NCBI GenBank assembly: GCA_944327625.1
Contig: CALVHL010000006.1
Span: 1 to 64,000 of the forward strand
Direction: 5' to 3'
DNA from: an uncultured Clostridia bacterium
GTDB taxonomy: Bacteria > Bacillota > Clostridia > Christensenellales > Borkfalkiaceae
Length of the DNA stretch: 64,000 bases
The position numbers and the translations under genes were made by a program. Below, piece after piece: positions 1 to 64,000 of the stretch (position 1 is its first letter; every line of letters begins with the position of its first letter). Below the pieces are notes generated by a model, which did no database searches, was not told the DNA's origin, and was given only the letters and a program-made list of their open reading frames with translations.

Positions 1-1569
1 GGCGACAACTTCATACAGCTTGAAATAGCGAGCAACGAAGTAATGTTCGTCAACCTGCTGCTCGTCGGCGAATATGAAGGCCAGCCCACGGACGACACGC
101 TTGCCAGCGACATAGTCAAGGCAGAGTGGACGGCGGAAGACTTCGCGACCATAGACACCGAAGGCATAGACACGTGGGAAGAGCTTAAAGCGGCGCTTGC
201 AGTCAATGCGGACATAACGCTGACGGCGAACATAGACGCACAGGGCGAAGCTTACGCTCCCACCCTCTCCAATTACAGCTCTACCTTCGACGGTCAGGGC
301 TTTGCAATTCTCAACCTCAACATAGTTGCAACCTCCGCAGAAGCAGGTCTGTTCAAGTCGATAAGAACCCCTGCGGTCATTAAGAACATCACCTTCATCA
401 ATGCTTCCATCGACGGCGGCACTTACGATCAGGCAGGTCTTATCGCAGGTACCAACGGCGAGACGGCAAACAACGTAATAACCGTAAGCAACATCAAGGT
501 ACTCGGCCTTACCGTAAAGGGTAGCAACAGCCAGTACGGCGGTCTGTTCGGACGCATCAAGGGCGCAGATACCGACATTACCATCAGCGACTGCTACATC
601 AAGGCAACCTTCAACCAGACGGTAATAGAGGCTGACGAAGAACTCGGCATCACCGCCGACGACAGCATCGAGCGCGTTGCAGGCGTAATCGGTTACTCCG
701 ACTATAACAGCAAGATAACCGTAACGGGCTGCACGGTTGACGTTACATTCAACTCCCTCCACGGCAACAGAGTGGCAGGCATCATAAGCCACATGACAGG
801 CGGCACGGGCGTTCTCACTATCAACGACAACACCGTAACCGCAACCTTCAACAACTGCACCAGCGAGCGCGTAGGCGGCCTTGTAGGTTCGATTGAACAG
901 TCTCAGGCATACCTCGACGGCAATACCGTAAGCGTTTACTTCGTAAACACCAACGGCGAATCCAACCAGGGCGGTCTCATCGGTAACGTCACCAACAACG
1001 GCAAGGCAGACATAACCAACACCAAGCTGTACGTTGAATATTCGGGCGCAATCAATGCAACCCGTCAGGGCGGCATGATCGGTCAGGTTGCTAACAGCTC
1101 CGGCATAATCGTCAACATCGACAACTGCTACGTAAGCGTCCAGTTCGTCGACATCGCTTCGCAGAGCATGGACTTCTTCGGCATCATCACCGGCGCGGCT
1201 GAGGTTCAGGCAACGATGAATATTTCGTATCTGTACGGAGAGACCAACCTCGTCAGCCCTTACGGCGGCAGCGTAGGCGCGGCAATAGGCGCAATGCAGT
1301 GCGAACAGGTCACCATGACCAACTGCATCTACGTCGCTAACGACGACTTCGCGGGTAAGGAAGGCAATGCAGGCATCTACGGCGCAAATTACAGCGGCGG
1401 CGCGGAAATGCTCGTTGCTACCGACGTTCAGGTCACCACGGCTGCCGCAGGCATCGACGCTACGATAGCCGCAAACTTCGCAAATGCAGAAGTCAACACC
1501 GAAGGCAGCGCAGACTGGACTTACGACGCAGAGGCCAACACCCTCGTGTTCGCTATCCCTCAGGCATAA
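1..1569 (+). CDS. Beta-helix repeat surface protein (5' end outside window)
   Basis: The frame is open from base 1, so the N-terminus lies upstream and the ATG at 43 is internal. The visible 522 residues contain about six degenerate repeats of 38-45 residues. Each begins with a Gly-Gly motif such as GGLFG, VAGVIG, VGGLVG, GGLIG or GGMIG and ends in alternating Thr/Ile/Val strands. An earlier stretch reads like the 'STFDGQGFAILNL' opening of GLUG or right-handed beta-helix adhesins. The pattern predicts an extracellular parallel beta-helix. No C-terminal anchor, LPXTG motif or transmembrane segment is present before the stop, so attachment, if any, must be N-terminal. The ligand is unknown. 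A strong terminator follows directly. Confidence 0.75.
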   Translation, partial: GDNFIQLEIASNEVMFVNLLLVGEYEGQPTDDTLASDIVKAEWTAEDFATIDTEGIDTWEELKAALAVNADITLTANIDAQGEAYAPTLSNYSSTFDGQGFAILNLNIVATSAEAGLFKSIRTPAVIKNITFINASIDGGTYDQAGLIAGTNGETANNVITVSNIKVLGLTVKGSNSQYGGLFGRIKGADTDITISDCYIKATFNQTVIEADEELGITADDSIERVAGVIGYSDYNSKITVTGCTVDVTFNSLHGNRVAGIISHMTGGTGVLTINDNTVTATFNNCTSERVGGLVGSIEQSQAYLDGNTVSVYFVNTNGESNQGGLIGNVTNNGKADITNTKLYVEYSGAINATRQGGMIGQVANSSGIIVNIDNCYVSVQFVDIASQSMDFFGIITGAAEVQATMNISYLYGETNLVSPYGGSVGAAIGAMQCEQVTMTNCIYVANDDFAGKEGNAGIYGANYSGGAEMLVATDVQVTTAAAGIDATIAANFANAEVNTEGSADWTYDAEANTLVFAIPQA

Positions 1570-1620
1570 TCTTCCGCATAGTCACAGACTGACGACAGCG
1601 GCTGAATAAGCCCCGAAAAA

Positions 1621-1662
1621 AGCGGGGGCGATGAGTTTTCATCGCCCCCGCTGTTATTTTAT
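1621..1662 (+). terminator. Rho-independent terminator of the beta-helix gene
   Basis: GC-rich inverted repeat (arms AGCGGGGGCGAT and ATCGCCCCCGCT) around a short GAGTTTTC-type loop at 1621-1652, followed by a T-rich tract. Confidence 0.85.
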
Positions 1663-1833
1663 TTAATATTATTGCCAAACCTTCCTCCCCGCCGACGAAG
1701 CCGCGACCATTTACGAGAATATCGCGCGGATATTGCCGTTGCTCCCGTCCGCCCCCTCGTCGGCTGACGTCGGAAATTTTATCGGGCTTCAATGCGGCGG
1801 TTTTGCCAACAAGCAGTCGGGCGGGGCGGATTA

Positions 1834-2931
1834 TCAGTCGGAGAGATTGTCGGGCGGTTGCGGGGCGGCGGAGGGGCGGGCGAGGCGGTCGCCGAAATAG
1901 CGCTTGTTTGAAAGATATGCCGCGTCGTTCGGACGGAAAGAGCCTGCGAGCTCGTTATACTCGTTAGCGCGGGCATAGTCGCCCATTCTGTCGTAGATGA
2001 CGGCGAGGTTTATGGCGGGGATATAGCCGAGGCAATCGGTCGAGACGAAGCCGCCGTCCTCGGCGCGTTCACGCGAGGCGAGGGCGCGTTCAAACCAATA
2101 TATTGCGGGGGCAAACTGTTCTTTGCCGAGAAAATAGCCGCCGAGAGCGCAACATTCTTCCGCCCGCGGATAGGACAGCGCGAACGCCGCAAATATGCAG
2201 TTCAACGCCGAGCGTTCGTCGCCAAGCGACATATACGCCCTGTACATAGTGCGACACGCCTCCACCCTGTTTTCCACCCAACCGTCGCCGCCGAGATAGT
2301 CCGAAAGCACGGCAATGCACTCGCGCGGCATAGAGTTGAAAAAGAGCTCTCTGCCGTAATAGAATTTTTCGCGCGGGGAGAGCTTTTCGCCGCGGGCTAT
2401 CTTGCCCTGATATATCCTGAGATTGCGGAGCGGCGCGTTTTCCCTGACCTTTTCGTGGAAGATGACGGCGTCCGACCAGACCAGCCTGCCCCTCGGCGTA
2501 ATCGCCTCGTGCACCGCCCCTTCCCACAAGGGCGAAAGCGAGCGGAGAAAGATGCGTTCGCGAAAATAGACGAAGCTTACTTCGCCGTCGGTACGCGCGG
2601 CATATTTGAGATACGCCGCGTCAAACCCGCCTCCGTCGACGAGGGCGCGGATGGCGGCGGCATTTTCCTCGGTCACCACGTCGTCCGCGTCCAACCACAT
2701 TACGTAATCCCCGCCCGCGAGCGAAAACGAATAGTTCCGCGCCGCGGAAAAGTCGTCCGTCCACTTAAAAAAATACACCTTGTCGGTGTACTTCGCCGCG
2801 ATTGCAGCGGTAGTGTCGACCGAGCCCGTGTCGACGATTATAATTTCGTCGGCGATATCCTTAATTCCGTCGAGACAGCGGGCAAGCACGGCCTCCTCAT
2901 CCCTGACTATCATGCAAACCGAAAGCGTCAT
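1834..2931 (-). CDS. Family 2 glycosyltransferase with C-terminal TPR region
   Basis: 365 residues. The first ~100 form a GT-A fold: LSVCMIVRDEE at the start, IIIVDTGSVD for nucleotide binding, and WLDADD as the DxD-type metal site. The C-terminal half is helical with tetratricopeptide-like repeats (for example 'FAPAIYWFERALA' and 'INLAVIYDRMGDYARANEY'). This GT2-TPR layout is common in Bacillota enzymes that glycosylate proteins or peptides, but the substrate cannot be read here. No SD site precedes the ATG. A TATAAT box 9 nt upstream predicts a near-leaderless mRNA. The gene stands alone, with the FabZ/FabK group behind it on the same strand. Confidence 0.85.
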   Translation of the reverse strand: MTLSVCMIVRDEEAVLARCLDGIKDIADEIIIVDTGSVDTTAAIAAKYTDKVYFFKWTDDFSAARNYSFSLAGGDYVMWLDADDVVTEENAAAIRALVDGGGFDAAYLKYAARTDGEVSFVYFRERIFLRSLSPLWEGAVHEAITPRGRLVWSDAVIFHEKVRENAPLRNLRIYQGKIARGEKLSPREKFYYGRELFFNSMPRECIAVLSDYLGGDGWVENRVEACRTMYRAYMSLGDERSALNCIFAAFALSYPRAEECCALGGYFLGKEQFAPAIYWFERALASRERAEDGGFVSTDCLGYIPAINLAVIYDRMGDYARANEYNELAGSFRPNDAAYLSNKRYFGDRLARPSAAPQPPDNLSD

Positions 2932-2939
2932 ACAGTGAC

Positions 2940-2968
2940 ATTATATGCAGGGCGGAAAACTTTGTTTA
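2940..2968 (-). promoter_or_regulatory. Promoter of the glycosyltransferase gene, leaderless geometry
   Basis: On the minus strand: TAAACA, 17 bp, TATAAT (2945-2940). The predicted start site is near 2933 and the ATG begins at 2931, leaving about 2 nt of leader. Confidence 0.55.
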
Positions 2969-3008
2969 AAGGCGGCAAAAAGGGCGGCGCGAAAGCGCCG
3001 CCCGATTA

Positions 3009-3046
3009 AATTGCCCCGCATATATGTGCCGATCAACGCGTTATCG
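3009..3046 (+). repeat. Dispersed TTGCCCCGCATATATG element, copy 1
   Basis: Reads AATTGCCCCGCATATATG then TGCCGATCAACGCG. It matches the family seen at 29.4, 30.9, 52.2 and 58.9 kb and is in the same + orientation. It overlaps the stop codon of fabZ. This is the only copy not in a convergent gap. Confidence 0.8.
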
Positions 3047-3469
3047 CGCCGAAGCGGCATCGACGATAGCAAAGGAAAAATCACCCTGAACGCACAGCTT
3101 GTCGCCGACGTACAGCTCGCCAGAAATGAAGTAGAAACACGCCTTGCTGCGCGTAAGTTTTACCTCTATGCGCACCTTATCGCCCGGGCGAACCTGACCA
3201 CGGAAGCGCACGTTGTTTATGCCCGTATAGAAGGGCGTTTTGCCCTCCGCCGCGCCGTCGAACAGCACACAGGAGGACTGTGCAATCATCTCGCAGAGAA
3301 TGACGCCGGGGACGACGGGATAGCCCGGGAAATGCCCGCGCAGGAAAAATTCGTCGCCGCGCACGGTGTAATAGGCGACAGCCGAGGTTTCGTCCTTTCT
3401 GTACGCCTCCTCTATTAGCAGCATATCGTCCCTGTGGGGAAGTATCTTCATTATTTCGTTCTTATCCAT
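3041..3469 (-). CDS. fabZ: 3-hydroxyacyl-[acyl-carrier-protein] dehydratase FabZ
   Basis: 142 residues, the usual FabZ size, one hot-dog fold. It opens with the family signature 'ILPHRDDMLLIEEA'. The active-site helix region 'GHFPGYPVVPGV' carries the catalytic His, and the Glu follows in 'CEMIAQ'. The enzyme dehydrates 3-hydroxyacyl-ACP in type II fatty-acid elongation in the cytosol. The start is supported by a purine-rich SD (GGAGGGGGGAGAGG) just upstream. It lies 16 bp after fabK on the same strand, so the two consecutive steps of the elongation cycle are co-transcribed. Confidence 0.93.
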   Translation of the reverse strand: MDKNEIMKILPHRDDMLLIEEAYRKDETSAVAYYTVRGDEFFLRGHFPGYPVVPGVILCEMIAQSSCVLFDGAAEGKTPFYTGINNVRFRGQVRPGDKVRIEVKLTRSKACFYFISGELYVGDKLCVQGDFSFAIVDAASAR

Positions 3470-3485
3470 AACCTCTCCCCCCTCC

Positions 3486-4433
3486 TTACTTTACGAGCGA
3501 CCGTGCGCCGACGAGCAGTTTTTCCGCCTCCGCGCACATCTCCTCGATTATCTCCCTTGCGGGCTGCTCTCTGTCGACAAGCCCCGCTATTTCGCCGCAG
3601 AGGAACGAACCCGTTTCGAGATCGCCCTCCCGCGCGGCACGGTAGAGCGCGCCCTTGCCGAGATTTTCAAGCTCCTCGTCGGTGACGGACATGTCCGCCT
3701 CCTTTGCCCTGAACTCGTTTACGAAGGCATTTTTGAGCGCCCTTACGGGGTGGCCGAGCCGCCTGCCCGTCACGACCGTCTCTCTGTCGCCCGCCTTCAA
3801 TACGAGCTTTTTATAGTTTTCGTGAATGGTGCACTCGGTTGCGACGAGGAAGCGCGTACCCGACTGGACGGCGCACGCGCCGAGCATGAACGCCGCCGCC
3901 ATGCCCCTGCCGTCGGCAATGCCGCCCGCCGCGATTACGGGTATCTTCACAGCCGACGCAACCTGCGGAACGAGCGCCATGGTCGACAGTTCGCCGATAT
4001 GCCCGCCCGATTCGCCGCCCTCGGCGACTACGGCGTAAGCCCCGCGCTTTTCCATCATTCGGGCGAGCGCGACGCTTGCGACGACGGGAATGACCTTGAT
4101 GCCCGCCGCAAGCCAATCCTTCATATATATCCCGGGATTGCCCGCGCCCGTCGTTATTACGGGTATTTTTTCCTCGGCGACGACCTTTGCCACCTCTGCG
4201 GCAAACGGGCTCATCAGCATGACGTTTACGCCGAAGGGCTTGCTCGTAATTTCGCGCGCCTTGTGTATTTCCGCCCGCAGCTGCTCGCCGTTCATGTTCA
4301 TTCCTGCGATTATGCCCAGCCCGCCCGCTTCGGAGACTGCCGCGGCGAGAGAGGCGTCCGCCACCCACGCCATGCCGCCCTGAATGACGGGATATTTTAT
4401 GCCGAGATCCCTGCAAATTACACTTTCAATCAT
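3486..4433 (-). CDS. fabK: FMN-dependent enoyl-[acyl-carrier-protein] reductase FabK
   Basis: 315 residues, typical of FabK and the nitronate-monooxygenase superfamily. Visible signatures are 'YPVIQGGMAWV' near the N-terminus, 'ITTGAGNP', the His-containing 'GGESGGHIG' that lines the FMN site, and 'IPVIAAGGIADGRGMAAAFMLGA' for FMN phosphate binding. It reduces enoyl-ACP in the last step of fatty-acid elongation. Pairing with fabZ supports FabK over a nitronate monooxygenase. The SD is AAAGGA, 10-12 nt before the ATG. No other enoyl reductase is visible in the window. Confidence 0.9.
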   Translation of the reverse strand: MIESVICRDLGIKYPVIQGGMAWVADASLAAAVSEAGGLGIIAGMNMNGEQLRAEIHKAREITSKPFGVNVMLMSPFAAEVAKVVAEEKIPVITTGAGNPGIYMKDWLAAGIKVIPVVASVALARMMEKRGAYAVVAEGGESGGHIGELSTMALVPQVASAVKIPVIAAGGIADGRGMAAAFMLGACAVQSGTRFLVATECTIHENYKKLVLKAGDRETVVTGRRLGHPVRALKNAFVNEFRAKEADMSVTDEELENLGKGALYRAAREGDLETGSFLCGEIAGLVDREQPAREIIEEMCAEAEKLLVGARSLVK

Positions 4434-4496
4434 CTTTATATCTGTCCTTTATTGCGCCGAGGCGACTGCCGCGGCGTTATTATTTTTGTTATTATT

Positions 4497-5003
4497 TTAT
4501 TTGTTGCGCTCTTTGAGGGCGGCGCGCCCCTTGCGGTTGAGCACGGGATAGGTATTTCTGCACTCTAACCCGCGGCTGGTGTTCTTGACGTCGACGTGGA
4601 AGTCGAGCAGGGCGAATTTGAGGTGCAGGCGGTTGATTATCGCCGAGACCTGCTTTGTGTCGTACAGCCTGCCGCCGCGGGTAAAGCAGTATTCGGTTTC
4701 CACCCCGCCGTCCGCCGCGTCGCGGACGGGCATTACCGTGCCCATGCCTATCTTTTCGAGCAGAATATAGTCGTCGTCTGTGAGCTCGTCGCCGCCGTAG
4801 GCGTCAAGGAGATAGCCGCGCGACTGACCGCGATTACAGATCTTATTCTTCGTATCTTCCGACAGCCCGAGACCGCCGAAACAGTCGAGCATTTCCACCG
4901 CCGCCGCAAGCTTGTCAGCGGGCAGTTTTTCGAGTATTTCCAGCCACGCCGCCTCGCCGTCGCTGAGCGCCGCCCTGTCCTTTGCGCCATTCTTATCCTG
5001 CAT
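4497..5003 (-). CDS. Uncharacterised 168-residue protein upstream of fabK
   Basis: Soluble, no signal peptide or membrane segment. The N-terminal third is helical and acidic. The C-terminal part ends in a basic stretch 'NRKGRAALKERNK'. I recognise no family. It has its own promoter (5033-5061) and a GGCGGTGA SD. It lies 63 bp upstream of fabK in the same direction, so it may be the first gene of the fabK-fabZ transcript. A helix-turn-helix role is possible but not supported by a clear motif. Confidence 0.65.
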   Translation of the reverse strand: MQDKNGAKDRAALSDGEAAWLEILEKLPADKLAAAVEMLDCFGGLGLSEDTKNKICNRGQSRGYLLDAYGGDELTDDDYILLEKIGMGTVMPVRDAADGGVETEYCFTRGGRLYDTKQVSAIINRLHLKFALLDFHVDVKNTSRGLECRNTYPVLNRKGRAALKERNK

Positions 5004-5032
5004 AGTGTCACCGCCTGAACGAGTATATGAGT

Positions 5033-5061
5033 ATTATAGCACATATTTTGCGTACAGACAA
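5033..5061 (-). promoter_or_regulatory. Promoter for the 4497-5003 gene
   Basis: Minus strand TTGTCT (5061-5056), 17 bp, TATAAT (5038-5033). Predicted leader about 23 nt. Confidence 0.65.
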
Positions 5062-5112
5062 GGGGCAATCGCCCCGTTATTGACGGAGAAATTGCCCCTT
5101 TTTATTATTTTT
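5060..5112 (+). terminator. Stem-loop after the ABC exporter operon
   Basis: GGGGCAAT (5062-5069) can pair with ATTGCCCC (5091-5098), which is followed on the + strand by a T-rich run. GGGGC (5062-5066) can instead pair with GCCCC (5071-5075). It separates the exporter operon from the next promoter. The useful direction is unclear because no + strand gene enters it. Confidence 0.5.
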
Positions 5113-5115
5113 TCC

Positions 5116-6996
5116 TCATTCGAGCTCGAACGCGCCCGTATAGAGGCTGTAATACATACCCTTTTTGGCTATAAGGCTTTCGTGATTGCCGCGCTCGACT
5201 ATTCTTCCGTGGTCGAGCACCATTATGACGTCCGAATTGCGGATAGTCGACAGCCTATGCGCTATGACGAATGTCGTCCTGCCCGCCATAAGCTTATCCA
5301 TGCCCTGCTGAACGAGCTTTTCCGTGCGGGTATCAATCAACGAAGTAGCCTCGTCGAGTATCATCGCGGGCGGATTGGCGACTGCCGCGCGGGCGATTGC
5401 GATGAGCTGGCGCTGTCCCTGCGAGAGCCCCGCGCCCGCACCCGTCAGCATAGTGTTATAGCCGTCGGGCAGCCTTCTTATGAAGTCGTCGGCGTTGGCG
5501 AGCTTTGCCGCGGCTATGCACTCCTCGTCGGTCGCGTCCGTCCTGCCGTAGCGGATATTTTCCATTACCGTACCCGTAAAGAGATAGGTGTCCTGCAATA
5601 CCATGCCGAGCGAGCGGCGGAGGTCGGCTTTCTTTATCTTGTTTATGTTTATTCCGTCATAGCGTATCTTGCCGTCGGCTATGTCGTAAAACCTGTTTAT
5701 GAGGTTGGTTATAGTCGTCTTGCCCGCGCCCGTCGCGCCGACGAAGGCGACTTTCTGCCCGGGTTCGGCGTACACCGAAACGCCTTTGAGCACTATCTTT
5801 TCGGGGGTGTAGCCGAAATCGACGTCGACCATCCTTATGTCGCCCGCAAGCCGCGTATACGTCAGAGTGCCGTCGCCGTGCGGGTGTTTCCACGCATATA
5901 TGCCCGTGCGTTCGGAACATTCGACGAGCTTGCCCTCCTCGTCTTCCCTCGCGTTGACGAGTGTGACGTAGCCGTCGTCGGTTTCGGGCGGTTCGTCTAT
6001 GAGCGCGAATATTCGCTCCGCGCCCGCAAACGCCATCGAAATCATGCTTACCTGCTGGGAAATCTGCTGGAAGGGCATGGAGAACGACTTTGAGAGCGTA
6101 AGGAACGCGACGACTACGCCTGCGGTTATGCCGCCAACCCCGCCGACCGCCAGCGCACCGCCGATGAGGGCGAGCAAGACGTACTGGATATTGCCTATCT
6201 GGTTGAGTATGGGCATGAGGATATTTGCATACCTGTTTGCCCTGCGGGAGTGATCGAAAAGCTTTTCGTTGAGCGCGTCGAAGCCCTGCTCCGCCTGCCT
6301 TTCGTGGCAGAATACCTTGACGACTTTCTGCCCGTTGAACATCTCCTCGATATAGCCGTCGACGGTGGCGAGCGCCGTCTGCTGACGGATGAAGTTGCGC
6401 GTGCTGCCGCCTGAAATCTTAGCCGTGACTATGAGTATTATTACCGTGACGACGACCACGACGACGGACAGTATGCGGCTGTAATAGAGCATTATGCAGA
6501 ACGACGCCACGATCGTTATCGCGCTTGCGAATACCTGCGGCAGAGCCTGGGATATGAACTGGCGGAGCGTGTCGGTATCGTTGGTGTAATGGCTCATTAT
6601 ATCGCCGCGCGGATTGCTGTCGAAATACCTTATGGGCAGCGACTGCATCTTGTTGAACATATCGTCCCTTATAGATTTAAGACTGCGCTGCGAGACGAGC
6701 ACCATGAGCTTGCTGTAAACGAGGGTGCAGAGCACGCCGATGAGATATATCGAAGCCATTGCCGCGATCATCTTCAAGAGCCCCGTGAATACGGGGTTCG
6801 CCTCGGTGAGCAGGGGCGCGATATAGTCGTCGACGATGAGCTGGGTGAATATCGAGCCCGCCACGTCTGCCACCGTCGAGATGAGTATGCTTATGAACGA
6901 GATGAAGAATATGCCCTTGTTGTGCAGGACTATGTAGTTCATCAGACGCTTTACCGTCTTTGCGCTGTAACGCGCCTTTTTATTGCTTGCTTTCAT
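5116..6996 (-). CDS. ABC exporter half-transporter, catalytically competent subunit
   Basis: 626 residues: an N-terminal six-helix exporter domain, then an ATPase domain. Motifs are Walker A GATGAGKTT, signature LSQGQ, Walker B 'AMILDEATSLID' with the catalytic Glu, and H-loop 'IAHRLST'. The start is set at 6996 (MKASNKK) because AAGGGAGG lies just upstream; the longer frame to 7086 has no such site. It overlaps the upstream subunit by 17 bp, so the two are translated together as a heterodimer. The substrate (drug, peptide or lipid) cannot be told. About 30 unusual residues sit between the membrane domain and Walker A (near residues 350-385). Confidence 0.9.
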   Translation of the reverse strand: MKASNKKARYSAKTVKRLMNYIVLHNKGIFFISFISILISTVADVAGSIFTQLIVDDYIAPLLTEANPVFTGLLKMIAAMASIYLIGVLCTLVYSKLMVLVSQRSLKSIRDDMFNKMQSLPIRYFDSNPRGDIMSHYTNDTDTLRQFISQALPQVFASAITIVASFCIMLYYSRILSVVVVVVTVIILIVTAKISGGSTRNFIRQQTALATVDGYIEEMFNGQKVVKVFCHERQAEQGFDALNEKLFDHSRRANRYANILMPILNQIGNIQYVLLALIGGALAVGGVGGITAGVVVAFLTLSKSFSMPFQQISQQVSMISMAFAGAERIFALIDEPPETDDGYVTLVNAREDEEGKLVECSERTGIYAWKHPHGDGTLTYTRLAGDIRMVDVDFGYTPEKIVLKGVSVYAEPGQKVAFVGATGAGKTTITNLINRFYDIADGKIRYDGININKIKKADLRRSLGMVLQDTYLFTGTVMENIRYGRTDATDEECIAAAKLANADDFIRRLPDGYNTMLTGAGAGLSQGQRQLIAIARAAVANPPAMILDEATSLIDTRTEKLVQQGMDKLMAGRTTFVIAHRLSTIRNSDVIMVLDHGRIVERGNHESLIAKKGMYYSLYTGAFELE

Positions 6997-8731
6997 CTTC
7001 GTCGCCTCCCTTCTGCTGAGATTCGTAGACCTCCCTGTATATGCGGTTGGCTTTGAGAAGTTGGTCGTGCGTACCCACTCCGTCAATCTTTCCGCCGTCC
7101 ATGACGACTATCATATCGGCGTCTTCGACGGAGGATATGCGCTGGGCAATTATGATTTTGGTGGTGTCGGGCAGGTACTCTCTGAACGCCTTTCTGATGA
7201 GCGCGTCCGTGCGCGTATCGACCGCCGAAGTGGAGTCGTCGAGTATGAGCACCGACGGGCTTTTGAGGAGAGCGCGCGCAATGCACAGCCTCTGCTTCTG
7301 TCCGCCCGACACGTTTGTGCCGCCCTGCTCTATATGCGTCTCGTACTTGTCGGGGAAGGAGGAGACGAACTCGTCCGCCTGCGCCAGCCTGCACGCCTCG
7401 ACGAGCTGTTCGTCGGTGGCGTTGAGATTGCCCCAGCGCAGGTTTTCGGCGATAGTGCCCGAGAACAGCTCGTTCTTCTGCAACACTACCGCCACGCCGT
7501 CCCTCAAAGAGGTCAGGTCGTATTCCCTTACGTCTCTGCCGCCCACCTTTACGCTGCCGCTCGTCGCGTCGTAGAGGCGGGGAATGAGATTGACGAGCGA
7601 CGTCTTGCCGCTGCCCGTGCCGCCGATTATGCCGACCGTCGCGCCCGAGGGAATGTGCAGATTTATGCCGCTGAGCGCCTTTGCGCCCTCGCTTCCGAAA
7701 TAGCCGAAGTCGACGCCTTCAAAATCTATGCTGCCGTCCTTTATTGCGGTCGCGCCGTCTTCGGGGCTTGCGAGCGAGGGCCTGACGTCCGGCACCTCGA
7801 CTATTCTTTCGCCCGAGCTCCTTGCAATGGTAATCATGACGAGCACCATGGAAAGCTGCATTAAGCTCGTCAGTATGCCCATTGCGTACGATATGAGCGT
7901 AGTCAGTTTGCCCGTCGTAAGCTCTGTATTGCCCGAAAGCACGATGAGCCGCGCGCCCAGCCAGAACACTATGACGAGGCAGACGTAAATGACCAGCCTC
8001 ATGAGCGGTTGGTTGAACGCGACCAGCCCCTCCGCCTTGCTGAACTTCTTATAGAGGCTGTCGGACACCTTGCCGAACTTCCGCTTCTCGTCCTCCTCGC
8101 GGACGAACGACTTTACTACGCGAATACCGCTGACGTTTTCCTGAACGACGCCGTTGAGCGCGTCGTAAATGTGAAAGACCTGCTCAAATATGGGATGGGA
8201 AAAGCGTATTATCAGGTACAGCCCGCACCAGAGCACGGGCACGGCGACGAGGAATATGAGCGCGAGTTTCCAGCTTGCGACGAACGCCATTATAAGCGAG
8301 AATATGAGCGTGAGCGGCGCGCGCACCGCCATTCTTATGGTCATCATATATGCATTCTGCACGTTGGTGACGTCGGTCGTCAGCCTGGTCACGAGCCCCG
8401 CCGTCGAGAACCTGTCTATGTCCGCGAAAGAGAACTTCTGCACCGAATAATGGAGGTCTTTTCTGAGGTTTGCTGCAAAGCCGCAGGACGCGTCCGCCGA
8501 AAACCAGCCCGCCGCCGCGCCCGCAATCAGCGCGACTACCACGCAGGCAAGCATATAGATGCCGAGCGTTATAAGCCTTTGCGTATCGCCGCCGTATATG
8601 CCGTCGTCTATTATGCCGTACATCAGAAAGGGCACTATGGTTTCCATGATGACCTCGACCGCGACGGCAAAAATAGTTATGAGCGACGCGCTTTTATACT
8701 GTCGGACGCTCTTTAATAATTTTGATGTCAT
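6980..8731 (-). CDS. ABC exporter half-transporter, degenerate-site subunit
   Basis: 583 residues, same exporter layout as its partner. Walker A is GGTGSGKTS and the signature VSGGQ. The Walker B reads 'VLILDDSTSAVD', with Asp where the catalytic Glu should be, and the H-loop His is Gln ('IIAQRISS'). This is the known pattern of heterodimeric exporters such as TM287/288 and BmrCD, in which one of two ATP sites is non-hydrolytic. The start is chosen at 8731 (MTSKLLK) because AAAGGAG lies ~10 nt upstream; the ATG-like start at 8764 lies inside the promoter. It is first in the operon, divergent from a LysR regulator. Confidence 0.9.
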   Translation of the reverse strand: MTSKLLKSVRQYKSASLITIFAVAVEVIMETIVPFLMYGIIDDGIYGGDTQRLITLGIYMLACVVVALIAGAAAGWFSADASCGFAANLRKDLHYSVQKFSFADIDRFSTAGLVTRLTTDVTNVQNAYMMTIRMAVRAPLTLIFSLIMAFVASWKLALIFLVAVPVLWCGLYLIIRFSHPIFEQVFHIYDALNGVVQENVSGIRVVKSFVREEDEKRKFGKVSDSLYKKFSKAEGLVAFNQPLMRLVIYVCLVIVFWLGARLIVLSGNTELTTGKLTTLISYAMGILTSLMQLSMVLVMITIARSSGERIVEVPDVRPSLASPEDGATAIKDGSIDFEGVDFGYFGSEGAKALSGINLHIPSGATVGIIGGTGSGKTSLVNLIPRLYDATSGSVKVGGRDVREYDLTSLRDGVAVVLQKNELFSGTIAENLRWGNLNATDEQLVEACRLAQADEFVSSFPDKYETHIEQGGTNVSGGQKQRLCIARALLKSPSVLILDDSTSAVDTRTDALIRKAFREYLPDTTKIIIAQRISSVEDADMIVVMDGGKIDGVGTHDQLLKANRIYREVYESQQKGGDEDESKQ

Positions 8732-8762
8732 CTTGTATAATCTCCTTTGAAAGATATGTGAC

Positions 8763-8809
8763 ATTATACGGAAATTGCGCTTGACAGTAAAATAAATTTT
8801 TATTATTAT
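8763..8809. promoter_or_regulatory. Back-to-back promoters of exporter operon and LysR gene
   Basis: Plus strand (LysR): TTGACA 8781-8786, 17 bp, TATTAT 8804-8809. Minus strand (exporter): TTTACT 8791-8786, 17 bp, TATAAT 8768-8763. The -35 boxes share base 8786, so RNA polymerase cannot occupy both at once. Confidence 0.7.
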
Positions 8810-8842
8810 TGATAAAGAAATTTTATATTTAAAGGTGACGGA

Positions 8843-9727
8843 ATGGACAGTTTTCAGCTTGAATGTTTCTTAAAGGCGGCAGACCACCTCAACTTCGCGC
8901 GGGCGGCGGAGGAGATGAACATAACGCAACCCGCAATATCCTATCAGATACGCGGGCTTGAAAACGAATTCAGGACAAAGCTTTTCAACCGCTCCCGTCA
9001 CGGTGTCTCTTTGACGCATGACGGCGAAGTGTTGTTGCAGGAGGCAAGTGTGCTGATGATACACCTGAAAAACCTGCGAAATAAGCTGAGCTGCTCCTCC
9101 GCGCAGGAGATGATGCCCTTCGCGATTGCCTGCACCAGCGAAATACTTATGCGGCTGCTCCCCGACTCTCTCTATGCCCTCGCCTCGGCAGAGCCCAAGG
9201 TTCACCCCATCTTAAAGCAGGTAACAACCCCGCAGATAGTAAGCGCGATGAACGAAAACAAGGCGGACGTCGTGCTGGGGCTCAAAGACAAACTGCCAAA
9301 AGGCGACATTGTCTTTACCGAACTTTTAAAAACGCCGCTTGTCTGCGTCTGCGACGGTACTCATCCGCTGAGCGAGTGCGACTTTACCGAGCTTCCGCGC
9401 CTTGCGGACTATACGCTCATACTCTATCGCCCTACCTTCTGCGATTCCGGAATGGCAGCGCTGCAATTTGAAATATCGCGCGAAAGGGCGGCAAACGAGA
9501 TATTCTACTGCGACGACATAACCGGCGCTGTTACGCTGACGCTTTCGGGCTTCGGGGTGACGGTCATTCCCGAAATATTTGTGCCCGACGGCATCACGGG
9601 GCTGAAAATAATACCCGTTCGCGGGCTTTACGATCTGTCTTTCGGGGTGTACCACAGAAAGAGCTGTCCGCCCCTGCACCGACAGTTCATCTCCATTCTT
9701 AAAGAAAAATTCGGCAAAAAGGCATGA
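8843..9727 (+). CDS. LysR-family transcriptional regulator
   Basis: 294 residues, standard LysR length. The N-terminal winged helix reads 'FLKAADHLNFARAAEEMNITQPAISYQIRGLE', followed by a periplasmic-binding-protein-like effector domain (about 90-290). The SD is AAAGGTGAC before the ATG. Divergent placement with overlapping promoters makes it the likely regulator of the ABC exporter, probably also repressing itself as LysR proteins often do. The effector is unknown. Confidence 0.92.
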   Translation: MDSFQLECFLKAADHLNFARAAEEMNITQPAISYQIRGLENEFRTKLFNRSRHGVSLTHDGEVLLQEASVLMIHLKNLRNKLSCSSAQEMMPFAIACTSEILMRLLPDSLYALASAEPKVHPILKQVTTPQIVSAMNENKADVVLGLKDKLPKGDIVFTELLKTPLVCVCDGTHPLSECDFTELPRLADYTLILYRPTFCDSGMAALQFEISRERAANEIFYCDDITGAVTLTLSGFGVTVIPEIFVPDGITGLKIIPVRGLYDLSFGVYHRKSCPPLHRQFISILKEKFGKKA

Positions 9728-9730
9728 TAA

Positions 9731-9765
9731 AAGGGGGCGCCCGAAACGGGCGCCCCCCTCGTCTT
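9731..9765. terminator. Bidirectional terminator between LysR and lipoprotein genes
   Basis: GGGGGCGCCCG / CGGGCGCCCCC hairpin at 9733-9758 in a convergent gap, with a T-rich tract better placed for the minus strand. Confidence 0.75.
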
Positions 9766-9793
9766 TACCGACAAAACTTCGGTTCAACATAAA

Positions 9794-12691
9794 TTAAGTT
9801 GTGCCGCTATTGTCGATTTTGAATTCGGCGGAATAGTATGCCGAACCGTCCTGCTGCACGCAGACAACCTTATGCCCTTCAAATTCGCCCGTGTCCTTGT
9901 CGTAGACGAAATAACAGCTGTAATCGTTTTCGTCCCACACGGAGCAGACGAGCAGGTTGACATTCTGTTCGTCCGTCCTCACATAATAGGACACCTGATT
10001 GCCTGTTACTGTCGACTTGGGCAAATCAATTTCAAGCGAGTCGAGTATGAGCAATGTTACCTGATTGTTGTAAATACAGTCGAGCTGTGCGCCCGCGGAA
10101 TCGGTTATGGTGTACGCGCTGTCAATGCCCGCGGTGTCTATCCTGCCCTCGATTTTATACGTTTCGGAGACGCCGTCCTTTTCGAAAACGAGCGTCGCGG
10201 AGGTATTGAACGCGCTCAAAGTTGCGTCCTCGTAGGCGTTCTCTACCGTGCCGCGCAGAACGAGTTCCTCTCCGTCAGCGTCATAGTACACGAGTACCAG
10301 TTCGCCCGAATAGTCCAGCGCAACCTCGTAAATTTCGTGTTCGAGCCAGTTGTCGGAATAGATATAATAGGGTTCGTCGCCTGTCGCCTGATCGGGCCGA
10401 ACGCTCTCGTACCCGCCGCCCGCGACGGACAAAATTCCGCTAACTTCTATATCAATCCAGAATTTATAGCTTAAACTTGCGACATAGCTTACGACGGGCA
10501 CGAAATCTATGCGGAAATCGTAAGAGAAATTTCCCTCGTGCGAGTAAGTAAGCCCTTCCTCGCCGTCGAGCGGATATTCTTCGTAAACATCGCCGTTTTT
10601 CAGATACAGCCGCCAGCTGCCTATCGTCTCGCCGGCAGTATTTTTGAGATCGAGACTTTCGAGGTCGAGATATTCGCACATCCTGAACTGATCGCCGACG
10701 AGTACGCTCGTTTCAAGATTCTGCCCTTTGAGCACGATTTCGCCGTTCTGCGCCGTGGCGTAATCGTCATCGTACAGCGGGTATTTTAAGACGTTGAGCG
10801 TAAGCTGGCTTTCGGGACGTTCGCCCGCGCCGGTGTCGAGGTCGGCGAAATCTTCGTCCGTCGAAGTCGCCGTGAATACGAGCTGAGTAAAACCCGAATC
10901 GGGCATCTCGTCGCCCGCCTCCATAGTCACCGTAATAACTCCCTTGCCGTCGACGACAGACCATACGTAGGTTATGTCGCCCACCAACAGCGGGTTATTG
11001 GGGTATTCGGTCTGACCGACGGCAAGATTTTCAAGCTTGTCGAGGTCGGTGACGTAGATGAGATCGCCGTCAAGCGTCTCCTGATACCATATACAGAATT
11101 TCTCTGTAATTTTTCCGTCGACGTCGAAGAAATACCAGTCGTCCTCGGGGTATTGCAGGCGCTCCGCACGGTAGACTATCTTTTCGATAGTCAGGTGCAT
11201 TTCGCCCCTGTTCTGCGCGTCGAGCGACAGATAATCGTTTTCGATAAACTCTATCTGGGAGGCGTCGAGCGTCGGTTTGAGGGTGTATTCTATCGTATAT
11301 TCGCCCGCCAGAAGTTCGGCATCGTCGGCGAAATATACATAGTAGTAATCGGTGAACGCATCGCCCGAATACGAGCGGAACTGCGCGCTCTCGACGACTT
11401 CGCCGCCGTACAGCACCCTTATGTCGAATATATCGTCAAAGCTTATGCCCGACTCTGACAGCCTCAACCCGAATTCTATGCCGTGATAATCTTCGTCCGC
11501 GATGTACTGTTTGTATTGGGGAACGGAATAGCACGTCCTGTCGGCGTACGTTATGGCGAATACCGAAATATCCGCTATCTCGCAGTCGTAGCTCAACGTA
11601 AGGGAATTATAGTTTTCGCTGTACGCAGGCTGATATATTGCGCCTATCTTATCCTTACCGAAGGCGACGCGCTCGGCGTCGTACCCCGTAAATGTCATGC
11701 CGAGTTCGGCGAAGGTCGTCTCCATTTCACCGTCGACGATTATCTTTAAGGCGGAGAGGTCGTAATAGTCGTCGTTCCAATAGCTGTTTGCGACGGGATA
11801 GACCTTGATGCCCGCGTTCACGTCGTCGGCGTCTTCATAGCTGAATTTTGCCGCGCCCCAGACAGTCGCCGCATCCGCCGCCGAAAGGGTGAGTTCGGAC
11901 TTTTGCACGGTCACGGGCACGACCTCGGTTATGAGCTGCTGACTATAATTGTCGTCCTCGAATTGCAGCGAGAAACGGTACTCGCCCGCGGGTATGGTCA
12001 TGCCTGCGCCGTAGGTGAAGAAGCTGTCGTTCATCGCGCCCTGCACTTCTTCGGTATTGGGCAGACGGGTGTCGCCGAGGGCGTTATCTGCGTCATATTC
12101 CGCCTTCAATTGCTTCCAGTCGTCTGCGGAAATATATCTTAAAGCGCAGTTCTCCACCTCTGTCTGAGCGCCGCCGTCATAGACCTTGACGCCTTCGAGC
12201 AGGTCCTCGGCAATGCTCGCGTAAGCCCATTCGTCCTCCGCAAGCGTGAATGTATATGCCGAGCCGTATTCCGCCCTGTCGATACTGATCGAGAGATTTG
12301 TCGAGAAATCGCCGTATTTTATCTCTATGTAATAGTTTCCCGCGACGTATTCGGAGGGCAGCCCGTCATGCTTGCCCGCTCCGTCGTCGCCCGTCAGCGG
12401 GCTGAACGTATAACTCATTGCAAGTTCGCCGCCCGCGAAGTCTGAAACTGCGCGGGTTGTGCTGCTGCCGTCGGTATAGGTCAGCGCAACAGAGCCCTTG
12501 CTCACGTCGACCACCTCTAAGTCGTCGGCATATACATAGCTGTAAACCGTGTTCTGCGTTCCGTCCGAAGCGATGAAAGTAATACTGCTAAGTTCGGGCT
12601 TCGGGCTCTCCTTGTTACAGGCGCCGAGCGCGACACCGCACACGGCACACGCCGCAAGAGACAGAATTGTCACTAAAAATTTCTTTTTCAT
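9794..12691 (-). CDS. Large secreted lipoprotein, unknown function
   Basis: 965 residues. The signal peptide starts MKKKFLVTILSLAACAVC and ends in a lipobox 'LGAC', so the mature protein should be lipid-anchored at Cys ~25. The start at 12691 is preferred over an upstream in-frame TTG because GGAGAG is correctly spaced before this ATG. The rest is acidic and rich in Asp, Tyr, Thr and Ser, with many short beta-strand patterns ('ITVTM', 'LTLNVLKYP', 'YKIEGRIDTAG') typical of tandem Ig-like or bacterial surface domains. I see no enzyme motif. It is monocistronic, with its own promoter and a hairpin-bearing leader. Confidence 0.8.
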   Translation of the reverse strand: MKKKFLVTILSLAACAVCGVALGACNKESPKPELSSITFIASDGTQNTVYSYVYADDLEVVDVSKGSVALTYTDGSSTTRAVSDFAGGELAMSYTFSPLTGDDGAGKHDGLPSEYVAGNYYIEIKYGDFSTNLSISIDRAEYGSAYTFTLAEDEWAYASIAEDLLEGVKVYDGGAQTEVENCALRYISADDWKQLKAEYDADNALGDTRLPNTEEVQGAMNDSFFTYGAGMTIPAGEYRFSLQFEDDNYSQQLITEVVPVTVQKSELTLSAADAATVWGAAKFSYEDADDVNAGIKVYPVANSYWNDDYYDLSALKIIVDGEMETTFAELGMTFTGYDAERVAFGKDKIGAIYQPAYSENYNSLTLSYDCEIADISVFAITYADRTCYSVPQYKQYIADEDYHGIEFGLRLSESGISFDDIFDIRVLYGGEVVESAQFRSYSGDAFTDYYYVYFADDAELLAGEYTIEYTLKPTLDASQIEFIENDYLSLDAQNRGEMHLTIEKIVYRAERLQYPEDDWYFFDVDGKITEKFCIWYQETLDGDLIYVTDLDKLENLAVGQTEYPNNPLLVGDITYVWSVVDGKGVITVTMEAGDEMPDSGFTQLVFTATSTDEDFADLDTGAGERPESQLTLNVLKYPLYDDDYATAQNGEIVLKGQNLETSVLVGDQFRMCEYLDLESLDLKNTAGETIGSWRLYLKNGDVYEEYPLDGEEGLTYSHEGNFSYDFRIDFVPVVSYVASLSYKFWIDIEVSGILSVAGGGYESVRPDQATGDEPYYIYSDNWLEHEIYEVALDYSGELVLVYYDADGEELVLRGTVENAYEDATLSAFNTSATLVFEKDGVSETYKIEGRIDTAGIDSAYTITDSAGAQLDCIYNNQVTLLILDSLEIDLPKSTVTGNQVSYYVRTDEQNVNLLVCSVWDENDYSCYFVYDKDTGEFEGHKVVCVQQDGSAYYSAEFKIDNSGTT

Positions 12692-12736
12692 GAATGCTCT
12701 CCTCAACAGATTTATTGTCTTTTTTATTATATTCCT

Positions 12737-12824
12737 GCCGCAACTGACGGCGTTGCGGCTTCGATGCCGAAATTCCTCCCGCTTACTTTCGCTTTCATTA
12801 TACCATAAATAGTGAATAATGCAA
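12737..12824 (-). promoter_or_regulatory. Promoter and leader hairpin of the large lipoprotein gene
   Basis: Minus strand TTGCAT (12824-12819), 16 bp, extended -10 TGGTATAAT (TATAAT 12802-12797). The ~100-nt leader holds a hairpin with 8-bp arms GCCGCAAC / GTTGCGGC (12737-12759). Bases 12825-12975 beyond it show nothing I can interpret. Confidence 0.6.
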
Positions 12825-12975
12825 TACCCGCCCCGATAATTGTCATTTTTACGCCGTCTGTTCGACTTTTGCGCAGTTAAATAATCGCGCCCGTCGGCGG
12901 GTTAAAATGCCCGTTACGGACGGGGCAATGCCGTTTCAGGCTTTCGGTCGCACTTAATTAAAATGCCTTTAACCC

Positions 12976-13004
12976 TTTACTTTACGTCGATTTTAGGGTA
13001 TAAT
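12976..13004 (+). promoter_or_regulatory. Promoter of the polytopic membrane protein gene
   Basis: TTTACT 12976-12981, 17 bp, TATAAT 12999-13004. Predicted leader ~46 nt. The same TTTACT-17-TATAAT arrangement occurs before rdgB and, on the minus strand, the ABC exporter. Confidence 0.7.
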
Positions 13005-13056
13005 ACGGGCAAATATTACTCTTTATGCCGCCCCGCGCGGTGACAGGAGAAACTTT

Positions 13057-14751
13057 ATGTTTGAAAAATTATTTACCAAATACGCAAGGGCAGTGAGCGA
13101 CGAGGGCGAACGCAGACGGCTATATAATAAATATGTAGCTAAGAACATCTCGGAGATCGTATTCGTCGTACTGTTAGCCGCGCTGTTTGTCGCGCTGTAT
13201 TACCTGGGCAAACAGCCCGAAAACATCGTCGCGCTTGCGGGCGTCTGCGCGCTCGCCGTGCTCTGGGTGGGCGCGGGCATTACCGCACTCTGCCTTATGA
13301 TAATTTTCAGGGCGGAATTCCGCGACATACTCAACCGCCCCGTCTGCGACGGCGAAATGCCCGAAGTCGCCTCTTACAGACAGAAAATAGTGCGCGACGG
13401 AAAAGCGACGGGCAAAAAAATGCTGTGGGCGTGGATTGTATTCGGCGTGTGCATGGCAGGCTTCGTCGCGTTCTGCTCTGCCGAGTACGCCGTCAACCCC
13501 GACGGAGAGCAGATGGGCATTCTGGGCACTGTCGGCACGATTTTCCTCATCGTCGGCTTGCTTACGCTTTTATTCGCCATACTTTTCAACACGCTTTCCA
13601 AACAGCAGGCTGGCAAACTGATAGAACAGCAGACCGCGCCCGAAGCCGAAGCTATCGACAAGGCGCAGGGCAGAAAGCCGACCTACTCACCGCAGGCGGA
13701 CACCAACGCGGAAATCAACATGCGGTATACATATCTGTTTCCGAATGAAAATCTGCGAGAAAGAGCCGACGACATACGCAGAAAGCGCACTAAATTTCTG
13801 ACGGTCTGCATAATAATTCTGACAGTAATCAGCTTTGCCGCCGTCATCTCCCTGCTATTATTCAAGCTGTCGGGATATGCAATGCCCGCCATACTCACCC
13901 TGCTTTTAGGCGGCGTCATCGTTCTGTCATATTCTACGGGCGGCAAGCTTAAAAGCATTGAAAAACAGCAGAAAGCAGAATTTGAAAGCAAGCCCGAATA
14001 CGCAAAACACCTCGAATGGTATAATTTGAATTACAATTTCACAAGACTGAACAGCAGAATTTACATTACATTTATTGCTCTTTCCATTGTGATCGGCTGG
14101 GTACTCGGCATACTGTTCCCCCGCGACGGGTGGTCGCTGCTGTCGTTAGTTCCCATTATGGCGTACGCCTTTGTCAACAATAAGATGATAAAGGAACAGC
14201 GGCAGAAATCTCTTAGGCTTGAAAACGAAATAGACAGGCAGAATTCCTTGCGATACAACAAGTTCCGCGTCGATACCCTTGCAGACGAAAGAAGCCTTGA
14301 AGTATATCAGTCGATTTACGTAAAACTTGAAAAAGACGAGATTGTCTGCCCCGACGGCGGAGGAGATTATTCGCTTTTTCTGGGCGACGGATACATTTCG
14401 CTCGATGTCGATACCGAAAGCCGACGGGCGGGCTGTCTTTCGGGAATGTTCAACCTTAATTCGGCAATTCTGAAAAGGCTGAGCCGCCCCGAAAACTATT
14501 CGGCGGGAATACTGTGCTATATCACGGAAGAACCCCTCGAACGCGGTTCGGGCTGTCGGATATACTTCCCCAAGAGCTCGGTATATGACGCCGACAACGA
14601 CGTATTGCTTTTGGGCGAGGAGAACGGCGACGCACAGTGGCATAAAATATTTTACAATGTGTATGTTCAGCTGTCCGACGAGGGCGCGCTGACCTCCGTC
14701 CTCTGCACCGACATCTGCGGCAAAACCGCCGACAAAGTTCAGTCGGCTTGA
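13057..14751 (+). CDS. Polytopic membrane protein with soluble C-terminal domain
   Basis: 564 residues. About eight hydrophobic segments (near 31-50, 58-84, 122-144, 155-176, 248-270, 273-293, 336-353, 356-372) are arranged as pairs separated by charged loops. A ~190-residue cytosolic domain follows, with cysteines at scattered positions. The SD is AGGAGA. I do not recognise a family. The pairwise helices and large soluble tail could suit a sensor or a transporter accessory protein, but no motif decides. It stands alone. Confidence 0.75.
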   Translation: MFEKLFTKYARAVSDEGERRRLYNKYVAKNISEIVFVVLLAALFVALYYLGKQPENIVALAGVCALAVLWVGAGITALCLMIIFRAEFRDILNRPVCDGEMPEVASYRQKIVRDGKATGKKMLWAWIVFGVCMAGFVAFCSAEYAVNPDGEQMGILGTVGTIFLIVGLLTLLFAILFNTLSKQQAGKLIEQQTAPEAEAIDKAQGRKPTYSPQADTNAEINMRYTYLFPNENLRERADDIRRKRTKFLTVCIIILTVISFAAVISLLLFKLSGYAMPAILTLLLGGVIVLSYSTGGKLKSIEKQQKAEFESKPEYAKHLEWYNLNYNFTRLNSRIYITFIALSIVIGWVLGILFPRDGWSLLSLVPIMAYAFVNNKMIKEQRQKSLRLENEIDRQNSLRYNKFRVDTLADERSLEVYQSIYVKLEKDEIVCPDGGGDYSLFLGDGYISLDVDTESRRAGCLSGMFNLNSAILKRLSRPENYSAGILCYITEEPLERGSGCRIYFPKSSVYDADNDVLLLGEENGDAQWHKIFYNVYVQLSDEGALTSVLCTDICGKTADKVQSA

Positions 14752-14852
14752 ATTCAGAAAGCCGCAAATTTCGCGGAGAGGCGCAATTATAATCGAGCGG
14801 CTCTGCAATGAGATAATAAAAGTTTCAAATGAATTCGTGGTAATATTCAGAT

Positions 14853-15054
14853 ATGATATTATTCAAAGAAAGACTTAAAGAGTTGAGAATTGAAAGGAAA
14901 CTTTCGCAGGCGCAGCTTGCAAAGGAGCTGAACGTCAGTCAGCGAAGCATAAGCAGTTGGGAGACGGGTTTCAGAGAGCCCGATTTTGCAACGTTGGAAC
15001 GCATTCATATTCTTTGATGTAACCACGGACTATCTGCTCGGATTGGGGGACTGA
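14853..15054 (+). pseudogene. Frameshifted XRE-family helix-turn-helix regulator
   Basis: The ATG at 14853 opens 54 codons encoding a Cro/C1-type HTH: 'FKERLKELRIERKLSQAQLAKELNVSQ' style helices, then 'SISSWETGFREPDFATLERI'. The frame stops at 15015-15017. Shifting by one base at about 15012 restores the family's usual ending (FDVTTDYLLGLGD, stop at 15052-15054). The gene is therefore broken by a single-base indel, or the base call is wrong. It is more AT-rich than its neighbours and lies 20 bp before a P-loop kinase gene. Confidence 0.75.
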
Positions 15055-15073
15055 TCAGCTAAAAAATGTCATT

Positions 15074-15568
15074 ATGAAAAAGTTATTTATAATCGGCGGT
15101 CCTATGGGCGTGGGGAAAACAGCCGTCTGCCAGAATTTGAAAAACAAGTTGTATAACTGCGTTTTCCTTGACGGGGATTGGTGTTGGGATGCTCATCCGT
15201 TTCAGGTAACAGAAGAAACGAAAAAGATGGTAATAGATAATATCTGTTACTTGCTCAATCAGTTTATTCATTGCTCCGCCTATGAAAATATAGTGTTTTG
15301 TTGGGTTATGCACGAGCAGTCGATAATCGATACCATACTTGCCCGTTTAGATACGGCTGATTGCAAGGTCAATACAATATCCCTGATTTGCTCTCCCGAT
15401 ACTCTTGTATCTCGCTTGAAAAAAGACATTGCTATGGGTATTCGTTCCAAAGACGTTATTGAACGAAGCCTTAACAGATTGTCCTTTTTTAATGAGCTTA
15501 ATACGGTTAAAATTCAGACCGATAAACGGAGCATAGACCAAATTGCGGATATGATTATATCCCTTTAA
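15074..15568 (+). CDS. P-loop kinase-like protein (AT-rich, possibly acquired)
   Basis: 164 residues. The N-terminal Walker A is 'IIGGPMGVGKTAV' at residues 6-18, and 'CVFLDGDW' at ~33 resembles the acceptor site of small-molecule kinases of the AAA_33/zeta/chloramphenicol-phosphotransferase group. The C-terminal half has an Arg-rich lid region ('DIAMGIRSKDVIERSLNR'). The substrate is unknown. Codon use (many AAT, GTT, TTG) differs from the GC-rich surroundings, suggesting transfer together with the broken regulator upstream. No SD is evident before the ATG. Confidence 0.75.
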   Translation: MKKLFIIGGPMGVGKTAVCQNLKNKLYNCVFLDGDWCWDAHPFQVTEETKKMVIDNICYLLNQFIHCSAYENIVFCWVMHEQSIIDTILARLDTADCKVNTISLICSPDTLVSRLKKDIAMGIRSKDVIERSLNRLSFFNELNTVKIQTDKRSIDQIADMIISL

Positions 15569-15775
15569 CCCGATAAAACGACAAATATTACAAACAGATA
15601 TTGCCATTGACAAAAATGCCTTGAAATGATAATCTGCAACTGTTGCGTTAAAAAAGCGCTTGCGGGGGCTGTCCGCCTCCGTTCGCGCTTTTATTCACGG
15701 GAATACTTCGCTTCGCTCCGTGCGACCGACCTGCGGTCGGGCGGGCGAACCTACTGAACCGTTACCGAGAGGGGC

Positions 15776-15815
15776 ACAAAAAAAGAGAGCACATTTTTAT
15801 GTGCTCTCTTTTTTT
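15776..15815 (-). terminator. Terminator of the tRNA cluster
   Basis: Arms AGAGAGCACAT / ATGTGCTCTCT (15784-15809) with A-tract and T-tract on either side, giving a U-run in the minus direction directly after tRNA-Glu. It can also work on the + strand. Confidence 0.85.
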
Positions 15816-15889
15816 GGTGACCCCTACGGGAATCGAACCCATGATACCACCGTGAAAGGGTGATGTCTTAACCGCTTGACCAAGGGGCC
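15815..15889 (-). tRNA. tRNA-Glu (UUC)
   Basis: 75 nt including an encoded CCA. Acceptor arms GGCCCCT / AGGGGTC, anticodon stem CACC/GGTG around loop CTTTCAC (anticodon TTC), T-arm ATGGG-TTCGATT-CCCGT. Last of three tRNAs read from the minus strand. Confidence 0.95.
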
Positions 15890-15927
15890 TTATTGTGACG
15901 TCGCGTTTTGCGACGTCTATGTTATTA

Positions 15928-16005
15928 TGGTAGCGACGGGTGGATTCGAACCGCCGACCTGCCGGGTATGAACCGGCCGCTATAGACCAACTAAGCTACG
16001 TCGCC
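15928..16005 (-). tRNA. tRNA-Met (CAU), elongator type
   Basis: 78 nt with encoded CCA. Anticodon stem GCCGG/CCGGC around loop TTCATAC (anticodon CAT). The acceptor starts with a G, and the anticodon stem lacks the three G-C pairs of an initiator. The T-stem GGCGG/CCACC has a central C-A mismatch. A CAT anticodon could also be tRNA-Ile2 after lysidine modification, so the identity needs a scoring model. Confidence 0.85.
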
Positions 16006-16030
16006 ATAAGCTTTCGCCAAAGCGGCGGTT

Positions 16031-16108
<78 letters not shown>

Positions 16109-16208
16109 ATAAGCTGTACCGCTTTCGCTAAGCTTTATCATTCTATTAGATAATAGGTTTTTTGTCAACCGTTTTTACAGCTTTTTTCAAACTTTTTTAA
16201 TTTTTTTG

Positions 16209-17924
16209 TCACGCTTCCTCGGCCTTGACGTAGCTCTTTATCGAATTGGCGATGTTGTACATGTGGTCGCCTATTCTCTCCATATTGACGGCAAGTTGCA
16301 GGAATATCGAGCCCGATTCCGGCGAGCATCTGCCCTCGTTCGTGCGGCGGATATGCGACTGTTGCATCTTTCTGCATATCGCGTCGGTCTGATTTTCGGC
16401 GTTTTCGATATTCTGCGTATAGCTGAGGTTATGGCCCGCGAAAGCCAGTTCTACATACTTATACAGTTCTGTAAGGCTTGCGTCCATTTCCTTTATTTCG
16501 TCTATCGCGTGTTCGGAGAACTTGGCGTTGGTGTCGATGAGCGTCTGTGCGTATTCGGTAATGTTTTCGGCATAGTCGCCTATCCTCTCCATGTCCGAAG
16601 TGACGTGATAGAAAGAGGAGACCTTCTTTTCGTCCGTTTCGGAAATCTCCTGCGAGGACAGCCTGATTAGGAACTGAGTTATGTATCTGTTGAGCGCGTC
16701 TATCTCCTTTTCCGTGGCGTCAAACTCACTCTTTTCGTCCATAGAACCCGAAAGCAGCATATTGAGCGAACGCTTGTAGTTGTTGAACGCAAGCTGTCCC
16801 ATTCTGACTATTTCCTGTCTCGCCTGTCCTACGGCTATCGCAGGCGTCTTTAAGATACGCTCGTCGAGTATCTGGTTAGAACTTGCAGGCTGAGCCTTTG
16901 CCTTGTCGGGCACTATTATGCAGGCAAGCCTGACGAGATAGTCGAGGAACCAGACAAGAATTATGGTAGTTACTACGTTGAAAAACAGGTGGAATATTGC
17001 TATCTGCCATTCGGTATTGGGAATGAAGCTTTCGATAAACGCCGCAATGGGTTTACCGAAGAACGCGACGGGGAAGATAAAGACTATACATCCGAATATA
17101 TTGAATAACAGGTGAACGCAAGCCGTGCGCTTTGCGTTGGTGGTCGTGCCTATCGAAGAGATGACCGCCGTAACGCAGGTGCCGACGTTTGTGCCGAGAA
17201 CGACGCACATCGACATCTGCAAATTCATCAGTCCCGCACTTGCGAGCGAGATGACGATTGCCGTTATCGCCGACGAGGACTGCATTATGCCCGTCAGGAC
17301 GAGACCTATGAGAAAGAGCACGGGCACTTCCCAAGTAAGGTTGCCGTTGGCATTGTTGCCGAGGCTGGTAAAGAGCGCCCTTATCGCGTCGCCCACTTCG
17401 CTGCCTTCCTCGGTGAGCGCCTTGACCGAATCCGACATTACGTTGAGGCCGATGAATATCATGCCAAGCCCCGCAAGTATGCTGCCTATACGCTTATTGC
17501 GGTCGGTCTTGCATATCATCATCATGAGCAAGCCGATGAACGCGACGAGCGCGAACACGGCAGCCACTTTGAGCTCTGCCCCGCCCGTCGAAAGCGCGGT
17601 GATGAACGCCGAAATGGTAGTGCCTATATTTGCACCCATGATTACGGACGCAGCCTGCGAAAGCGTCATCAGTCCGACGTTGACGAAACCGACAAGCATG
17701 ACGGTGGTCGCCGACGACGACTGAATGAGCGCGGTTATCGCGGCGCCCGTGCCGATGCCCGCGAAGCGGTTAGCCGTCGCCTTGCTCATTAGGGTACGGA
17801 TATTCTTGCCCGCCGCCTTTTCGAGGTTGGCGCCCATCATTTCCATGCCTATCATGAATATGGCTATGCCGCCGAACACGAAGCACAGACTGTTTATCAG
17901 AGTCATTACTCCCTCTATACTCAT
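16209..17924 (-). CDS. Na+/phosphate symporter with C-terminal PhoU-like domain
   Basis: 571 residues. The N-terminal half contains the two inverted repeats of the Na/Pi cotransporter II family with QSSSA motifs: 'TALIQSSSATTVMLVGFVNVGLM' near residue 65 and 'GIMQSSSAITAIVISLA' near 215. The last ~220 residues form a helical PhoU-like domain ('VSSFYHVTSDMERIGDYAENI', 'VNMERIGDHMYNIANSI'). It imports phosphate with sodium, the PhoU part probably sensing phosphate status. The SD is AAGGGAG. It is divergent from trmL, with a palindrome over its -35 box. Confidence 0.9.
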   Translation of the reverse strand: MSIEGVMTLINSLCFVFGGIAIFMIGMEMMGANLEKAAGKNIRTLMSKATANRFAGIGTGAAITALIQSSSATTVMLVGFVNVGLMTLSQAASVIMGANIGTTISAFITALSTGGAELKVAAVFALVAFIGLLMMMICKTDRNKRIGSILAGLGMIFIGLNVMSDSVKALTEEGSEVGDAIRALFTSLGNNANGNLTWEVPVLFLIGLVLTGIMQSSSAITAIVISLASAGLMNLQMSMCVVLGTNVGTCVTAVISSIGTTTNAKRTACVHLLFNIFGCIVFIFPVAFFGKPIAAFIESFIPNTEWQIAIFHLFFNVVTTIILVWFLDYLVRLACIIVPDKAKAQPASSNQILDERILKTPAIAVGQARQEIVRMGQLAFNNYKRSLNMLLSGSMDEKSEFDATEKEIDALNRYITQFLIRLSSQEISETDEKKVSSFYHVTSDMERIGDYAENITEYAQTLIDTNAKFSEHAIDEIKEMDASLTELYKYVELAFAGHNLSYTQNIENAENQTDAICRKMQQSHIRRTNEGRCSPESGSIFLQLAVNMERIGDHMYNIANSIKSYVKAEEA

Positions 17925-18000
17925 AAGTTCTCCCTTAAGAAATATTTTTGCCTGCGTACTGAGTAAAATTTTACGGTTCTGAAAATGTGCCTACGTTTTT

Positions 18001-18039
18001 ATTATAACTTTACGGGGCATATTTTGTCAATCGATTGAC
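18001..18039 (-). promoter_or_regulatory. Promoter of the Na/Pi symporter with palindromic operator
   Basis: Minus strand TTGACA (18030-18025), 18 bp, TATAAT (18006-18001). A perfect 14-bp palindrome GTCAATCGATTGAC (18026-18039) covers the -35 box, a likely repressor site. Confidence 0.6.
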
Positions 18040-18062
18040 GCAGATTGCACCCGCCATTTATG

Positions 18063-18091
18063 TTGACAAGTGCGGCGCGCGGGTATACAAT
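18063..18091 (+). promoter_or_regulatory. Promoter of trmL
   Basis: TTGACA 18063-18068, 17 bp, TACAAT 18086-18091. Predicted leader ~17 nt with GGAG before the ATG. Confidence 0.7.
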
Positions 18092-18114
18092 TTTAAAAAA
18101 ACGGAGCACGCCTA

Positions 18115-18615
18115 ATGTTCAACATAGTTCTCGTAGAGCCCGAAATTCCGCAGAATACGGGCAATATTGCCCGCACCTGCGCCGCGACGGGCTGCACGCT
18201 GCATCTCGTAAAGCCGCTGGGCTTTGAAATAAGCGACAGGTACTTAAAGCGCGCGGGGCTGGACTACTGGCAGTACGTCGACGTCAGGATATGGGAAAAC
18301 ATCGACGAGCTGTTCGCCGCATATCCCGACGCGAAGTTCTATTTCTTCACCACCAAGGCGCACAAGGTCTATACTCAGCCGCGCTTTTCGGGCGGAGATT
18401 TCCTCGTGTTCGGCAAGGAGACGAGGGGGCTGCCCGAGGAACTGCTTATCAAGCATCCCGACGAATGCCTGCGCATACCCATGCTGGGCGAGCTGCGCTC
18501 TTTAAACCTCTCCAACTCGGTGGCGATAGCCGTCTACGAGGGGCTGCGGCAGGCAGATTTTGCGGGCTTCAACCTCGAAGGACACCTCCACCGCCTCGAT
18601 TGGGAGGATAAGTGA
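18115..18615 (+). CDS. trmL: tRNA (cytidine/uridine-34 2'-O)-methyltransferase TrmL
   Basis: 166 residues, a minimal SPOUT methyltransferase without an extra RNA-binding domain, the typical TrmL size. Signatures are 'NIVLVEPEIPQNTGNIARTCAA' at the N-terminus, 'FGKETRGLPEELL' in the knot region, and 'LNLSNSVAIAVYEGLRQ' at the C-terminus. It methylates the wobble-base ribose of leucine tRNAs using SAM. It has its own promoter. The rdgB promoter starts 23 bp after its stop. Confidence 0.93.
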   Translation: MFNIVLVEPEIPQNTGNIARTCAATGCTLHLVKPLGFEISDRYLKRAGLDYWQYVDVRIWENIDELFAAYPDAKFYFFTTKAHKVYTQPRFSGGDFLVFGKETRGLPEELLIKHPDECLRIPMLGELRSLNLSNSVAIAVYEGLRQADFAGFNLEGHLHRLDWEDK

Positions 18616-18637
18616 GAGGAAAAATTCAAGTCTGCCC

Positions 18638-18666
18638 TTTACTTTTGCGGCGGGATATAGTATAAT
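18638..18666 (+). promoter_or_regulatory. Promoter of rdgB, near-leaderless
   Basis: TTTACT 18638-18643, 17 bp, TATAAT 18661-18666. Predicted start ~18673; the ATG is at 18677 and no SD exists. Confidence 0.7.
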
Positions 18667-18676
18667 ATTAACGACT

Positions 18677-19252
18677 ATGAGAAAATTACCCGAAAAGATA
18701 GTCGTTGCGAGCGGCAACGCACACAAGATAGACGAAATAAAAAAGATTTTCACCGATTGCGAGCTTATATCCATGCGCGAGGCGGGCTTCGACGGGGATA
18801 TTGAGGAGACGGGCAAGACCTTCAGGGAAAACGCATACATCAAGGCGAAAGCCGTCTGCGACGCCCTCAAAACCGCCGTGCTGGCGGACGATTCGGGGCT
18901 GTGCGTCGACGCGCTGGGCGGTGCGCCGGGCGTATATTCGGCACGTTTTTCGGGCGGAAATTCCGCCGACAACAGGGCGCTTCTTTTAAAAAGGATGCAG
19001 GATATCCCCCAACGTACGGCTCAGTTCGCCTGCGCGGTGTGCCTTATGTTCCCCGACGGCGGCGCGCTTTTCGGCGAGGGATATACCAAGGGCAGAATAC
19101 TGTTCGAGGAAAAGGGCGAGGGCGGCTTCGGCTATGACAGCCTGTTCTTTTCCGACGACCTGAAAAAGTCGTTCGGCGAGGCGAGCGAGGCGGAGAAGAA
19201 CTCGGTCTCCCACCGCTTCCGCGCCCTCGAAGATCTGAGGAGCAAGCTGTGA
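18677..19252 (+). CDS. rdgB: XTP/dITP pyrophosphatase RdgB (HAM1)
   Basis: 191 residues, normal for the family. It begins 'KIVVASGNAHKIDEIKKIF' (the SGNxxK motif), followed by 'VLADDSGLCVDALGGAPGVYSARFSG' carrying the metal and base-recognition residues, and 'GGFGYDSLFF' near the C-terminus with the family's GYDP-like loop. It hydrolyses ITP, dITP and XTP to keep them out of nucleic acids. The ATG at 18677 is chosen because the homologous sequence starts there and a promoter lies just before it. It overlaps the next gene by 4 bp (GTGA). Confidence 0.93.
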   Translation: MRKLPEKIVVASGNAHKIDEIKKIFTDCELISMREAGFDGDIEETGKTFRENAYIKAKAVCDALKTAVLADDSGLCVDALGGAPGVYSARFSGGNSADNRALLLKRMQDIPQRTAQFACAVCLMFPDGGALFGEGYTKGRILFEEKGEGGFGYDSLFFSDDLKKSFGEASEAEKNSVSHRFRALEDLRSKL

Positions 19253-19734
19253 AGACCTTTATAGTCATTAGCGATACCCACGGGAATAAGGCGGCTATGG
19301 ACAAGATGGACGGGCTGTTTGCCGAATGCGACTATATCGTCCACCTCGGCGACACTTCGGGCGACGGCAGCGCGATTGCCCGCCGCTATCCCGACAAGAC
19401 CATACTTCTGAACGGCAACTGCGACATAATGCGCTGCGGCGAGAACGAAAAAATCATCGAAGTCGAGGGCGTAAAGATATTCGCCTGCCACGGCGACAGA
19501 TACGGCGTAAAACAGACATTCGACCGCATTGCCTATAAGGCGCGGGAAGAGGGCTGTCAGGCGGCTTTGTTCGGGCATACTCACCGTGCAACCGAGGAAA
19601 TCGTCGGCGGCGTGATGCTGTTCAACCCCGGCACGCTGTCGCGGTATTCGCATAAGTCTTACCTCTATCTCGTCGTCAACGAGGGAAAAATTACAGGCAA
19701 AATCGTCGATGCGGACGCTTTGATACAATCTTAA
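19249..19734 (+). CDS. YfcE/MJ0936-type metallophosphodiesterase
   Basis: 161 residues with the compact calcineurin-like fold. Metal-binding motifs are in order: 'ISDTHGN' (residues 6-12), 'HLGD' (~31), 'LNGNCD' (~53), 'CHGDRYG' and 'GHTHRA' (~115). These small enzymes hydrolyse phosphodiesters with Mn2+; the in vivo substrate is unknown. Start codon GTG overlaps the rdgB stop, and rdgB plus this gene form a widespread conserved pair. Confidence 0.88.
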   Translation: MKTFIVISDTHGNKAAMDKMDGLFAECDYIVHLGDTSGDGSAIARRYPDKTILLNGNCDIMRCGENEKIIEVEGVKIFACHGDRYGVKQTFDRIAYKAREEGCQAALFGHTHRATEEIVGGVMLFNPGTLSRYSHKSYLYLVVNEGKITGKIVDADALIQS

Positions 19735-19749
19735 ACCGAGAGGTCACCT

Positions 19750-20703
19750 ATGAAATTCAGGCACACCTTCCACGTATTCGTGGACAACTTCTCAACGACC
19801 TACAAACTCCTCCTCTATAAGCTCGTTCTGACGCTTATTACGGCGGGGCTGTGCTGCGCGATACTCATCCCTATGTTCGGCAATATCGTCGACACGCCGG
19901 AATACGTCTCGCTGCACGCGTCGCTCACCTCTATGTGGGAGGCGTTCATAAACTTCATACCCGACGAACTGCACAGGCAGGTAATAGAATTCAGAGAGGC
20001 GCTGGACGAGTTTATAAAAATGCTCGGCACGATGACCTCGACGTTTGTTCTGAGCGCCGTGCTTCTGGCGATCGTATACCTCATCAACCGCTTCCTGTCG
20101 GCGATAGGTACCTATACCGTCGGTTCGGTCGTCAACGACAAGATGGCGCTCCGCGCGCGCTCGTCCTTCCTCTATACGATGACCAAAAACCTCGGCAAGG
20201 CAAGCCTTTTCAGCGTCATATACGTGCCTATATGCTTCATATACGACGTGGTGTGCGTACTTATCTGCGCTCTCGTCGTCAGCATTTCGCCCATGCTCGT
20301 CAAGTTCTTCGCGTTCACCGCGCTGATGATAGTATTCTCCTCGCTCAAAAACACCTTCCTGTGCGACTGGCTGCCCGCCGTCGTACACGGCAAGATGAGC
20401 AACGGTGCGGCGATAGGCTATGCGCTCTCGCGGAACGGCAAGGATACGGCGTATATTTTCAGCAACCTGCTCATCATTCAGCTCATCATATTCGCCATGA
20501 ACGTGGCGGCGCTCGTTCTGACGTTCGGCGCGGGGTTGCTCATAACGCTCCCCGCCTCCTACCTCATTCTGACGATATTCCAGTTCGTCAACTATTACGA
20601 CGGCAACGGCATAAGATACTTCCTCGACGAGGACACGATAGTCGGTCCCGAACGCGAAAAACCTCTGACGAGGGAAGAATTCTTCAAAGGCGTCGACAAC
20701 TGA
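19750..20703 (+). CDS. Multipass membrane protein, unknown
   Basis: 317 residues. About six hydrophobic segments (near 22-45, 95-120, 150-178, 180-205, 240-270, 275-290). The N-terminus 'FRHTFHVFVDNFSTTYKLLLYKL' looks like an amphipathic lead-in. SD GAGG before ATG; 15 bp after the phosphodiesterase gene, so probably the last gene of the rdgB transcript. No family recognised. Confidence 0.75.
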   Translation: MKFRHTFHVFVDNFSTTYKLLLYKLVLTLITAGLCCAILIPMFGNIVDTPEYVSLHASLTSMWEAFINFIPDELHRQVIEFREALDEFIKMLGTMTSTFVLSAVLLAIVYLINRFLSAIGTYTVGSVVNDKMALRARSSFLYTMTKNLGKASLFSVIYVPICFIYDVVCVLICALVVSISPMLVKFFAFTALMIVFSSLKNTFLCDWLPAVVHGKMSNGAAIGYALSRNGKDTAYIFSNLLIIQLIIFAMNVAALVLTFGAGLLITLPASYLILTIFQFVNYYDGNGIRYFLDEDTIVGPEREKPLTREEFFKGVDN

Positions 20704-20750
20704 GCAAAAAAATAAGCAAAATAACGGCAAAAATAAAGACAAAAATTGCC

Positions 20751-20780
20751 TTTCCCCCTTTACAAAGGGGGATTTTTTTT
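20751..20780 (+). terminator. Terminator of the rdgB transcript
   Basis: TCCCCCTTT-AC-AAAGGGGGA hairpin at 20753-20772 followed by eight T residues. Confidence 0.88.
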
Positions 20781-20860
20781 ATATAATTATTTAGGACGAT
20801 ACGTCATAAAATATATTTGCGCAAGAATGTAATGGCTTGCAACGGTAAGGAGGATTAACG

Positions 20861-22591
20861 ATGGACTATAAAAAGGCTTATGAAAGCTGGCTTGCCGACA
20901 AAAGGCTGAACGACGAGGCAAGACAGGAACTTAACGCCATTGCCGCCGACGAGAAGGAGATTGAATACAGCTTCGGCGCCGAACTTGAATTCGGCACGGC
21001 GGGCATGAGAGGCATAATCGGCTACGGCACGAACAAGATGAACGTATACACCGTGTCGCGCGCCACCATGGGGCTGAGCGCATTCATCAAGGGGCTCGGT
21101 CAGGAAGCTATGGACAGGGGCGTAGTTATATCCTACGATACCCGTTTGAAGAGCGAAGTGTTCGCCCGCGCCGCCGCAGACGTGCTTGCCGCCAACGGCA
21201 TTAAGGCCTATGTCTTCTCCGACGTCCATCCCGTTCCCATGCTGTCGTTCGCTGTAAGAGACCTCGGCACTATCGCAGGAATTATGATAACCGCTTCGCA
21301 CAACCCCAAGCAGTACAACGGCTATAAGGTATACGGCGCGGACGGCGCTCAGATGAGCCCCGAGGACACCAAGGTCGTCGTAGACAGCATCGAGAAGATT
21401 ACCGACTATCTCTCCGCCCCCGTTCCCACGGCTGAACAGCGCAAGAAGTACATATCCGAAGTCCCCGCGAAAGTGGACAAGAACTATTATAAAGAGCTTA
21501 AAAAGCTCACCCTCTCCAAAAAGGCAGTCAAGGCCTGCGGCAAGGACCTCAAACTTGTATATACCCCCGTTCACGGCTCGGGATATGTTCCCGTTACGAC
21601 CATTCTCAAAAAGATCGGCATCAACGCGACGGTCGTCGAGGAACAGGTTGAAAAGGATCCCGAGTTCAGCACCGTCAAAGTGCCCAACCCCGAATATAAG
21701 GAAACGCTTACCATGGGCATCAAGCTCGCCGAAAAGATAGGCGCGACCGTCGTATTCGGCACCGATCCCGACAGCGACCGTCTGGGCGTTGCCGTCAAGA
21801 ACGACAAGGGCGAATTTGAAGCGCTTTCGGGCAATCAGGTGGGCATACTCCTCCTCGACTATATCCTCACCCGCCTCGAAGAAGACGGCGACCTGCCCAA
21901 GAATGCCGCCGTCGTAAAGTCGTTCGTAACGACGGGCATGGCTAAGCCCATCTGCCAGAAGTTCGGCGTAGAGCTCTTTGAAGTGCCCGTCGGCTTCAAG
22001 TTCATAGGCGAGAAGATCAAACTCTGGGAGAGAGACCACTCCCACACCTTCGTATTCGGCTTCGAGGAGAGCTGTGGCTATCTCCGCGGCACCCACGCAA
22101 GGGATAAGGACGCCGTCGTCGCTTCCATGCTCTGTGCCGAGATGGTATGCTACTATACCTACAAGGGCACGACGGTATTTGACAGACTGAACGAGATTTA
22201 CAAGAAATACGGCTATGTGCTCGACTGCAACGTATCCATACAGTATCAGGGACTTAACGCGATGAAGGAGATGAACGCCGTGGTCGACGCGCTCAAAGTC
22301 GCACCCGTCAAGAACTTCGACATCTACGAAGTTTCCTCGTTCAGAGATTATTCCAAGGACGAAAAGACCGACCTCGTCACGGGTGAAAAGTCGCCCATCG
22401 GCTCGCCCAAGACAAACTGCGTATATTACGAGCTCAAAAACGGCAGCTTCGTCTGCGTCCGTCCTTCGGGCACGGAACCCAAGCTCAAAATTTACTATTC
22501 GGTCAAGGCAAACAACAAGGCCGACGCAGAAGTTTCGCTCGGCAAGTTGAAGACCGCCGTCGAGGATATGCTTGCTAAGGCAAAGAAGTAA
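20861..22591 (+). CDS. Phosphoglucomutase/phosphomannomutase-family enzyme (PgcA-like)
   Basis: 576 residues, matching the long alpha-D-phosphohexomutases of Bacillota. The active-site Ser loop is 'IMITASHNPKQYNGYK', the metal loop 'FGTDPDSDRLGVAV', the sugar-binding loop 'FGFEESCGYL' and the phosphate-binding loop 'RPSGTEPKLK'. It interconverts glucose-6-P and glucose-1-P for glycan and nucleotide-sugar synthesis; mannose specificity cannot be excluded. A strong SD (AAGGAGG) and a following terminator show it is monocistronic. Confidence 0.93.
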   Translation: MDYKKAYESWLADKRLNDEARQELNAIAADEKEIEYSFGAELEFGTAGMRGIIGYGTNKMNVYTVSRATMGLSAFIKGLGQEAMDRGVVISYDTRLKSEVFARAAADVLAANGIKAYVFSDVHPVPMLSFAVRDLGTIAGIMITASHNPKQYNGYKVYGADGAQMSPEDTKVVVDSIEKITDYLSAPVPTAEQRKKYISEVPAKVDKNYYKELKKLTLSKKAVKACGKDLKLVYTPVHGSGYVPVTTILKKIGINATVVEEQVEKDPEFSTVKVPNPEYKETLTMGIKLAEKIGATVVFGTDPDSDRLGVAVKNDKGEFEALSGNQVGILLLDYILTRLEEDGDLPKNAAVVKSFVTTGMAKPICQKFGVELFEVPVGFKFIGEKIKLWERDHSHTFVFGFEESCGYLRGTHARDKDAVVASMLCAEMVCYYTYKGTTVFDRLNEIYKKYGYVLDCNVSIQYQGLNAMKEMNAVVDALKVAPVKNFDIYEVSSFRDYSKDEKTDLVTGEKSPIGSPKTNCVYYELKNGSFVCVRPSGTEPKLKIYYSVKANNKADAEVSLGKLKTAVEDMLAKAKK

Positions 22592-22618
22592 TTTAAAATA
22601 AAACTGAAATAAAGCTGT

Positions 22619-22654
22619 GCCGCCCCGCGCAATATTGCGCGGGGCGGCTTTTTT
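22619..22654 (+). terminator. Terminator of phosphoglucomutase gene
   Basis: GCCGCCCCGCGCAAT / ATTGCGCGGGGCGGC perfect hairpin (22619-22648) and a T6 tract. Confidence 0.93.
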
Positions 22655-22657
22655 CTA

Positions 22658-22694
22658 TAAAAATCGAGGGCGCGTGCCAGACGGCACGCGCCCT
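22658..22694 (-). terminator. Terminator of the ComEC-like gene
   Basis: GGGCGCGTGCC / GGCACGCGCCC hairpin (~22669-22694). On the minus strand it is followed by a U-run (the AAAAA at ~22659). Confidence 0.82.
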
Positions 22695-22742
22695 TAATTA
22701 TTGAATATTGTCCGCCGATATGTGCAGATTGAATATAGCCCG

Positions 22743-23999
22743 CTAATCTGTCCAGCCCGTGCGGTTTGCCTTGAACCACTCGGTATCTTTCAATTTGAGG
22801 GTATTGTTGCTGCACCACAGTTTGAGCTGATTTTCGTCCACATAGAAGACTATGTCGCCGTTCATCGGCTCATACCCCGCCGCATTGTCGCTGACCATAT
22901 TCGTCACATACACGCAGTCGGTGTACTTGCTCACCCTGTCAACAAACGCCTGCGAGGGGAATTGGTTTGCGGGGTTGTCGGTGTATTCGTCCGTGCCCGC
23001 GCAGCAGCAGACAACGACGTACTTGGGCTTTATGACGGACAGCAGACAGTCGTTGGACGACGTCGGGCTGCCGTGGTGTCCCGCCTTGAACAGCTCTACC
23101 TCGGGCAGTTCGTTGTATTCGACGAGGTATTCCTCCCCCTCCTTTTCGAGGTCGCCCGTAAAGAGATAGTTTGCGTATTCGTCCGTCGAGATCTCCTGTG
23201 TGAGCAGCATACATACCGAATAGTTATTCTCGTCCGAGGACTTGTGCTCGTAATAATAGTTGTAGAGAATATTCATCGATACGGTCTTGTCTTCGTCGAG
23301 GTAATAGGTCTTTGCCGCGCCGTCCGTTTCGTACCAGCACTGGCTTGCCGTATAGGTCGCCGCGCCGTTATCGCCGACGTATTCCACCGCGTCGAGGAAT
23401 TTGCGGTACAGCGTGGGGTTGCCCGCCTCCGTCGTTTCGCTCTTGTTGGAGCGGTCGAACCTTATTACCGTGCCTATCTCGTAGCTGTAAAGCACTCCGT
23501 CATACTTACCGCCCGAGGAAGTGCCGACGAGCGCGGCTATGTGGTCCTGATCGGCGTGGGTGGCAATGACGTATTCGAGTTTGCCGTCCGTGCAGTACTT
23601 ATCTATGTAGGCCTTGACCGTCTTGGAGCTCGACTGCGTCGAACCCGCGTCGATCAGCACTTCTGTATCGCCGCACTTGATGAGCGTACAGTCGCCAGCC
23701 TTGTCGTTTTCAAACCTGATGAAGTGAATGGACAGCCCCGAAGAAGTTATGTCTTCGAGCGCGCCCTCCGTAACCTCGGTATTGCCGCCCTCGGCATTGC
23801 CGTCGTCGGTCTTATCGTCGTCGGGGTTTTCGGCGGTTATAAGTCCGCCGAATACGTCGCATATTTTATCGAATGTGGCGGGGAAGAAGAAATACATTAT
23901 GAGCGCGGCGATTATGATGAGCAGCACTATCGTGACGAATACCGCCGCTATCCGCGCCCTGAACTTCTTTTTCGCCGCAGATGTCCTTTTCTTTGCCAT
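22743..23999 (-). CDS. Membrane-anchored ComEC-like metallo-beta-lactamase hydrolase
   Basis: 418 residues. Basic N-terminus then a signal anchor ('IAAVFVTIVLLIIIAALIMYFFF', ~16-38) and an acidic linker. The rest is an MBL fold: 'LIDAGS', 'THADQDHIAAL' (HxDxDH metal motif), 'YLFTGDLE' and 'FKAGHHGSPTSSND'. It matches the extracytoplasmic hydrolase half of ComEC/Rec2 without the channel domains, a common stand-alone protein in Clostridia, likely acting on nucleic acid or another phosphodiester outside the membrane. No SD is evident. It lies 46 bp after valS on the same strand, with a small GC hairpin between. Confidence 0.85.
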   Translation of the reverse strand: MAKKRTSAAKKKFRARIAAVFVTIVLLIIIAALIMYFFFPATFDKICDVFGGLITAENPDDDKTDDGNAEGGNTEVTEGALEDITSSGLSIHFIRFENDKAGDCTLIKCGDTEVLIDAGSTQSSSKTVKAYIDKYCTDGKLEYVIATHADQDHIAALVGTSSGGKYDGVLYSYEIGTVIRFDRSNKSETTEAGNPTLYRKFLDAVEYVGDNGAATYTASQCWYETDGAAKTYYLDEDKTVSMNILYNYYYEHKSSDENNYSVCMLLTQEISTDEYANYLFTGDLEKEGEEYLVEYNELPEVELFKAGHHGSPTSSNDCLLSVIKPKYVVVCCCAGTDEYTDNPANQFPSQAFVDRVSKYTDCVYVTNMVSDNAAGYEPMNGDIVFYVDENQLKLWCSNNTLKLKDTEWFKANRTGWTD

Positions 24000-24045
24000 A
24001 ATTATTATTTCGGTCGGCGCGGACGCGCCGACCTCTTTCCTTTAT

Positions 24046-26664
24046 TTAAAGATTTTCAAGCTGAGAGAGTATCTTATCCCTCATCTCTATGAATTTATTG
24101 AGTTTCTCGCGCTCGGCGTCGACCAGCTTTTTGGGCGCTTTCGAGATGAAGCCGTGGTTGTTGAGTTTGCCGTCGGCGCGCTTTATTTCGCCCATTACCC
24201 TGTCGAGTTCGGCATTGAGCCTTGCCCGCTCCTTTTCCGCGTCGACAAGTTCGCCCATGGGAATATACAGCGTACCTATCGAGGTGACCTTGGTTATGAG
24301 CTTTTCGCCCGCCTCCTCCTGCGAGGAGATGACCTTGACGCACTCCGCGCCGGCAAGCTTGCATATACATTCCGCATTGCTCTGAATGAGGCGCTTGGCG
24401 TCGGTGACGAGATAGACGTTGACCTTTTTGGAGGGTGCGCAGCCCGTCTCTACCTTGACCTCCCTCACCGCCTTGATTACTTCCATAACGCCCGCAAATG
24501 CGTTGGCTTCCTTCTTGTAGGCGAGTTTGGAATTATACCTCGGGAAGGGCGCAACCATTATCGAACCCTGCGTTCCGGGCAGGCTCTGATAGATTTCCTC
24601 GGTGATGAAGGGCACGAAGGGATGAAGCAGTCTGAGCGCGTTGTCGAGCACGAAATAGAGCACGCTGACCGCGCCGTCCTTTCTCGCCTCGTCGTCCGAC
24701 CAGAGCGCGGGCTTGGTGAGTTCGATATACCAGTCGCAGAAGTCCGACCACATGAAGTCGTACATTATCTGGCAGGCAATGCCGAGCTCGAACTTGTTGA
24801 GCATGAGCGTGACGTCGCGTATCGCCGATTGCAGGCGGGAGATTATCCACTTGTCCGCGGGCGTGAGCTTGACCTCGCTTACGGGCTTTATCGTCCTGCC
24901 CTGACAGTTCATTATGACGTAGCGGCTGGCGTTCCATACCTTGTTCATGAAGTTGCGGCACGCCTCTACCTTGCCGTCCGAATAGCGCGTGTCGTTGCCG
25001 GGTGCAACGCCCTGAAGGAGCGAGAACCTCAGACTGTCCGCGCCGTACTTGTCGATTACGACGAGCGGATCTACGCCGTTGCCCAGCGATTTGGACATCT
25101 TTCTGCCCTGTTCGTCCCTGACGAGACCGTGAATGAGCACGTCGCGGAAGGGCACTTTGCGCATGTGTTCGAGCCCCGAGAAGATCATTCTGGCAACCCA
25201 GAAGAATATTATGTCATAGCCCGTTACAAGCACGTCGGTGGGATAGAAATATTCGAGGTCGGAGGTGTCGTCAGGATAGCCGAGCGTCGAGAACGGCCAG
25301 AGCGCCGACGAGAACCACGTGTCGAGCACGTCTTCGTCCTGATAGATGTTCTTGCTTCCGCAGTCGGGGCAGCAGTCGGGATCGGTCTTGGAGCATATTA
25401 CCTTGCCGCAGTCGGGGCAATACCATACGGGTATTCTGTGTCCCCACCAGAGCTGTCTGGATATGCACCAGTCCTTGACGTTCTCCATCCAATTATAGTA
25501 TATTTTAGCAAACCTTTCGGGTACGAAGGTCGTCTTTTTGTCGTATACGGCGGCGATTGCGGGCTTTGCGAGCGGCTGCATCTTGACGAACCACTGCTTG
25601 GAAACTATCGGCTCGACCGAGGTGTGGCAGCGGTAGCAATGCCCGACGTTGTGCGCGTGCGGCTCGATTTTTACGAGATTGCCGAGCGCTTTAAGCTCCT
25701 CGACGACCGCCTTTCTGCACTCGTACCTGTCCATGCCGTTGTACTTGCCCGTAAGCTCATTCATCGTGCCGTCGTCGTTCATTACCTTTACGACGGGCAG
25801 ATTGTGCCTGAGCCCTACCTCGAAGTCGTTGGGATCGTGCGCGGGGGTGATCTTGACGCAGCCCGTACCGAAAGTCATGTCGGCGTGTTCGTCGGCGACG
25901 ACGGGAATGGGCTTGTTGATTATGGGCAGAATGACGTTCTTGCCGATATACGCCTTATACCTCTCGTCGGCGGGATTGACCGCGACGGCGGTATCGCCGA
26001 ACATGGTCTCCGGACGGGTAGTGGCGACGACCACGCCCTCGCTGTCGGAGCCTTCGAGGAAATATTTGAGGTGCCAGAAGTTAGACGCCTCCTCAGAATA
26101 TTCGACTTCCGCGTCGGAGAGCGCCGTCTTGCAGCAGGGGCACCAGTTGATTATTCTCGAACCGCGGTAGATCAGCCCCTTGTTGTAGAGGTTTACGAAT
26201 ACCTCCCTTACCGCCTTGGAGCACTTTTCGTCCATGGTGAACGCAAGGCGCGACCAGTCGCAGGACGAACCGAGTTTTTTGAGCTGTCCGATTATTCTGT
26301 TGCCGTACTTTTCCTTCCACGCCCACGCGTGTTCGAGGAACTGTTCGCGGGTAAGACTTTCCTTCTTTATGCCCTGCTTTGCAAGCTCTTCCACGACCTT
26401 GACTTCGGTGGCGATTGACGCATGGTCGGTGCCGGGCAGCCACAGCGCGCAATAGCCCTGCATGCGCTTGAAGCGGATAATCGTATCCTGCATGGTCTCG
26501 TCCATGGCGTGTCCCATGTGCAGCTGACCTGTTACGTTGGGGGGAGGCATCATTATGGTGAAGGGCACTTTATCGTCGTCCCTTACCGCCTTGAAATAGC
26601 CTTTTTCTTCCCAATCTCTGTAAATTCTTTCTTCAAAATCTTTGGGGTTATAGGTCTTTTCCAT
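24046..26664 (-). CDS. valS: Valine-tRNA ligase
   Basis: 872 residues, the usual ValRS size. Class I signatures are '[14 protein letters not shown]' (HIGH-type) near residue 40 and '[11 protein letters not shown]' (KMSKS) near 525. A Zn-ribbon-like insert '[21 protein letters not shown]' sits between, and a C-terminal coiled-coil arm begins '[20 protein letters not shown]'. The editing domain lies in the 200-350 region. The start is placed at ATG 26664 with SD AAGGTGAG; the TTG one codon earlier is unlikely. No T-box is visible in the ~140-bp upstream region. Divergent from an ABC importer. Confidence 0.96.
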
Positions 26665-26709
26665 CAATTCTCACCTTTCTGACTTTTTCTTGCGAGTTGT
26701 TCCGTTTAG

Positions 26710-26754
26710 TAATACGGTATTAGTATAAAACAATTGCGCCCCGATTGTCAATCG
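26710..26754 (-). promoter_or_regulatory. valS promoter with two palindromes
   Basis: Minus strand TTGACA (26751-26746), 18 bp, TATACT (26727-26722). CGATTG-T-CAATCG (26742-26754) covers the -35 box and TAATAC-G-GTATTA (26710-26722) covers the start region. Confidence 0.6.
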
Positions 26755-26806
26755 TAAGCGGCTAAGCATAAAATGTATTATTAAATTTTTTTGAGGAGAC
26801 AAAATC

Positions 26807-27802
26807 TTGAAAAGACATATACTCTGCTTGATTGTCGCGGCGGTGACGGCTATGTTTGTACCCTTCGCCTTTGCTTCCTGCGGCAAAAAGGACAATAAAG
26901 TGCGCATCAACGAGGTGACGCACTCGGTATTCTATGCGCCCCTGTATCTCGCCGACGCGATCGGATATTTCGAGGACGAGGGCATCGAGATAGAACTTAC
27001 CAACGGCGGCGGCGCAGACTCTACCATGGCTGCCGTGCTGTCGGGCTCTGCCGATATAGGCTTCTGCGGCCCCGAGGCGGCGATTTACGTCGTAATAGGC
27101 GGCTCGTCCGACAGCCCTAAGGTATTCGGCCAGCTCACCAAGCGCGACGGAAGCTTTCTCGTCGGGCGGAATGACGAGCCCGACTTTTCGTGGAGCGACC
27201 TCGAGGGCAAGGAAATACTTGCCGGCAGAAAGGGCGGCGTGCCCGCAATGACCTTTGAATACACCCTCGACAAGCTGGGCGTAAACGCGACGCTAAACTA
27301 TGACGTGGCGTTCAATATGATGACCTCGGCTTTCGAGAGCGGCATTGCCGACTACTGCACCATGTTCGAGCCCGTGGCAAGCGAATACGAGGCGGCGGGC
27401 AAGGGCTACGTCGTCGCGTCCGTCGGCGAGCAGTCGGGCGAAGTGCCCTACACCTGCTTTATGGCAAAGGAGAGCTATATCGACGCCAATCCCGACAAGA
27501 TCGAGGGGCTGCTGCGCGGCATAACCAAGGCGGTCAAGTACATCAACGAGCACGACGAGACGACCTGCGCGGAGCTCATCGCGCCCTATTTCGACGGCAC
27601 GAGCGTTGCCTCGCTTGCCACCTCGATAAAGAACTATAAGGCGATAGACGCGTGGGTGACGGATATGGCGATGAAGCCCGAGGCGCTTGACAACCTGCAA
27701 AACATAATGTCCAACAGCGGCGAACTCGCCCGCAAAGTAGACTTTGACGAGCTGGTCATAACCGACGTCGCACACGCCGTCTACGAGGAAGTCTACGCAT
27801 GA
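26807..27802 (+). CDS. ABC importer substrate-binding lipoprotein (NMT1/THI5-like)
   Basis: 331 residues; the start codon is TTG, supported by GAGGAG 8 nt upstream. The signal peptide ends in a lipobox-like 'FASC'. The mature protein has the NMT1/SsuA-type fold: 'VTHSVFYAPLYLADAIGYFEDEGIEIEL' at the start, 'GSADIGFCGPEAAIYV', and 'TMFEPVASEYEAAGKGYVVASVG'. It should capture a small organic ligand such as a thiamine precursor, a sulfonate or a related molecule outside the cell. It is followed by its ATPase (4-bp overlap) and permease. Confidence 0.88.
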   Translation: MKRHILCLIVAAVTAMFVPFAFASCGKKDNKVRINEVTHSVFYAPLYLADAIGYFEDEGIEIELTNGGGADSTMAAVLSGSADIGFCGPEAAIYVVIGGSSDSPKVFGQLTKRDGSFLVGRNDEPDFSWSDLEGKEILAGRKGGVPAMTFEYTLDKLGVNATLNYDVAFNMMTSAFESGIADYCTMFEPVASEYEAAGKGYVVASVGEQSGEVPYTCFMAKESYIDANPDKIEGLLRGITKAVKYINEHDETTCAELIAPYFDGTSVASLATSIKNYKAIDAWVTDMAMKPEALDNLQNIMSNSGELARKVDFDELVITDVAHAVYEEVYA

Positions 27803-28527
27803 TTTTAAGGTTTGAGGACGTCGGCTATACCTACCATACTTTAAGCGGCGAAACCGAGGCCGTAAAGGGGCTTAACTTCGGCATATTGCGGGGGCAATTC
27901 GTCGCCGTGATAGGTCCGTCGGGGTGCGGGAAGTCGACTATACTCTCGCTTGCGGCGGGGCTTATCGCCCCGTCGTCGGGGCGCGTCGTGAGGGAAAATG
28001 CCGAGTTCGGCTATATGCTGCAACGCGACGCGCTGTTTCCGTGGAGGACGGTCGAGGGCAACCTCTTTCTGCCGCTCGAAGTCAAGGGCAGAAATACGCG
28101 GGCAATGCGCGAAAACGCCCTGTCGCTCGCCGAAAAGTACGGGCTTAAAGACTTCCTCAAAAAGAAGCCGAGCGAGCTTTCGGGGGGAATGCGACAGCGC
28201 GTCGCGCTGATAAGGACGCTTGCCGCACAGCCCGACATACTGCTTTTAGACGAGCCGTTCTCGGCGCTCGACTATCAGACGCGGCTGGAAGTCTGCGACG
28301 ACGTTCAGGGCATAATAAAGGGCGAGCAAAAGACGGCACTGCTCGTCACGCACGACATATCCGAGGCGATTGCGCTTTCGGATAAGGTAATAGTTCTTTC
28401 CGCCCGCCCCGCGCGCGTCGTCGCCGAACACACGATTGACTTCGGCGGCAATATACCCAAGCGCCGTCGGGAATGCGGCGAGTTTGCCGCAACCTTTGAA
28501 AAACTCCGCTGCGAGCTGGGAATTTAA
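27799..28527 (+). CDS. ABC importer ATPase (SsuB/ThiZ-like)
   Basis: 242 residues. Walker A 'GPSGCGKST', Q-loop 'YMLQRD', signature 'LSGGMRQRV', Walker B 'ILLLDEPFSALD', H-loop 'LLVTHDISEAI'. All catalytic residues are intact. The ATG overlaps the binding-protein stop (ATGA), so the two are translationally coupled. It powers import by the permease encoded next. Confidence 0.93.
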   Translation: MILRFEDVGYTYHTLSGETEAVKGLNFGILRGQFVAVIGPSGCGKSTILSLAAGLIAPSSGRVVRENAEFGYMLQRDALFPWRTVEGNLFLPLEVKGRNTRAMRENALSLAEKYGLKDFLKKKPSELSGGMRQRVALIRTLAAQPDILLLDEPFSALDYQTRLEVCDDVQGIIKGEQKTALLVTHDISEAIALSDKVIVLSARPARVVAEHTIDFGGNIPKRRRECGEFAATFEKLRCELGI

Positions 28528-28548
28528 ACTGACGGAGAACATACACGC

Positions 28549-29346
28549 ATGAAAAACCTTAACTACTCTGCCGCGCACATAAAGTATTTAAAGAAAAACC
28601 GCAGGCGCGGAATACTCATAAACGTCGCGCGGGCGGGCATACTCGCCCTCATTCTCTTAATGTGGGAACTGTGCGCGCAGTTTGAAATAATCGATCCCTT
28701 CATAACCAGCTCGCCGTCGAGAGTAATCAAGACGATTGCAGAGCTGTACGAGGGCGGAAATCTCTTTTACCATATCGGCATAACGCTGATGGAGACGATT
28801 GCGGGGTTTGTCATAGCCGTAATCGTCGGCTACGCCGTCGCCGTACTGCTGTACATGAGCGACAGCATAAGAAAGGTGTTCGAGCCGTATATAGTCGTGC
28901 TCAACTCGCTGCCCAAGATTGCGCTCGGCCCGCTCATCATCATCTGGATAGGCACGGGCTATACGGCGATAATATTCATGACGGTCATAGTCGCCATAAT
29001 CGTCTGCATAATGAACACGCTGACGGGCTTTCTGTCGGTCGACAGGACTATGCTGACCTTGATGCAGGCAATGGGCGCGAGCAAGCGGGCGACGCTGACA
29101 AAGCTGATAATACCCGCCTCCCTCCCGACGCTCATAAACACGCTCAAAGTGGCGGTCGGGCTGAGCTGGATAGGCTCTATAATGGGCGAATATATCGTCT
29201 CGCGCGCGGGGCTGGGCTATCTCATCGTCTACGGCGGTCAGGTGTTCAAGCTTGATCTAGTGATGACGGCGACGATAATACTCTGCGTGCTTGCGGGCGG
29301 AATGTACGGCATTATTGCGATGATAGAGAAAAAACTGACTAAATAA
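28549..29346 (+). CDS. ABC importer permease (SsuC/ThiX-like)
   Basis: 265 residues with about six transmembrane helices and the cytoplasmic EAA-type loop 'QAMGASKRATLTKLIIPASLPTLINTLKVAVG' that docks on the ATPase. N-terminal 'ILLMWELCAQFEIIDPFITSSPSRVIKT' is typical of sulfonate/nitrate/taurine-type permeases. The SD is GGAG. A strong terminator follows, so the three-gene importer ends here. The substrate is not decided: no riboswitch or biosynthesis gene adjoins it. Confidence 0.92.
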   Translation: MKNLNYSAAHIKYLKKNRRRGILINVARAGILALILLMWELCAQFEIIDPFITSSPSRVIKTIAELYEGGNLFYHIGITLMETIAGFVIAVIVGYAVAVLLYMSDSIRKVFEPYIVVLNSLPKIALGPLIIIWIGTGYTAIIFMTVIVAIIVCIMNTLTGFLSVDRTMLTLMQAMGASKRATLTKLIIPASLPTLINTLKVAVGLSWIGSIMGEYIVSRAGLGYLIVYGGQVFKLDLVMTATIILCVLAGGMYGIIAMIEKKLTK

Positions 29347-29356
29347 GTAAAAAACG

Positions 29357-29395
29357 GCGGGGCGCGTAAATATTTACGCGCCCCGCTTGAATTTT
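29357..29395 (+). terminator. Terminator of the ABC importer operon
   Basis: GCGGGGCGCGTAAA / TTTACGCGCCCCGC perfect hairpin (29357-29386), then TTGAATTTTT. Confidence 0.9.
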
Positions 29396-29411
29396 TAAGC
29401 CTTAAATACTC

Positions 29412-29452
29412 AATTGCCCCGCATATATACCGCGATCAACGCGGTTTTTGCC
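29412..29452 (+). repeat. Dispersed TTGCCCCGCATATA element, copy 2
   Basis: AATTGCCCCGCATATA then CCGCGATCAACGCGG and TTTTTGCC. The second half forms a small hairpin (CCGCG/CGCGG) followed by T5, like a weak terminator. It sits in a convergent gap. Confidence 0.85.
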
Positions 29453-29524
29453 GCCAAAAACATCTCTGACGGGCGCAATTTCCCGACAATATCGAAAAGC
29501 GGCGAAATTTCGGCGCAGGACGGC

Positions 29525-29565
29525 AATTGCCCCGCATATATGCCGCGATCAACGCGGTTTTTGCC
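29525..29565 (+). repeat. Dispersed TTGCCCCGCATATATGCC element, copy 3
   Basis: Nearly identical to the copy 113 bp upstream, including CCGCGATCAACGCGG and TTTTTGCC, same orientation. Confidence 0.87.
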
Positions 29566-29581
29566 CTTTGCGCCGTTCAGA

Positions 29582-29827
29582 TTACGCGCCCACGCTCTCG
29601 AAGGTGCGGCGGCGGGAATAAGCCGCGCGTTCGCGCTTGTTGAGCCCTTTGAGGCCGTCGAGCTCGGCGAGAATTTCCTCGGCGGAACGCGCGCGCCCCG
29701 ACCCTGCGGCGGGCGCTTCGCACTCTGCCTGCACCACCGCTCCGCACGAGAAATAGACGAACACTTCGCCCTCGTGCCTGTCCCTTATGCTCTTTCTCTG
29801 GTTGTTTATATAGTTCAAAACGGTCAT
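29582..29827 (-). CDS. Small uncharacterised protein divergent from WYL regulator
   Basis: 81 residues, starting 'TVLNYINNQRKSIRDRHEG'. A GGAGGG SD at the right distance before the ATG supports it. The middle has two Cys ('YFSCGAVVQAECEAP') and the C-terminus a short charged helix ('SAEEILAELDGLKGLNKRERAAY'). No family recognised. It is divergent from the WYL regulator and shares a control region containing a palindrome, so it is probably regulated by it. The overlapping + strand frame at 29414-29896 is a shadow containing repeat DNA. Confidence 0.65.
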   Translation of the reverse strand: MTVLNYINNQRKSIRDRHEGEVFVYFSCGAVVQAECEAPAAGSGRARSAEEILAELDGLKGLNKRERAAYSRRRTFESVGA

Positions 29828-29873
29828 AATTTCTGCCCTCCGTCTGTTTTCAATTCAATTTTATCATTTAAAC

Positions 29874-29902
29874 TTGACATATATTGTCATATATGATAAA
29901 AT
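29874..29902 (+). promoter_or_regulatory. Promoter/operator of the WYL regulator
   Basis: TTGACA 29874-29879, 17 bp, TAAAAT 29897-29902. The palindrome TGACA-TATAT-TGTCA (29875-29889) overlaps the -35 box and is flanked by ATCAT/ATGAT. A -10-like TAAAAT for the divergent gene lies at 29863-29858 on the minus strand. Confidence 0.75.
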
Positions 29903-29940
29903 ATTTTTAACTTTTTTAATATTATATTGAGGTGGCGCGG

Positions 29941-30864
29941 GTGAAATACCAGATAATGATAAGAATGTTGATGACCTTGTTACAGCGCAAGCGCGTGACT
30001 GCGGGCGAGATTGCCGACAAATACGAAATTTCGGTGAGGAGCGTCTACCGCTATATCGAGGAACTAAACGTGGCGGGCGTTCCCATAGACGTCGTGCGCG
30101 GCAGGTACGGCGGAATATTCGTCGCGGATACCTTCCGACTGCCCTCGGGCTATTTTACGCGCGGGGAGTATGCGGCGGCGATAAACGCGCTGACCGCAAT
30201 GGCTACGCAGATGAACGACGAGGACACGCTGACCGCGCTGGAAAAGCTTAAACACCAGCAGAAGGACGACAGGCGCGACGCGAGCGTGTGCGGCAATATA
30301 ATAGTCGACGGCGGCGCGTGGTGCGACGCGGGCACTTTTTCCGAGAAGATGAAGGTGTGCGAACGCGCCGTAAACGAGTGCCTGAGCCTTGAAATTGACT
30401 ATATCTCCCGCGAGGGCGAGCACAGCAGAAGAATTATCGATCCGCACGTGCTCATATTCAAGCAGAATATATGGTATGTATATGCGTACTGCCACTCCCG
30501 CGCGGATTTCAGAACCTTCAAGATAGGCAGAATACGCCTTGCGAGGTACACGGGCAAGACCTTTGAGAAGCGGGAATTCAGGCGCGAGGACATACCGCTG
30601 AACTTCGGCTATTCGACCGAACAGCTCATCCCCGTCACGCTTGAAATACGCAAAGAGGCGATTGCCGACGTCGAGGAATGGCTGGGCGTCGACAATATCG
30701 AGCCCAAGGGCAACGCGCTGGTCGCCGAGGTGAGCCTCCCCGATGACGAGACCTCGGTAGAGAAAATTCTCGGTTACGGCGGCAAGGTCAGGGTTATTTC
30801 CCCCTCCGACCTCCGCGACAGAGTACGCGCCGCCGCGCTGGCAATCGCCGGGGACAACGCCTGA
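29941..30864 (+). CDS. WYL-domain transcriptional regulator (YafY type)
   Basis: 307 residues from GTG 29941, the start best spaced from GAGGTGG; an in-frame GTG at 29932 is the alternative. The N-terminal HTH_11 winged helix reads 'KRVTAGEIADKYEISVRSVYRYIEEL'. A middle WYL domain follows ('EIDYISREGEHSRRIIDPHVLIFKQNIWYVYAYCHSR', 'RTFKIGRIRLARYTGK'), then a C-terminal WCX extension. WYL proteins bind nucleotide or nucleic-acid ligands. It probably controls itself and the divergent 81-residue gene through the TGACA palindrome. Confidence 0.9.
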   Translation: MKYQIMIRMLMTLLQRKRVTAGEIADKYEISVRSVYRYIEELNVAGVPIDVVRGRYGGIFVADTFRLPSGYFTRGEYAAAINALTAMATQMNDEDTLTALEKLKHQQKDDRRDASVCGNIIVDGGAWCDAGTFSEKMKVCERAVNECLSLEIDYISREGEHSRRIIDPHVLIFKQNIWYVYAYCHSRADFRTFKIGRIRLARYTGKTFEKREFRREDIPLNFGYSTEQLIPVTLEIRKEAIADVEEWLGVDNIEPKGNALVAEVSLPDDETSVEKILGYGGKVRVISPSDLRDRVRAAALAIAGDNA

Positions 30865-30904
30865 ATTGCCCCGCATATATGCCGCAGACAACGCGGTTTT
30901 CCGT
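30864..30904 (+). repeat. Dispersed TTGCCCCGCATATATGCC element, copy 4
   Basis: Begins on the last base of the WYL stop codon. CCGC-AGACAAC-GCGG plus TTTT at its end can act as the hairpin of a weak terminator. Confidence 0.85.
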
Positions 30905-30946
30905 CCTTAAAAGCGGCATTTTATTGGCTTTTGATTAAATATTTTT

Positions 30947-30986
30947 AAGGGGCGGGCGCAAAAGCGCCCGCCCCACCCTTATTTTT
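30947..30986 (+). terminator. Terminator of the WYL regulator gene
   Basis: GGGGCGGGCGC-AAAA-GCGCCCGCCCC (30949-30974), then ACCCTTATTTTT. Confidence 0.88.
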
Positions 30987-30987
30987 A

Positions 30988-31027
30988 AATTGCCCTGCAT
31001 ATATGCCGCAGGCAACGCGGTTTTCAA
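30988..31027 (+). repeat. Dispersed TTGCCCTGCATATATGCC element, copy 5
   Basis: One-base variant (CCCTGC) of the core, then CCGCAGGCAACGCGG and TTTT; 124 bp after copy 4, same orientation. Confidence 0.85.
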
Positions 31028-31033
31028 TACATA

Positions 31034-31075
31034 AAAAATGCCCCCCCGCGCACTTTTGAAAGTGCGCGGGGGGCG
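31034..31075 (-). terminator. Terminator of the pectate lyase gene
   Basis: GCCCCCCCGCGCACTTT / AAAGTGCGCGGGGGGC hairpin, followed by a U-run in the minus direction (A6 at 31034-31039). Confidence 0.88.
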
Positions 31076-31091
31076 CGTCTTATTAAGCCGT

Positions 31092-34034
31092 TTATACGGG
31101 CGTTGCGGCTATCGTAATGTTCTTAATGCGGACATTGTTGTCCTGCTTCATCACATAGCTGCCCGCCGTGACATTCGTCCACGAGCAGGCGACGAAGTCC
31201 TGCCCCATTCCGCCCGTCTGCGGCGAGCCCGTCATCGTTCCGTCCGCAAGCGTGAGCGTGAGCGTCCTGACGGCGGAAGTACTGCTTGAACCGACCGTAA
31301 GCGTTATCGTATAGACATACCCGCTTGCGAACTGAATATTCATTATCGCGCCGTTGCCCGCCTTTGCCTGACAATGGTCGTTCGATTTCAGATCATAGGC
31401 GCAGGCTGCGGTGACCGTTGCTATCGTCGTAGAGCCGTCTTTAAGCGTCGCCATGGTATCGCCGACGACGTAGGCAGAATTGGCCGTGACGGTTATTTCG
31501 ACCGCATTGCCCGCGGGAGGGGTTATTTCACCCTCGTTGCCGCCCTCGTCGCCGCCCGTCGAACCGCCGACATCGCTGCCAGTAGAGCCGCTGTGCTTCA
31601 TTACGCCCGCGAGAAGGGGAACCTGCTCCTTTACCTCCTCCGCCGTAAGCATATTCTCTACATCGGAGCACTTATTTGCCGCGTCATAGTAGAAAAGCGT
31701 ACTGTCGGTATCGAAATTCTGCCCGAACTTGGTCGTATTTTCGACCGCCTGCTCTCTTTCGGTGACGACGACGAGCTTATCCGCATACTTGCTGTCTATC
31801 GTCTTGCCGCTGAATATGCAACCCAAAATCTTTGCGTAGCCGTAGCCGTTTTTATCGTCGCCCGCGCTGACTATCGGGTTCTTGGCATTTTCGAAATAGC
31901 AGTTCTCTATGAACGCATAAGCGCTTGCACGGAGCGACATATTTTCATTCGTAGAGCCGTAATAATAGTTGTTGTAGATGTGAATGTTTGCCTGCCTTGC
32001 AAGCGGCATACGGCTCATACATTCGTTGTAGAAGTTGTGGTGATAGGTAAGGTTTGCCGTCAGGTCAGAGTTGCTTGCGCCGACCAAACCGGTCTTGTGA
32101 TTGTTGTGATATTCGTTATAGCTTACGGTGACGTTTGCTATTCGCTTGAAGTCGGTCGCGCCGTCACCCTCGTGCTTGTCCTGTTCGGGGCAGACATCCC
32201 AATAGTTTATGCCCTCCTCGAAGGTGTTATGGTGTATCCATATCCTTCCGCTCCCGAAATCGGCTGCCGAGGTGATATTTTCGCCGCTGTTGCCCTCCAC
32301 CGAGCAGGCATCTTCCGTATAGTCCTCAAAGGTGATATTTCTCACCTCTATCGAACTGCAATTCTTGAAAGTCAGTCCCCACTGGAATATGCGCGCGTCC
32401 TCGCCTATGCCCTCTAAGGTTATGTTGGAGCTGTCCTTGACAATGCAGTTGTTCCAAGCGCTGTCGTATTCGCCGCCCGAATAGGTCGCCTTGCTGTCCA
32501 GACCGAGAAGTTCGGAATAGACCGAGGTGTCGAGCGTATTATAGCCGCCCTCAATCAACGCCGCCTGCGTCAGCTGACTGCTGTCGGTGGGCAGCTGCTT
32601 GCCGTTTGCGCCTATTACCTCCTCCGCCGTCAGTTTGCTGCCCGCGGGGGTGTAGGCAATCTCGTTCCACGTTGCCGCGCCGACCGTGCCGATAATTCTG
32701 ACGATGAGCGGAGTGCCGTCCTTTGCGGCGTTCTGCAATATGCTGACTATGCCCGTATAGGTCTTGGAACCGACCGTGAGCGTTACCGTATTCTTGGTGG
32801 CTTCGGTGACATAGACTATTCTCGCGCCCGATTTTGCCGTGCCGTCGTCGTTATATGCGCCCACGCCCGACGAATAGCCGAAATGGGCATAGCCCGAACG
32901 GTCGATTGCGGGCACGGTCACGCCCGACTTAATATAAGTCACGCCGTCGGAGATTATCTTGAAGTCGTATACGCTGCCGCCCTTGAGCCCGACTATGTCG
33001 ACGCGCGCCGTATCGGAGGAAATCTGGCGGACGAGCTGTTCGTCGACCTCTGTATAGGTCGAGGCGGTCGCAAGCCTGTAAGAAACTTTGGCGTTCGATG
33101 CGGAGGTCGTCGTCCACTCGAAGACCGCCGTCTCGTTGTCGAAACAGGTATAAGTCACCAAGGTCTGTTCGGGCTCTCTTATGACGTAGTCGCAAACGTC
33201 GCACCTGCCGTCGTTATCGACGTCGATATGCTCGCCCCTGTCGCTCGTCACGTCGTGCCCGCAGGTCGAGGCATGCCAGTGCTCGGTTTCGGTCGTCGTC
33301 CACTTGTCCGAATAGGTATGTACGTGCATAACGTAGCCGCAGACGTCGCAGACGAAGTCGCCGTTGCCGTCGGTATGTGCGCCCTCGTCGTTTACGACGT
33401 CGTGCCCGCAGGTCGCCGCATGCCAATGCTTATTCTCGTCGGTCGACCACTTATCCGAATAGGTGTGAGTGTGCATTACGTAGCCGCAGATATCGCAGAC
33501 GAAGTCGCCGTTGCCGTCGGTATGTGCGCCCTCGTCGCTTATGACGTCATGCCCGCAGGTCGCCGCATGCCAATGCTTATTTTCGTCTGTCGACCACTTG
33601 TCGGAATAGGTGTGCTCGTGCGCGGGCGTCTCCTCCATAATATAGCCGCACACGTCGCACTTGCCGTCGCCGTTCTCGTCGACGTGTTCGCCCTCGTCGC
33701 TTATGACGTCGTGACCGCAGGTCGCCTCATGCCAGTGCTTGTTCTCGTCGGTCGACCAATCGTCCGAATAGGTGTGTTCGTGGGCGGGCGGCTCTTTCTC
33801 CTCTTCATAGCCACACACGTCGCACTTGCCGTCGCCGTCCGCGTCGACGTGATCGCCGACGTTAGCCTTTACGTCGTGGCCGCAGGTAGCGTCCCGCCAG
33901 TGCTGCGTCTCGTTGCTCGACCACGAGGTCGAGTAGGTGTGCGAATGTCCGATATTGCAGGCGGGCGTAAATATGGCCGCAACCGCCAGCACGCAGGCAA
34001 TAACCGCACTTTTAAGTCTTTTTATTGAATTCAT
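31092..34034 (-). CDS. Pectate-lyase (PL1) lipoprotein with five CxxC stalk repeats
   Basis: 980 residues. Lipobox 'FTPAC' with Cys26 as the lipid anchor. Residues ~32-287 hold five tandem repeats of 49-55 residues (HTYS..W...HWH.ATCGHDV...C.VCGY), each with one Cys, several His and a C-x-x-C pair. A fibronectin-like part follows. The catalytic parallel beta-helix spans ~400-750, with 'WIHHNTFEEG', 'DGATDFKRIANVTVSYNEYHNNHKTGLVG' and 'SRMPLARQANIHIYNNYYYG', the last carrying the Arg expected for PL1 catalysis. A C-terminal beta domain could bind carbohydrate. It should cleave pectin-type polygalacturonate at the cell surface. SD GGGGGAG. Confidence 0.88.
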   Translation of the reverse strand: MNSIKRLKSAVIACVLAVAAIFTPACNIGHSHTYSTSWSSNETQHWRDATCGHDVKANVGDHVDADGDGKCDVCGYEEEKEPPAHEHTYSDDWSTDENKHWHEATCGHDVISDEGEHVDENGDGKCDVCGYIMEETPAHEHTYSDKWSTDENKHWHAATCGHDVISDEGAHTDGNGDFVCDICGYVMHTHTYSDKWSTDENKHWHAATCGHDVVNDEGAHTDGNGDFVCDVCGYVMHVHTYSDKWTTTETEHWHASTCGHDVTSDRGEHIDVDNDGRCDVCDYVIREPEQTLVTYTCFDNETAVFEWTTTSASNAKVSYRLATASTYTEVDEQLVRQISSDTARVDIVGLKGGSVYDFKIISDGVTYIKSGVTVPAIDRSGYAHFGYSSGVGAYNDDGTAKSGARIVYVTEATKNTVTLTVGSKTYTGIVSILQNAAKDGTPLIVRIIGTVGAATWNEIAYTPAGSKLTAEEVIGANGKQLPTDSSQLTQAALIEGGYNTLDTSVYSELLGLDSKATYSGGEYDSAWNNCIVKDSSNITLEGIGEDARIFQWGLTFKNCSSIEVRNITFEDYTEDACSVEGNSGENITSAADFGSGRIWIHHNTFEEGINYWDVCPEQDKHEGDGATDFKRIANVTVSYNEYHNNHKTGLVGASNSDLTANLTYHHNFYNECMSRMPLARQANIHIYNNYYYGSTNENMSLRASAYAFIENCYFENAKNPIVSAGDDKNGYGYAKILGCIFSGKTIDSKYADKLVVVTEREQAVENTTKFGQNFDTDSTLFYYDAANKCSDVENMLTAEEVKEQVPLLAGVMKHSGSTGSDVGGSTGGDEGGNEGEITPPAGNAVEITVTANSAYVVGDTMATLKDGSTTIATVTAACAYDLKSNDHCQAKAGNGAIMNIQFASGYVYTITLTVGSSSTSAVRTLTLTLADGTMTGSPQTGGMGQDFVACSWTNVTAGSYVMKQDNNVRIKNITIAATPV

Positions 34035-34100
34035 TACCTTTTCTCCCCCGCCCCCGAAGGGGCAAAATTAAGGCGCAGAGCAGACCGCGCCCGTACAGAA

Positions 34101-34129
34101 ATTATAACACAATTCATGCAGACTTTCAA
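34101..34129 (-). promoter_or_regulatory. Promoter of the pectate lyase gene
   Basis: Minus strand TTGAAA (34129-34124), 17 bp, TATAAT (34106-34101). Leader about 60 nt. Confidence 0.7.
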
Positions 34130-34195
34130 TACCGTACAGACAAAAAACAGACGGCGAAAGAGCACGAATTTGCCCGCTTGAATAATAATGACGAA

Positions 34196-34225
34196 AGCGG
34201 CGCACCCGCTGACGGGTGCGCCGCT
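34196..34225 (-). terminator. Stem-loop terminating the GGDEF gene
   Basis: AGCGGCGCACCC-GCTGAC-GGGTGCGCCGCT hairpin 14 bp downstream of the GGDEF-gene stop. The following U-run is poor. Confidence 0.65.
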
Positions 34226-34238
34226 TATAATATGTTAG

Positions 34239-35348
34239 TTATTCCTGTTCGCCGACGACGACCTGCGGACTTAAAGGCAGGTCCTCGAGCTTCTTTTTCT
34301 GATAGTAGAGAATGAGCCCTATCGCGTTAGCCATGGCGATGAGCGTTGCCATCTCGTTCTCCTGCCAGATCCTTATGGTCTTGACCGTGTCAACCCTGAT
34401 GAAGCCGTAACGCTTGTCGTAGGCGGTAATCTCGCAGATGAAAGTCGACTTGATGTTCTGGTCGTCGAGCGCCTGCCTGAACTCCTGCTGCCAGTCGGCG
34501 TTGAGGGTTGCCGAGTTGGTTATGTTGGCATAGCCGACCTTGTCTATCATGCGGCTTATCGCCGAGCGGGGAATATAGGAAAATTCGCGCTGTTCGGCAA
34601 GGCCGTAGACCGCATCGAAATTTATGCGCTGTCTGTCCTGAATACAGATATGGTCGAACATGAAGTAGGAGACTATGTGCTTAAAGAGGTTGTATATGCC
34701 GACCGAAATATCCTCGCCGTACGCCGTGAGATGACCGAACGCCCGCGAGCAGAGCTGCATGCCCGAGAACTTCGCCTCCCTCGTCTCTTTGAGGTTGATG
34801 TGCGCGTGTTTTTCGGGGAGATAGATGATGAAGCAGTTTCTGCCCTTCATCTTGGCGCGGTAGAGCACTTTGTCGGCGAGCGTGACCACGCCGTTGAAGT
34901 TATACGCATTGAGCGGGAAGCGCGATATGCCCATAGAAAGGGTGAGCGTCAGCCCCTCCATTCCCCTCGGTTCGAGCATGGTAAGCCCCATATTTATCGC
35001 GTGGCCGATGTCCCATATCTCCGAATAGTCGGTAATGTTTTCGAGAATGAGCATGAATTCGTCGCCGCCGTACCTGCCAACTACGCCCTTGCCCTCTACC
35101 ATCTTTTCGAGGAAGTGCGCAACGTCGGCGAGCACCACGTCGCCCGCGATATGCCCGTAAGTGTCGTTTATATTCTTGAAATTATCTACGTCTATGAAAA
35201 AGAAACTGAACGGAGTGCCGCGGGAAATGAGCCACTCCATATAGCCGACCATGGTCTGCCTGTCGTAAACCTGAGTCAGCGCATCGCGCATAATGCGGGA
35301 GCCGTCGGCAGAGAAATATTCAGTTGCTCCGTTAAGCCATTCAGCCAT
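34239..35348 (-). CDS. Diguanylate cyclase, GGDEF followed by GAF domain
   Basis: 369 residues, cytosolic. The GGDEF domain (~20-185) comes first, with 'FFFIDVDNFKNINDTYGHIAGD' and an intact 'RYGGDEF' active site. No RxxD inhibitory site lies before it, so product inhibition may be absent. The C-terminal ~150 residues resemble a GAF sensor ('IYNLFKHIVSYFMFDHICIQDRQ'). This order (catalytic then sensor) is unusual, since the sensor normally comes first. It makes c-di-GMP from two GTP. No effector gene is nearby. Confidence 0.85.
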   Translation of the reverse strand: MAEWLNGATEYFSADGSRIMRDALTQVYDRQTMVGYMEWLISRGTPFSFFFIDVDNFKNINDTYGHIAGDVVLADVAHFLEKMVEGKGVVGRYGGDEFMLILENITDYSEIWDIGHAINMGLTMLEPRGMEGLTLTLSMGISRFPLNAYNFNGVVTLADKVLYRAKMKGRNCFIIYLPEKHAHINLKETREAKFSGMQLCSRAFGHLTAYGEDISVGIYNLFKHIVSYFMFDHICIQDRQRINFDAVYGLAEQREFSYIPRSAISRMIDKVGYANITNSATLNADWQQEFRQALDDQNIKSTFICEITAYDKRYGFIRVDTVKTIRIWQENEMATLIAMANAIGLILYYQKKKLEDLPLSPQVVVGEQE

Positions 35349-35405
35349 GCCTACTTACCTTTGCAGATTACCGTATTTTCAATTTTTATAGAAAATTCTA
35401 TATTT

Positions 35406-35434
35406 ATTTTATCATAATTATATTGAATTGTCAA
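35406..35434 (-). promoter_or_regulatory. Promoter of the GGDEF gene
   Basis: Minus strand TTGACA (35434-35429), 17 bp, TAAAAT (35411-35406). ATTGT-CA-ACAAT surrounds the -35 box. Leader ~50 nt. Confidence 0.7.
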
Positions 35435-35520
35435 CAATAACCAGACAAATCGTCATTTTTCGCCATGTTGAATTTTTTTGCAACTTTGCACCCTCCCGCA
35501 CAAAATTGAGACGGGAAAAG

Positions 35521-35566
35521 GAAAAATCGGGCGGGTGCGCAGGTTTTGCCGCGCAGCCGCCCGATT
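35521..35566 (-). terminator. Terminator of the 798-residue surface protein gene
   Basis: ATCGGGCGG...CCGCCCGAT with an inner GCGCA/TGCGC pairing (35527-35566); a U-rich run follows on the minus strand. It lies beyond the tandem repeats. Confidence 0.8.
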
Positions 35567-35576
35567 ATGATTTTAG

Positions 35577-35713
35577 TTTTTAACCCAAAGCTTTTAGATT
35601 TTTTGCCTTTAACCCAAAGCCTTTATGGTTTTTTAGTTTTAACCCGAAGCCTTTTAGATTTTTAGTTTTAACCGAAAGGTATTATACGGTTTTCGGGGTT
35701 AGCCGAAAGCGTT
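35577..35713. repeat. Five-unit tandem repeat, ~30-bp period, in 3' untranslated region
   Basis: Units begin with AACCCAAAGC-type sequence at about 35582, 35611, 35641, 35670 and 35701 (spacing 29, 30, 29, 31) and end in T-rich stretches. They lie between the stop codon and the terminator of the minus-strand surface-protein gene and would be transcribed with it. The fifth unit runs into the coding end. Confidence 0.8.
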
Positions 35714-38110
35714 TTATTTACCTGCCTTCTTTGCCTTCTTCTTGCTCTTTTCGGCAGCCATTACCTCGTCGATGTCGCCCTTGTCCTTAGGTCTTACGAC
35801 TATGAGCACGACGAGCGCGATGAGGCAGACGCCGCTTATCGAAAGCAGTATGACTGCCGCGAGGTTATCCTCAACCCAGGTGTCCTCACCCTTGAGCGCG
35901 GTCGTCTCGACGGAGGCGACTACCGACGCGTAAGAGGTCGTCTTGACCTGAGTGCGGTTGTCGGTTATCGTCAGTTCGACGACGTAATATTCGCTCGTAG
36001 CCGACTGGGGCACGAAGGTGACGCTCGTGGCGTTCCACTCGTAAGCGCTCATCTCCTCGTAATAGGAATCGTTCTCGTTGAGCTCGGAAGCGGGCTTAAT
36101 CGTCGTGAAATACTGGCGCGTCGTGGCGTCGCTGATGAGTTCCCTCACGCAGGCGACGAACTCGTCATAGGTGTAGGTCTTGCCGAGTTCGGCATAAATT
36201 CTGTCTCTGTCGAAGGTGTAGAGCTTATAGCTCGTCGTGTAGGTGTTAGAAACGCCGTTTATGTCGAAGGAAACGCCGCTGTAACTCGTGCCGACGTAGG
36301 CGAGCGCGAGGTCTTCGGCATCTTCGCTGGTCGCGGGCTTGTAGGAGACGTCAAACTCGAAGAAAGGCAAAAGCTCGGAATATTCCTCGTCCCAGATGTC
36401 GCCCGTCTCTATCTCCTTCCAGACGAGATTGCCCTCGTCGTCGACGTCGGGATAGCGCATTGCAGAGCCGAATTCGTCGGTGACGAAGATGGTAAATCTG
36501 TAGGTCACGTCGGGCTGGGTGAGCGCGATGGAGAGATTGTTGCTTGCGAGCGAGGTCGTCGAACCGCTCGTCTTTGCCTTATAGTAAATCGAATAGGTGA
36601 GGTCGGTGGGATAGAGATATTCGTCTACCGCATAGTCGAACGCGGGAAGATAGAAATAGTTTTCGCTGCCCGCATAGAGCTTGCCGTCTTCGAGCTTTGC
36701 GATCGCCTCGTCAATCTTTGCCTGATATTCTTCCTCTATCTCGGTTATCTTCTGCTTGTACTGTTCGAGCGTGGTGACGTTCTCGTCGGCATAGGTCACG
36801 CCGTTCTTGCCGTCGATGAGTTTGAGGAAATTCTCGTTGCCCGTAGACTCAACGCCCTTGATGTCGGCGATGTTGACGAGGGCTTCCTCGCCTGCGTACC
36901 AATCGACGAATACGTTAGCCGACTGTGCGGAAGAACCGCTGACGTCGGATATGGTGTAATAGATCTTGACAAGTCCGTAAACCCTGTTGCCGTCCTCGTC
37001 GTTGATGTACTGCGACGGAACGAAGGTGTCGTCGTCCCTTATAACCCTTATTTCGGAGCTGGAAGTGACGGTCGTATACTTGGGAAGCGTTGCCTCGTCT
37101 TCCTCGTCCTCCGCCGAATTTGTTGCGGCGTATTCAAAGTTCTCCGCCTTGTACTGGTCGCCCGAGAGCACGTAGAAATAGGAGGTCGAACGGGGCGAGG
37201 ATGCGAGCACGTCTATGAGCACGAAGTCGAAGTCATAGCTCGTGCCGTATTCGACGTAGGCGGGCGTCGAGGTGAAGCACATTACGGGAGGCTGATTGTC
37301 GATAACCTGCGTATAGTTATCGCCGCCGTCCTGGTCGTAGAGCTCGAAGGACTGGCCGTTGAGTTCGTACAGCTTCATCTCCGCCACGGCGTCCTCGGCG
37401 TCGTCGGCAAACTTCGCGCTGAACGTCAGGGGGGTTGCCGCCTTGTCGCCGCTCGATACGTACTTTGCGTATGGCTTATACACGTTGACAAATTCGGCAT
37501 TGCCCGAAACGCCGTCCGAAGATACCTCTACCGTATAGGTGCCCTCCGAGAAGGAGCGGAACGCAATGGTGAAGCGGGCGTTTTCGGCAAGGTTGTAGTT
37601 GCCGACGAGCGTCCTCGTCGCGTCGCTCTCGTCCGACTGTGCGACATAGACGCTTATCTTTTCGCCGTCGGGCACGAAGATGAGGAAGTTCTGGCTTACC
37701 TTATCCTCGCTTGCCACGTACTGCTGCGACTGGAAACCGATGGTATAGCTTTCAAAGTCGGTGCTTGCAAAGCCGATTACCATGGAGAAATATCTGTCCT
37801 GATATGCGCCCGTCTCGCCTTCTTCGGAAGCCGACTTCCAGAAATATGCGAGGTTCTTGCGGTAGGTGACCTTCTGGTCCTCGCCTATCCTGAACATGGT
37901 GTAGGCGTGGCTTTCGCCCTCCCCGTCTTCTTCGAGGCCGTAGGTGACTTCCGCGCCGCGCACGGAGGTGTAGAACACGTTTGCGCCGTTGACGGTCACG
38001 TAGCGGTCAGCCGCATACGCGGTCGAGGGTGCGAACATTATCGCCGCAGCGATGAGGAACATCAGCACCGCCGTCAGCAATGTAATAATCGAAATCTTAT
38101 ATCTTTTCAT
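35714..38110 (-). CDS. Membrane-anchored surface protein, unknown
   Basis: 798 residues. N-terminal signal peptide ('ISIITLLTAVLMFLIAAAIMFAPSTAYA'), a long acidic ectodomain rich in Tyr, Ser, Thr and beta-strand patterns, a short coiled coil ('YKQKITEIEEEYQAKIDEAI', ~455-475) and a C-terminal helix ('AVILLSISGVCLIALVVLIVV') followed by a Lys-rich cytosolic tail. The layout suggests a wall-spanning surface protein with Ig- or cadherin-like modules. No catalytic motif. No SD is seen although a ~35-nt leader is predicted. Confidence 0.8.
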   Translation of the reverse strand: MKRYKISIITLLTAVLMFLIAAAIMFAPSTAYAADRYVTVNGANVFYTSVRGAEVTYGLEEDGEGESHAYTMFRIGEDQKVTYRKNLAYFWKSASEEGETGAYQDRYFSMVIGFASTDFESYTIGFQSQQYVASEDKVSQNFLIFVPDGEKISVYVAQSDESDATRTLVGNYNLAENARFTIAFRSFSEGTYTVEVSSDGVSGNAEFVNVYKPYAKYVSSGDKAATPLTFSAKFADDAEDAVAEMKLYELNGQSFELYDQDGGDNYTQVIDNQPPVMCFTSTPAYVEYGTSYDFDFVLIDVLASSPRSTSYFYVLSGDQYKAENFEYAATNSAEDEEDEATLPKYTTVTSSSEIRVIRDDDTFVPSQYINDEDGNRVYGLVKIYYTISDVSGSSAQSANVFVDWYAGEEALVNIADIKGVESTGNENFLKLIDGKNGVTYADENVTTLEQYKQKITEIEEEYQAKIDEAIAKLEDGKLYAGSENYFYLPAFDYAVDEYLYPTDLTYSIYYKAKTSGSTTSLASNNLSIALTQPDVTYRFTIFVTDEFGSAMRYPDVDDEGNLVWKEIETGDIWDEEYSELLPFFEFDVSYKPATSEDAEDLALAYVGTSYSGVSFDINGVSNTYTTSYKLYTFDRDRIYAELGKTYTYDEFVACVRELISDATTRQYFTTIKPASELNENDSYYEEMSAYEWNATSVTFVPQSATSEYYVVELTITDNRTQVKTTSYASVVASVETTALKGEDTWVEDNLAAVILLSISGVCLIALVVLIVVRPKDKGDIDEVMAAEKSKKKAKKAGK

Positions 38111-38151
38111 CTTATAAAAACCCTAAGATTATTTTTCGGAATAGCTTTTCA

Positions 38152-38180
38152 ATTTTACAATAAGGAGCAGGGTTTGTCAA
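38152..38180 (-). promoter_or_regulatory. Promoter of the 798-residue surface protein gene
   Basis: Minus strand TTGACA (38180-38175), 17 bp, TAAAAT (38157-38152). Confidence 0.72.
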
Positions 38181-38244
38181 TAAGATTGCCTTGCGCCTTA
38201 ACTTTTTTCACAATATTTTGAACTTTTAATGAGGTTTCAGCCGC

Positions 38245-38934
38245 TCAGATCTCTATTTTAAAGCGTTTCCACACGCCTTCGTCGACGGGCGGCTCTGCCT
38301 TGAAGCACATCTTTTCGCCCGTCGTGGGGTGCGTGAACCTTAAAAGATACGCCCAGAGAGCAAGCTTGCCCTTGACCGCGCGCTCGCCGCCGTAGCGCAT
38401 ATCGCCGTACACGGGACAGTTGATTGCCGACATCTGCACCCTTATCTGGTGCGTCCTGCCCGTATGCAGATTTATCTCGACGAGCGACAGCCCGTCCTTC
38501 TCCTCCAAGAGGTTATAGTCGAGCGAGGCGAACTTCGCGCCCTCCTCCGACTGAGTACAGACGTAGACGGTATTGTTTACCGTGTTCTTTCTGAGATAGT
38601 TTTCGAGCGTAGCCGACGGCTTGCCGGGAACGCCGCAGAGCACGGCGAGATATTTCTTGCCGAACCCGCCCGTCTTCATCTGCTCGGTGAGCCGCGCCGC
38701 CGCCTTGCTGGTCTTGGCGTAGACCATAACGCCGCCCGTCGGCCTGTCGAGCCTGTGCACCAGCCCGACGAACGCATTGCCCTGCTTGTCGTATTTCTGC
38801 TTTATGTAGCGTTTTACGCAGTCGAGCAGGTTGTCGTCGCCGCTCTCGTCGGGACAGCAGGCAATGTTCTGCGGTTTGAGCACGACTATTATGTGATTGT
38901 CCTCGTAAATGACTGTCAGATCCTTATCTTCCAT
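38245..38934 (-). CDS. RluA-family pseudouridine synthase
   Basis: 229 residues from the ATG at 38934; the frame runs further upstream, but the family sequence starts here ('LTVIYEDNHIIVVLKPQNIACCPDE'). The catalytic motif is 'GLVHRLDRPTGGVMVYAKT', with the Asp of HRLD, and 'HTGRTHQIRVQMS' follows. There is no S4 domain, as in the short RluA/RluC-like branch. It isomerises uridine in rRNA or tRNA; the site is not predictable. It follows the methyltransferase gene by 25 bp, giving a two-gene RNA-modification unit. Confidence 0.9.
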   Translation of the reverse strand: MEDKDLTVIYEDNHIIVVLKPQNIACCPDESGDDNLLDCVKRYIKQKYDKQGNAFVGLVHRLDRPTGGVMVYAKTSKAAARLTEQMKTGGFGKKYLAVLCGVPGKPSATLENYLRKNTVNNTVYVCTQSEEGAKFASLDYNLLEEKDGLSLVEINLHTGRTHQIRVQMSAINCPVYGDMRYGGERAVKGKLALWAYLLRFTHPTTGEKMCFKAEPPVDEGVWKRFKIEI

Positions 38935-38959
38935 AAAAATTAACCGTTGAATGAATTTT

Positions 38960-39844
38960 TCAGCCGCGCGCGTCGCCGAAGGTATGCAGTCCGCTCGCCC
39001 CGCACGGAAGGGGAATACCCTCGTCGGTGGGCAGGCACACCTCGTAAGACTGCGTATTGCCGCCCCTGCCCGCAAGCCTGAGCGTCAGAATATTGTTGAG
39101 CACGGTGGGTTGAAGCCCCGTCGTGTAGCTGTTCAGAAGCACGAAAAGCGGATCGTCGGAGAGCACTTCGGAGCACAGCCCGACGAAATCGTACAGCGAG
39201 TCCTCTATCTTCCACATCTCGCCGCCCGGGCCCCTGCCGTAGCTGGGGGGATCCATGATTATCGCGTCGTAGCGGTTGCCCCGCCTTATCTCGCGCCGCA
39301 CGAACTTGGCGCAGTCGTCGACTATGTAGCGTATGCCGCTGTCTATGCCCGAAAGTCTGGCGTTTTCGCCCGCCCGCTCGACCATGCCCTTGGCTGCGTC
39401 GACGTGGCAGACCTCAGCGCCCGCCTTGGCACAGGCGACGGTCGCGCCGCCCGTATAGGCAAAGAGGTTCAAGACCTTTACAGGTCTGTCGCCGCGCTTT
39501 TCCTTAGCAGAGGAAATAATCTGTCGCATTGCGTCCCAGTTTACCGCCTGCTCGGGGAAAAGCCCCGTATGCTTGAAGCCCATCGGCTTGACGAGAAAGC
39601 TTAAATCGCCGTAGTTTATCTGCCATTCGGCGGGAAAATTCTTTCTTATTTCCCAGCCCCCGCCGCCCTTTTCGCTGCGGTGGTAGACGGCGTTTATGTT
39701 CTTATCCGCATAGAGGTCGACCGAACTTTTCCAGATAACCTGGGGATCGGGGCGGAGCAGAGTGACCTCGCCCCACCTTTCGAGCTTCATTCCGTCGCCC
39801 GTCGCCAATATGCGATAATCTTTCCAGCTGCCTGCAATCTTCAT
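38960..39844 (-). CDS. RlmI/RlmK-like class I rRNA methyltransferase
   Basis: 294 residues, SAM-dependent. Motif I 'VKVLNLFAYTGGATVA', acidic motif 'VCHVDAAKGMVERA', and motif IV 'YDAIIMDPPSYGRGPGG', the DPPSF/Y signature of the RlmI family that makes m5C in 23S rRNA. The PUA domain of classic RlmI is absent; the protein starts with a short beta region. The mRNA should be leaderless: the -10 box ends 7 nt before the ATG and there is no SD. Confidence 0.85.
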   Translation of the reverse strand: MKIAGSWKDYRILATGDGMKLERWGEVTLLRPDPQVIWKSSVDLYADKNINAVYHRSEKGGGGWEIRKNFPAEWQINYGDLSFLVKPMGFKHTGLFPEQAVNWDAMRQIISSAKEKRGDRPVKVLNLFAYTGGATVACAKAGAEVCHVDAAKGMVERAGENARLSGIDSGIRYIVDDCAKFVRREIRRGNRYDAIIMDPPSYGRGPGGEMWKIEDSLYDFVGLCSEVLSDDPLFVLLNSYTTGLQPTVLNNILTLRLAGRGGNTQSYEVCLPTDEGIPLPCGASGLHTFGDARG

Positions 39845-39851
39845 AAATTCA

Positions 39852-39880
39852 ATTATAGAAGATTATATAAAAAATGTAAA
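39852..39880 (-). promoter_or_regulatory. Promoter of the RlmI-like gene, leaderless geometry
   Basis: Minus strand TTTACA (39880-39875), 17 bp, TATAAT (39857-39852). Predicted start 39845; the ATG begins at 39844. Confidence 0.75.
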
Positions 39881-39949
39881 GCAAAAATCACGCCAAAAAC
39901 TTGCGCGAAGGGCAGTTATTGCCGCCATTTCCGCCTTTTTGCGACCGAC

Positions 39950-39985
39950 GAAGAAAGGGCGCGGAGAGCTTCCGCCCTCCGCGCC
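39950..39985 (-). terminator. Terminator of the phage head cassette
   Basis: GGCGCGGAG / CTCCGCGCC hairpin (39958-39985), then CCTTTCTT in the minus direction, 29 bp after the last cassette gene. Confidence 0.7.
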
Positions 39986-40013
39986 CCGCTCCCGCCGCAG
40001 TGCGGCACAAGGC

Positions 40014-40517
40014 TCAGCTTTCGTTCGCCAGCGAGGCGAAATAGTTGAACAGCGTATTGTAATAACTGCCGAGGTAGTCGAGCGCCACCTCGTCGGCGGC
40101 GAGCAGCGCAAGCCGCTCGTTGGGATCTTCTATTGTGAGGTAGTAGTCCCTGACCTGAATGTAGCGTTCGAGATAGCTCAGTTCATAGTCGACGAGATAG
40201 CCCGAATCGTCGCTGCCGCTGTCGCCCGTCTCGCCGCCCGAAGTCGGCTCGCCGAGGCTCATGTTGAACATCAGCTGTTCTTTGAGAATTTCAACCTGAT
40301 AGTTGTATTCCGCCGTCAGTTCTGCCTCCACCGCCGCATACAGCGACGAGTCGAAGACGTTGTTGTTGAGCGTTATCCTGCGGTATTCGGCGAGCTCGCT
40401 TTCAAGCTTGTGTTTGAGCTCGTTCTTGTTCTGCTGCGCCGTCCTCAGAAGTTTTAGCCTGACGGTCTCCAGCTCCTCCACTTCGGCTTCGGTAATGTCG
40501 ATTATGTCGAAAGTCAT
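40014..40517 (-). CDS. Last gene of phage head cassette, unknown helical protein
   Basis: 167 residues from ATG 40517, which overlaps the previous stop (ATGA) and has GGGAGGTGA upstream. The sequence is acidic, with long predicted helices ('EVEELETVRLKLLRTAQQNKNELKHKLESELAEY') and a Gly/Ser/Asp linker around residues 105-120. Position at the end of a head-assembly operon suggests a tail-accessory, needle or internal virion protein, but no family is recognised. Confidence 0.7.
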   Translation of the reverse strand: MTFDIIDITEAEVEELETVRLKLLRTAQQNKNELKHKLESELAEYRRITLNNNVFDSSLYAAVEAELTAEYNYQVEILKEQLMFNMSLGEPTSGGETGDSGSDDSGYLVDYELSYLERYIQVRDYYLTIEDPNERLALLAADEVALDYLGSYYNTLFNYFASLANES

Positions 40518-41800
40518 GCCGTCACCTCCCATTCGGCTTCGAGGCGGTCGACGTCACATTCGCCGCTGACGACGAAGGTGAACGAACTGCCGCGCATTCC
40601 CGCGCGGTGCTGTCCGAAGCCCGCAAAGGCGCGCTCCGTTCCGTCGGCGCACACCGTCACGGTGCAGTCGCCCGTGCCCGAGACGAATACGCTTTTAAGC
40701 GTCTTGATCCCGCCCGTGCCGAGGTCATAGTCCTTGGAAGTCCAGCGCTTGAGCATGTCGCCGCCGCCGAACATATCGCTCATGAAATAGGTGCTCTTGA
40801 AGCAGTGCGCGCCCTGCCCGTCGCGCCAGAAGTTGTCGACGTTTTCGCCGAACAGCGCGGTATATCCCGTGACGAGATCGTATTCGAGCACGTAGCTGTT
40901 GGTCGAAAGGCGCGTCTTGCACTCGAAATACAGATACCTGTCCTCGTACGCCGAGGGGCGAGCGAAGGAGTGCAATCCCTCCTTTCTGACGGGCGTGACG
41001 TTCCTGAGCGCCGAGCCGTCGAAGCTGAATATGCTCTCGCCAGCCGCGAAGAACAGCTTGTCGTCGCAGGCGACGGCGTAGGGGTTGGACATGGGTGCGC
41101 TGAACCCCGACGGCAGCGCATAGCCGACGGCGTAGTTGCGCGGATCGCCCAGAGCGCGGAGCACGGTTATGCCGTATTCCCTGAATACCACCACCCTGTC
41201 CTTGAAGGAATACATATTGACTATCTTGCCGAGCGAGGGATCGAGGCGGACATATCCCGCGCCGTCGGCGCTCTGCGTCCAGTCGTTGAGCGTCGTGCCC
41301 GACCACCGCACGAGGCTGTCCTCGGAATTATCGGCGACGAACAGCCGCTCGGCGTGGAAGCAGCCGCAGCGGGCGGTGAACGGCAGGTAGAGCTTTTCGA
41401 GGCTGGAAAGTCCGTTGACTATACATATCGTATTGCCGCCGACGAGGGTGAAAGTGCGCTCGCCGTCGTAGGCGGGAAAGCCCGAAAAGCGGACGTTCTT
41501 GCCGAGGTTGGCGATGAGCACGCTGAACTCGCTCATATCGTCGGTGAAGAAGGCATATACCTGCCCCGATTGCGCCGCGCCGTAGGTGTAGCCCGACGCG
41601 GTTGCGGGCACTACCCTGTCGAGGGCGGATATTCTGTACGAGGGCGAGGAACGCGCGAACGAGAAGGACGCCTCTATTCCCCCGTCGGTCTGCCTGTACC
41701 CGAAATTGGAATACGAATTGTCGTCGCCGTCGCCTATAATAGTCTTTCTGACGACGCTCGTCGCGAGAGTCGTCGGCGAACGGAGAGGGCGTATCCTCAT
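40514..41800 (-). CDS. Phage head-completion/stabilisation protein (P22 gp10-like, tentative)
   Basis: 428 residues from ATG 41800; the frame is longer, but this ATG overlaps the previous stop by 4 bp. The sequence is almost all beta: repeated short blades such as 'VVVFREYGITVLRALGD', 'DKLFFAAGESIFSFDGSAL' and 'NSYVLEYDLVTGYTALFGENV', suggesting a beta-propeller. P22 gp10, which plugs the portal after packaging, has a similar size and place downstream of the gp4-type adaptor. Assignment rests on order and fold pattern, not on a clear motif. Confidence 0.6.
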   Translation of the reverse strand: MRIRPLRSPTTLATSVVRKTIIGDGDDNSYSNFGYRQTDGGIEASFSFARSSPSYRISALDRVVPATASGYTYGAAQSGQVYAFFTDDMSEFSVLIANLGKNVRFSGFPAYDGERTFTLVGGNTICIVNGLSSLEKLYLPFTARCGCFHAERLFVADNSEDSLVRWSGTTLNDWTQSADGAGYVRLDPSLGKIVNMYSFKDRVVVFREYGITVLRALGDPRNYAVGYALPSGFSAPMSNPYAVACDDKLFFAAGESIFSFDGSALRNVTPVRKEGLHSFARPSAYEDRYLYFECKTRLSTNSYVLEYDLVTGYTALFGENVDNFWRDGQGAHCFKSTYFMSDMFGGGDMLKRWTSKDYDLGTGGIKTLKSVFVSGTGDCTVTVCADGTERAFAGFGQHRAGMRGSSFTFVVSGECDVDRLEAEWEVTA

Positions 41801-42357
41801 ATCCACCTCCTCGGCGGTATTCTGCCGCGCACGGGGCTGCGGGCAAGCAGCAGCTCGATCTCCGCCCTGTACCGCCCCTCCCACATCTGCGAGGAAGCGG
41901 CGTCGCCGAGGACGAGGTAATATTCCGCCGCCATACCGTAGGTCACGAGCCTTTCGCCCACGTCGAATACGGGATAGGAAAACTTGTCATCTTCGTCGAG
42001 TTTTGAGGGCGCATACTCGTACTCGACGGTTATTTCGGGCGCGTCGGCGACGAGATAGTCGGGCAATATGTGCCAGGCAACCGCCTTTTTGCCGCTTCTT
42101 ACCCTGTTTATCCTGACGGGCGGCTTGGTGAACAGCGCAAAGGCGTATCTGCCGTCGTCGGATGCCATATCCTCGGAATAGCCGAGGGGGAAATACCCCC
42201 TCGCCAACTCGTCCGTGACAGCGTTGAGATAGGTCAGAAGCGCGCGTTTGAGCCTTGTCGTCTCATCGGTGAGCGTGCCCCCTTCCTCGACTGCGTCGGC
42301 GGCGTCCTCACGCCCGACCAGACGCATCGCGCTGATTATAACTTCCTTTACCGTCAT
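41797..42357 (-). CDS. Phage head-tail adaptor (P22 gp4-like, tentative)
   Basis: 186 residues. The helical N-terminus 'VKEVIISAMRLVGREDAADAV' and 'LKRALLTYLNAVTDELARGYFPLGYSE' resemble portal-ring adaptor proteins. The C-terminus is basic. SD AAGGAGG. It sits between the capsid gene and the beta-propeller gene, the position of the adaptor in P22-type operons. Confidence 0.65.
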   Translation of the reverse strand: MTVKEVIISAMRLVGREDAADAVEEGGTLTDETTRLKRALLTYLNAVTDELARGYFPLGYSEDMASDDGRYAFALFTKPPVRINRVRSGKKAVAWHILPDYLVADAPEITVEYEYAPSKLDEDDKFSYPVFDVGERLVTYGMAAEYYLVLGDAASSQMWEGRYRAEIELLLARSPVRGRIPPRRWI

Positions 42358-42372
42358 AACGCCTCCTTAAAC

Positions 42373-43518
42373 TCAGCTGAGCACGATAGCGCCCTGAGCG
42401 CAGGGGCGCTTGCACACGAGCTCGGCATACTTCACGAGCGTGGCGGAATATGCCGCCTTGCCCGCAACCTGACGAAGAATTCTGCCGCCCTCGTCCTCTA
42501 TCCACGCCCAGTCGCACAGCTGATTGAGCGCGAAGTCGTCGGTGTTGACGAAGTAAATTCTGTCGTCGGGGCAGAACTTGTCAGCATAGACGGGCACGTC
42601 GTTGATGACTATGCTCGAATAGCCCGCCGCTATGTCTGCGGTGTTGACTATGCGGCGGCTGGACGACATGAGCGCGGCAATCTTCTTCCTTATCTTGTGA
42701 GAGCAGAGTATCATGTTGACCTTGCCGTCGTTGCTCTCCTCCAAGCCGTCGATGACGTCGATGAGGTCGCTTTCGGCAAGCGAGGCGAGCGCAACCGTCT
42801 TGACGTAGGGCTTGAAGTAGGGTTCGTCCGCCTTGGTATGCCCGTAGAGCGAAGTGCCGTCGAATATGCCCGCAAGTCCGATGAGCTCTTTATTTTCCGC
42901 GCCGACTATGGTTATCTTTTCGCCGCCCGAGAAGGTGGACGAGGCAAAGTCATGCTCGACGGTAATGGTCTTGGCGTCGACGTCGACGGCGGTTATGACC
43001 GTCTCTACGGGCGAGCTCAGCCCGACGTTTACGGTAAGTCCGACGAAATAACTCTTTGCCGAGTTGACGGCGAGCACTTTCGCAGATTTTTTGGACGTGA
43101 CGGTGCAGATAAGCCCGTTTCCGTCGCCGTAGAGCATTCTCGCGAAGTTGGCCTTAGCGCCCGCGACGAGCCCCTCCATCTCGGCGTTGAGAAGGTTTAC
43201 GAACGCGCCCGAGGTGTCGCCCGAAGCCCTCATCGCCTTGTCGGAAATTTCGATGGTGCCGTAGATATTTTTGAGGGGCAGCGTCACGCCGTAATAGCGG
43301 TTGCTTCTGGGCGAGGGCAGAGCGCCGTCCTCCGAGCCGGCCACAACCCCCTCCATAGAGCCCTTGGCAATGGCAAGTTTTACGTCCTTGCCGAAGACGT
43401 TTTCGCTGGTCTTGGCGATAGCGTTGAAGAAAGGCGAGACTTCGCCGTTGAGCTGTGCGCTGACCGCGTCGAGATAGTAGTCCTTCAATGCAGCGTCTGC
43501 ATTAGCAATAGTAATCAA
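42373..43518 (-). CDS. Phage major capsid protein
   Basis: 381 residues with a TTG start (GGGAGGAC upstream, just after the scaffold stop). The N-terminus 'ITIANADAALKDYYLDAVSAQLN' and the middle 'LKNIYGTIEISDKAMRASGDTSGAFVNLLNAEMEGL' match HK97-fold coat proteins of Clostridia podophages. 'RMLYGDGNGLI' follows. It should form the icosahedral shell together with the scaffold upstream. The reading frame is intact. Confidence 0.85.
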   Translation of the reverse strand: MITIANADAALKDYYLDAVSAQLNGEVSPFFNAIAKTSENVFGKDVKLAIAKGSMEGVVAGSEDGALPSPRSNRYYGVTLPLKNIYGTIEISDKAMRASGDTSGAFVNLLNAEMEGLVAGAKANFARMLYGDGNGLICTVTSKKSAKVLAVNSAKSYFVGLTVNVGLSSPVETVITAVDVDAKTITVEHDFASSTFSGGEKITIVGAENKELIGLAGIFDGTSLYGHTKADEPYFKPYVKTVALASLAESDLIDVIDGLEESNDGKVNMILCSHKIRKKIAALMSSSRRIVNTADIAAGYSSIVINDVPVYADKFCPDDRIYFVNTDDFALNQLCDWAWIEDEGGRILRQVAGKAAYSATLVKYAELVCKRPCAQGAIVLS

Positions 43519-43521
43519 TTA

Positions 43522-43983
43522 TTAGTCCTCCCTGTGATCGAAATAGTTTTTTGCAAGCAAGCCCGCTTCCTGTAAGTTCTTCGGGCTGACCTTGCGCGCG
43601 GCGACAACGCTGCCGCCGGTGACGAAGGGGACGCTGCGGCGGGCAAGCACGCCGGCGAGGTATTCCCCGATTATGGCGCTCTTTTGCTCGTCGCTTATTT
43701 CGGGCGGGGCAATCGCGCCCGCCTCCCCCTTTTCGGTAACCGCCTGCGGGGGAGCGCTTCCGTTATCCGCTATCGCGGACGGGGCATTCTCCTTTGCCGC
43801 TCTTTCAAGGTCTCTCAGCCGCTGACTGCGTCGGGTGAATTCAGCTTCGAGAGCCGTATAGGCGTCCATCAGGGCCTGCACGTCCCTGAATTTGCCGAGA
43901 TCTGCCGCGGCATCCTTCCTTTCCGCCGCTGCGGGTTCCGCCGTATTCGGCAATTCAGTCTTTTCTGTCAGGTTATCCGTCAT
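43522..43983 (-). CDS. Phage capsid scaffolding-like protein
   Basis: 153 residues, Ala/Glu/Lys-rich and low in hydrophobic content, with a central coiled-coil stretch ('DAYTALEAEFTRRSQRLRDLERAAKEN') and a Gly/Pro/Ala linker. Size, composition and position directly before the capsid gene fit a scaffold protein. Strong SD (CGGAGG). It starts inside the portal gene end (11-bp overlap). Confidence 0.7.
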   Translation of the reverse strand: MTDNLTEKTELPNTAEPAAAERKDAAADLGKFRDVQALMDAYTALEAEFTRRSQRLRDLERAAKENAPSAIADNGSAPPQAVTEKGEAGAIAPPEISDEQKSAIIGEYLAGVLARRSVPFVTGGSVVAARKVSPKNLQEAGLLAKNYFDHRED

Positions 43984-45829
43984 TTCTTACCTCCGAAATT
44001 TTATTTTTATGCTGATTGAGGTGCGCCTCTATGCGCGCCTCCTGTTCCGCCGTAAGTTTTTCGCCCAGCAGGCAGGCGGTGTGTTCGGCTATGTGCACGG
44101 CATGGTCGTCATAGTCCTTTATCTCCGCCTCCTTGCCCGCTTTGAGGGCGGCGTTTTCTGCGGCGCAGCGGGCGGCGTGCAGGGCGGTTATATCCCGTGC
44201 GCCCGAATAGCCCGCATAGCCGAGCGTCTGCAATATTCTGTTCTTGACCGTCGGGCTGACCTTGCCGTTCTCGTCGGTAAACAGCCCCCTGTCGTACATC
44301 TCGTAGATGACCGTCCTGCGCTGTGCGGGCGAAAGGTTTAAGTCGCTGTCGGCTTCGAGAACGACGTCGTCGCTCGTGATGTCGCTGCCTCGGAAGCTTA
44401 TTACCGCCAGTTCGCCGTTGCCGCCGACGTACCTCAAAAGCCGCAGATCGCCCGCGAACTGCTTATACAGCCGAAGCGCAAGCCTGCCCGTCTTTTTGAG
44501 CGCCGCCTTGATCTGGTCGTAGCAGACGTTGAGCCGCGCGTCGTCCTGCTCGAGCATGAGCTGCAAGCCCGTCGCCGAAGTGACCGAGTTGAAGCCGCTC
44601 GTCTCCTGCGAGTAGTCGGATATGCCCGATATTCGGTTGAATTCGCGCTGGAGCTTTTCCTCCTCCTGACTGAATTCGGAGGGAACGCCGCCGAGCGTCA
44701 GCATTTCGGGCGCGTTGCCGCCCTGTCTGTACACGATTATCTTGCCGGGGGCGAGCCCGTCCTCGGCGAGCTCGTCGGTGTCTACCGAGCCCTCCTCGAC
44801 GGCTATCGCGCCCATAGATATGCGGTTGAGAAATTCGTGCTTGCGGTTCTTGACGGCGTTATACGCGCGCTGGACGGGTATGAGCCTGTCAATTATGCTC
44901 GTGCCGAAGAAGCCGCCCGCGACGGGCATACAGCACTGCTTGACGAAGGGATAGCCCCTCTCCCCGCCCTCGCCGTTGAGGTAGGGAAGGCTGCCGTCGA
45001 ACAGCAGTTCGCCGCCCGCGACTATGGTCAGCCTGCCCTCGGGATATTGCCAATTGGGGCGGCAATATCTTTCGATTACCAGCTCGTAGCCGTGCCTGAC
45101 GTTGTGCGAAATTCCGCCGACCGTGCGGGAATGCGAGGGCGCGGACAGCGGGCAGAGCGCAAACTCGTCTACGTCCCTGCCTTTGAGCTTTACGCCGTAG
45201 GCGGCGTATATGTCGTCGGCGGAAACGGCGCGGGCGTGGATTATGCTCGGCTGGTTTTCGACCGTCTCCTCGGAGAGCGAGCAGGGGTAAATCTCGAACG
45301 GCGACAGCGCGACTATGCGCACCCTGCCCTCGCGCACGGCAGTGCCGTCCTCCGCCGTGCCTATGCCGTTGCCCGAATAGCTGTCCCAGATGACCTTATA
45401 GAACGCCGTGCCGCACGTCTCCGACCACACGGTAGCGCGGGATACGACCTCGTCCATGTCGCAGTCCTCGTTGAGCGCCGACAGTATTGCCGAGGAAAGC
45501 TTTGCCGCCTGCCTGTCGCGCTCGTCGTCCGAGGCCGCCCGCACCGCCAGCTTGGGGCGTATGCGCGAGAGCTTGGCGTTGCGCGTGTCCATTATGGGCG
45601 CAATGCAGTTGAACACCCGCCTTTCCTGCCAGGGGAACGACTTATCCTCGTCCTCCAGTTCGCCGAGGGCGTTTACGTCGCAGTACTGGTTGCCGCCCAG
45701 AAAGTTCATGTTGAGCTGCCAGCCGCGCTCGATGAGCCTGCGCTCCTCCTGCCTGCGCCTGAAATCGGCGTACACCTCGTCGGCTATCGCCTTCAATTTC
45801 TTTTTTTCAAGTTTTTCTTCGTCAGTCAT
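43973..45829 (-). CDS. Phage portal protein (P22 type)
   Basis: 618 residues, the size of P22 gp1-type portals. Visible features are 'RGWQLNMNFLGGNQYCDVN', 'FPWQERRVFNCIAPIMDTRNAKLSRI', 'PVAGGFFGTSIIDRLIPVQRAYNAVKNRKHEFLNRISM', and 'EFNRISGISDYSQETSGFNSVTSATGLQLMLEQDDARL' in the barrel helix, with an acidic-to-basic C-terminus. It forms the dodecameric DNA gate at one capsid vertex. SD GAAGGAGG; 8-bp overlap with the gene before it. Confidence 0.88.
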   Translation of the reverse strand: MTDEEKLEKKKLKAIADEVYADFRRRQEERRLIERGWQLNMNFLGGNQYCDVNALGELEDEDKSFPWQERRVFNCIAPIMDTRNAKLSRIRPKLAVRAASDDERDRQAAKLSSAILSALNEDCDMDEVVSRATVWSETCGTAFYKVIWDSYSGNGIGTAEDGTAVREGRVRIVALSPFEIYPCSLSEETVENQPSIIHARAVSADDIYAAYGVKLKGRDVDEFALCPLSAPSHSRTVGGISHNVRHGYELVIERYCRPNWQYPEGRLTIVAGGELLFDGSLPYLNGEGGERGYPFVKQCCMPVAGGFFGTSIIDRLIPVQRAYNAVKNRKHEFLNRISMGAIAVEEGSVDTDELAEDGLAPGKIIVYRQGGNAPEMLTLGGVPSEFSQEEEKLQREFNRISGISDYSQETSGFNSVTSATGLQLMLEQDDARLNVCYDQIKAALKKTGRLALRLYKQFAGDLRLLRYVGGNGELAVISFRGSDITSDDVVLEADSDLNLSPAQRRTVIYEMYDRGLFTDENGKVSPTVKNRILQTLGYAGYSGARDITALHAARCAAENAALKAGKEAEIKDYDDHAVHIAEHTACLLGEKLTAEQEARIEAHLNQHKNKISEVRNDG

Positions 45830-46091
45830 TGCCGACCTCCTTCAACTGTTGCATAAGTTTCTCCTTTTCTCTTTCAAGTTGTTCGTCGGTCATCGCCGAC
45901 AGATCGTCATCGTCCAGAAGCATTTTCACCGCCTTGATGTCGGGCGGAATATCCCGCCGCGTCACCTTGCGCTTGACGAGTCTTAGCTCGCCCTCGTCCA
46001 TGGCGAATTCCTCGACGACTTCGCTCGTTCCGAACCCCACGGCGCACTTTTTGAGCGCGTCCCTGACGCTATCGTCTTCCACGTTTTGCAT
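45822..46091 (-). CDS. Small protein between terminase and portal genes
   Basis: 89 residues, acidic at both ends with a basic middle ('LRLVKRKVTRRDIPPDIKAVKMLLDDDD') and a C-terminal helix. SD AAGGAGG. It overlaps both neighbours. The 'P-D-x-K-A-V-K-x-L-L' pattern occurs in small phage proteins near terminases. It may be a linker or terminase partner; no DNA-binding motif is clear. Confidence 0.65.
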   Translation of the reverse strand: MQNVEDDSVRDALKKCAVGFGTSEVVEEFAMDEGELRLVKRKVTRRDIPPDIKAVKMLLDDDDLSAMTDEQLEREKEKLMQQLKEVGND

Positions 46092-47508
46092 TCAACCTCC
46101 TTATTCTTCTCATCTTGTCCATGTACACTTCGCCGAACTGCTCCTCGCGCTCCTTGGGCTTGGGGCGGGACATGATGTAATATCTCAGTTCGTCCATGCA
46201 GTGGTCGTCCTTTTTGACGGGCGTATCGCCCTCCGCCCAGCTGTAACCCATGAACTCTGAAATCATGTTGGTGCAGGTGTCGAAGATATATATGTCCGGC
46301 AGACCGTTGCCGCGCGCGAGGTATTCCTTAACCCTGCAAATGCCCGCGAATACGTCCTTGTTCACGTTGGCGTTGACGAGTATTCCCCGCTCGCCGAACA
46401 GCTCTGCCACGCTCTTGACCGAGGCGAGCGTACGCTGCTTCGCCGCGCTGTCTATGAGCGCCGAAAGCCGCCCCTTGCCGTCCGTCTTCCACCCTATTCG
46501 CCGCGATATATCCCTTATGCAATCCGAATGATAGTCAATATCCCTGCCCGCCGCGAAGTGCTCGGCGACGACGTAGATATTGCCGTCCCAGTCGACGGCG
46601 TACCAGTGCGCCGAGAGCGGATTATTAAGCCCCGGATCTATCGAGATATTGTCCTGCCATTCGGGCGGAACGGCAAAGGGCGGTATGACGTGAACCGACC
46701 TGTCGAACTCGGGATAGACCAGCCCCGCGCCGACGGAAAATCTGCCGAACTTGCGCGCGTCGAGCGTCGCCCCGTCCATGGTCGCACTCATCAGCGCTAT
46801 CTCCTTTTTGGAGAGATAGGGGTTATCCTCCCAGCTCATGAATTCGCTCCACACCTCGGGGTTGTTGCGGCGGTTGAGATATATCTCGCCGTAGATGAAG
46901 GTCTCGCCTTTGAGCGGCGTCATGGTGCCGAATATGTCGCCCCGTCTGTCCATGACGCGCATTACGCACTCCTCGTATATATCGCGCGGCGGCTCCTCGT
47001 CGAACCACACGAAATCGAGCGAACTGCCCTGAAACTTCTCCCTGCCCTGATCGCAGCTCTTGAAGCCGAGCGTAGAAATGCCGCCGAATACGTTGCGTAT
47101 TCTTATCTGGTCGATGACGCCGCCCGACGGCGCATCCCTCCTTCCCGACAGCATGGTTATGTCGACAATCCAGCCCGCGGGGATATATTTGAGTATTTTG
47201 CTCTGCGCGACGTCCCTCTGCACCTGCTGGGAGAGCGAGACCGCCCAGCCGAACACGTCCTTGCGGTTCTTGCGGTATGGGTGAATGCCGCGCAGCATCC
47301 ACACGGCTTCGACCGCGCCGCACTCCGTCTTGCCCGAGCGGTTGCCGCCGAATACCCAGCGGTTGCGCTTCTTGCACTTGTGAAAGGCGAGCTGTTTTTT
47401 GTGCTTCTTCCTGCCCGTATTGTAGAGCGCGAGCGCACCCTTGTCGCCCCGCCTTTTGAGTTCTGCGTCAATCGCCAGGATTTTTTTTATTATTTCTTCC
47501 CTTTGCAT
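46069..47508 (-). CDS. Phage terminase large subunit
   Basis: 479 residues, ATPase then nuclease. Walker A-like 'RWVFGGNRSGKTECGA' at ~52, Walker B region 'LDFVWFDEEPPRDIY' at ~175, and coupling motif 'GTMTPLKG'. The RNase-H nuclease has 'SIDPGLNNPLSAHWYAVD' and 'ALIDSAA', ending in 'DDHCMDELRYYIMS' with the last acidic residue. All active-site positions look intact. It packages DNA into the prohead. It is the first gene of the leftward head cassette, with a short AAGG SD. Confidence 0.9.
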   Translation of the reverse strand: MQREEIIKKILAIDAELKRRGDKGALALYNTGRKKHKKQLAFHKCKKRNRWVFGGNRSGKTECGAVEAVWMLRGIHPYRKNRKDVFGWAVSLSQQVQRDVAQSKILKYIPAGWIVDITMLSGRRDAPSGGVIDQIRIRNVFGGISTLGFKSCDQGREKFQGSSLDFVWFDEEPPRDIYEECVMRVMDRRGDIFGTMTPLKGETFIYGEIYLNRRNNPEVWSEFMSWEDNPYLSKKEIALMSATMDGATLDARKFGRFSVGAGLVYPEFDRSVHVIPPFAVPPEWQDNISIDPGLNNPLSAHWYAVDWDGNIYVVAEHFAAGRDIDYHSDCIRDISRRIGWKTDGKGRLSALIDSAAKQRTLASVKSVAELFGERGILVNANVNKDVFAGICRVKEYLARGNGLPDIYIFDTCTNMISEFMGYSWAEGDTPVKKDDHCMDELRYYIMSRPKPKEREEQFGEVYMDKMRRIRRLNAKRGRR

Positions 47509-47556
47509 ACGACCTTAAACGACAAAAATTACATATTTTTTCGGTGCGGCGGCGCG

Positions 47557-47562
47557 TATAAT
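47557..47562 (+). promoter_or_regulatory. -10 box of the 47571 gene, leaderless geometry
   Basis: TATAAT 47557-47562, predicted start ~47569, ATG at 47571, no SD. A convincing -35 box is not visible. Confidence 0.5.
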
Positions 47563-47570
47563 CTTTTGAT

Positions 47571-48221
47571 ATGAAACGCCTGATAATTGCACTCCTGCTG
47601 GCGGCGGTATTGCTGTTTTCGGTGAATACGTACATACCGACGCAAGCCGATACGACGAGGTACGCGCGCGCCGACGTGCGGACGGCATACTTCTTTTCGG
47701 AGAGAGATCTTTCGACCTCTCTTTTTGCCGTGCCGTACACCTACTGCATAGAGATACTGCGCGACGACGGCGAATGGTACTACGCGAAATATGCTGCCGA
47801 TGCGGGCATATACCGCGCCGTCTACGGGTATTGCCGCAAGTCCGACTTCGTAGAACTTGTCGAGACGCCGCAGGTCACTTACCTCTACAAGGCGGTCACC
47901 GTCACCTACTCGACGGGGAGCGGGGGCGGCTCGCTGCCCGTATTGGACGAAATAAACGTAGAGGCGGCGTTTTACGGCACGTATTATTCGGGCGCGACGG
48001 CATATTCCTACGTCTACTGTCAGGGTTCGTTCGGCTATATTGAGGGGGCAAACGACGATTATCCGCTCATCGAGGACGAGGACGACGGGGGCGAAACGCC
48101 GCCCGACGACGGCTCCCCCGAGATAAGCGCGGGGCTGATTTCGGCAATAGTCATAAGCCTGCTTGCCGCCGCCGCGCTAATTATGCTGTACCTCACGACG
48201 AGAAAGCGCCCCGAGGGGTGA
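47571..48221 (+). CDS. Secreted/anchored SH3-like protein
   Basis: 216 residues. Signal peptide ('LIIALLLAAVLLFSVNTYIPTQA'), an SH3-like beta domain ('CIEILRDDGEWYYAKYA.. YGYCRKSDFVEL'), an acidic Pro/Asp linker (~170-185) and a C-terminal membrane helix ('GLISAIVISLLAAAALIMLYL') with a short basic tail. Probably outside the membrane facing the wall. It reads opposite to the phage head operon and its stop abuts the stop of the next gene. Its layout resembles the protein at 49008-50330. Confidence 0.75.
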   Translation: MKRLIIALLLAAVLLFSVNTYIPTQADTTRYARADVRTAYFFSERDLSTSLFAVPYTYCIEILRDDGEWYYAKYAADAGIYRAVYGYCRKSDFVELVETPQVTYLYKAVTVTYSTGSGGGSLPVLDEINVEAAFYGTYYSGATAYSYVYCQGSFGYIEGANDDYPLIEDEDDGGETPPDDGSPEISAGLISAIVISLLAAAALIMLYLTTRKRPEG

Positions 48222-48629
48222 TCAGCCGATATTCACGCTGACGAGGGCATAGTATGCGTCGAGTATGCGCTCCGCCGCGCAGAACCTGCCGTGAAGCGGC
48301 GCGCTCCTGCGGGAGAACTTCATCACCGAACGGTGAATGACCTTCCTTGCCCCCTCGTCGAGCGAGCGCACCCCGCGCCTGAGCGCCGCATAGCCCCTTA
48401 GCGCGTCCACGTCGCAGGCGGGCATTCTTGAAATTACGCCGTCAAGACTTTGCCAGAGCGAGGACAGCTCTGCCTTGGCGGAGATTATCCTGCCTATCCT
48501 TTCGGCAGACCGCTCGCCGCCCATCACGACGTCCGCAGACCGCACGGCGACATTGAGTATCGCCCTGTCCATGGCGGCGTTAAGCCCCTCCGCCCCGAAA
48601 TAGAATTTGAGCAATTTTTTGACGTTCAC
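48222..48629 (-). CDS. Uncharacterised helical protein upstream of the head cassette
   Basis: 135 residues, GTG start with GGGGGTGA upstream. All-helical and basic ('RSADVVMGGERSAERIGRIISAKAELSSLWQSLDG', 'ALRRGVRSLDEGARKVI'). Same direction as the phage cassette but separated from it by the 47571 gene. It could be a small regulator or a terminase small-subunit relative; no motif decides. Confidence 0.6.
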   Translation of the reverse strand: MNVKKLLKFYFGAEGLNAAMDRAILNVAVRSADVVMGGERSAERIGRIISAKAELSSLWQSLDGVISRMPACDVDALRGYAALRRGVRSLDEGARKVIHRSVMKFSRRSAPLHGRFCAAERILDAYYALVSVNIG

Positions 48630-48972
48630 CCTGTTTCACCCCCTCTGCTGCCGTTGCAATCGCCCTGCGCGTTCACACCGTCGGTCGCCCGTATTTACGA
48701 CCCACCGTCCGAACAATTGCAAACATTTGTTTGTTTACGGCTATATTATAACCGATAAATATGACAAAACCTGCATATTTAACAAATTAAATTAAATTTT
48801 TTTGACATTTATTGCGTGAAAAAACCGCACGGCGGCATTCAAGGCATGCGGACGTGCGGCAAAACGGGCAGACGGAGTTTTTACGCGGGCAAACATACTA
48901 TTTTCGCGGGCGGACGGAGAGCCGCCCGACTTTATCGGCGGCAAAAAGCGGCGGCAGGCAAAACGAAATTTC
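48630..48972. other. Control region between 48629 and 49008 genes
   Basis: On the minus strand a TATAAT (48750-48745) without a good -35 box lies ~115 nt before the GTG at 48629. A perfect inverted repeat CAAACA-TT-TGTTTG (48720-48733) lies just inside the leader, a possible operator. The rest is GC-rich and shows no gene. The open frame extending back to 48816 has no start signal. Confidence 0.5.
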
Positions 48973-49001
48973 TTTACATATTTAAAATTAGGTGTTATAA
49001 T
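48973..49001 (+). promoter_or_regulatory. Promoter of the 49008 gene, leaderless geometry
   Basis: TTTACA 48973-48978, 17 bp, TATAAT 48996-49001. The predicted first base is 49008, the G of the GTG start codon. Confidence 0.78.
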
Positions 49002-49007
49002 TTAAAC

Positions 49008-50330
49008 GTGAATACTTTAAAGAGAGCGACAAAAGCGCTTGCGGCGACGGTTGCCGCGGCGACAATAATATGCGCGTTCTGCACGACTGGCGTTGCGGCG
49101 GCGGCAAACGACGAGACGGTCTATCCCGACGACTTCACGCGGACGCTTGCGATCGACGGCGGCATAACCGACTATGCGGTCGACGGCGACAACCTCGCGC
49201 TTGCCTCCAAGACGACCATCTACGTGCTCGGCAGGGACGAGGCGGGCGACAGAAAGCTGGAAACGGTCGTGCACGAGTCGGAGATCTGCGACCTCGACTA
49301 TGAGAGCGGCAATCTGTACGTCAGAAACACGTTCGGCAACGTCTTCCTCTACCCCGACCTTGCCACCCCCGCCCTGCACGAATTCACGCAGAAAGGGCAG
49401 TGGAAGATAGAACTCGACGACTGCATGTATATGCTTGACATATCGTCGGGCACGCTGTCCTACTGGAAGGACGGCAAGATGACGACGATAGGCGACGGCG
49501 GCTATAACAATATGAAAGTCTACGACGGCGAAGTGTACGTCGTAAACGGCTCTGTACCCTACCGTCTGGACGGCGCGGAGGCGATCGCGCTCGACATGAG
49601 CTATGTAGATTATTCGGGCGCGGACGGCATAAGCACGGGCAATACGGCGGAACTTTTGAAGGCGGACGGCTATAAAGTGACGACGGCGATAATAAACGGC
49701 GGCGCTTACTATACCGAGATAGACGCCGAGGCGATAGGCGAGCATTTCACGCAGATACAGACCTACAAGGCGAGCGGCGAAAAGCCCTGTCTTGTGCTTG
49801 CCGAGAGCGGCAACGCCTCGATAATAGCCATGAACGACGGCGTGTATATCGTTGCGACCGAAAACCTGTCGCTTCGCGACTATTCGGCGCCCGCAAACGA
49901 CTGGGCGGAAGGCGCGGACGGCAGGCGGCTTGCCAATATCGTCGAGGAGACGGGAATATACTCCTCCCCCTGCATGGTCGCGAGCACGGAGATTGCCCGC
50001 ATAGAGCGCGGCGCGACGGTCACGGTCACGGAGAAATTCGCGCTCGACTTCATAGATAACGTATATTACCGCGTGACTTATGAGGACGGCGAGGGCAACA
50101 GCGTTAGCGGCTTCGTCGCGGCGGGATTTCTGGACGAATACGACTATGCGGCGGACACGCTGCCCGGGGAGAGCAAGCCCGACGGCGAATTCGTCTACGA
50201 TACGGACGTGACGACGGTCATACTCGCGCTGATAATCGTAGGGTTGGTAATACTTGCGATAGCCTACCTGACGGTCGTCGGCACCAAGCCGCAGGCAAAG
50301 AGAAACGACAAGGACAGAGAGGATAAATAA
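49008..50330 (+). CDS. Membrane-anchored extracellular protein with SH3-like domain
   Basis: 440 residues from GTG 49008. This start gives a clean signal peptide ('ALAATVAAATIICAFCTTGVAAAA') and matches the promoter; the frame extends upstream but has no start signal there. The middle has propeller-like repeats ('YAVDGDNLALASKTTIYVLG', 'NLYVRNTFGNVFLYPD', 'EVYVVNGSVPYRLDG'). Then comes a bacterial SH3 domain ('TGIYSSPCMVASTEIARIERGATVTVTE'), an acidic linker, a membrane helix and a Lys/Asp-rich tail. Same anchoring scheme as the 47571 protein. Ligand unknown. Confidence 0.8.
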   Translation: MNTLKRATKALAATVAAATIICAFCTTGVAAAANDETVYPDDFTRTLAIDGGITDYAVDGDNLALASKTTIYVLGRDEAGDRKLETVVHESEICDLDYESGNLYVRNTFGNVFLYPDLATPALHEFTQKGQWKIELDDCMYMLDISSGTLSYWKDGKMTTIGDGGYNNMKVYDGEVYVVNGSVPYRLDGAEAIALDMSYVDYSGADGISTGNTAELLKADGYKVTTAIINGGAYYTEIDAEAIGEHFTQIQTYKASGEKPCLVLAESGNASIIAMNDGVYIVATENLSLRDYSAPANDWAEGADGRRLANIVEETGIYSSPCMVASTEIARIERGATVTVTEKFALDFIDNVYYRVTYEDGEGNSVSGFVAAGFLDEYDYAADTLPGESKPDGEFVYDTDVTTVILALIIVGLVILAIAYLTVVGTKPQAKRNDKDREDK

Positions 50331-50336
50331 AAGTCA

Positions 50337-50366
50337 AAACGCAGGACCGAAGTCCTGCGTTTTTTC
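50337..50366. terminator. Bidirectional terminator
   Basis: AAAACGCAGGAC-CGAA-GTCCTGCGTTTTTT between two convergent genes, with T-runs on both sides. Confidence 0.9.
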
Positions 50367-50371
50367 TCAGG

Positions 50372-50524
50372 TTAGTTTTCAGATTCGTAATGGCAGCCCG
50401 AGCTCTGCGTAGGGGGCATGGTTTCGCCCTTGCCTACGTAGACCGAGTTGATCACGTTGCCCTTTTCGTCGACAACCTTATAGCTGCCGGAACGAGGGCA
50501 GGTATCGCCGCAATTCAATCTCAT
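50372..50524 (-). CDS. 50-residue cysteine-containing small protein
   Basis: Starts 'MRLNCGDTCPRSGSYKVVD', preceded by a strong GGAGG SD, and ends in TAA. It carries three Cys (in NCGDTCP and SSGCHY), a basic-free middle ('NSVYVGKGETMPPTQ') and no signal peptide. The Gly/Pro-rich 'CPRSGSYKVVD..G..I.......GETMPPT' pattern recalls short YjzC-like or rubredoxin-like knuckles with strand-turn-strand layout. It may bind zinc, but two Cys pairs are not complete. Flanked by a terminator and the leaderless promoter of the next gene. Confidence 0.75.
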   Translation of the reverse strand: MRLNCGDTCPRSGSYKVVDEKGNVINSVYVGKGETMPPTQSSGCHYESEN

Positions 50525-50597
50525 ACTTTTACCTCCGTACAATCATTATGTGCAGAGCGCGGCGGGTTATGCGGCGGGCAATAAAATTTTTTTACCG

Positions 50598-50626
50598 TTG
50601 ACAACGGCGGGATAATGTTATATACT
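50598..50626 (+). promoter_or_regulatory. Promoter of the 50635 gene, leaderless geometry
   Basis: TTGACA 50598-50603, 17 bp, TATACT 50621-50626. Predicted start ~50633; ATG at 50635; no SD. Confidence 0.78.
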
Positions 50627-50634
50627 TCAATCGT

Positions 50635-52170
50635 ATGGAAAACGTAAAGACGACGGCGAGGACTATCGCTCTGCCTTCGCCCGACCTGCTCCTCAAAATT
50701 TTTGCGGGCATATCGGCGGGCATCGCGCTAATTCTCACCTTCACCATTTCAGATTATTACATATTCAACAGAATGGACGAGTACGGCGTAATATTCTGCC
50801 TCTCGCAGTGGATAAAGAAGGCGGGGCTGGTCATGATAGTGCTTGCCGCATATTTCGATTGCAGAAGCTGTGCGGACGGCGCGAAATACCTTCTGCCCCT
50901 GCCGATTATTTTAAGCTGTCTTTTGTACGGCGATTACTTTGCGATTACCAAGATCGCCGACACACCCGCGCAGGAGATATACAATTCTATAAACCTCTTT
51001 TTTCCCTTATGGCTGAATATGACGCTCTACTTCTTGCAGAACGTAACGCTCGGGCTGTGCTGTGCGGCTATCGTAATGCGCGACGGACTGCGGGCGGACA
51101 GACGCGCCCTGACAGCCTGCGGGCTGGGAATGCTCGCCGCAATGCCGCTCAATGTCTTTGAAAACTTCTTCGACATAGACGAGATACCAGCCGACAGCTT
51201 CCTCAGGTTTAAGAACTTCACAATCTGGCACCTCATAGCCCTCCTCGCGCTCGCTGGGATAACAATCGGGCTGTATTACTTCCTCCGCAACAAAAAGGAG
51301 GAACAGCAGCACAAATACCTTGCGGCGATCGCCGTGTCGCTGCTTCTGCAATACCACAGCAAGGACAGCATGCTGCTCGGCGACGGCTATAACGTATATA
51401 ATACGGTATTCGCCTGCATACCCCTCTTTATCTGCAATATCGGCGTGTACGTGGCAAGCCTTTCGGTAATGCTCCGCAAAAAGGTGCTGTATGCCATATC
51501 GTTCTTCATTCACGCCGCGGGCGCGCTGACGGTATTCGTCTACTTCGGCAAGGACGAGATGAGCAATTACGGTATATTCTGCTCCTACTCGATACTATTT
51601 TTCTGCTTCACCCACTGCTTCCTGTTCGCGCTGTGCGTGCTTCCCTCGGCGCTCGGGCACTATAAATTCACCATAAGGCAGTGCATAACGCCGCTCATCT
51701 ATTACTTCATAGTAATAGTCACGGCTTCCGTCGCGAGCGCGCTCGTAACCTCCGCCTCAATGGAGTGGCACACCGCCGACGGCGTTTATCTCCAACCCGA
51801 CGAATGGCTCATGCCCAACTATGCGTTCACGCAGATCAACCCCCTGCCCTTTGAAGTGCCGCCCGTGCTGACCGTTAAAATATGGAACTATGAAGTCAAT
51901 CTTCTGTACGTCCTCGGGCTGTACGCCGTGTACGTCGGGCTGTTCTTCGCGTTCTACGGCTTCTACAAGGCATTCCTCGCGATAAGAAAGAAAGTGCTTG
52001 CAAAGCCGACGGCTTCGCCCGTGCCCGCCTACGGCGCGGCATTGCCCGACGCGGAAATTGCCGCCGCAGACGAGCTCAATGACGGACAGCCGCAGGATAT
52101 TCCCGACGGTCAAGCCGAACAGACCGAAGCGGCTGAGGACGAGCCGACGACCGAAAAACAGGGCGATTGA
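50635..52170 (+). CDS. Polytopic membrane protein, possibly YwaF-related
   Basis: 511 residues with about 11 hydrophobic helices and an acidic, disordered C-tail of ~55 residues ('ELNDGQPQDIPDGQAEQTEAAEDEP'). The section 'HYKFTIRQCITPLIYYFIVIVTASVASALVTSASMEWHT ... MPNYAFTQINPLPFE' recalls the YwaF/TMEM164-like family's conserved 'NYMYL' region, but the match is loose. Function unknown. The mRNA is predicted leaderless. It ends 1 bp before a repeat cluster. Confidence 0.75.
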   Translation: MENVKTTARTIALPSPDLLLKIFAGISAGIALILTFTISDYYIFNRMDEYGVIFCLSQWIKKAGLVMIVLAAYFDCRSCADGAKYLLPLPIILSCLLYGDYFAITKIADTPAQEIYNSINLFFPLWLNMTLYFLQNVTLGLCCAAIVMRDGLRADRRALTACGLGMLAAMPLNVFENFFDIDEIPADSFLRFKNFTIWHLIALLALAGITIGLYYFLRNKKEEQQHKYLAAIAVSLLLQYHSKDSMLLGDGYNVYNTVFACIPLFICNIGVYVASLSVMLRKKVLYAISFFIHAAGALTVFVYFGKDEMSNYGIFCSYSILFFCFTHCFLFALCVLPSALGHYKFTIRQCITPLIYYFIVIVTASVASALVTSASMEWHTADGVYLQPDEWLMPNYAFTQINPLPFEVPPVLTVKIWNYEVNLLYVLGLYAVYVGLFFAFYGFYKAFLAIRKKVLAKPTASPVPAYGAALPDAEIAAADELNDGQPQDIPDGQAEQTEAAEDEPTTEKQGD

Positions 52171-52171
52171 C

Positions 52172-52365
52172 GCGGCAATATGCCCGGGATAACGCTCTTT
52201 TCGCGTCTTGTGGCGCATACCCGCGCTTGAAACTGCTTATTTTCAATTGCCCCGCATATATGCCCGGGATAACGCTCTTTTCGCGCTTTATTGCGCATAC
52301 CGCCGCTTAAAGCCGCTCAATTTACGATTGCCCCGCATATATGCCTTAACCAACGCACGATTAAG
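52172..52365 (+). repeat. Dispersed element cluster: three units, ~75-80 bp apart
   Basis: Unit a (52172-52205) GCAATATGCCCGGGATAACG, degenerate at its start. Unit b (52245-52286) AATTGCCCCGCATATATG then CCCGGGATAACGCTCTTTTC. Unit c (52326-52365) ATTGCCCCGCATATATGCC then TTAACCAACGC. Units a and b also share GCTCTTTTCGCG and a following 'GCGCATACC' block, so the repeating module here is longer than the core. All are in + orientation in a convergent gap. Confidence 0.83.
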
Positions 52366-52370
52366 ACAAA

Positions 52371-52412
52371 AAAATACGCCGTCCGCTCTTGAGAGAGCGG
52401 ACGGCTTTTCTA
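52371..52412. terminator. Terminator of the ArsP_2-type permease gene
   Basis: GCCGTCCGCTCT-TGAG-AGAGCGGACGGC (52378-52405) with an A-run before and TTTT after; active in both directions. Confidence 0.88.
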
Positions 52413-52446
52413 TGCTTTTTTACGCTGTTTTCAAGCCCTGAAATAA

Positions 52447-53343
52447 TTACGCAAGTATGCCCGCAGACGAGCAAATCACGTTTATGAGTATGCCCACGAC
52501 GACGGCAATGACGTAAAGCGTCACGATAATGAGCACGTTGCGCTTGATCTTCTTGGGGTTTTTGAGCAGGACGACCAGCCCCAGCCCCGCGTTGGTGCAC
52601 AGCCCCGCCACGCAGCTGCCGAACGAGATAACCCCGTCGCTGACGAACGCGCTGGTGATTATCGTCGAGGAAGCGCAGTTGGGAATGAGCCCTATCGCCG
52701 CCGTGACGAGCGGTTCGACGTACATACTGCCGACCAGGCCCGAAGTTATCTTGTCGGGGCCTATCGCGTCGATGATATAGCCGAGCACGAGGTTGACTAT
52801 GAAGATGTACGCCGTTATAGTAAGCGAATGAAGGAGCGGATCGATAAAATATATCCTGAAAGCCGACTTGCCCTCGTGCTCCCTCCCGCAGGAATAGGCG
52901 TTGTGCTCGCACTCGTCGGAATGAACGGGCTGAACGTCTGTCACCTTGTCGGACACGAGCCAGTTGATGAGATAGCCCGCCGAAATGGCGACGATGAGTT
53001 TTACGAGAATGAGCGGCAGTATCGCCTGCGCGGCGAGCGCGCTTGTCGGGCTCTTGGCGAGCAGAATGACGAGCGCCTCGTCAGAGGTCGCGAGGAACAC
53101 GGCAATAATCGTACCCGTGCGGATGAGCCCGCTGTCGTAGAGCTTTGCCGCCATTACCGAAAAGCCGCACTGCGGAACTATGCCCGTAGCCGCGCCGAGC
53201 AGCGGGGCGAGCGGACCTTGCAGCATCTTGCGACTCCTCGTTATGTTGGTTCCCCTTTCGAGCAGCTCGATGAGTATATATATTATCAGTATAAAGGGAA
53301 AGACAAGCGCCGTATCTTTGAGCGCGTCGAGAAATACTTCCAA
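52447..53343 (-). CDS. Putative 10-TM heavy-metal exporter (ArsP_2-like)
   Basis: 298 residues from TTG 53343, which is 9 nt after GAGG; an in-frame TTG at 53352 lies too close to that SD. Two related membrane halves each carry a 'GIVPQCGFSVMAAKLYDSG' or 'GLIPNCASSTIITSAFVSDG' signature, typical of the ArsP_2/putative manganese-exporter family. The loop between them is rich in His, Glu and Cys ('HSDECEHNAYSCGREHEG'), suited to metal capture. It is likely a metal-ion effluxer in the plasma membrane; the metal is not known. Confidence 0.8.
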   Translation of the reverse strand: MEVFLDALKDTALVFPFILIIYILIELLERGTNITRSRKMLQGPLAPLLGAATGIVPQCGFSVMAAKLYDSGLIRTGTIIAVFLATSDEALVILLAKSPTSALAAQAILPLILVKLIVAISAGYLINWLVSDKVTDVQPVHSDECEHNAYSCGREHEGKSAFRIYFIDPLLHSLTITAYIFIVNLVLGYIIDAIGPDKITSGLVGSMYVEPLVTAAIGLIPNCASSTIITSAFVSDGVISFGSCVAGLCTNAGLGLVVLLKNPKKIKRNVLIIVTLYVIAVVVGILINVICSSAGILA

Positions 53344-53457
53344 ATTTTCCAACCTCAGACAGATTTGCAGATATAATGATTATAGCACAATGCGGCGAAA
53401 AAAATACCGCCGTAAATTCAAACGCCCCGCAGAATTTACGGGACGGAATGAATTGAT

Positions 53458-54678
53458 TTATCTCTTTTTCTTCTTTACATCCTTGGGCAGGCGAAGCTTT
53501 TCCTTGACCGCCTCCTCCTCGTCGTAGCCGAGGGGCAACTTATCGGCGTCGGCATAGCCCGTCTTCTTATAGCCCCCGTCCCTTTCGAGAAGCGTCAGCC
53601 GCGTAACGCCGTCGAACAGCATTATGCGCGAAAGGTCGGCGTCAATGTTTACGTTGTCGCCCTTTTCGACGCCGTCAGCCCTGACGACGAAGGACAGCTC
53701 CTCCCCGTCACATTCGGCATACCTCACGTCGCCTATATCCTCGCAGGTATCGACGAGCGCGGACATTATTCCCTCGCCGTCGGTCACCGTCATATCCTCG
53801 GGCCGCAGCCCCGCAATGACCTTTTTGCCCGTATTGGCATATTCGGAGAGCGCGGTAAAGCGCTTTACGATATTTTCGGGCAGGGCGAGTTTGACGCCGT
53901 CCTTGACGACGCAGTATTTTCCGCCGTCCTCGACGATTATCGCGCCGTTGATGAAGTTTATCGAGGGCGAACCGATGAGGAACGCGACGTAGGCGTTTGC
54001 GGGATAGTCGTAGAGATTTGCGGGCGTGTCGATCTGCTGTATCATTCCCTCTCTGAGGACGATTATCCTCGAAGCCATGGAGACCGCCTCGGGTATGGAC
54101 TTGGTCGCATAGATGAAAGTGCCCTTCATTCTCGCCTGAATGTTGACGAGCACCGAACGGAGTTCGTCTTTGAGCGCCCCGTCGAGCCCCGCGAGGGGAT
54201 CGTCGAGGAGATAGAGCTTGGGCTCTCTGACCATAGCGCGGGCGAAAGCGACTTTCTTCTTCTGTTCGGCGGTCAGCGCCTTGGGCTTGCGTTTGAGAAT
54301 GTCCGTAAGCCCGAGCATTTCCGCAGCCGCCTTGACGCGCTGGTCGATGAGCGTCTGCGAGGCCTTCCTTATCTTTAAGCCGTAGGCGATATTGTCGAAC
54401 ACGGACAGCGCGGGATAGAGCGTATTGCCCTGGAAAATCATCGCGACGTCCCTGTCCTTGGGCTCTGCCGAGGTCACGTCCTTGCCGCCGATTACGATAG
54501 TACCGTCGGTCGCCTCCTCAAGCCCTGCAATAACCCTTAAAAGCGTGCTTTTGCCGCTCTTTTCCCCGCCGACGACGGCGACGAATTCGCTGTCGGAAAG
54601 TTCGAGGTTTGCCTTATAGAGCGCGAGCGCGCCCGACGGGTATATCTTGCTTACGCGGTTGAGCTGCAAATTTGCCAT
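53458..54678 (-). CDS. MalK/UgpC-like ABC ATPase with altered catalytic residues
   Basis: 406 residues: nucleotide-binding domain (~1-230), then TOBE-like regulatory domains with a Lys-rich end. Walker A 'GGEKSGKST' (37-45) and Q-loop Gln83 are kept. The signature LSGGQ is replaced by LTAEQ (135-139), the catalytic Glu of Walker B is Asp160 ('LYLLDDPLAGLD'), and the switch His is Lys193 ('IYATKSIPEA'). ATP binding looks possible but hydrolysis is doubtful. No sugar permease or binding protein lies nearby. It may be a regulatory or structural relative of the sugar importers' shared ATPase. SD GGGAG. Confidence 0.82.
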   Translation of the reverse strand: MANLQLNRVSKIYPSGALALYKANLELSDSEFVAVVGGEKSGKSTLLRVIAGLEEATDGTIVIGGKDVTSAEPKDRDVAMIFQGNTLYPALSVFDNIAYGLKIRKASQTLIDQRVKAAAEMLGLTDILKRKPKALTAEQKKKVAFARAMVREPKLYLLDDPLAGLDGALKDELRSVLVNIQARMKGTFIYATKSIPEAVSMASRIIVLREGMIQQIDTPANLYDYPANAYVAFLIGSPSINFINGAIIVEDGGKYCVVKDGVKLALPENIVKRFTALSEYANTGKKVIAGLRPEDMTVTDGEGIMSALVDTCEDIGDVRYAECDGEELSFVVRADGVEKGDNVNIDADLSRIMLFDGVTRLTLLERDGGYKKTGYADADKLPLGYDEEEAVKEKLRLPKDVKKKKR

Positions 54679-54833
54679 AATATGTCTTTCTCCCTCTAAA
54701 TCAAAAGAAATTTATTCCTCATTATAATAACACGAAAGGCATAATTTTACCAACATCTTGACGGGCGATTTTTAAAATTTCGCTTAATTTTTTATTTTTT
54801 TGTCGGCGCGGGCACAAAATTGCCCGATAAGAC

Positions 54834-54862
54834 TTGCATTCGGCGGCGGACTGTCGTAAAAT
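54834..54862 (+). promoter_or_regulatory. Promoter of queH, leaderless geometry
   Basis: TTGCAT 54834-54839, 17 bp, TAAAAT 54857-54862. The predicted first base is 54869, the A of the ATG. Confidence 0.75.
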
Positions 54863-54868
54863 TTGGGT

Positions 54869-55462
54869 ATGAACAAAGTCAACTTCGACAGGGAAATGAC
54901 CGCAATAATGCAATCTTTCGGCGGCGAGCGAAAAAAACTTCTGCTCCACGCCTGCTGCGCGCCCTGCTCCTCCGCCTGCCTCGAACGGCTTAAAGACCAT
55001 TTCGACATTAAGCTTTTTTTCTATAACCCCAACATCGAGGACGAGGAATATAAAAAGCGCAAGGCGGAACTTATAAGGCTTGCCAAAGAGACGGGCTGGG
55101 CGGAAATATGCGAATGCAGCCACGACACAGAGGAATTTTATTCGGCGGTTCAGGGGCTGGAAGGCTGCCCCGAGGGCGGCGCGCGCTGCGCCGCGTGCTT
55201 CAAACTCCGTCTTGAAAGGACGGCTGAACGCGCCAAAGAGCTGGGCGCGGACTATTTCGCCACTACGCTGACGATAAGCCCGCTCAAAGACGCCGCACTT
55301 ATCAACGCGACGGGCTATGCGGCGGGCGAAAAGTACGGCGTTAAGTGGCTGCCCTCCGACTTCAAAAAGCACGACGGGTATTTAAGGAGCCTGCAACTTT
55401 CAAAGGAGTACAATCTTTACAGACAGAATTACTGCGGCTGCATATTTTCATTAAGCACTTGA
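54869..55462 (+). CDS. queH: Epoxyqueuosine reductase QueH
   Basis: 197 residues, the usual QueH length. N-terminal 'LLLHACCAPCSSACLERL' holds the adjacent Cys pair that binds the iron-sulfur cluster with a CxxC, 'CPEGGARCAACFKLRLERTAERAKE' is the second conserved block and 'QNYCGCIFS' the C-terminal Cys pair. It reduces epoxyqueuosine to queuosine in tRNA and replaces QueG in many anaerobes. The ATG at 54869 coincides with the predicted transcript start. The next promoter overlaps its stop codon. Confidence 0.93.
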   Translation: MNKVNFDREMTAIMQSFGGERKKLLLHACCAPCSSACLERLKDHFDIKLFFYNPNIEDEEYKKRKAELIRLAKETGWAEICECSHDTEEFYSAVQGLEGCPEGGARCAACFKLRLERTAERAKELGADYFATTLTISPLKDAALINATGYAAGEKYGVKWLPSDFKKHDGYLRSLQLSKEYNLYRQNYCGCIFSLST

Positions 55463-55487
55463 AAATTGCGGCGCTTAGTAGTATAAT
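55459..55487 (+). promoter_or_regulatory. Promoter of the carbamoyltransferase gene
   Basis: TTGAAA 55459-55464 (includes the queH stop TGA), 17 bp, TATAAT 55482-55487. Leader ~27 nt with GAGAGG. Confidence 0.82.
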
Positions 55488-55520
55488 GTATTTGCTAAGC
55501 TATTTCAAGAGAGGTCTTAT

Positions 55521-56459
55521 ATGGATATTAACCGTTACTCCCCCGTATATTCGGTAAAGCAGAGGCACATGACCAAGCTTGCGGACTATTCCGTAGAGGA
55601 GATATTTGAACTGCTGTACGCGACGCGGCAGATGAAAGCCAAATTCGTCGCGCACGAAAAGACGAATATTTTGCAGGGCGTGACGATCGCCATGCTGTTC
55701 GGCGACACGTCTTTGAGGACGCGCTCGGCGCTCGAAATAGGCGTTCACCAGCTCGGCGGCGACTGCATTAACCTGCAATACAGCGAAAACGATATGCGCG
55801 CGGGCGAGAATATCACCGACATAGTCCACGTAATCTGCCGCTACGGCGTGGGTGCGCTCATCACGAGGGGCATCGTCCAGAGCGAGCTGGACAACTTCAC
55901 CGCCGTTTCGCCCATACCCGTCATCAACTCTACCAATACCGACTATGTACCCATGCAGACGATAAGCGACCTCTATACTATATGGGAGAAGAAGAAAAAG
56001 CTTGAAGGGCTTAAAATAGCGTACATAGGCAAGGGCACGAACGTCGCCGCCTCCCTCATCATGGGCGCGGTCAAGTGCGGCATGGAAGTCGCCGTCGCCA
56101 CCCCTGCGGAGTTCGGCATAAAGCTCCGCCACATAGAGAATGCCGAGCAGTACGGCAGCATTTTCCTTACCGACGAGCCCGCGCTCGCCGCGAAGAATGC
56201 CGACGTAATCTACACGGACAGCTACCACTATCACTCCGTCCTGACCGAGGAAGAAGCCAAAATTCTTCAACCCTATAAGGTCACCAACCGCCTTATGAGC
56301 GTTGCGTCGGGCACGGCGCTTTTCATGCACCCCCTGCCCGCAAAGCGCGGAGTCGAAGTTACGTCGGACGTAATCGACGGCAAGCAGAGCATTGTCTACG
56401 ACCAGGCTGAAAACAAGCTCCACGCAATCAAGGCAATACTCGCCCTGCTCGTCAGATAA
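55521..56459 (+). CDS. Ornithine/aspartate-type carbamoyltransferase, atypical
   Basis: 312 residues, full length. The carbamoyl-phosphate loop is 'FGDTSLRTRSALE' (SLRTR at 64-68, normally S-T-R-T-R). The second-domain motif is 'NSTNTDYVPMQTISDL', where ornithine enzymes have HPCQ. The Cys of the HCLP motif is Pro ('FMHPLPAKRG', as in aspartate enzymes), and the ornithine-binding SMG loop is replaced by 'TDSYHYHSVL'. The end 'VTSDVIDGKQSIVYDQAENKLHAIKAIL' is canonical OTC. So the fold is sure, but the second substrate is open: putrescine, an acyl-ornithine or another amine. Single gene with its own promoter and terminator. Confidence 0.8.
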   Translation: MDINRYSPVYSVKQRHMTKLADYSVEEIFELLYATRQMKAKFVAHEKTNILQGVTIAMLFGDTSLRTRSALEIGVHQLGGDCINLQYSENDMRAGENITDIVHVICRYGVGALITRGIVQSELDNFTAVSPIPVINSTNTDYVPMQTISDLYTIWEKKKKLEGLKIAYIGKGTNVAASLIMGAVKCGMEVAVATPAEFGIKLRHIENAEQYGSIFLTDEPALAAKNADVIYTDSYHYHSVLTEEEAKILQPYKVTNRLMSVASGTALFMHPLPAKRGVEVTSDVIDGKQSIVYDQAENKLHAIKAILALLVR

Positions 56460-56483
56460 AAATTTCAGAAGGACAAAAAATTG

Positions 56484-56510
56484 CCCTCCCGATTGACGGG
56501 AGGGTTTTTT
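56484..56510 (+). terminator. Terminator of the carbamoyltransferase gene
   Basis: CCCTCCCG-ATTGA-CGGGAGGG followed by TTTTTT. Confidence 0.92.
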
Positions 56511-56526
56511 GCGTATTTTATTCAGC

Positions 56527-57330
56527 TCACGCGCCGATAAGCTCTATGACGACGACTTCGGGGCGGTTGAATATGCGGAGCGGGAACTCGGAATTGCCCA
56601 GCCCGCGGGAGACTATCATGCGGGTATCGCCCGCCGAGTGCATGCCCTCGGCATACTTGGGGAACAGCCCCTGTCCGGGGGAATATACGCCGATCGACGT
56701 GAAGGGTATTCTCCACTGCCCGCCGTGCGCATGCCCCGAGAGCACGAGGTCATAGCCCGCCATAGAGTACCTTGAAAGATACTGCGGCTCGTGCGCGAGC
56801 AGGAGCTTGAAGCCCTGTACTCCGTCGGCAAGCCTGAAAACCGTCGCATTTTTGAGGTGCGCGGCGTTGACGCCGATAATCTTAATGCCGAACGCCTCGA
56901 CGCACTGGTTGTCGAGCACTATCGCGCCCGCGTCGGCAATTGCCTTTTTGAGCGAGCGATAGTTCTTGTTTCTCATCTCGTGGTTGCCCGCGACGAAATA
57001 GACGGGCGCAATTTTGACGAGTTGCGAGATGGTGTAAGCGGCAACTTCCGTTCCGCCGCCCTTATAGTTGTGAATTATGTCGCCCGTAAAGCAGATAACG
57101 TCGGGCGACTGCGCCCTGACCAGCCTGAACAGCCTTTCGCCCTTTTTGCCGAACAGCTTGGCGTGCAGGTCGGAAAGATGAACTATCTTTATGCTTTTTC
57201 GGGGTATTTCGGGGGATTTTACGCGGTATTTTGTCAGTTTCAGCGCATTGTTGCTGTACCACGCGAACAGCACAAGGAGCACCGCCGCGGCGACCGCGCC
57301 GCAGATTATGCCGATAGTAAGGGGCGTCAC
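56527..57330 (-). CDS. Membrane-anchored metallophosphoesterase (YkuE-like)
   Basis: 267 residues from GTG 57330, which overlaps the trmB stop (GTGA). N-terminal signal anchor ('IGIICGAVAAAVLLVLFAWY'), then a calcineurin-type fold: 'IVHLSDLHAKLFGKKG', 'CFTGDIIHNYKGGG', 'YFVAGNHEMRN', 'LLLAHEPQY' and 'VLSGHAHGGQW', all metal ligands present. It should act outside the membrane on a phosphate ester. Homologues of this type include YkuE and LpxH-like proteins; substrate unknown. Confidence 0.9.
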   Translation of the reverse strand: MTPLTIGIICGAVAAAVLLVLFAWYSNNALKLTKYRVKSPEIPRKSIKIVHLSDLHAKLFGKKGERLFRLVRAQSPDVICFTGDIIHNYKGGGTEVAAYTISQLVKIAPVYFVAGNHEMRNKNYRSLKKAIADAGAIVLDNQCVEAFGIKIIGVNAAHLKNATVFRLADGVQGFKLLLAHEPQYLSRYSMAGYDLVLSGHAHGGQWRIPFTSIGVYSPGQGLFPKYAEGMHSAGDTRMIVSRGLGNSEFPLRIFNRPEVVVIELIGA

Positions 57331-57995
57331 TTTACCTTGCAGATTATCCTGTATATATTTTTGCCCATTTCGGTAAACCTCTTTTCGTGCTCGGTCACAA
57401 TGTTGTCCGCATCCCCCGACGCGGCGAGATCTTCGCACTTTTCAAGTATTTCAAAGCCGCAACTTTCATAGCTTTCGAGCGAGAAAGCGTAGAACGCGGC
57501 GTCGTCGGTCTTCTGAATTATCTTCGCCCCGCTCTTTAAAAGCCCCTCGTAGATTTTGAGAAAGCGCGGGTGCGTCAGCCGCTGCTTGACGTAGCCGAGT
57601 TTGGGGAGCGGGTTGGAGAAATTGAGATAGAGCGCCTCTATGGAGTTTTCGGGAATGTAGCGGGGCAGAACCTCCGCCGCGCAGTTTAAGAAATGCACGT
57701 TTTTGAGCCCCGCGCTCTGCGCGTTTTCGCACGCTTCGATGAGCACGTTGGAGATCTTTTCGACGGCGATATAGTTAATGTCGGGGTTTTTTGCCGCAAG
57801 ACGGCAGATAAAGCCGCCCTTGCCGCAGCCTATTTCAAGGCAGACGGGGTTATCGTTGCCGAAAACGGCTTTAAAGTCCAGAAGGTCTCTGAGGTTTGCC
57901 GCCGTCTTCATATTCTTTTCTTCGACGTCCGCCATCGTCAGGTTTGAACAACTTGCCAGCCGCTCGTCGAGGTGTGATTTTCTGTGCATTCTCAT
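57327..57995 (-). CDS. trmB: tRNA (guanine-N7)-methyltransferase TrmB
   Basis: 222 residues. The start region 'MRMHRKSHLDERLASCSNL' has the Arg/Lys-rich pattern of the family, then SAM motif I 'VCLEIGCGKGGFICRLAAKNP', 'YIAVEKISNVLIEACENA' and the catalytic region 'EALYLNFSNPLPKLGYVKQRLTHPRFLKIY' (normally NFSDPWPK; here N-P-L-P). It makes m7G46 in tRNA. The Pro-Leu change in the catalytic strand is worth noting. The mRNA is predicted leaderless. It is translationally coupled to the phosphoesterase. Confidence 0.92.
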   Translation of the reverse strand: MRMHRKSHLDERLASCSNLTMADVEEKNMKTAANLRDLLDFKAVFGNDNPVCLEIGCGKGGFICRLAAKNPDINYIAVEKISNVLIEACENAQSAGLKNVHFLNCAAEVLPRYIPENSIEALYLNFSNPLPKLGYVKQRLTHPRFLKIYEGLLKSGAKIIQKTDDAAFYAFSLESYESCGFEILEKCEDLAASGDADNIVTEHEKRFTEMGKNIYRIICKVK

Positions 57996-58002
57996 ATAGT
58001 AA

Positions 58003-58032
58003 ATTCTACCATAAAAGACATATTATGCGCAA
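58003..58032 (-). promoter_or_regulatory. Promoter of trmB, leaderless geometry
   Basis: Minus strand TTGCGC (58032-58027), 18 bp, TAGAAT (58008-58003). Predicted start 57996; ATG begins 57995; no SD. Confidence 0.65.
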
Positions 58033-58216
58033 GTGAAAACGCGCACGCCTTTATTATTTTTTTATTTTGCAATATTGCGTTTGAAAGAACGCCGTAAAAG
58101 TTATAAAAAAGCCGTCGGGTGAAAAAAAATTTCATATCGGGCAGAGGTGATATTTCCCTGTTCTTGCGTCGGGCGGAAGCGTTATCCTGCCTGATAAATT
58201 CAAGGAGGAAAAGACT

Positions 58217-58762
58217 TTGACCTTTTGGGAAATTTTAGACGCCTTTACCTTTTACGGGCTTGACATAATGCTGCTTGCCCTCGCCACGACCATAATCGTA
58301 CAGCTTTTGAAGATTTCGATATTTAAAAAGTGTCAGAAGAAGGTGCTTACCTTTCTGCCTTTTTTTATCGGCACTCTGCTTTACGGCGGTTATTGCGTGT
58401 TGCGCAGCATGGATTTTCGCATCGTTCTCGATGACTATGTCGCCATAATGGAGCACGGCTTTTCCGTAGGCGCGCTCTCCACCATAATATATGTGTGGTA
58501 CGAGCAGTTTATACGGGGCGACAGGTCGGCAAGCGCGACCGAGAGCGTCATTGCGACGCTCATCGAGGGCTACGTCCCCACCGACGAGGTGGAGAGCATT
58601 GCCGCCGAGATTGCCGCCGCCATTGAAAAGGACGTGACGGGCGACGGCGCAACCCGCGCCGCCGAGATACTGTCGCAAAACTGCGAGGGCGAGTTGCAGA
58701 AAAAGGACATAAAACTCCTCTCCAAACTCATAATCGAGACGCTTGCGCACGTCAGGACCTGA
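58217..58762 (+). CDS. Small membrane protein with cytosolic tail, unknown
   Basis: 181 residues, TTG start with AAGGAGG upstream. Three hydrophobic stretches ('LDIMLLALATTIIVQLLKI', 'VLTFLPFFIGTLLYGGYCVL', 'GFSVGALSTIIYVWYEQF'), then a ~90-residue helical acidic tail ('DEVESIAAEIAAAIEKDV'). It has some holin-like character (two to three helices, charged tail) but no lysis neighbour. Function unknown. Followed by a strong terminator. Confidence 0.72.
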   Translation: MTFWEILDAFTFYGLDIMLLALATTIIVQLLKISIFKKCQKKVLTFLPFFIGTLLYGGYCVLRSMDFRIVLDDYVAIMEHGFSVGALSTIIYVWYEQFIRGDRSASATESVIATLIEGYVPTDEVESIAAEIAAAIEKDVTGDGATRAAEILSQNCEGELQKKDIKLLSKLIIETLAHVRT

Positions 58763-58772
58763 TAAGAGGACA

Positions 58773-58806
58773 TAGCCCCCGCGGGGATACCCCTGCGGGG
58801 GGTTTT
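58773..58806 (+). terminator. Terminator of the 58217 gene
   Basis: CCCCCGC-GGGGATACCCCT-GCGGGGG hairpin then TTTT. Confidence 0.88.
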
Positions 58807-58845
58807 GTCGCGCCCGAACGCGCTGTCTTTCCGCAATCGCCCCCG

Positions 58846-59068
58846 AAATTGCCCCGCATATATGCCTTAATGAATAAAATTATCCCCGCAATATGCCTCA
58901 ACCAATGCAACAGCCCGCATATATGCCCCTTACAACTTAATTGCCCTATATATATGCCTTAACGAATATTATTGCCCCCGCAATATGCCGCGATTAAGGC
59001 GCATTTTTTAATTAAATGCCGAACCGAGAGCGCATTGCCCTGCATATATGCCGCAGGCAACGCATTTA
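58846..59068 (+). repeat. Seven-unit array of the TTGCCCCGCATATATGCC element
   Basis: Units start near 58848, 58879, 58911, 58940, 58971, 59002 (very degenerate) and 59034, a period of 29-32 bp. The ATTGCCCCGCATATATGCC core is clear in units 1, 4 and 7. Units 2 and 5 have CCCCGCAATATGCC and unit 3 has GCCCGCATATATGCC. Units follow head to tail with no unique spacers, so it is not a CRISPR array. It fills the gap between the small membrane gene and gerAC and touches the gerAC stop. Confidence 0.85.
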
Positions 59069-60343
59069 CGCCGCCGAGCGGAGCTTGACCTCCACGCTCA
59101 GCGAGAGGTCGGAGAGAATACTCCCCTCGAACTTCTCATAGCTCTTTCTGAAACGGCGATAGAGCTGGGTACGCACACCGAATATGTCGCACCCGAACGC
59201 CTTCGACTTGTCGAAAAGCGCCCTGAAAAGCCCTTCGAGCTCGGCGCGGCAAAGGGCAAGCTCCTCCTCCGTGGCTATCTTTCTGCCCTCGCTTTCGGGG
59301 GTGGGGTTGCTCTCCCCGTCCTGCACCCTCGCCATCGCCGAAAAGCTGAGTTTTAAGGTCGGGCTGTCGCCGTCGAGCGCAAGTTTTGCCCCGCCTCGGC
59401 AATCTCTCAGCCCCATAACGAGCAGGTCATCGCCCTGCCCGCACCGCAAAAAGGCGTGGCGCACCTCGCCGCTTATGAGGTTATAGGCAAAGGTCAGCCG
59501 CTCGTCGAGCACGCCGACGAATTTTCCGTCCGAAAACAGCGCGCAGCTGCTGCAAACAAAGCCTTCGTTCTGCGCTCCGCTCTCAGCGCCCTGCCCGCTA
59601 TTGCCGTCGCCGCCCTGACTTTGCTCGCTCCGGCTGCCGCCGCCCTCTCCCTGCGACTTTGCCGAGTTCTCCTCCCCGCCCTGACTTCCGCCGCTCTGCG
59701 CCGAGCCGCTCTCTCCGTCCTGACTTTCGTCGGTCGTAATATATGGCATATAGCAGAACGACGAAGGCGAATAGCCGTTTGCGCCGACGTCGCGCAGGTT
59801 GACCGTCGACACGTTTGCCGAACGCTCCGCCTCCTCCGACAGCAGACGGATTATGGCGTCCGTCGCCGACACGCCGAGCGGAAGATTGCGCGACAGCGCC
59901 TCGCCCGCGCTCCCCTTGCAGGCGGCGACCTTGGGCGTCAGCCCCGTGTATTCGTTGCGGTAGAAATAGTCGAGCGTGGCGAAGACGTCGCCGTCGAGAC
60001 AGCTTTCGCCGAGCAGTATGAGTTCGCAGAATACGAGTTTCGGATAAAAGCCCGTGCGCACGTTGATTTCGTTGAGCGCCTCCGCGACCGTCGCGCCCTT
60101 GCCGACTATCGTTTCAAATCTGGTCTCCGAGCCGTTTTCCGCCGCCTGCGGCACGGCGAGCTGGGCAGTGAGCTCCAGCTCCTCCCCCGCCCTGTCCAGA
60201 CCTACGCCTATCACCACAGAGGTCTTTCTGAGGTCGACGAGCCCGAAATCGTTGGTAAAGAACAGAAAGGCGAGCGCGGCGATTATGAGCGCACAGACTA
60301 TCGCGCCGCCCCGCTTTATGAGCCGCTTAGCGTCCGTCTTCAT
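59066..60343 (-). CDS. gerAC: Spore germination protein GerAC (Ger(x)C family)
   Basis: 425 residues. An N-terminal membrane segment ('GGAIVCALIIAALAFLFFTND') is followed by the family start 'LVDLRKTSVVIGVGLDRAGEELELTAQLAVP'. Two unusual points: the lipobox Cys normally seen just before this region is missing, so it may be a signal-anchored protein; and residues ~205-265 are a Ser/Gly/Gln/Glu-rich linker. The C-terminal domain ends 'FEGSILSDLSLSVEVKLRSAA'. It forms the inner-membrane nutrient receptor of spores with GerAA and GerAB. It overlaps gerAB by 17 bp, SD GAGGGGG. Confidence 0.88.
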   Translation of the reverse strand: MKTDAKRLIKRGGAIVCALIIAALAFLFFTNDFGLVDLRKTSVVIGVGLDRAGEELELTAQLAVPQAAENGSETRFETIVGKGATVAEALNEINVRTGFYPKLVFCELILLGESCLDGDVFATLDYFYRNEYTGLTPKVAACKGSAGEALSRNLPLGVSATDAIIRLLSEEAERSANVSTVNLRDVGANGYSPSSFCYMPYITTDESQDGESGSAQSGGSQGGEENSAKSQGEGGGSRSEQSQGGDGNSGQGAESGAQNEGFVCSSCALFSDGKFVGVLDERLTFAYNLISGEVRHAFLRCGQGDDLLVMGLRDCRGGAKLALDGDSPTLKLSFSAMARVQDGESNPTPESEGRKIATEEELALCRAELEGLFRALFDKSKAFGCDIFGVRTQLYRRFRKSYEKFEGSILSDLSLSVEVKLRSAA

Positions 60344-61424
60344 GCGCTTTACCCCCTCTTTTGCCTCGGACTAAAAGATGCGCTCCGAGAGGCAGCAGAT
60401 AGGAAAATATTATGACGGGTATGAAAAACCACGAAGCCGCCGCCCGCTGGAGAAGCGAATATTTATTGTTGACTATCAGCACGACGGCGACCAGAACAGC
60501 AGTTGCGATCGCCGAAAACAGACAGTTAAAGTCCTCCCTGCCGAACGCGCGGCAGAAGCAGTGCGTGAACGCCTGCACATACAGCGCGAGCGCGAACAGC
60601 ACGACGAGGTCGAAGGCGTATGCGGCGATGAGGTCGAGTCTGCCGAGGTGTTCGAGCGGGGAGAAAAACAGCGTAGAATTGACGATTGCAAAGGTGCGCG
60701 TGCGTGCAAGCGGGCCGTAGACGGCGTAGAATACCGCCATAGTCGCAACTACCGCAAGTCCGCCGACCGCGCAGGAGAGCGTGAGCTTTGCCGCGTCGCC
60801 CTTGCGATATTTAAAGTTGCCGAGGAATATGAGGAGCAGAGCCGGCTCTGAAAAGCGATAGAGCGAAGCGATTATTCCCCTGCCGAGCACGCCCGCCGAG
60901 ACGTCCGCAACGGGTAAGAGATTGGAGTAATCCCCCTGCCCCGCCGACATTATGAGAATTGCGCCGAGCGATATGGCAAATACGGGCAGACATATATCGG
61001 CGAACGCGCCCGCGTCCTTTATCGACTTCATGCCCGCATAGAACAGAAAGGCGAATACGGGCAGGAGCATTCCGAGCGAGAGTATGGTCTCATAGTACGC
61101 GTCGTGTATGAAATTCTTCTGTTCGACGAGCGGCACGACGGCGAGAAAAAGAAAATACAGCCCCAGAAGCACGTAGACCGTTCGCGCCGCCGCTCTGCCG
61201 AGCCTCTGCTCGACGAGCGCAAAGAGCGTCTTGTCCGTGCGCGAGCTGAGATATGCCGTCGCCCCCACCGCCGCCGTCTGCAGGGCAACGCCGACGAGCG
61301 CGGGAATGACGAGCGCATTGCCCGCCTCCGCCGCCATAAAGGTCGGATAGAGCAGAAGTTTGGTCGCCGCATTGTACGCTACGAGCATGAAGCAGATCTG
61401 CCTTACCTTAATCGTTCCGTTCAT
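60327..61424 (-). CDS. gerAB: Spore germination permease-like protein GerAB
   Basis: 365 residues, ten predicted helices of the amino-acid-polyamine-choline transporter fold. Features are 'KVRQICFMLVAYNAATKLLLYP' at the N-terminus and 'RFSEPALLLIFLGNFKYRKG' in the middle. It binds or gates the germinant in the inner spore membrane. It overlaps gerAA (17 bp) and gerAC (17 bp), so the three are translated in tight coupling. Confidence 0.88.
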   Translation of the reverse strand: MNGTIKVRQICFMLVAYNAATKLLLYPTFMAAEAGNALVIPALVGVALQTAAVGATAYLSSRTDKTLFALVEQRLGRAAARTVYVLLGLYFLFLAVVPLVEQKNFIHDAYYETILSLGMLLPVFAFLFYAGMKSIKDAGAFADICLPVFAISLGAILIMSAGQGDYSNLLPVADVSAGVLGRGIIASLYRFSEPALLLIFLGNFKYRKGDAAKLTLSCAVGGLAVVATMAVFYAVYGPLARTRTFAIVNSTLFFSPLEHLGRLDLIAAYAFDLVVLFALALYVQAFTHCFCRAFGREDFNCLFSAIATAVLVAVVLIVNNKYSLLQRAAASWFFIPVIIFSYLLPLGAHLLVRGKRGGKAHEDGR

Positions 61425-62844
61425 TCCTCTTTAACCTCACTTTATTCTTCACCCCCAGCGCCGACGGGCGGGTTATAAGCGAATACATCCCGCCCTTGAA
61501 CGCCGCGTCGCGCATATCCCGCGCGTTGAGCGGCGCAAGCGGCGACAAAAGCGGCACGCCGAAGTCGTTTTCGCCCGCCAGATACGCGACGATTATCGCC
61601 GCAAGCACGACTATGCCGAAAGTTCCCAAAGAGCCCGCGACGATGAGGCACAACAGCCGAAGGAGCGTCGAAGTTTCGACAAAGTCCGGCACGGTATACA
61701 GGCAGATTGCCGAAAACGCGACAATTATGACGGCGGGCGTGGAGATTATTCCCGCCTTGACGGCGGTATCGCCGAGCACGAGCGCGCCTACTACGCTGAG
61801 CGCAAGCCCGACGTACTTGGGCATTCTGACGGACGCCTCGTTTAAAACTTCGAGGACGATGAGCGTGAACAGCATTTCGACGCTGGGCGAAAGCGGTATT
61901 CCCTCCACCGAGCTGGCAATTTTAAAGAGCAGTTTTTTGGGAATGAGCTGTATTTTGAACAGCTGTGCGCACACATACAGCGACGGCAGAAGTATGCCGA
62001 CGACGACGGCGAATATGCGCAGAAAGCGCAGAAAGGTCGCGCGGTAACTGACTATATAATAGTCCTCCGCCGTCTGGAAATCTTCGCTCAGCGTGTACGG
62101 CACGGTCAGGGCTATGGGAGAGCCGTCGACGATTATTCCCACCCTGCCCTCGCACACCTTGGCGCAGAACACGTCCGGCTTTTCCGAGGAGGAATTGCGC
62201 CTGAACAGCGAGCGCGGCCGCCGCGACACGAACCCCGCGATATAGGACGAGTCGGGGATAATGTCTATCTCGTTTTGCTCTATGCTGCGCTCGACCTTTT
62301 CGACCAGCCCGTCCGCGGCAACGTCTTTGAGGCTGACGAGCGCGACAGCCGTCTTGGAGCGCTTGCCTACGGTCAGAAAACGTATTTCCAGCCTGTCCGA
62401 TTTAAGCCGCTTTCTTATAAGCCCCAGATTGGTCTTTATGTCCTCGGTAAAGCCCTCCCTCGGCCCCTTTACCGCGACCTGAGTGGGCGGCTCCATAACC
62501 GCCCGCATGGGCGGATTTTTGACGTCGGCGGCGACGATTGCGCCCACCCCTTCGGCGAGGAGAATTGCACAGCCCTCGGCAATCAGCCCCGCGGCTGCCG
62601 TCTCGTCGGGGCAGTCTTTGAGCTGCGGGCAGGCGATGAGCTTAGCCGCGTCCTCCGCCCGCCCGTCAAAGAGTTTGAGGGGCTTTATTATCAGCTCGCC
62701 AATCGCCACCTTATCGGCAATGGAATCGGCATATATGCAGGCGAATTTATCCCCCGCCGCCGACAAAAAGGTAAATTTCATTACGTCGTCGGAGGACGAA
62801 AGCGCACATATCTTTTCAATTCTGCCTTTGAGAGAATACTTCAT
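61408..62844 (-). CDS. gerAA: Spore germination protein GerAA
   Basis: 478 residues from ATG 62844 ('MKYSLKGRIEKICALSSSDD'). The soluble N-terminal half has the conserved 'VAVKGPREGFTEDIKTNLGLIRKRLKSDRL' and 'KVCEGRVGIIVDGSPIALTVPYTL'. The C-terminal half has about five helices ('EGIPLSPSVEMLFTLIVLEVLNEASVRMP', 'GDTAVKAGIISTPAVIIVAF'). It is the channel-like subunit of the germinant receptor. No SD before the ATG and no obvious sigma-G promoter. First gene of gerAA-AB-AC. Confidence 0.9.
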   Translation of the reverse strand: MKYSLKGRIEKICALSSSDDVMKFTFLSAAGDKFACIYADSIADKVAIGELIIKPLKLFDGRAEDAAKLIACPQLKDCPDETAAAGLIAEGCAILLAEGVGAIVAADVKNPPMRAVMEPPTQVAVKGPREGFTEDIKTNLGLIRKRLKSDRLEIRFLTVGKRSKTAVALVSLKDVAADGLVEKVERSIEQNEIDIIPDSSYIAGFVSRRPRSLFRRNSSSEKPDVFCAKVCEGRVGIIVDGSPIALTVPYTLSEDFQTAEDYYIVSYRATFLRFLRIFAVVVGILLPSLYVCAQLFKIQLIPKKLLFKIASSVEGIPLSPSVEMLFTLIVLEVLNEASVRMPKYVGLALSVVGALVLGDTAVKAGIISTPAVIIVAFSAICLYTVPDFVETSTLLRLLCLIVAGSLGTFGIVVLAAIIVAYLAGENDFGVPLLSPLAPLNARDMRDAAFKGGMYSLITRPSALGVKNKVRLKRNERND

Positions 62845-62899
62845 ATCGCAATTATTATTCGGCAAAAACGCGCTAAAAATACGGTCGGACGCAATACCG

Positions 62900-62928
62900 T
62901 TGACAGGGTGCGCGGAAGGTGATAAAAT
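62900..62928 (+). promoter_or_regulatory. Promoter of the Ogg-type glycosylase gene
   Basis: TTGACA 62900-62905, 17 bp, TAAAAT 62923-62928. Leader ~30 nt containing GAGG and AAGG. Confidence 0.72.
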
Positions 62929-62965
62929 ATCGCCTGAACAGAGGATAAAAAGGCGGACAGATACA

Positions 62966-63787
62966 ATGAAATTCGACTTCGACGCGACATATTTCAACCC
63001 GAGAGACGTACTCGAATGCGGACAGCTTTTCCGCTTCGCCCCGCATAAAGAGGGGTATATAGTCTGCTCCCGCGATAAGGCGTGCTATATCTTCTCCGAC
63101 GGCGTAAAGACGGTCGTCGAGAGCGATTATCCCGAATATTTCTACAACTATTTCGACCTCAACCGCGATTATTCGGCGATAGTCGGGCTGGCAAAGAGCT
63201 TCGGCATACCCGTGCTCACGCACTCGGCAGAGGTCGCCAAGGGGTTGAGACTTTTAAATCAGGACGCAGAGGAGACCATATTTTCCTTCATCATCTCGCA
63301 GAACAACAACATACCGAGGATCAAGGGAATAATAGACAGAATGTGCAGAGAGCTGGGCAAAAGGCGGCAGTTTGCCGAGGGGGAATATTACACCTTCCCC
63401 GCCGCCGCGAAGATAGGCGAGATGCCGCCCGAATTTTTTAAGGGGCTGGGCGCGGGCTACCGCGACGCATACCTCTCGGAGACGGGCAGGCGCATTGCCG
63501 CAGGCGGCACGGAATACCTGAAAAATCTTTCCGACGGCGAGCTGCGCAAGGAGCTTCTCACCTACAAGGGAATAGGTCCGAAAGTTGCCGACTGCATCTG
63601 TCTTTTCGGCTTTTCGCGGGCGGCGAACTTCCCCGTCGACACCTGGATGGAGCGCATCTACCGCGAGGACTTCTGCGGAACGCTGACGGACAGAAATAAG
63701 ATAAACGCATACTTCTGCTCGCTGTTCGGCGAATATGCGGGCTTCATTCAGCAGTATTTATTTTACGCCAAACGCTCAAACTTATAA
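62966..63787 (+). CDS. 8-oxoguanine DNA glycosylase/AP lyase (Ogg1-like)
   Basis: 273 residues. N-terminal OGG domain ('FNPRDVLECGQLFRFAPHKEGYIV'), then helix-hairpin-helix GPD: 'FIISQNNNIPRIKGIIDRMCRELG', HhH 'YKGIGPKVADCICLFGF' with the Schiff-base Lys in GPKVADC, and 'NFPVDTWMERIY' with the catalytic Asp. It removes 8-oxoG and nicks the abasic site. Bacterial Ogg of this type is frequent in Clostridia. The ATG at 62966 is chosen by the homologous start; the frame running back through the gerAA region is a shadow. Confidence 0.9.
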   Translation: MKFDFDATYFNPRDVLECGQLFRFAPHKEGYIVCSRDKACYIFSDGVKTVVESDYPEYFYNYFDLNRDYSAIVGLAKSFGIPVLTHSAEVAKGLRLLNQDAEETIFSFIISQNNNIPRIKGIIDRMCRELGKRRQFAEGEYYTFPAAAKIGEMPPEFFKGLGAGYRDAYLSETGRRIAAGGTEYLKNLSDGELRKELLTYKGIGPKVADCICLFGFSRAANFPVDTWMERIYREDFCGTLTDRNKINAYFCSLFGEYAGFIQQYLFYAKRSNL

Positions 63788-63791
63788 TAAT

Positions 63792-64000
63792 ATGCCCGAC
63801 TACTTCACCCACGCCATAGCCGCGCAAAAGGTATACGAGAGCCTTGAAAAAGCTTACCGACAGAAGATAGACAACGCCGACCTGTACCTTTTGGGGGCGC
63901 AGGGCGGCGACCTTTATTTTACCTATAATCTCAATTACCGCGCCAACGCGGGCAGAAAACTGCACAACGCGGACAACGTCGAACTTTTCGGCGCGCTTGC
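63792..64000 (+). CDS. Zinc-dependent phospholipase C-like protein (3' end outside window)
   Basis: The first 69 residues are visible. 'PDYFTHAIAAQKVYESL' carries an early His, and 'LYLLGAQGGDLYFTYN' matches the 'LGCQGPD' motif of zinc-dependent phospholipase C-like proteins (His/Asp zinc ligands). It begins 4 bp after the glycosylase stop with no SD, so translation is probably coupled. Function is inferred from the N-terminal pattern only. Confidence 0.7.
   Translation, partial: MPDYFTHAIAAQKVYESLEKAYRQKIDNADLYLLGAQGGDLYFTYNLNYRANAGRKLHNADNVELFGAL

Follow-up and report, generated by a model that had tools for sequence, protein, structure and literature searches.

Leaderless start codons are recognized by 70S ribosomes, and leaderless starts are already known from other bacteria. 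In Firmicutes, Zheng et al. 2011 reported TA-led genes in 56 of 209 genomes, at a mean of 4.2% of genes (range 2.4-16.6) (PMC3160421). In three clostridia the leaderless share of transcripts is 2-3% (PMC9045289), 15 leaderless genes are reported for C. difficile (PMC7438776), and 7 leaderless mRNAs for Sporomusa (PMC12456013). In C. phytofermentans the class amounts to 4% of 'InterS' start sites, with the RBS retained, and the leaderless candidates described generally have a further upstream start together with an RBS (PMC5171806). In Deinococcus, a '-10 adjacent to ORF' pattern has been described, which the title of the report calls common in Deinococcus-Thermus (PMC12340547). Some antibiotics are reported to stop initiation on leadered but not on leaderless mRNAs (PMC9581028).

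Here we analyzed a window of 64,000 nucleotides from an uncultured Clostridia bacterium, together with a larger sample of its genome and with related genomes. Taken together, the sequence evidence makes it highly probable that a minority of the transcription units of this bacterium are leaderless, the remainder of the genome using ordinary Shine-Dalgarno (SD) initiation. The arrangement is like that of TA-led genes as reported, with a TANNNT box about 12 bp before the start, no SD, and SD-led genes alongside; it differs from them in a strong preference for T at position -1 and, for some genes, in -35/-10 promoters conserved between orthologues, and the parts of the 2011 survey available to us do not name this lineage (PMC3160421). 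As in the Deinococcus pattern, the -10 box lies directly before the open reading frame, and the same 6-nt phase is seen in our D. radiodurans MP1 control, where the replicon scanned peaks at spacer 6; unlike in Deinococcus-Thermus, where the pattern is called common, it is here a minority mode and often has a -35 box (PMC12340547). The leaderless fraction is small, as in the mapped clostridia (PMC9045289, PMC5171806, PMC7438776). In contrast to C. phytofermentans, where an RBS and another upstream start are generally said to be kept, the genes described here are SD-less, and for some of them the promoters are conserved in relatives (PMC5171806). The view of the first-pass annotation that leaderless genes are not usually described as frequent in Clostridia is half right: their fraction is low in mapped clostridia, but such genes had already been reported in part of the Firmicutes genomes surveyed (PMC3160421).

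Eight genes of the window had been proposed as leaderless, and all eight start codons are present as claimed. A TAnnnT box lies close upstream of each, and in seven the spacer, measured from the end of the -10 box to the start codon, is within the 5-9 nt that define the leaderless class. On the minus strand, the glycosyltransferase family 2 gene (1834..2931; Pfam Glycos_transf_2) starts at ATG 2931, with no SD and T at -1, 8 nt from a TATAAT box (2940..2945) with -35 TAAACA (4/6) at 2963-2968; the RlmI-like SAM methyltransferase gene (38960..39844; Methyltrans_SAM) has a leaderless-type start, ATG 39844, 7 nt from TATAAT (39852..39857), with -35 TTTACA (5/6) at 39875-39880; and the leaderless-type start of trmB (57327..57995; NF001080 above cut-off), ATG 57995, lies 7 nt from an extended -10, TG-n-TAGAAT (58003..58008), with a -35 of just 3/6. 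On the plus strand, the leaderless-type start of the gene for a TMEM164-like membrane protein (50635..52170; PF14808), ATG 50635, is 8 nt from TATACT (50621..50626), with a perfect -35, TTGACA (6/6), at 50598-50603, and that of queH (54869..55462; PF02677 QueH), ATG 54869, is 6 nt from TAAAAT (54857..54862), with a weak -35, TTGCAT (3/6), at 54834-54839. Two further plus-strand proteins have, by eye in their translations, a signal-like N-terminus: one (47571..48221; no match in Pfam or NCBIfam) has a leaderless-type start at ATG 47571, 8 nt from TATAAT (47557..47562), with no -35 (best 1/6), and the other (49008..50330) has one at GTG 49008, 6 nt from an extended -10, TG-n-TATAAT (48996..49001), with -35 TTTACA (5/6) at 48973-48978. 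The eighth gene, rdgB/Ham1 (18677..19252, plus strand; Ham1p_like, TIGR00042), departs from the layout in that its TATAAT box (18661..18666; -35 TTTACT, 4/6, at 18638-18643) is 10 nt from ATG 18677, which predicts a leader of 3-4 nt.

Two details of the proposal need correction. All eight genes had been said to lack an SD, which a 4-mer test of the sequence upstream of the start confirms for seven; at 49008 the test picks out a 5-mer, which lies some 15 nt upstream and coincides in part with the extended -10. The statement that six genes have a full -35 at 17 bp, and trmB one at 18 bp, was overstated: when matches to TTGACA were scored at 16-18 bp and at least 4/6 was counted as present, five of the eight qualified (2931, 18677, 39844, 49008 and 50635), and queH, trmB and 47571 fell below the threshold. 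Considered as ordinary SD-led genes, with an SD a few nucleotides before the start, the eight starts did not fit.

The earlier annotation had suggested a scan for -10 boxes directly before SD-less genes, compared with shuffled sequence. We scanned 864 kb (47% of the genome), where 735 genes were called, with starts chosen without use of upstream signals; 711 had a start codon and 100 nt upstream, and 699 of these a known neighbor, comprising 359 first genes, which open a transcription unit, 300 operon-internal genes and 40 in neither set. Such boxes are clearly enriched: 30 of the 141 SD-less first genes have a -10 at spacer 5-9, against 6.3 ± 2.6 (mean and s.d.; maximum 13) in 200 dinucleotide shuffles, so that about 6 of the 30 are expected by chance. 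SD-led first genes show no excess (6/218; shuffle 6.9; Fisher P = 2e-8 for SD-less versus SD-led), and the box is found at this spacing in 5/300 operon-internal genes and before 35/5095 in-frame internal ATGs. Peak spacers of 5-9 nt with a mode of 6 agree with the position of the first T of TANNNT in TA-led genes, about 12 bp before the start, and with this mode +1 would therefore fall on the start codon. A -35 of at least 4/6 accompanies 57% of the 30 boxes, compared with 12% at shifted spacings, and the base at -1 is T in 28 and C in 2; when spacer-6 sites were pooled with those in samples of seven relatives (n = 36), it was T in 30 and C in 6. When the choice of start codon was left open, full promoters again peaked at spacer 6 (16, versus 0-3 per position at spacers 10-17), with 6 more at spacer 0 and 5 at spacer 4. 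The Pfam scan covered 20 of the 25 candidates outside the window. In E. coli K-12, a -10 in the class was found for 3/59 genes, each of them at spacer 7 and none at spacer 6; shuffling gave 1.4 ± 1.1.

Of the eight window genes, the automatic analysis retrieved five: 49008 was missed because of the choice of start, 57995 because a low-scoring short ORF was called upstream, and 18677 because of its 10-nt spacer. The window is not a hot spot, with 5/31 of its first genes in the class versus 25/328 in the rest of the sample (Fisher P = 0.16).

The leaderless layout looks to be kept across relatives for several genes. For gene 50635 we examined sixteen same-genus relatives of the 36 genomes with a match, chosen among the higher entries of the list and for ease of placing, with their upstream DNA unseen beforehand; for four other genes we used the best 30 loci, window gene included, out of 60, 60, 49 and 59 matching genomes. 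A full promoter lies 5-9 nt before gene 50635 in all 16 orthologues, and a -10 alone also lies at 10-14 nt in 9 of them. Among the best loci, a full promoter at 5-9 nt is found for the RlmI-like gene in 15/29 relatives (16/30 with the window gene; of 80 loci in named genomes 30 were used and 28 read), and a -10 at this distance for queH in 14/29 (15/30). The signal is weak for rdgB. One locus was left out because it had no usable start; of the remaining 28 relatives, 7 carry the -10 box 5-9 nt before the gene, and the window gene itself falls outside this range. For trmB the expected positional preference was not found among these loci, the 5/29 relatives (6/30 with the window gene) being equal to the next bin. 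Orthologues that lack the layout are not SD-less too, since an SD is found in 9/14 such loci of the RlmI-like gene and 7/15 of queH; among loci with the layout, 5/15 of queH carry an SD-like 4-mer. In a more distant relative, Pumilibacter muris CLA-AA-M08 (ValS 58% identical), one sampled locus contains two candidate leaderless genes, at its positions 2969 and 8433; the RlmI-like gene of this strain lacks the layout.

This conservation bears on an alternative that we regard as improbable, namely that the start-adjacent promoters are secondary and that a main promoter farther upstream yields an mRNA that has a leader yet is translated without any SD. Such a pattern has been reported in C. phytofermentans (PMC5171806), and extra -10-like boxes do lie upstream of some window genes (39844, spacer 17; 50635, spacer 47). 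However, when a -35 of at least 5/6 is required, the promoter of gene 50635 lies at 5-9 nt in 16/16 orthologues, no other bin of 5 nt as far as 59 nt holding more than 1/16, and all 16 RlmI-like loci with the layout are SD-less. Still less likely, in our judgment, is a misassignment of starts, in which the real start would lie downstream with its own SD and the -10 would give an ordinary leader. Starts were indeed picked blind to upstream signals, and for one of the eight, 49008, the gene finder chose an extended start at 48846; a complete promoter coincides exactly with the position of GTG 49008, translation from which gives an apparent Sec signal peptide by eye. Against misassignment, alignments begin at residue 1 in 47/49 cases for trmB, each of the 57 strong alignments of the RlmI-like protein begins within residues 1-6, and both the spacer peak and the T at -1 go with the start codon as named. 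That TATAAT merely occurs near starts in AT-rich upstream DNA is very hard to credit for the set as a whole in view of the shuffles, shifted spacers, internal ATGs, E. coli control and conservation, even though bare pattern counts gave no excess; 47571 and other individual sites that have neither a -35 nor support from orthologues may still be due to chance.

Those bare counts concern the ungated pattern TATAAT-N5-8-ATG, which occurs 100 times in the whole genome, against 99 at N11-14; a reversed-pattern control (67) pointed to an excess that the spacing control did not back. Because signal equals background even in this genome, we rejected the count in 196 genomes of the class as a gauge of leaderless use. 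The excess over all 359 first genes is 12.8 with the strict -10 (3.6%), -3.5 with the loose TANNNT, and 23.5 (6.5% of 359) when counted on the SD-less first genes. To call leaderless mRNAs common, as was first done, is consequently too strong for what is a modest excess of about 13-24 first genes, or, of the 699 genes whose neighbors are known, some 2-3%; this share is within the published Firmicutes range, and equal to or somewhat over that of mapped clostridia. In another family of the same order, with small genomes, the count was 23/175.

Sequence statistics and conservation establish the promoter position predicted, the lack of an SD, the T at -1 and the coexistence with SD-led genes, and the earlier proposal that two modes coexist is borne out by position, base context, SD lack and conservation alike. 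From the -10 spacing and the -1 T, we infer that the 5' ends themselves would lie at the start codon. A housekeeping promoter of the sigma-A type would be placed such that RNA polymerase begins at the initial base of the start codon or a few nucleotides from it, usually just after a T, and the resulting mRNA would have no SD, the ribosome presumably binding the 5'-terminal AUG or GUG directly. We rejected a decay of SD initiation, since the anti-SD is kept in the 16S tail of both same-genus full-length 16S genes found; the search gave a match of any kind in 3/41 genomes and none in the bacterium's own assembly. S1 domains are present (6 matches).

In these bacteria, most of which are uncultured, gene finders tuned to SD sequences may place the starts of such genes wrongly. 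Tentatively, an order of gut Clostridia might have retained leaderless initiation as a permanent second mode, built around a conserved set of genes (the membrane protein 50635, the RlmI-like gene, queH and perhaps RNA-modification enzymes generally) and accounting for up to 13% of transcription-unit starts in the small-genome family. Single genes might pass back and forth between two states, SD-led and often within an operon or leaderless and standing alone, according to whether a promoter has come to lie on the start codon. The conserved cases would provide a test bed, within the Clostridia, for the shift of genes between SD-led and leaderless states.

The genome (1.83 Mb in 29 contigs, completeness 96.9%) has as its closest named relatives by valyl-tRNA synthetase, among the best 80 loci, uncultured Clostridia and Candidatus Coproplasma, which NCBI places in Clostridia, Eubacteriales incertae sedis. 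Eight genes of the window had been proposed by the first-pass annotation to be leaderless, with RNA starting at or within a few nucleotides of the start codon, and all eight starts do open reading frames. They encode a glycosyltransferase (start codon at 2931), RdgB/Ham1 (18677), an RlmI-like methyltransferase (39844), a TMEM164-like membrane protein (50635), QueH (54869), TrmB (57995) and, from the starts at 47571 and 49008 (GTG), two proteins with no family match. A -10 box lies just before each of them, ending 6-10 nt upstream. The absence of a Shine-Dalgarno (SD) sequence held for seven, while at 49008 a 5-mer overlapping the promoter was flagged, and the -35 element claimed for seven was found in only five of the eight (at least 4/6 matches at 16-18 bp).

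Using a gene finder blind to upstream signals, we called genes in the window and in 40 stretches of 20 kb, together 864 kb or 47% of the genome, and defined a -10 box as TAnnnT in which two or more of the central three bases match and whose end lies 5-9 nt before the start. An SD was lacking in 141 of the 359 first genes, those that open a transcription unit, and 30 of these 141 carried such a box, compared with 6.3 ± 2.6 (maximum 13) in 200 dinucleotide shuffles, more than chance for this genome sample. Boxes were found in 6/218 SD-led first genes (shuffles 6.9) and, among operon-internal genes, in 4/96 without SD (shuffles 2.1) and 1/204 with SD. At a spacer of 6 nt between box and start codon, SD-less first genes had 15 boxes against a baseline of 1.7. 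Over spacers 5-9 the excess was 23.5 genes, or 6.5% of 359, falling to 12.8 (3.6%) without the SD filter; with the loose TANNNT and no SD filter no excess appeared in the 359 first genes (-3.5), nor did it in a pattern count that ignored gene context (100 vs 99). When a -35 of at least 4/6 was required and the start codon left free, there were 16 sites at spacer 6, 6 at spacer 0, 5 at spacer 4 and 0-3 at each spacer from 10 to 17, promoters with ordinary leaders being seen from 18 nt onward. About a fifth of the 30 should be chance cases, and our estimate is that about 13-24 genes, or roughly 2-3% of the 699 with known neighbours, are probably of leaderless type. The earlier view that leaderless genes are common here is thus right as to a real signal and overstated as to frequency; the window itself was not significantly enriched relative to the rest of the sample.

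The candidates include enzymes of RNA-modification or methyltransferase type, namely those at 39844, 54869 and 57995 in the window and two others, one with PUA_3 and Methyltrans_SAM and one with an MTS domain (L039:2871-4040, L017:2299-3009, on fetched loci of this genome). In two divergent pairs both genes look leaderless (L039:4040/4153, 112-nt gap; L038:5688/5781, 92-nt gap).

When the spacer is 6, the canonical +1 coincides with the start codon's first base, a predicted position at these genes. Of the 30 genes, 28 had T at base -1 and 2 had C, compared with 49% T in SD-led first genes; T is also common in the latter when set against operon-internal genes (36%) in the same sample. In a pool of this genome, two genomes of its family and five of another family in the order, base -1 was T in 30 and C in 6 of the 36 spacer-6 sites, whose +1 purine is due to the start ATG or GTG itself. 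T also adjoined the start codon at spacers 5 (8/9), 7 (7/8), 8 (5/6) and 9 (5/6), which suggests that the initiator would follow the start codon and not merely the position of the -10 box.

Some genes, but not all, show good conservation of the layout, with the -10 box 5-9 nt before the start. Conservation is strongest, among those examined, for gene 50635, for which short upstream stretches of 16 same-genus orthologues were used, out of 36 relatives with a match. In 16/16, an in-frame start was preceded at 5-9 nt by a -10 box whose -35 matched at 5/6 or better, other 5-nt bins holding 0 or 1/16; the -10 alone was less specific (16/16, and 9/16 at 10-14 nt). In most of these orthologues start and promoter lay at least 5 codons from the alignment-extrapolated position, the first start showing the layout being taken.

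Family searches covered 17 genera, with 30 loci per gene (29 counted for rdgB), window gene included. The box stood at 5-9 nt in 16/30 loci for the RlmI-like gene, 15/30 for queH, 7/29 for rdgB and 6/30 for trmB, or 15/29, 14/29, 7/28 and 5/29 without the window gene; neighbouring bins held 8 (RlmI-like, 0-4), 4 (rdgB, next bin) and 6 (trmB, next bin). Full promoters (-35 at least 4/6) at 5-9 nt numbered 16, 7, 6 and 4 in the same gene order, with maxima elsewhere of 4, 1, 3 and 4. Among named RlmI-like loci the layout was present in 3/6 nearer ones and 1/22 of the more distant (57-67% identical). In three loci (L238-L240) TATAAT abuts the RlmI-like ATG at spacer 0. Three RlmI-like matches (L214, L216, L320) have one TGA within the aligned stretch, which may simply be the regular stop codon close to the C-terminus.

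In front of the RlmI-like gene, an SD and the leaderless layout appear to exclude each other, an SD-like 4-mer being present in 0/16 family loci with the layout and 9/14 without (L211-L240), and in 0/4 and 12/23 of the named loci (L319-L346); for queH the counts were 5/15 and 7/15. An upstream ORF of at least 60 codons, whose end lay no more than 30 nt before or 20 nt into the gene, accompanied 6/16 RlmI-like loci with the layout and 10/14 without, and 6/15 and 10/15 queH loci. From these counts the genes seem to switch between SD-led or operon-borne and leaderless states. The idea that they never had an SD is contradicted by the SD-like 4-mers of layout-less orthologues.

Applied to 200 kb of E. 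coli K-12, the same pipeline gave 3/59 SD-less first genes with a box (shuffle 1.4 ± 1.1); the spacer was 7 in each of the three, and -1 was never T. In D. radiodurans MP1 (150 kb) it gave 2/47 (0.2 ± 0.5), and TANNNT stood at spacer 6 in 6/47. Counts in first genes were 7/87 in a genome of the same genus (G195; shuffle 2.0), 3/76 in one of the same family (G217; 1.6), 0/44, 1/24 and 2/50 in three of the same order (G013, G016, G085; 1.1, 0.5, 0.5), and 1/77 and 3/105 in two other families of the class (0.9, 2.3). Leaderless-looking genes were more frequent in a same-order family with 0.8-1.1-Mb genomes (L281-L285 and L301-L318, from G024, G132, G176, G059 and G110), which gave 9/40, 1/22, 4/37, 6/42 and 3/34, in sum 23/175 against about 5.5 in shuffles, with -1 T in 16/23 and, over all first genes, a sharp peak at spacer 6 (16 boxes). 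In 80 named records, the loci around valS gave, by identity band, 9/166, 4/121, 4/68 and 9/172 (shuffles 3.2, 1.5, 2.1, 3.3) and no sharp peak at spacer 6; they are largely one shared region and not independent, so that the class-level contrast rests on two genomes here and on published maps.

Those maps in relatives give 2-3% of transcripts (PMC9045289), 4% of 'InterS' sites, the RBS being kept (PMC5171806), 15 genes (PMC7438776) and 7 mRNAs (PMC12456013). Zheng et al. (PMC3160421) already described, across bacteria, leaderless genes that carry a -10 box some 12 bp upstream, and report them in 56/209 Firmicutes genomes at a mean of 4.2% of genes (range 2.4-16.6); our estimate falls towards the bottom of this range. 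Among the matches listed for leaderless mRNAs or transcripts with Christensenellales, Bacillota or gut Clostridia, no description for this lineage was found. We file these genes under the already known leaderless kind, with the conservation of their promoters as the new information; the phenomenon is real in this genome, modest in frequency and mechanistically ordinary.
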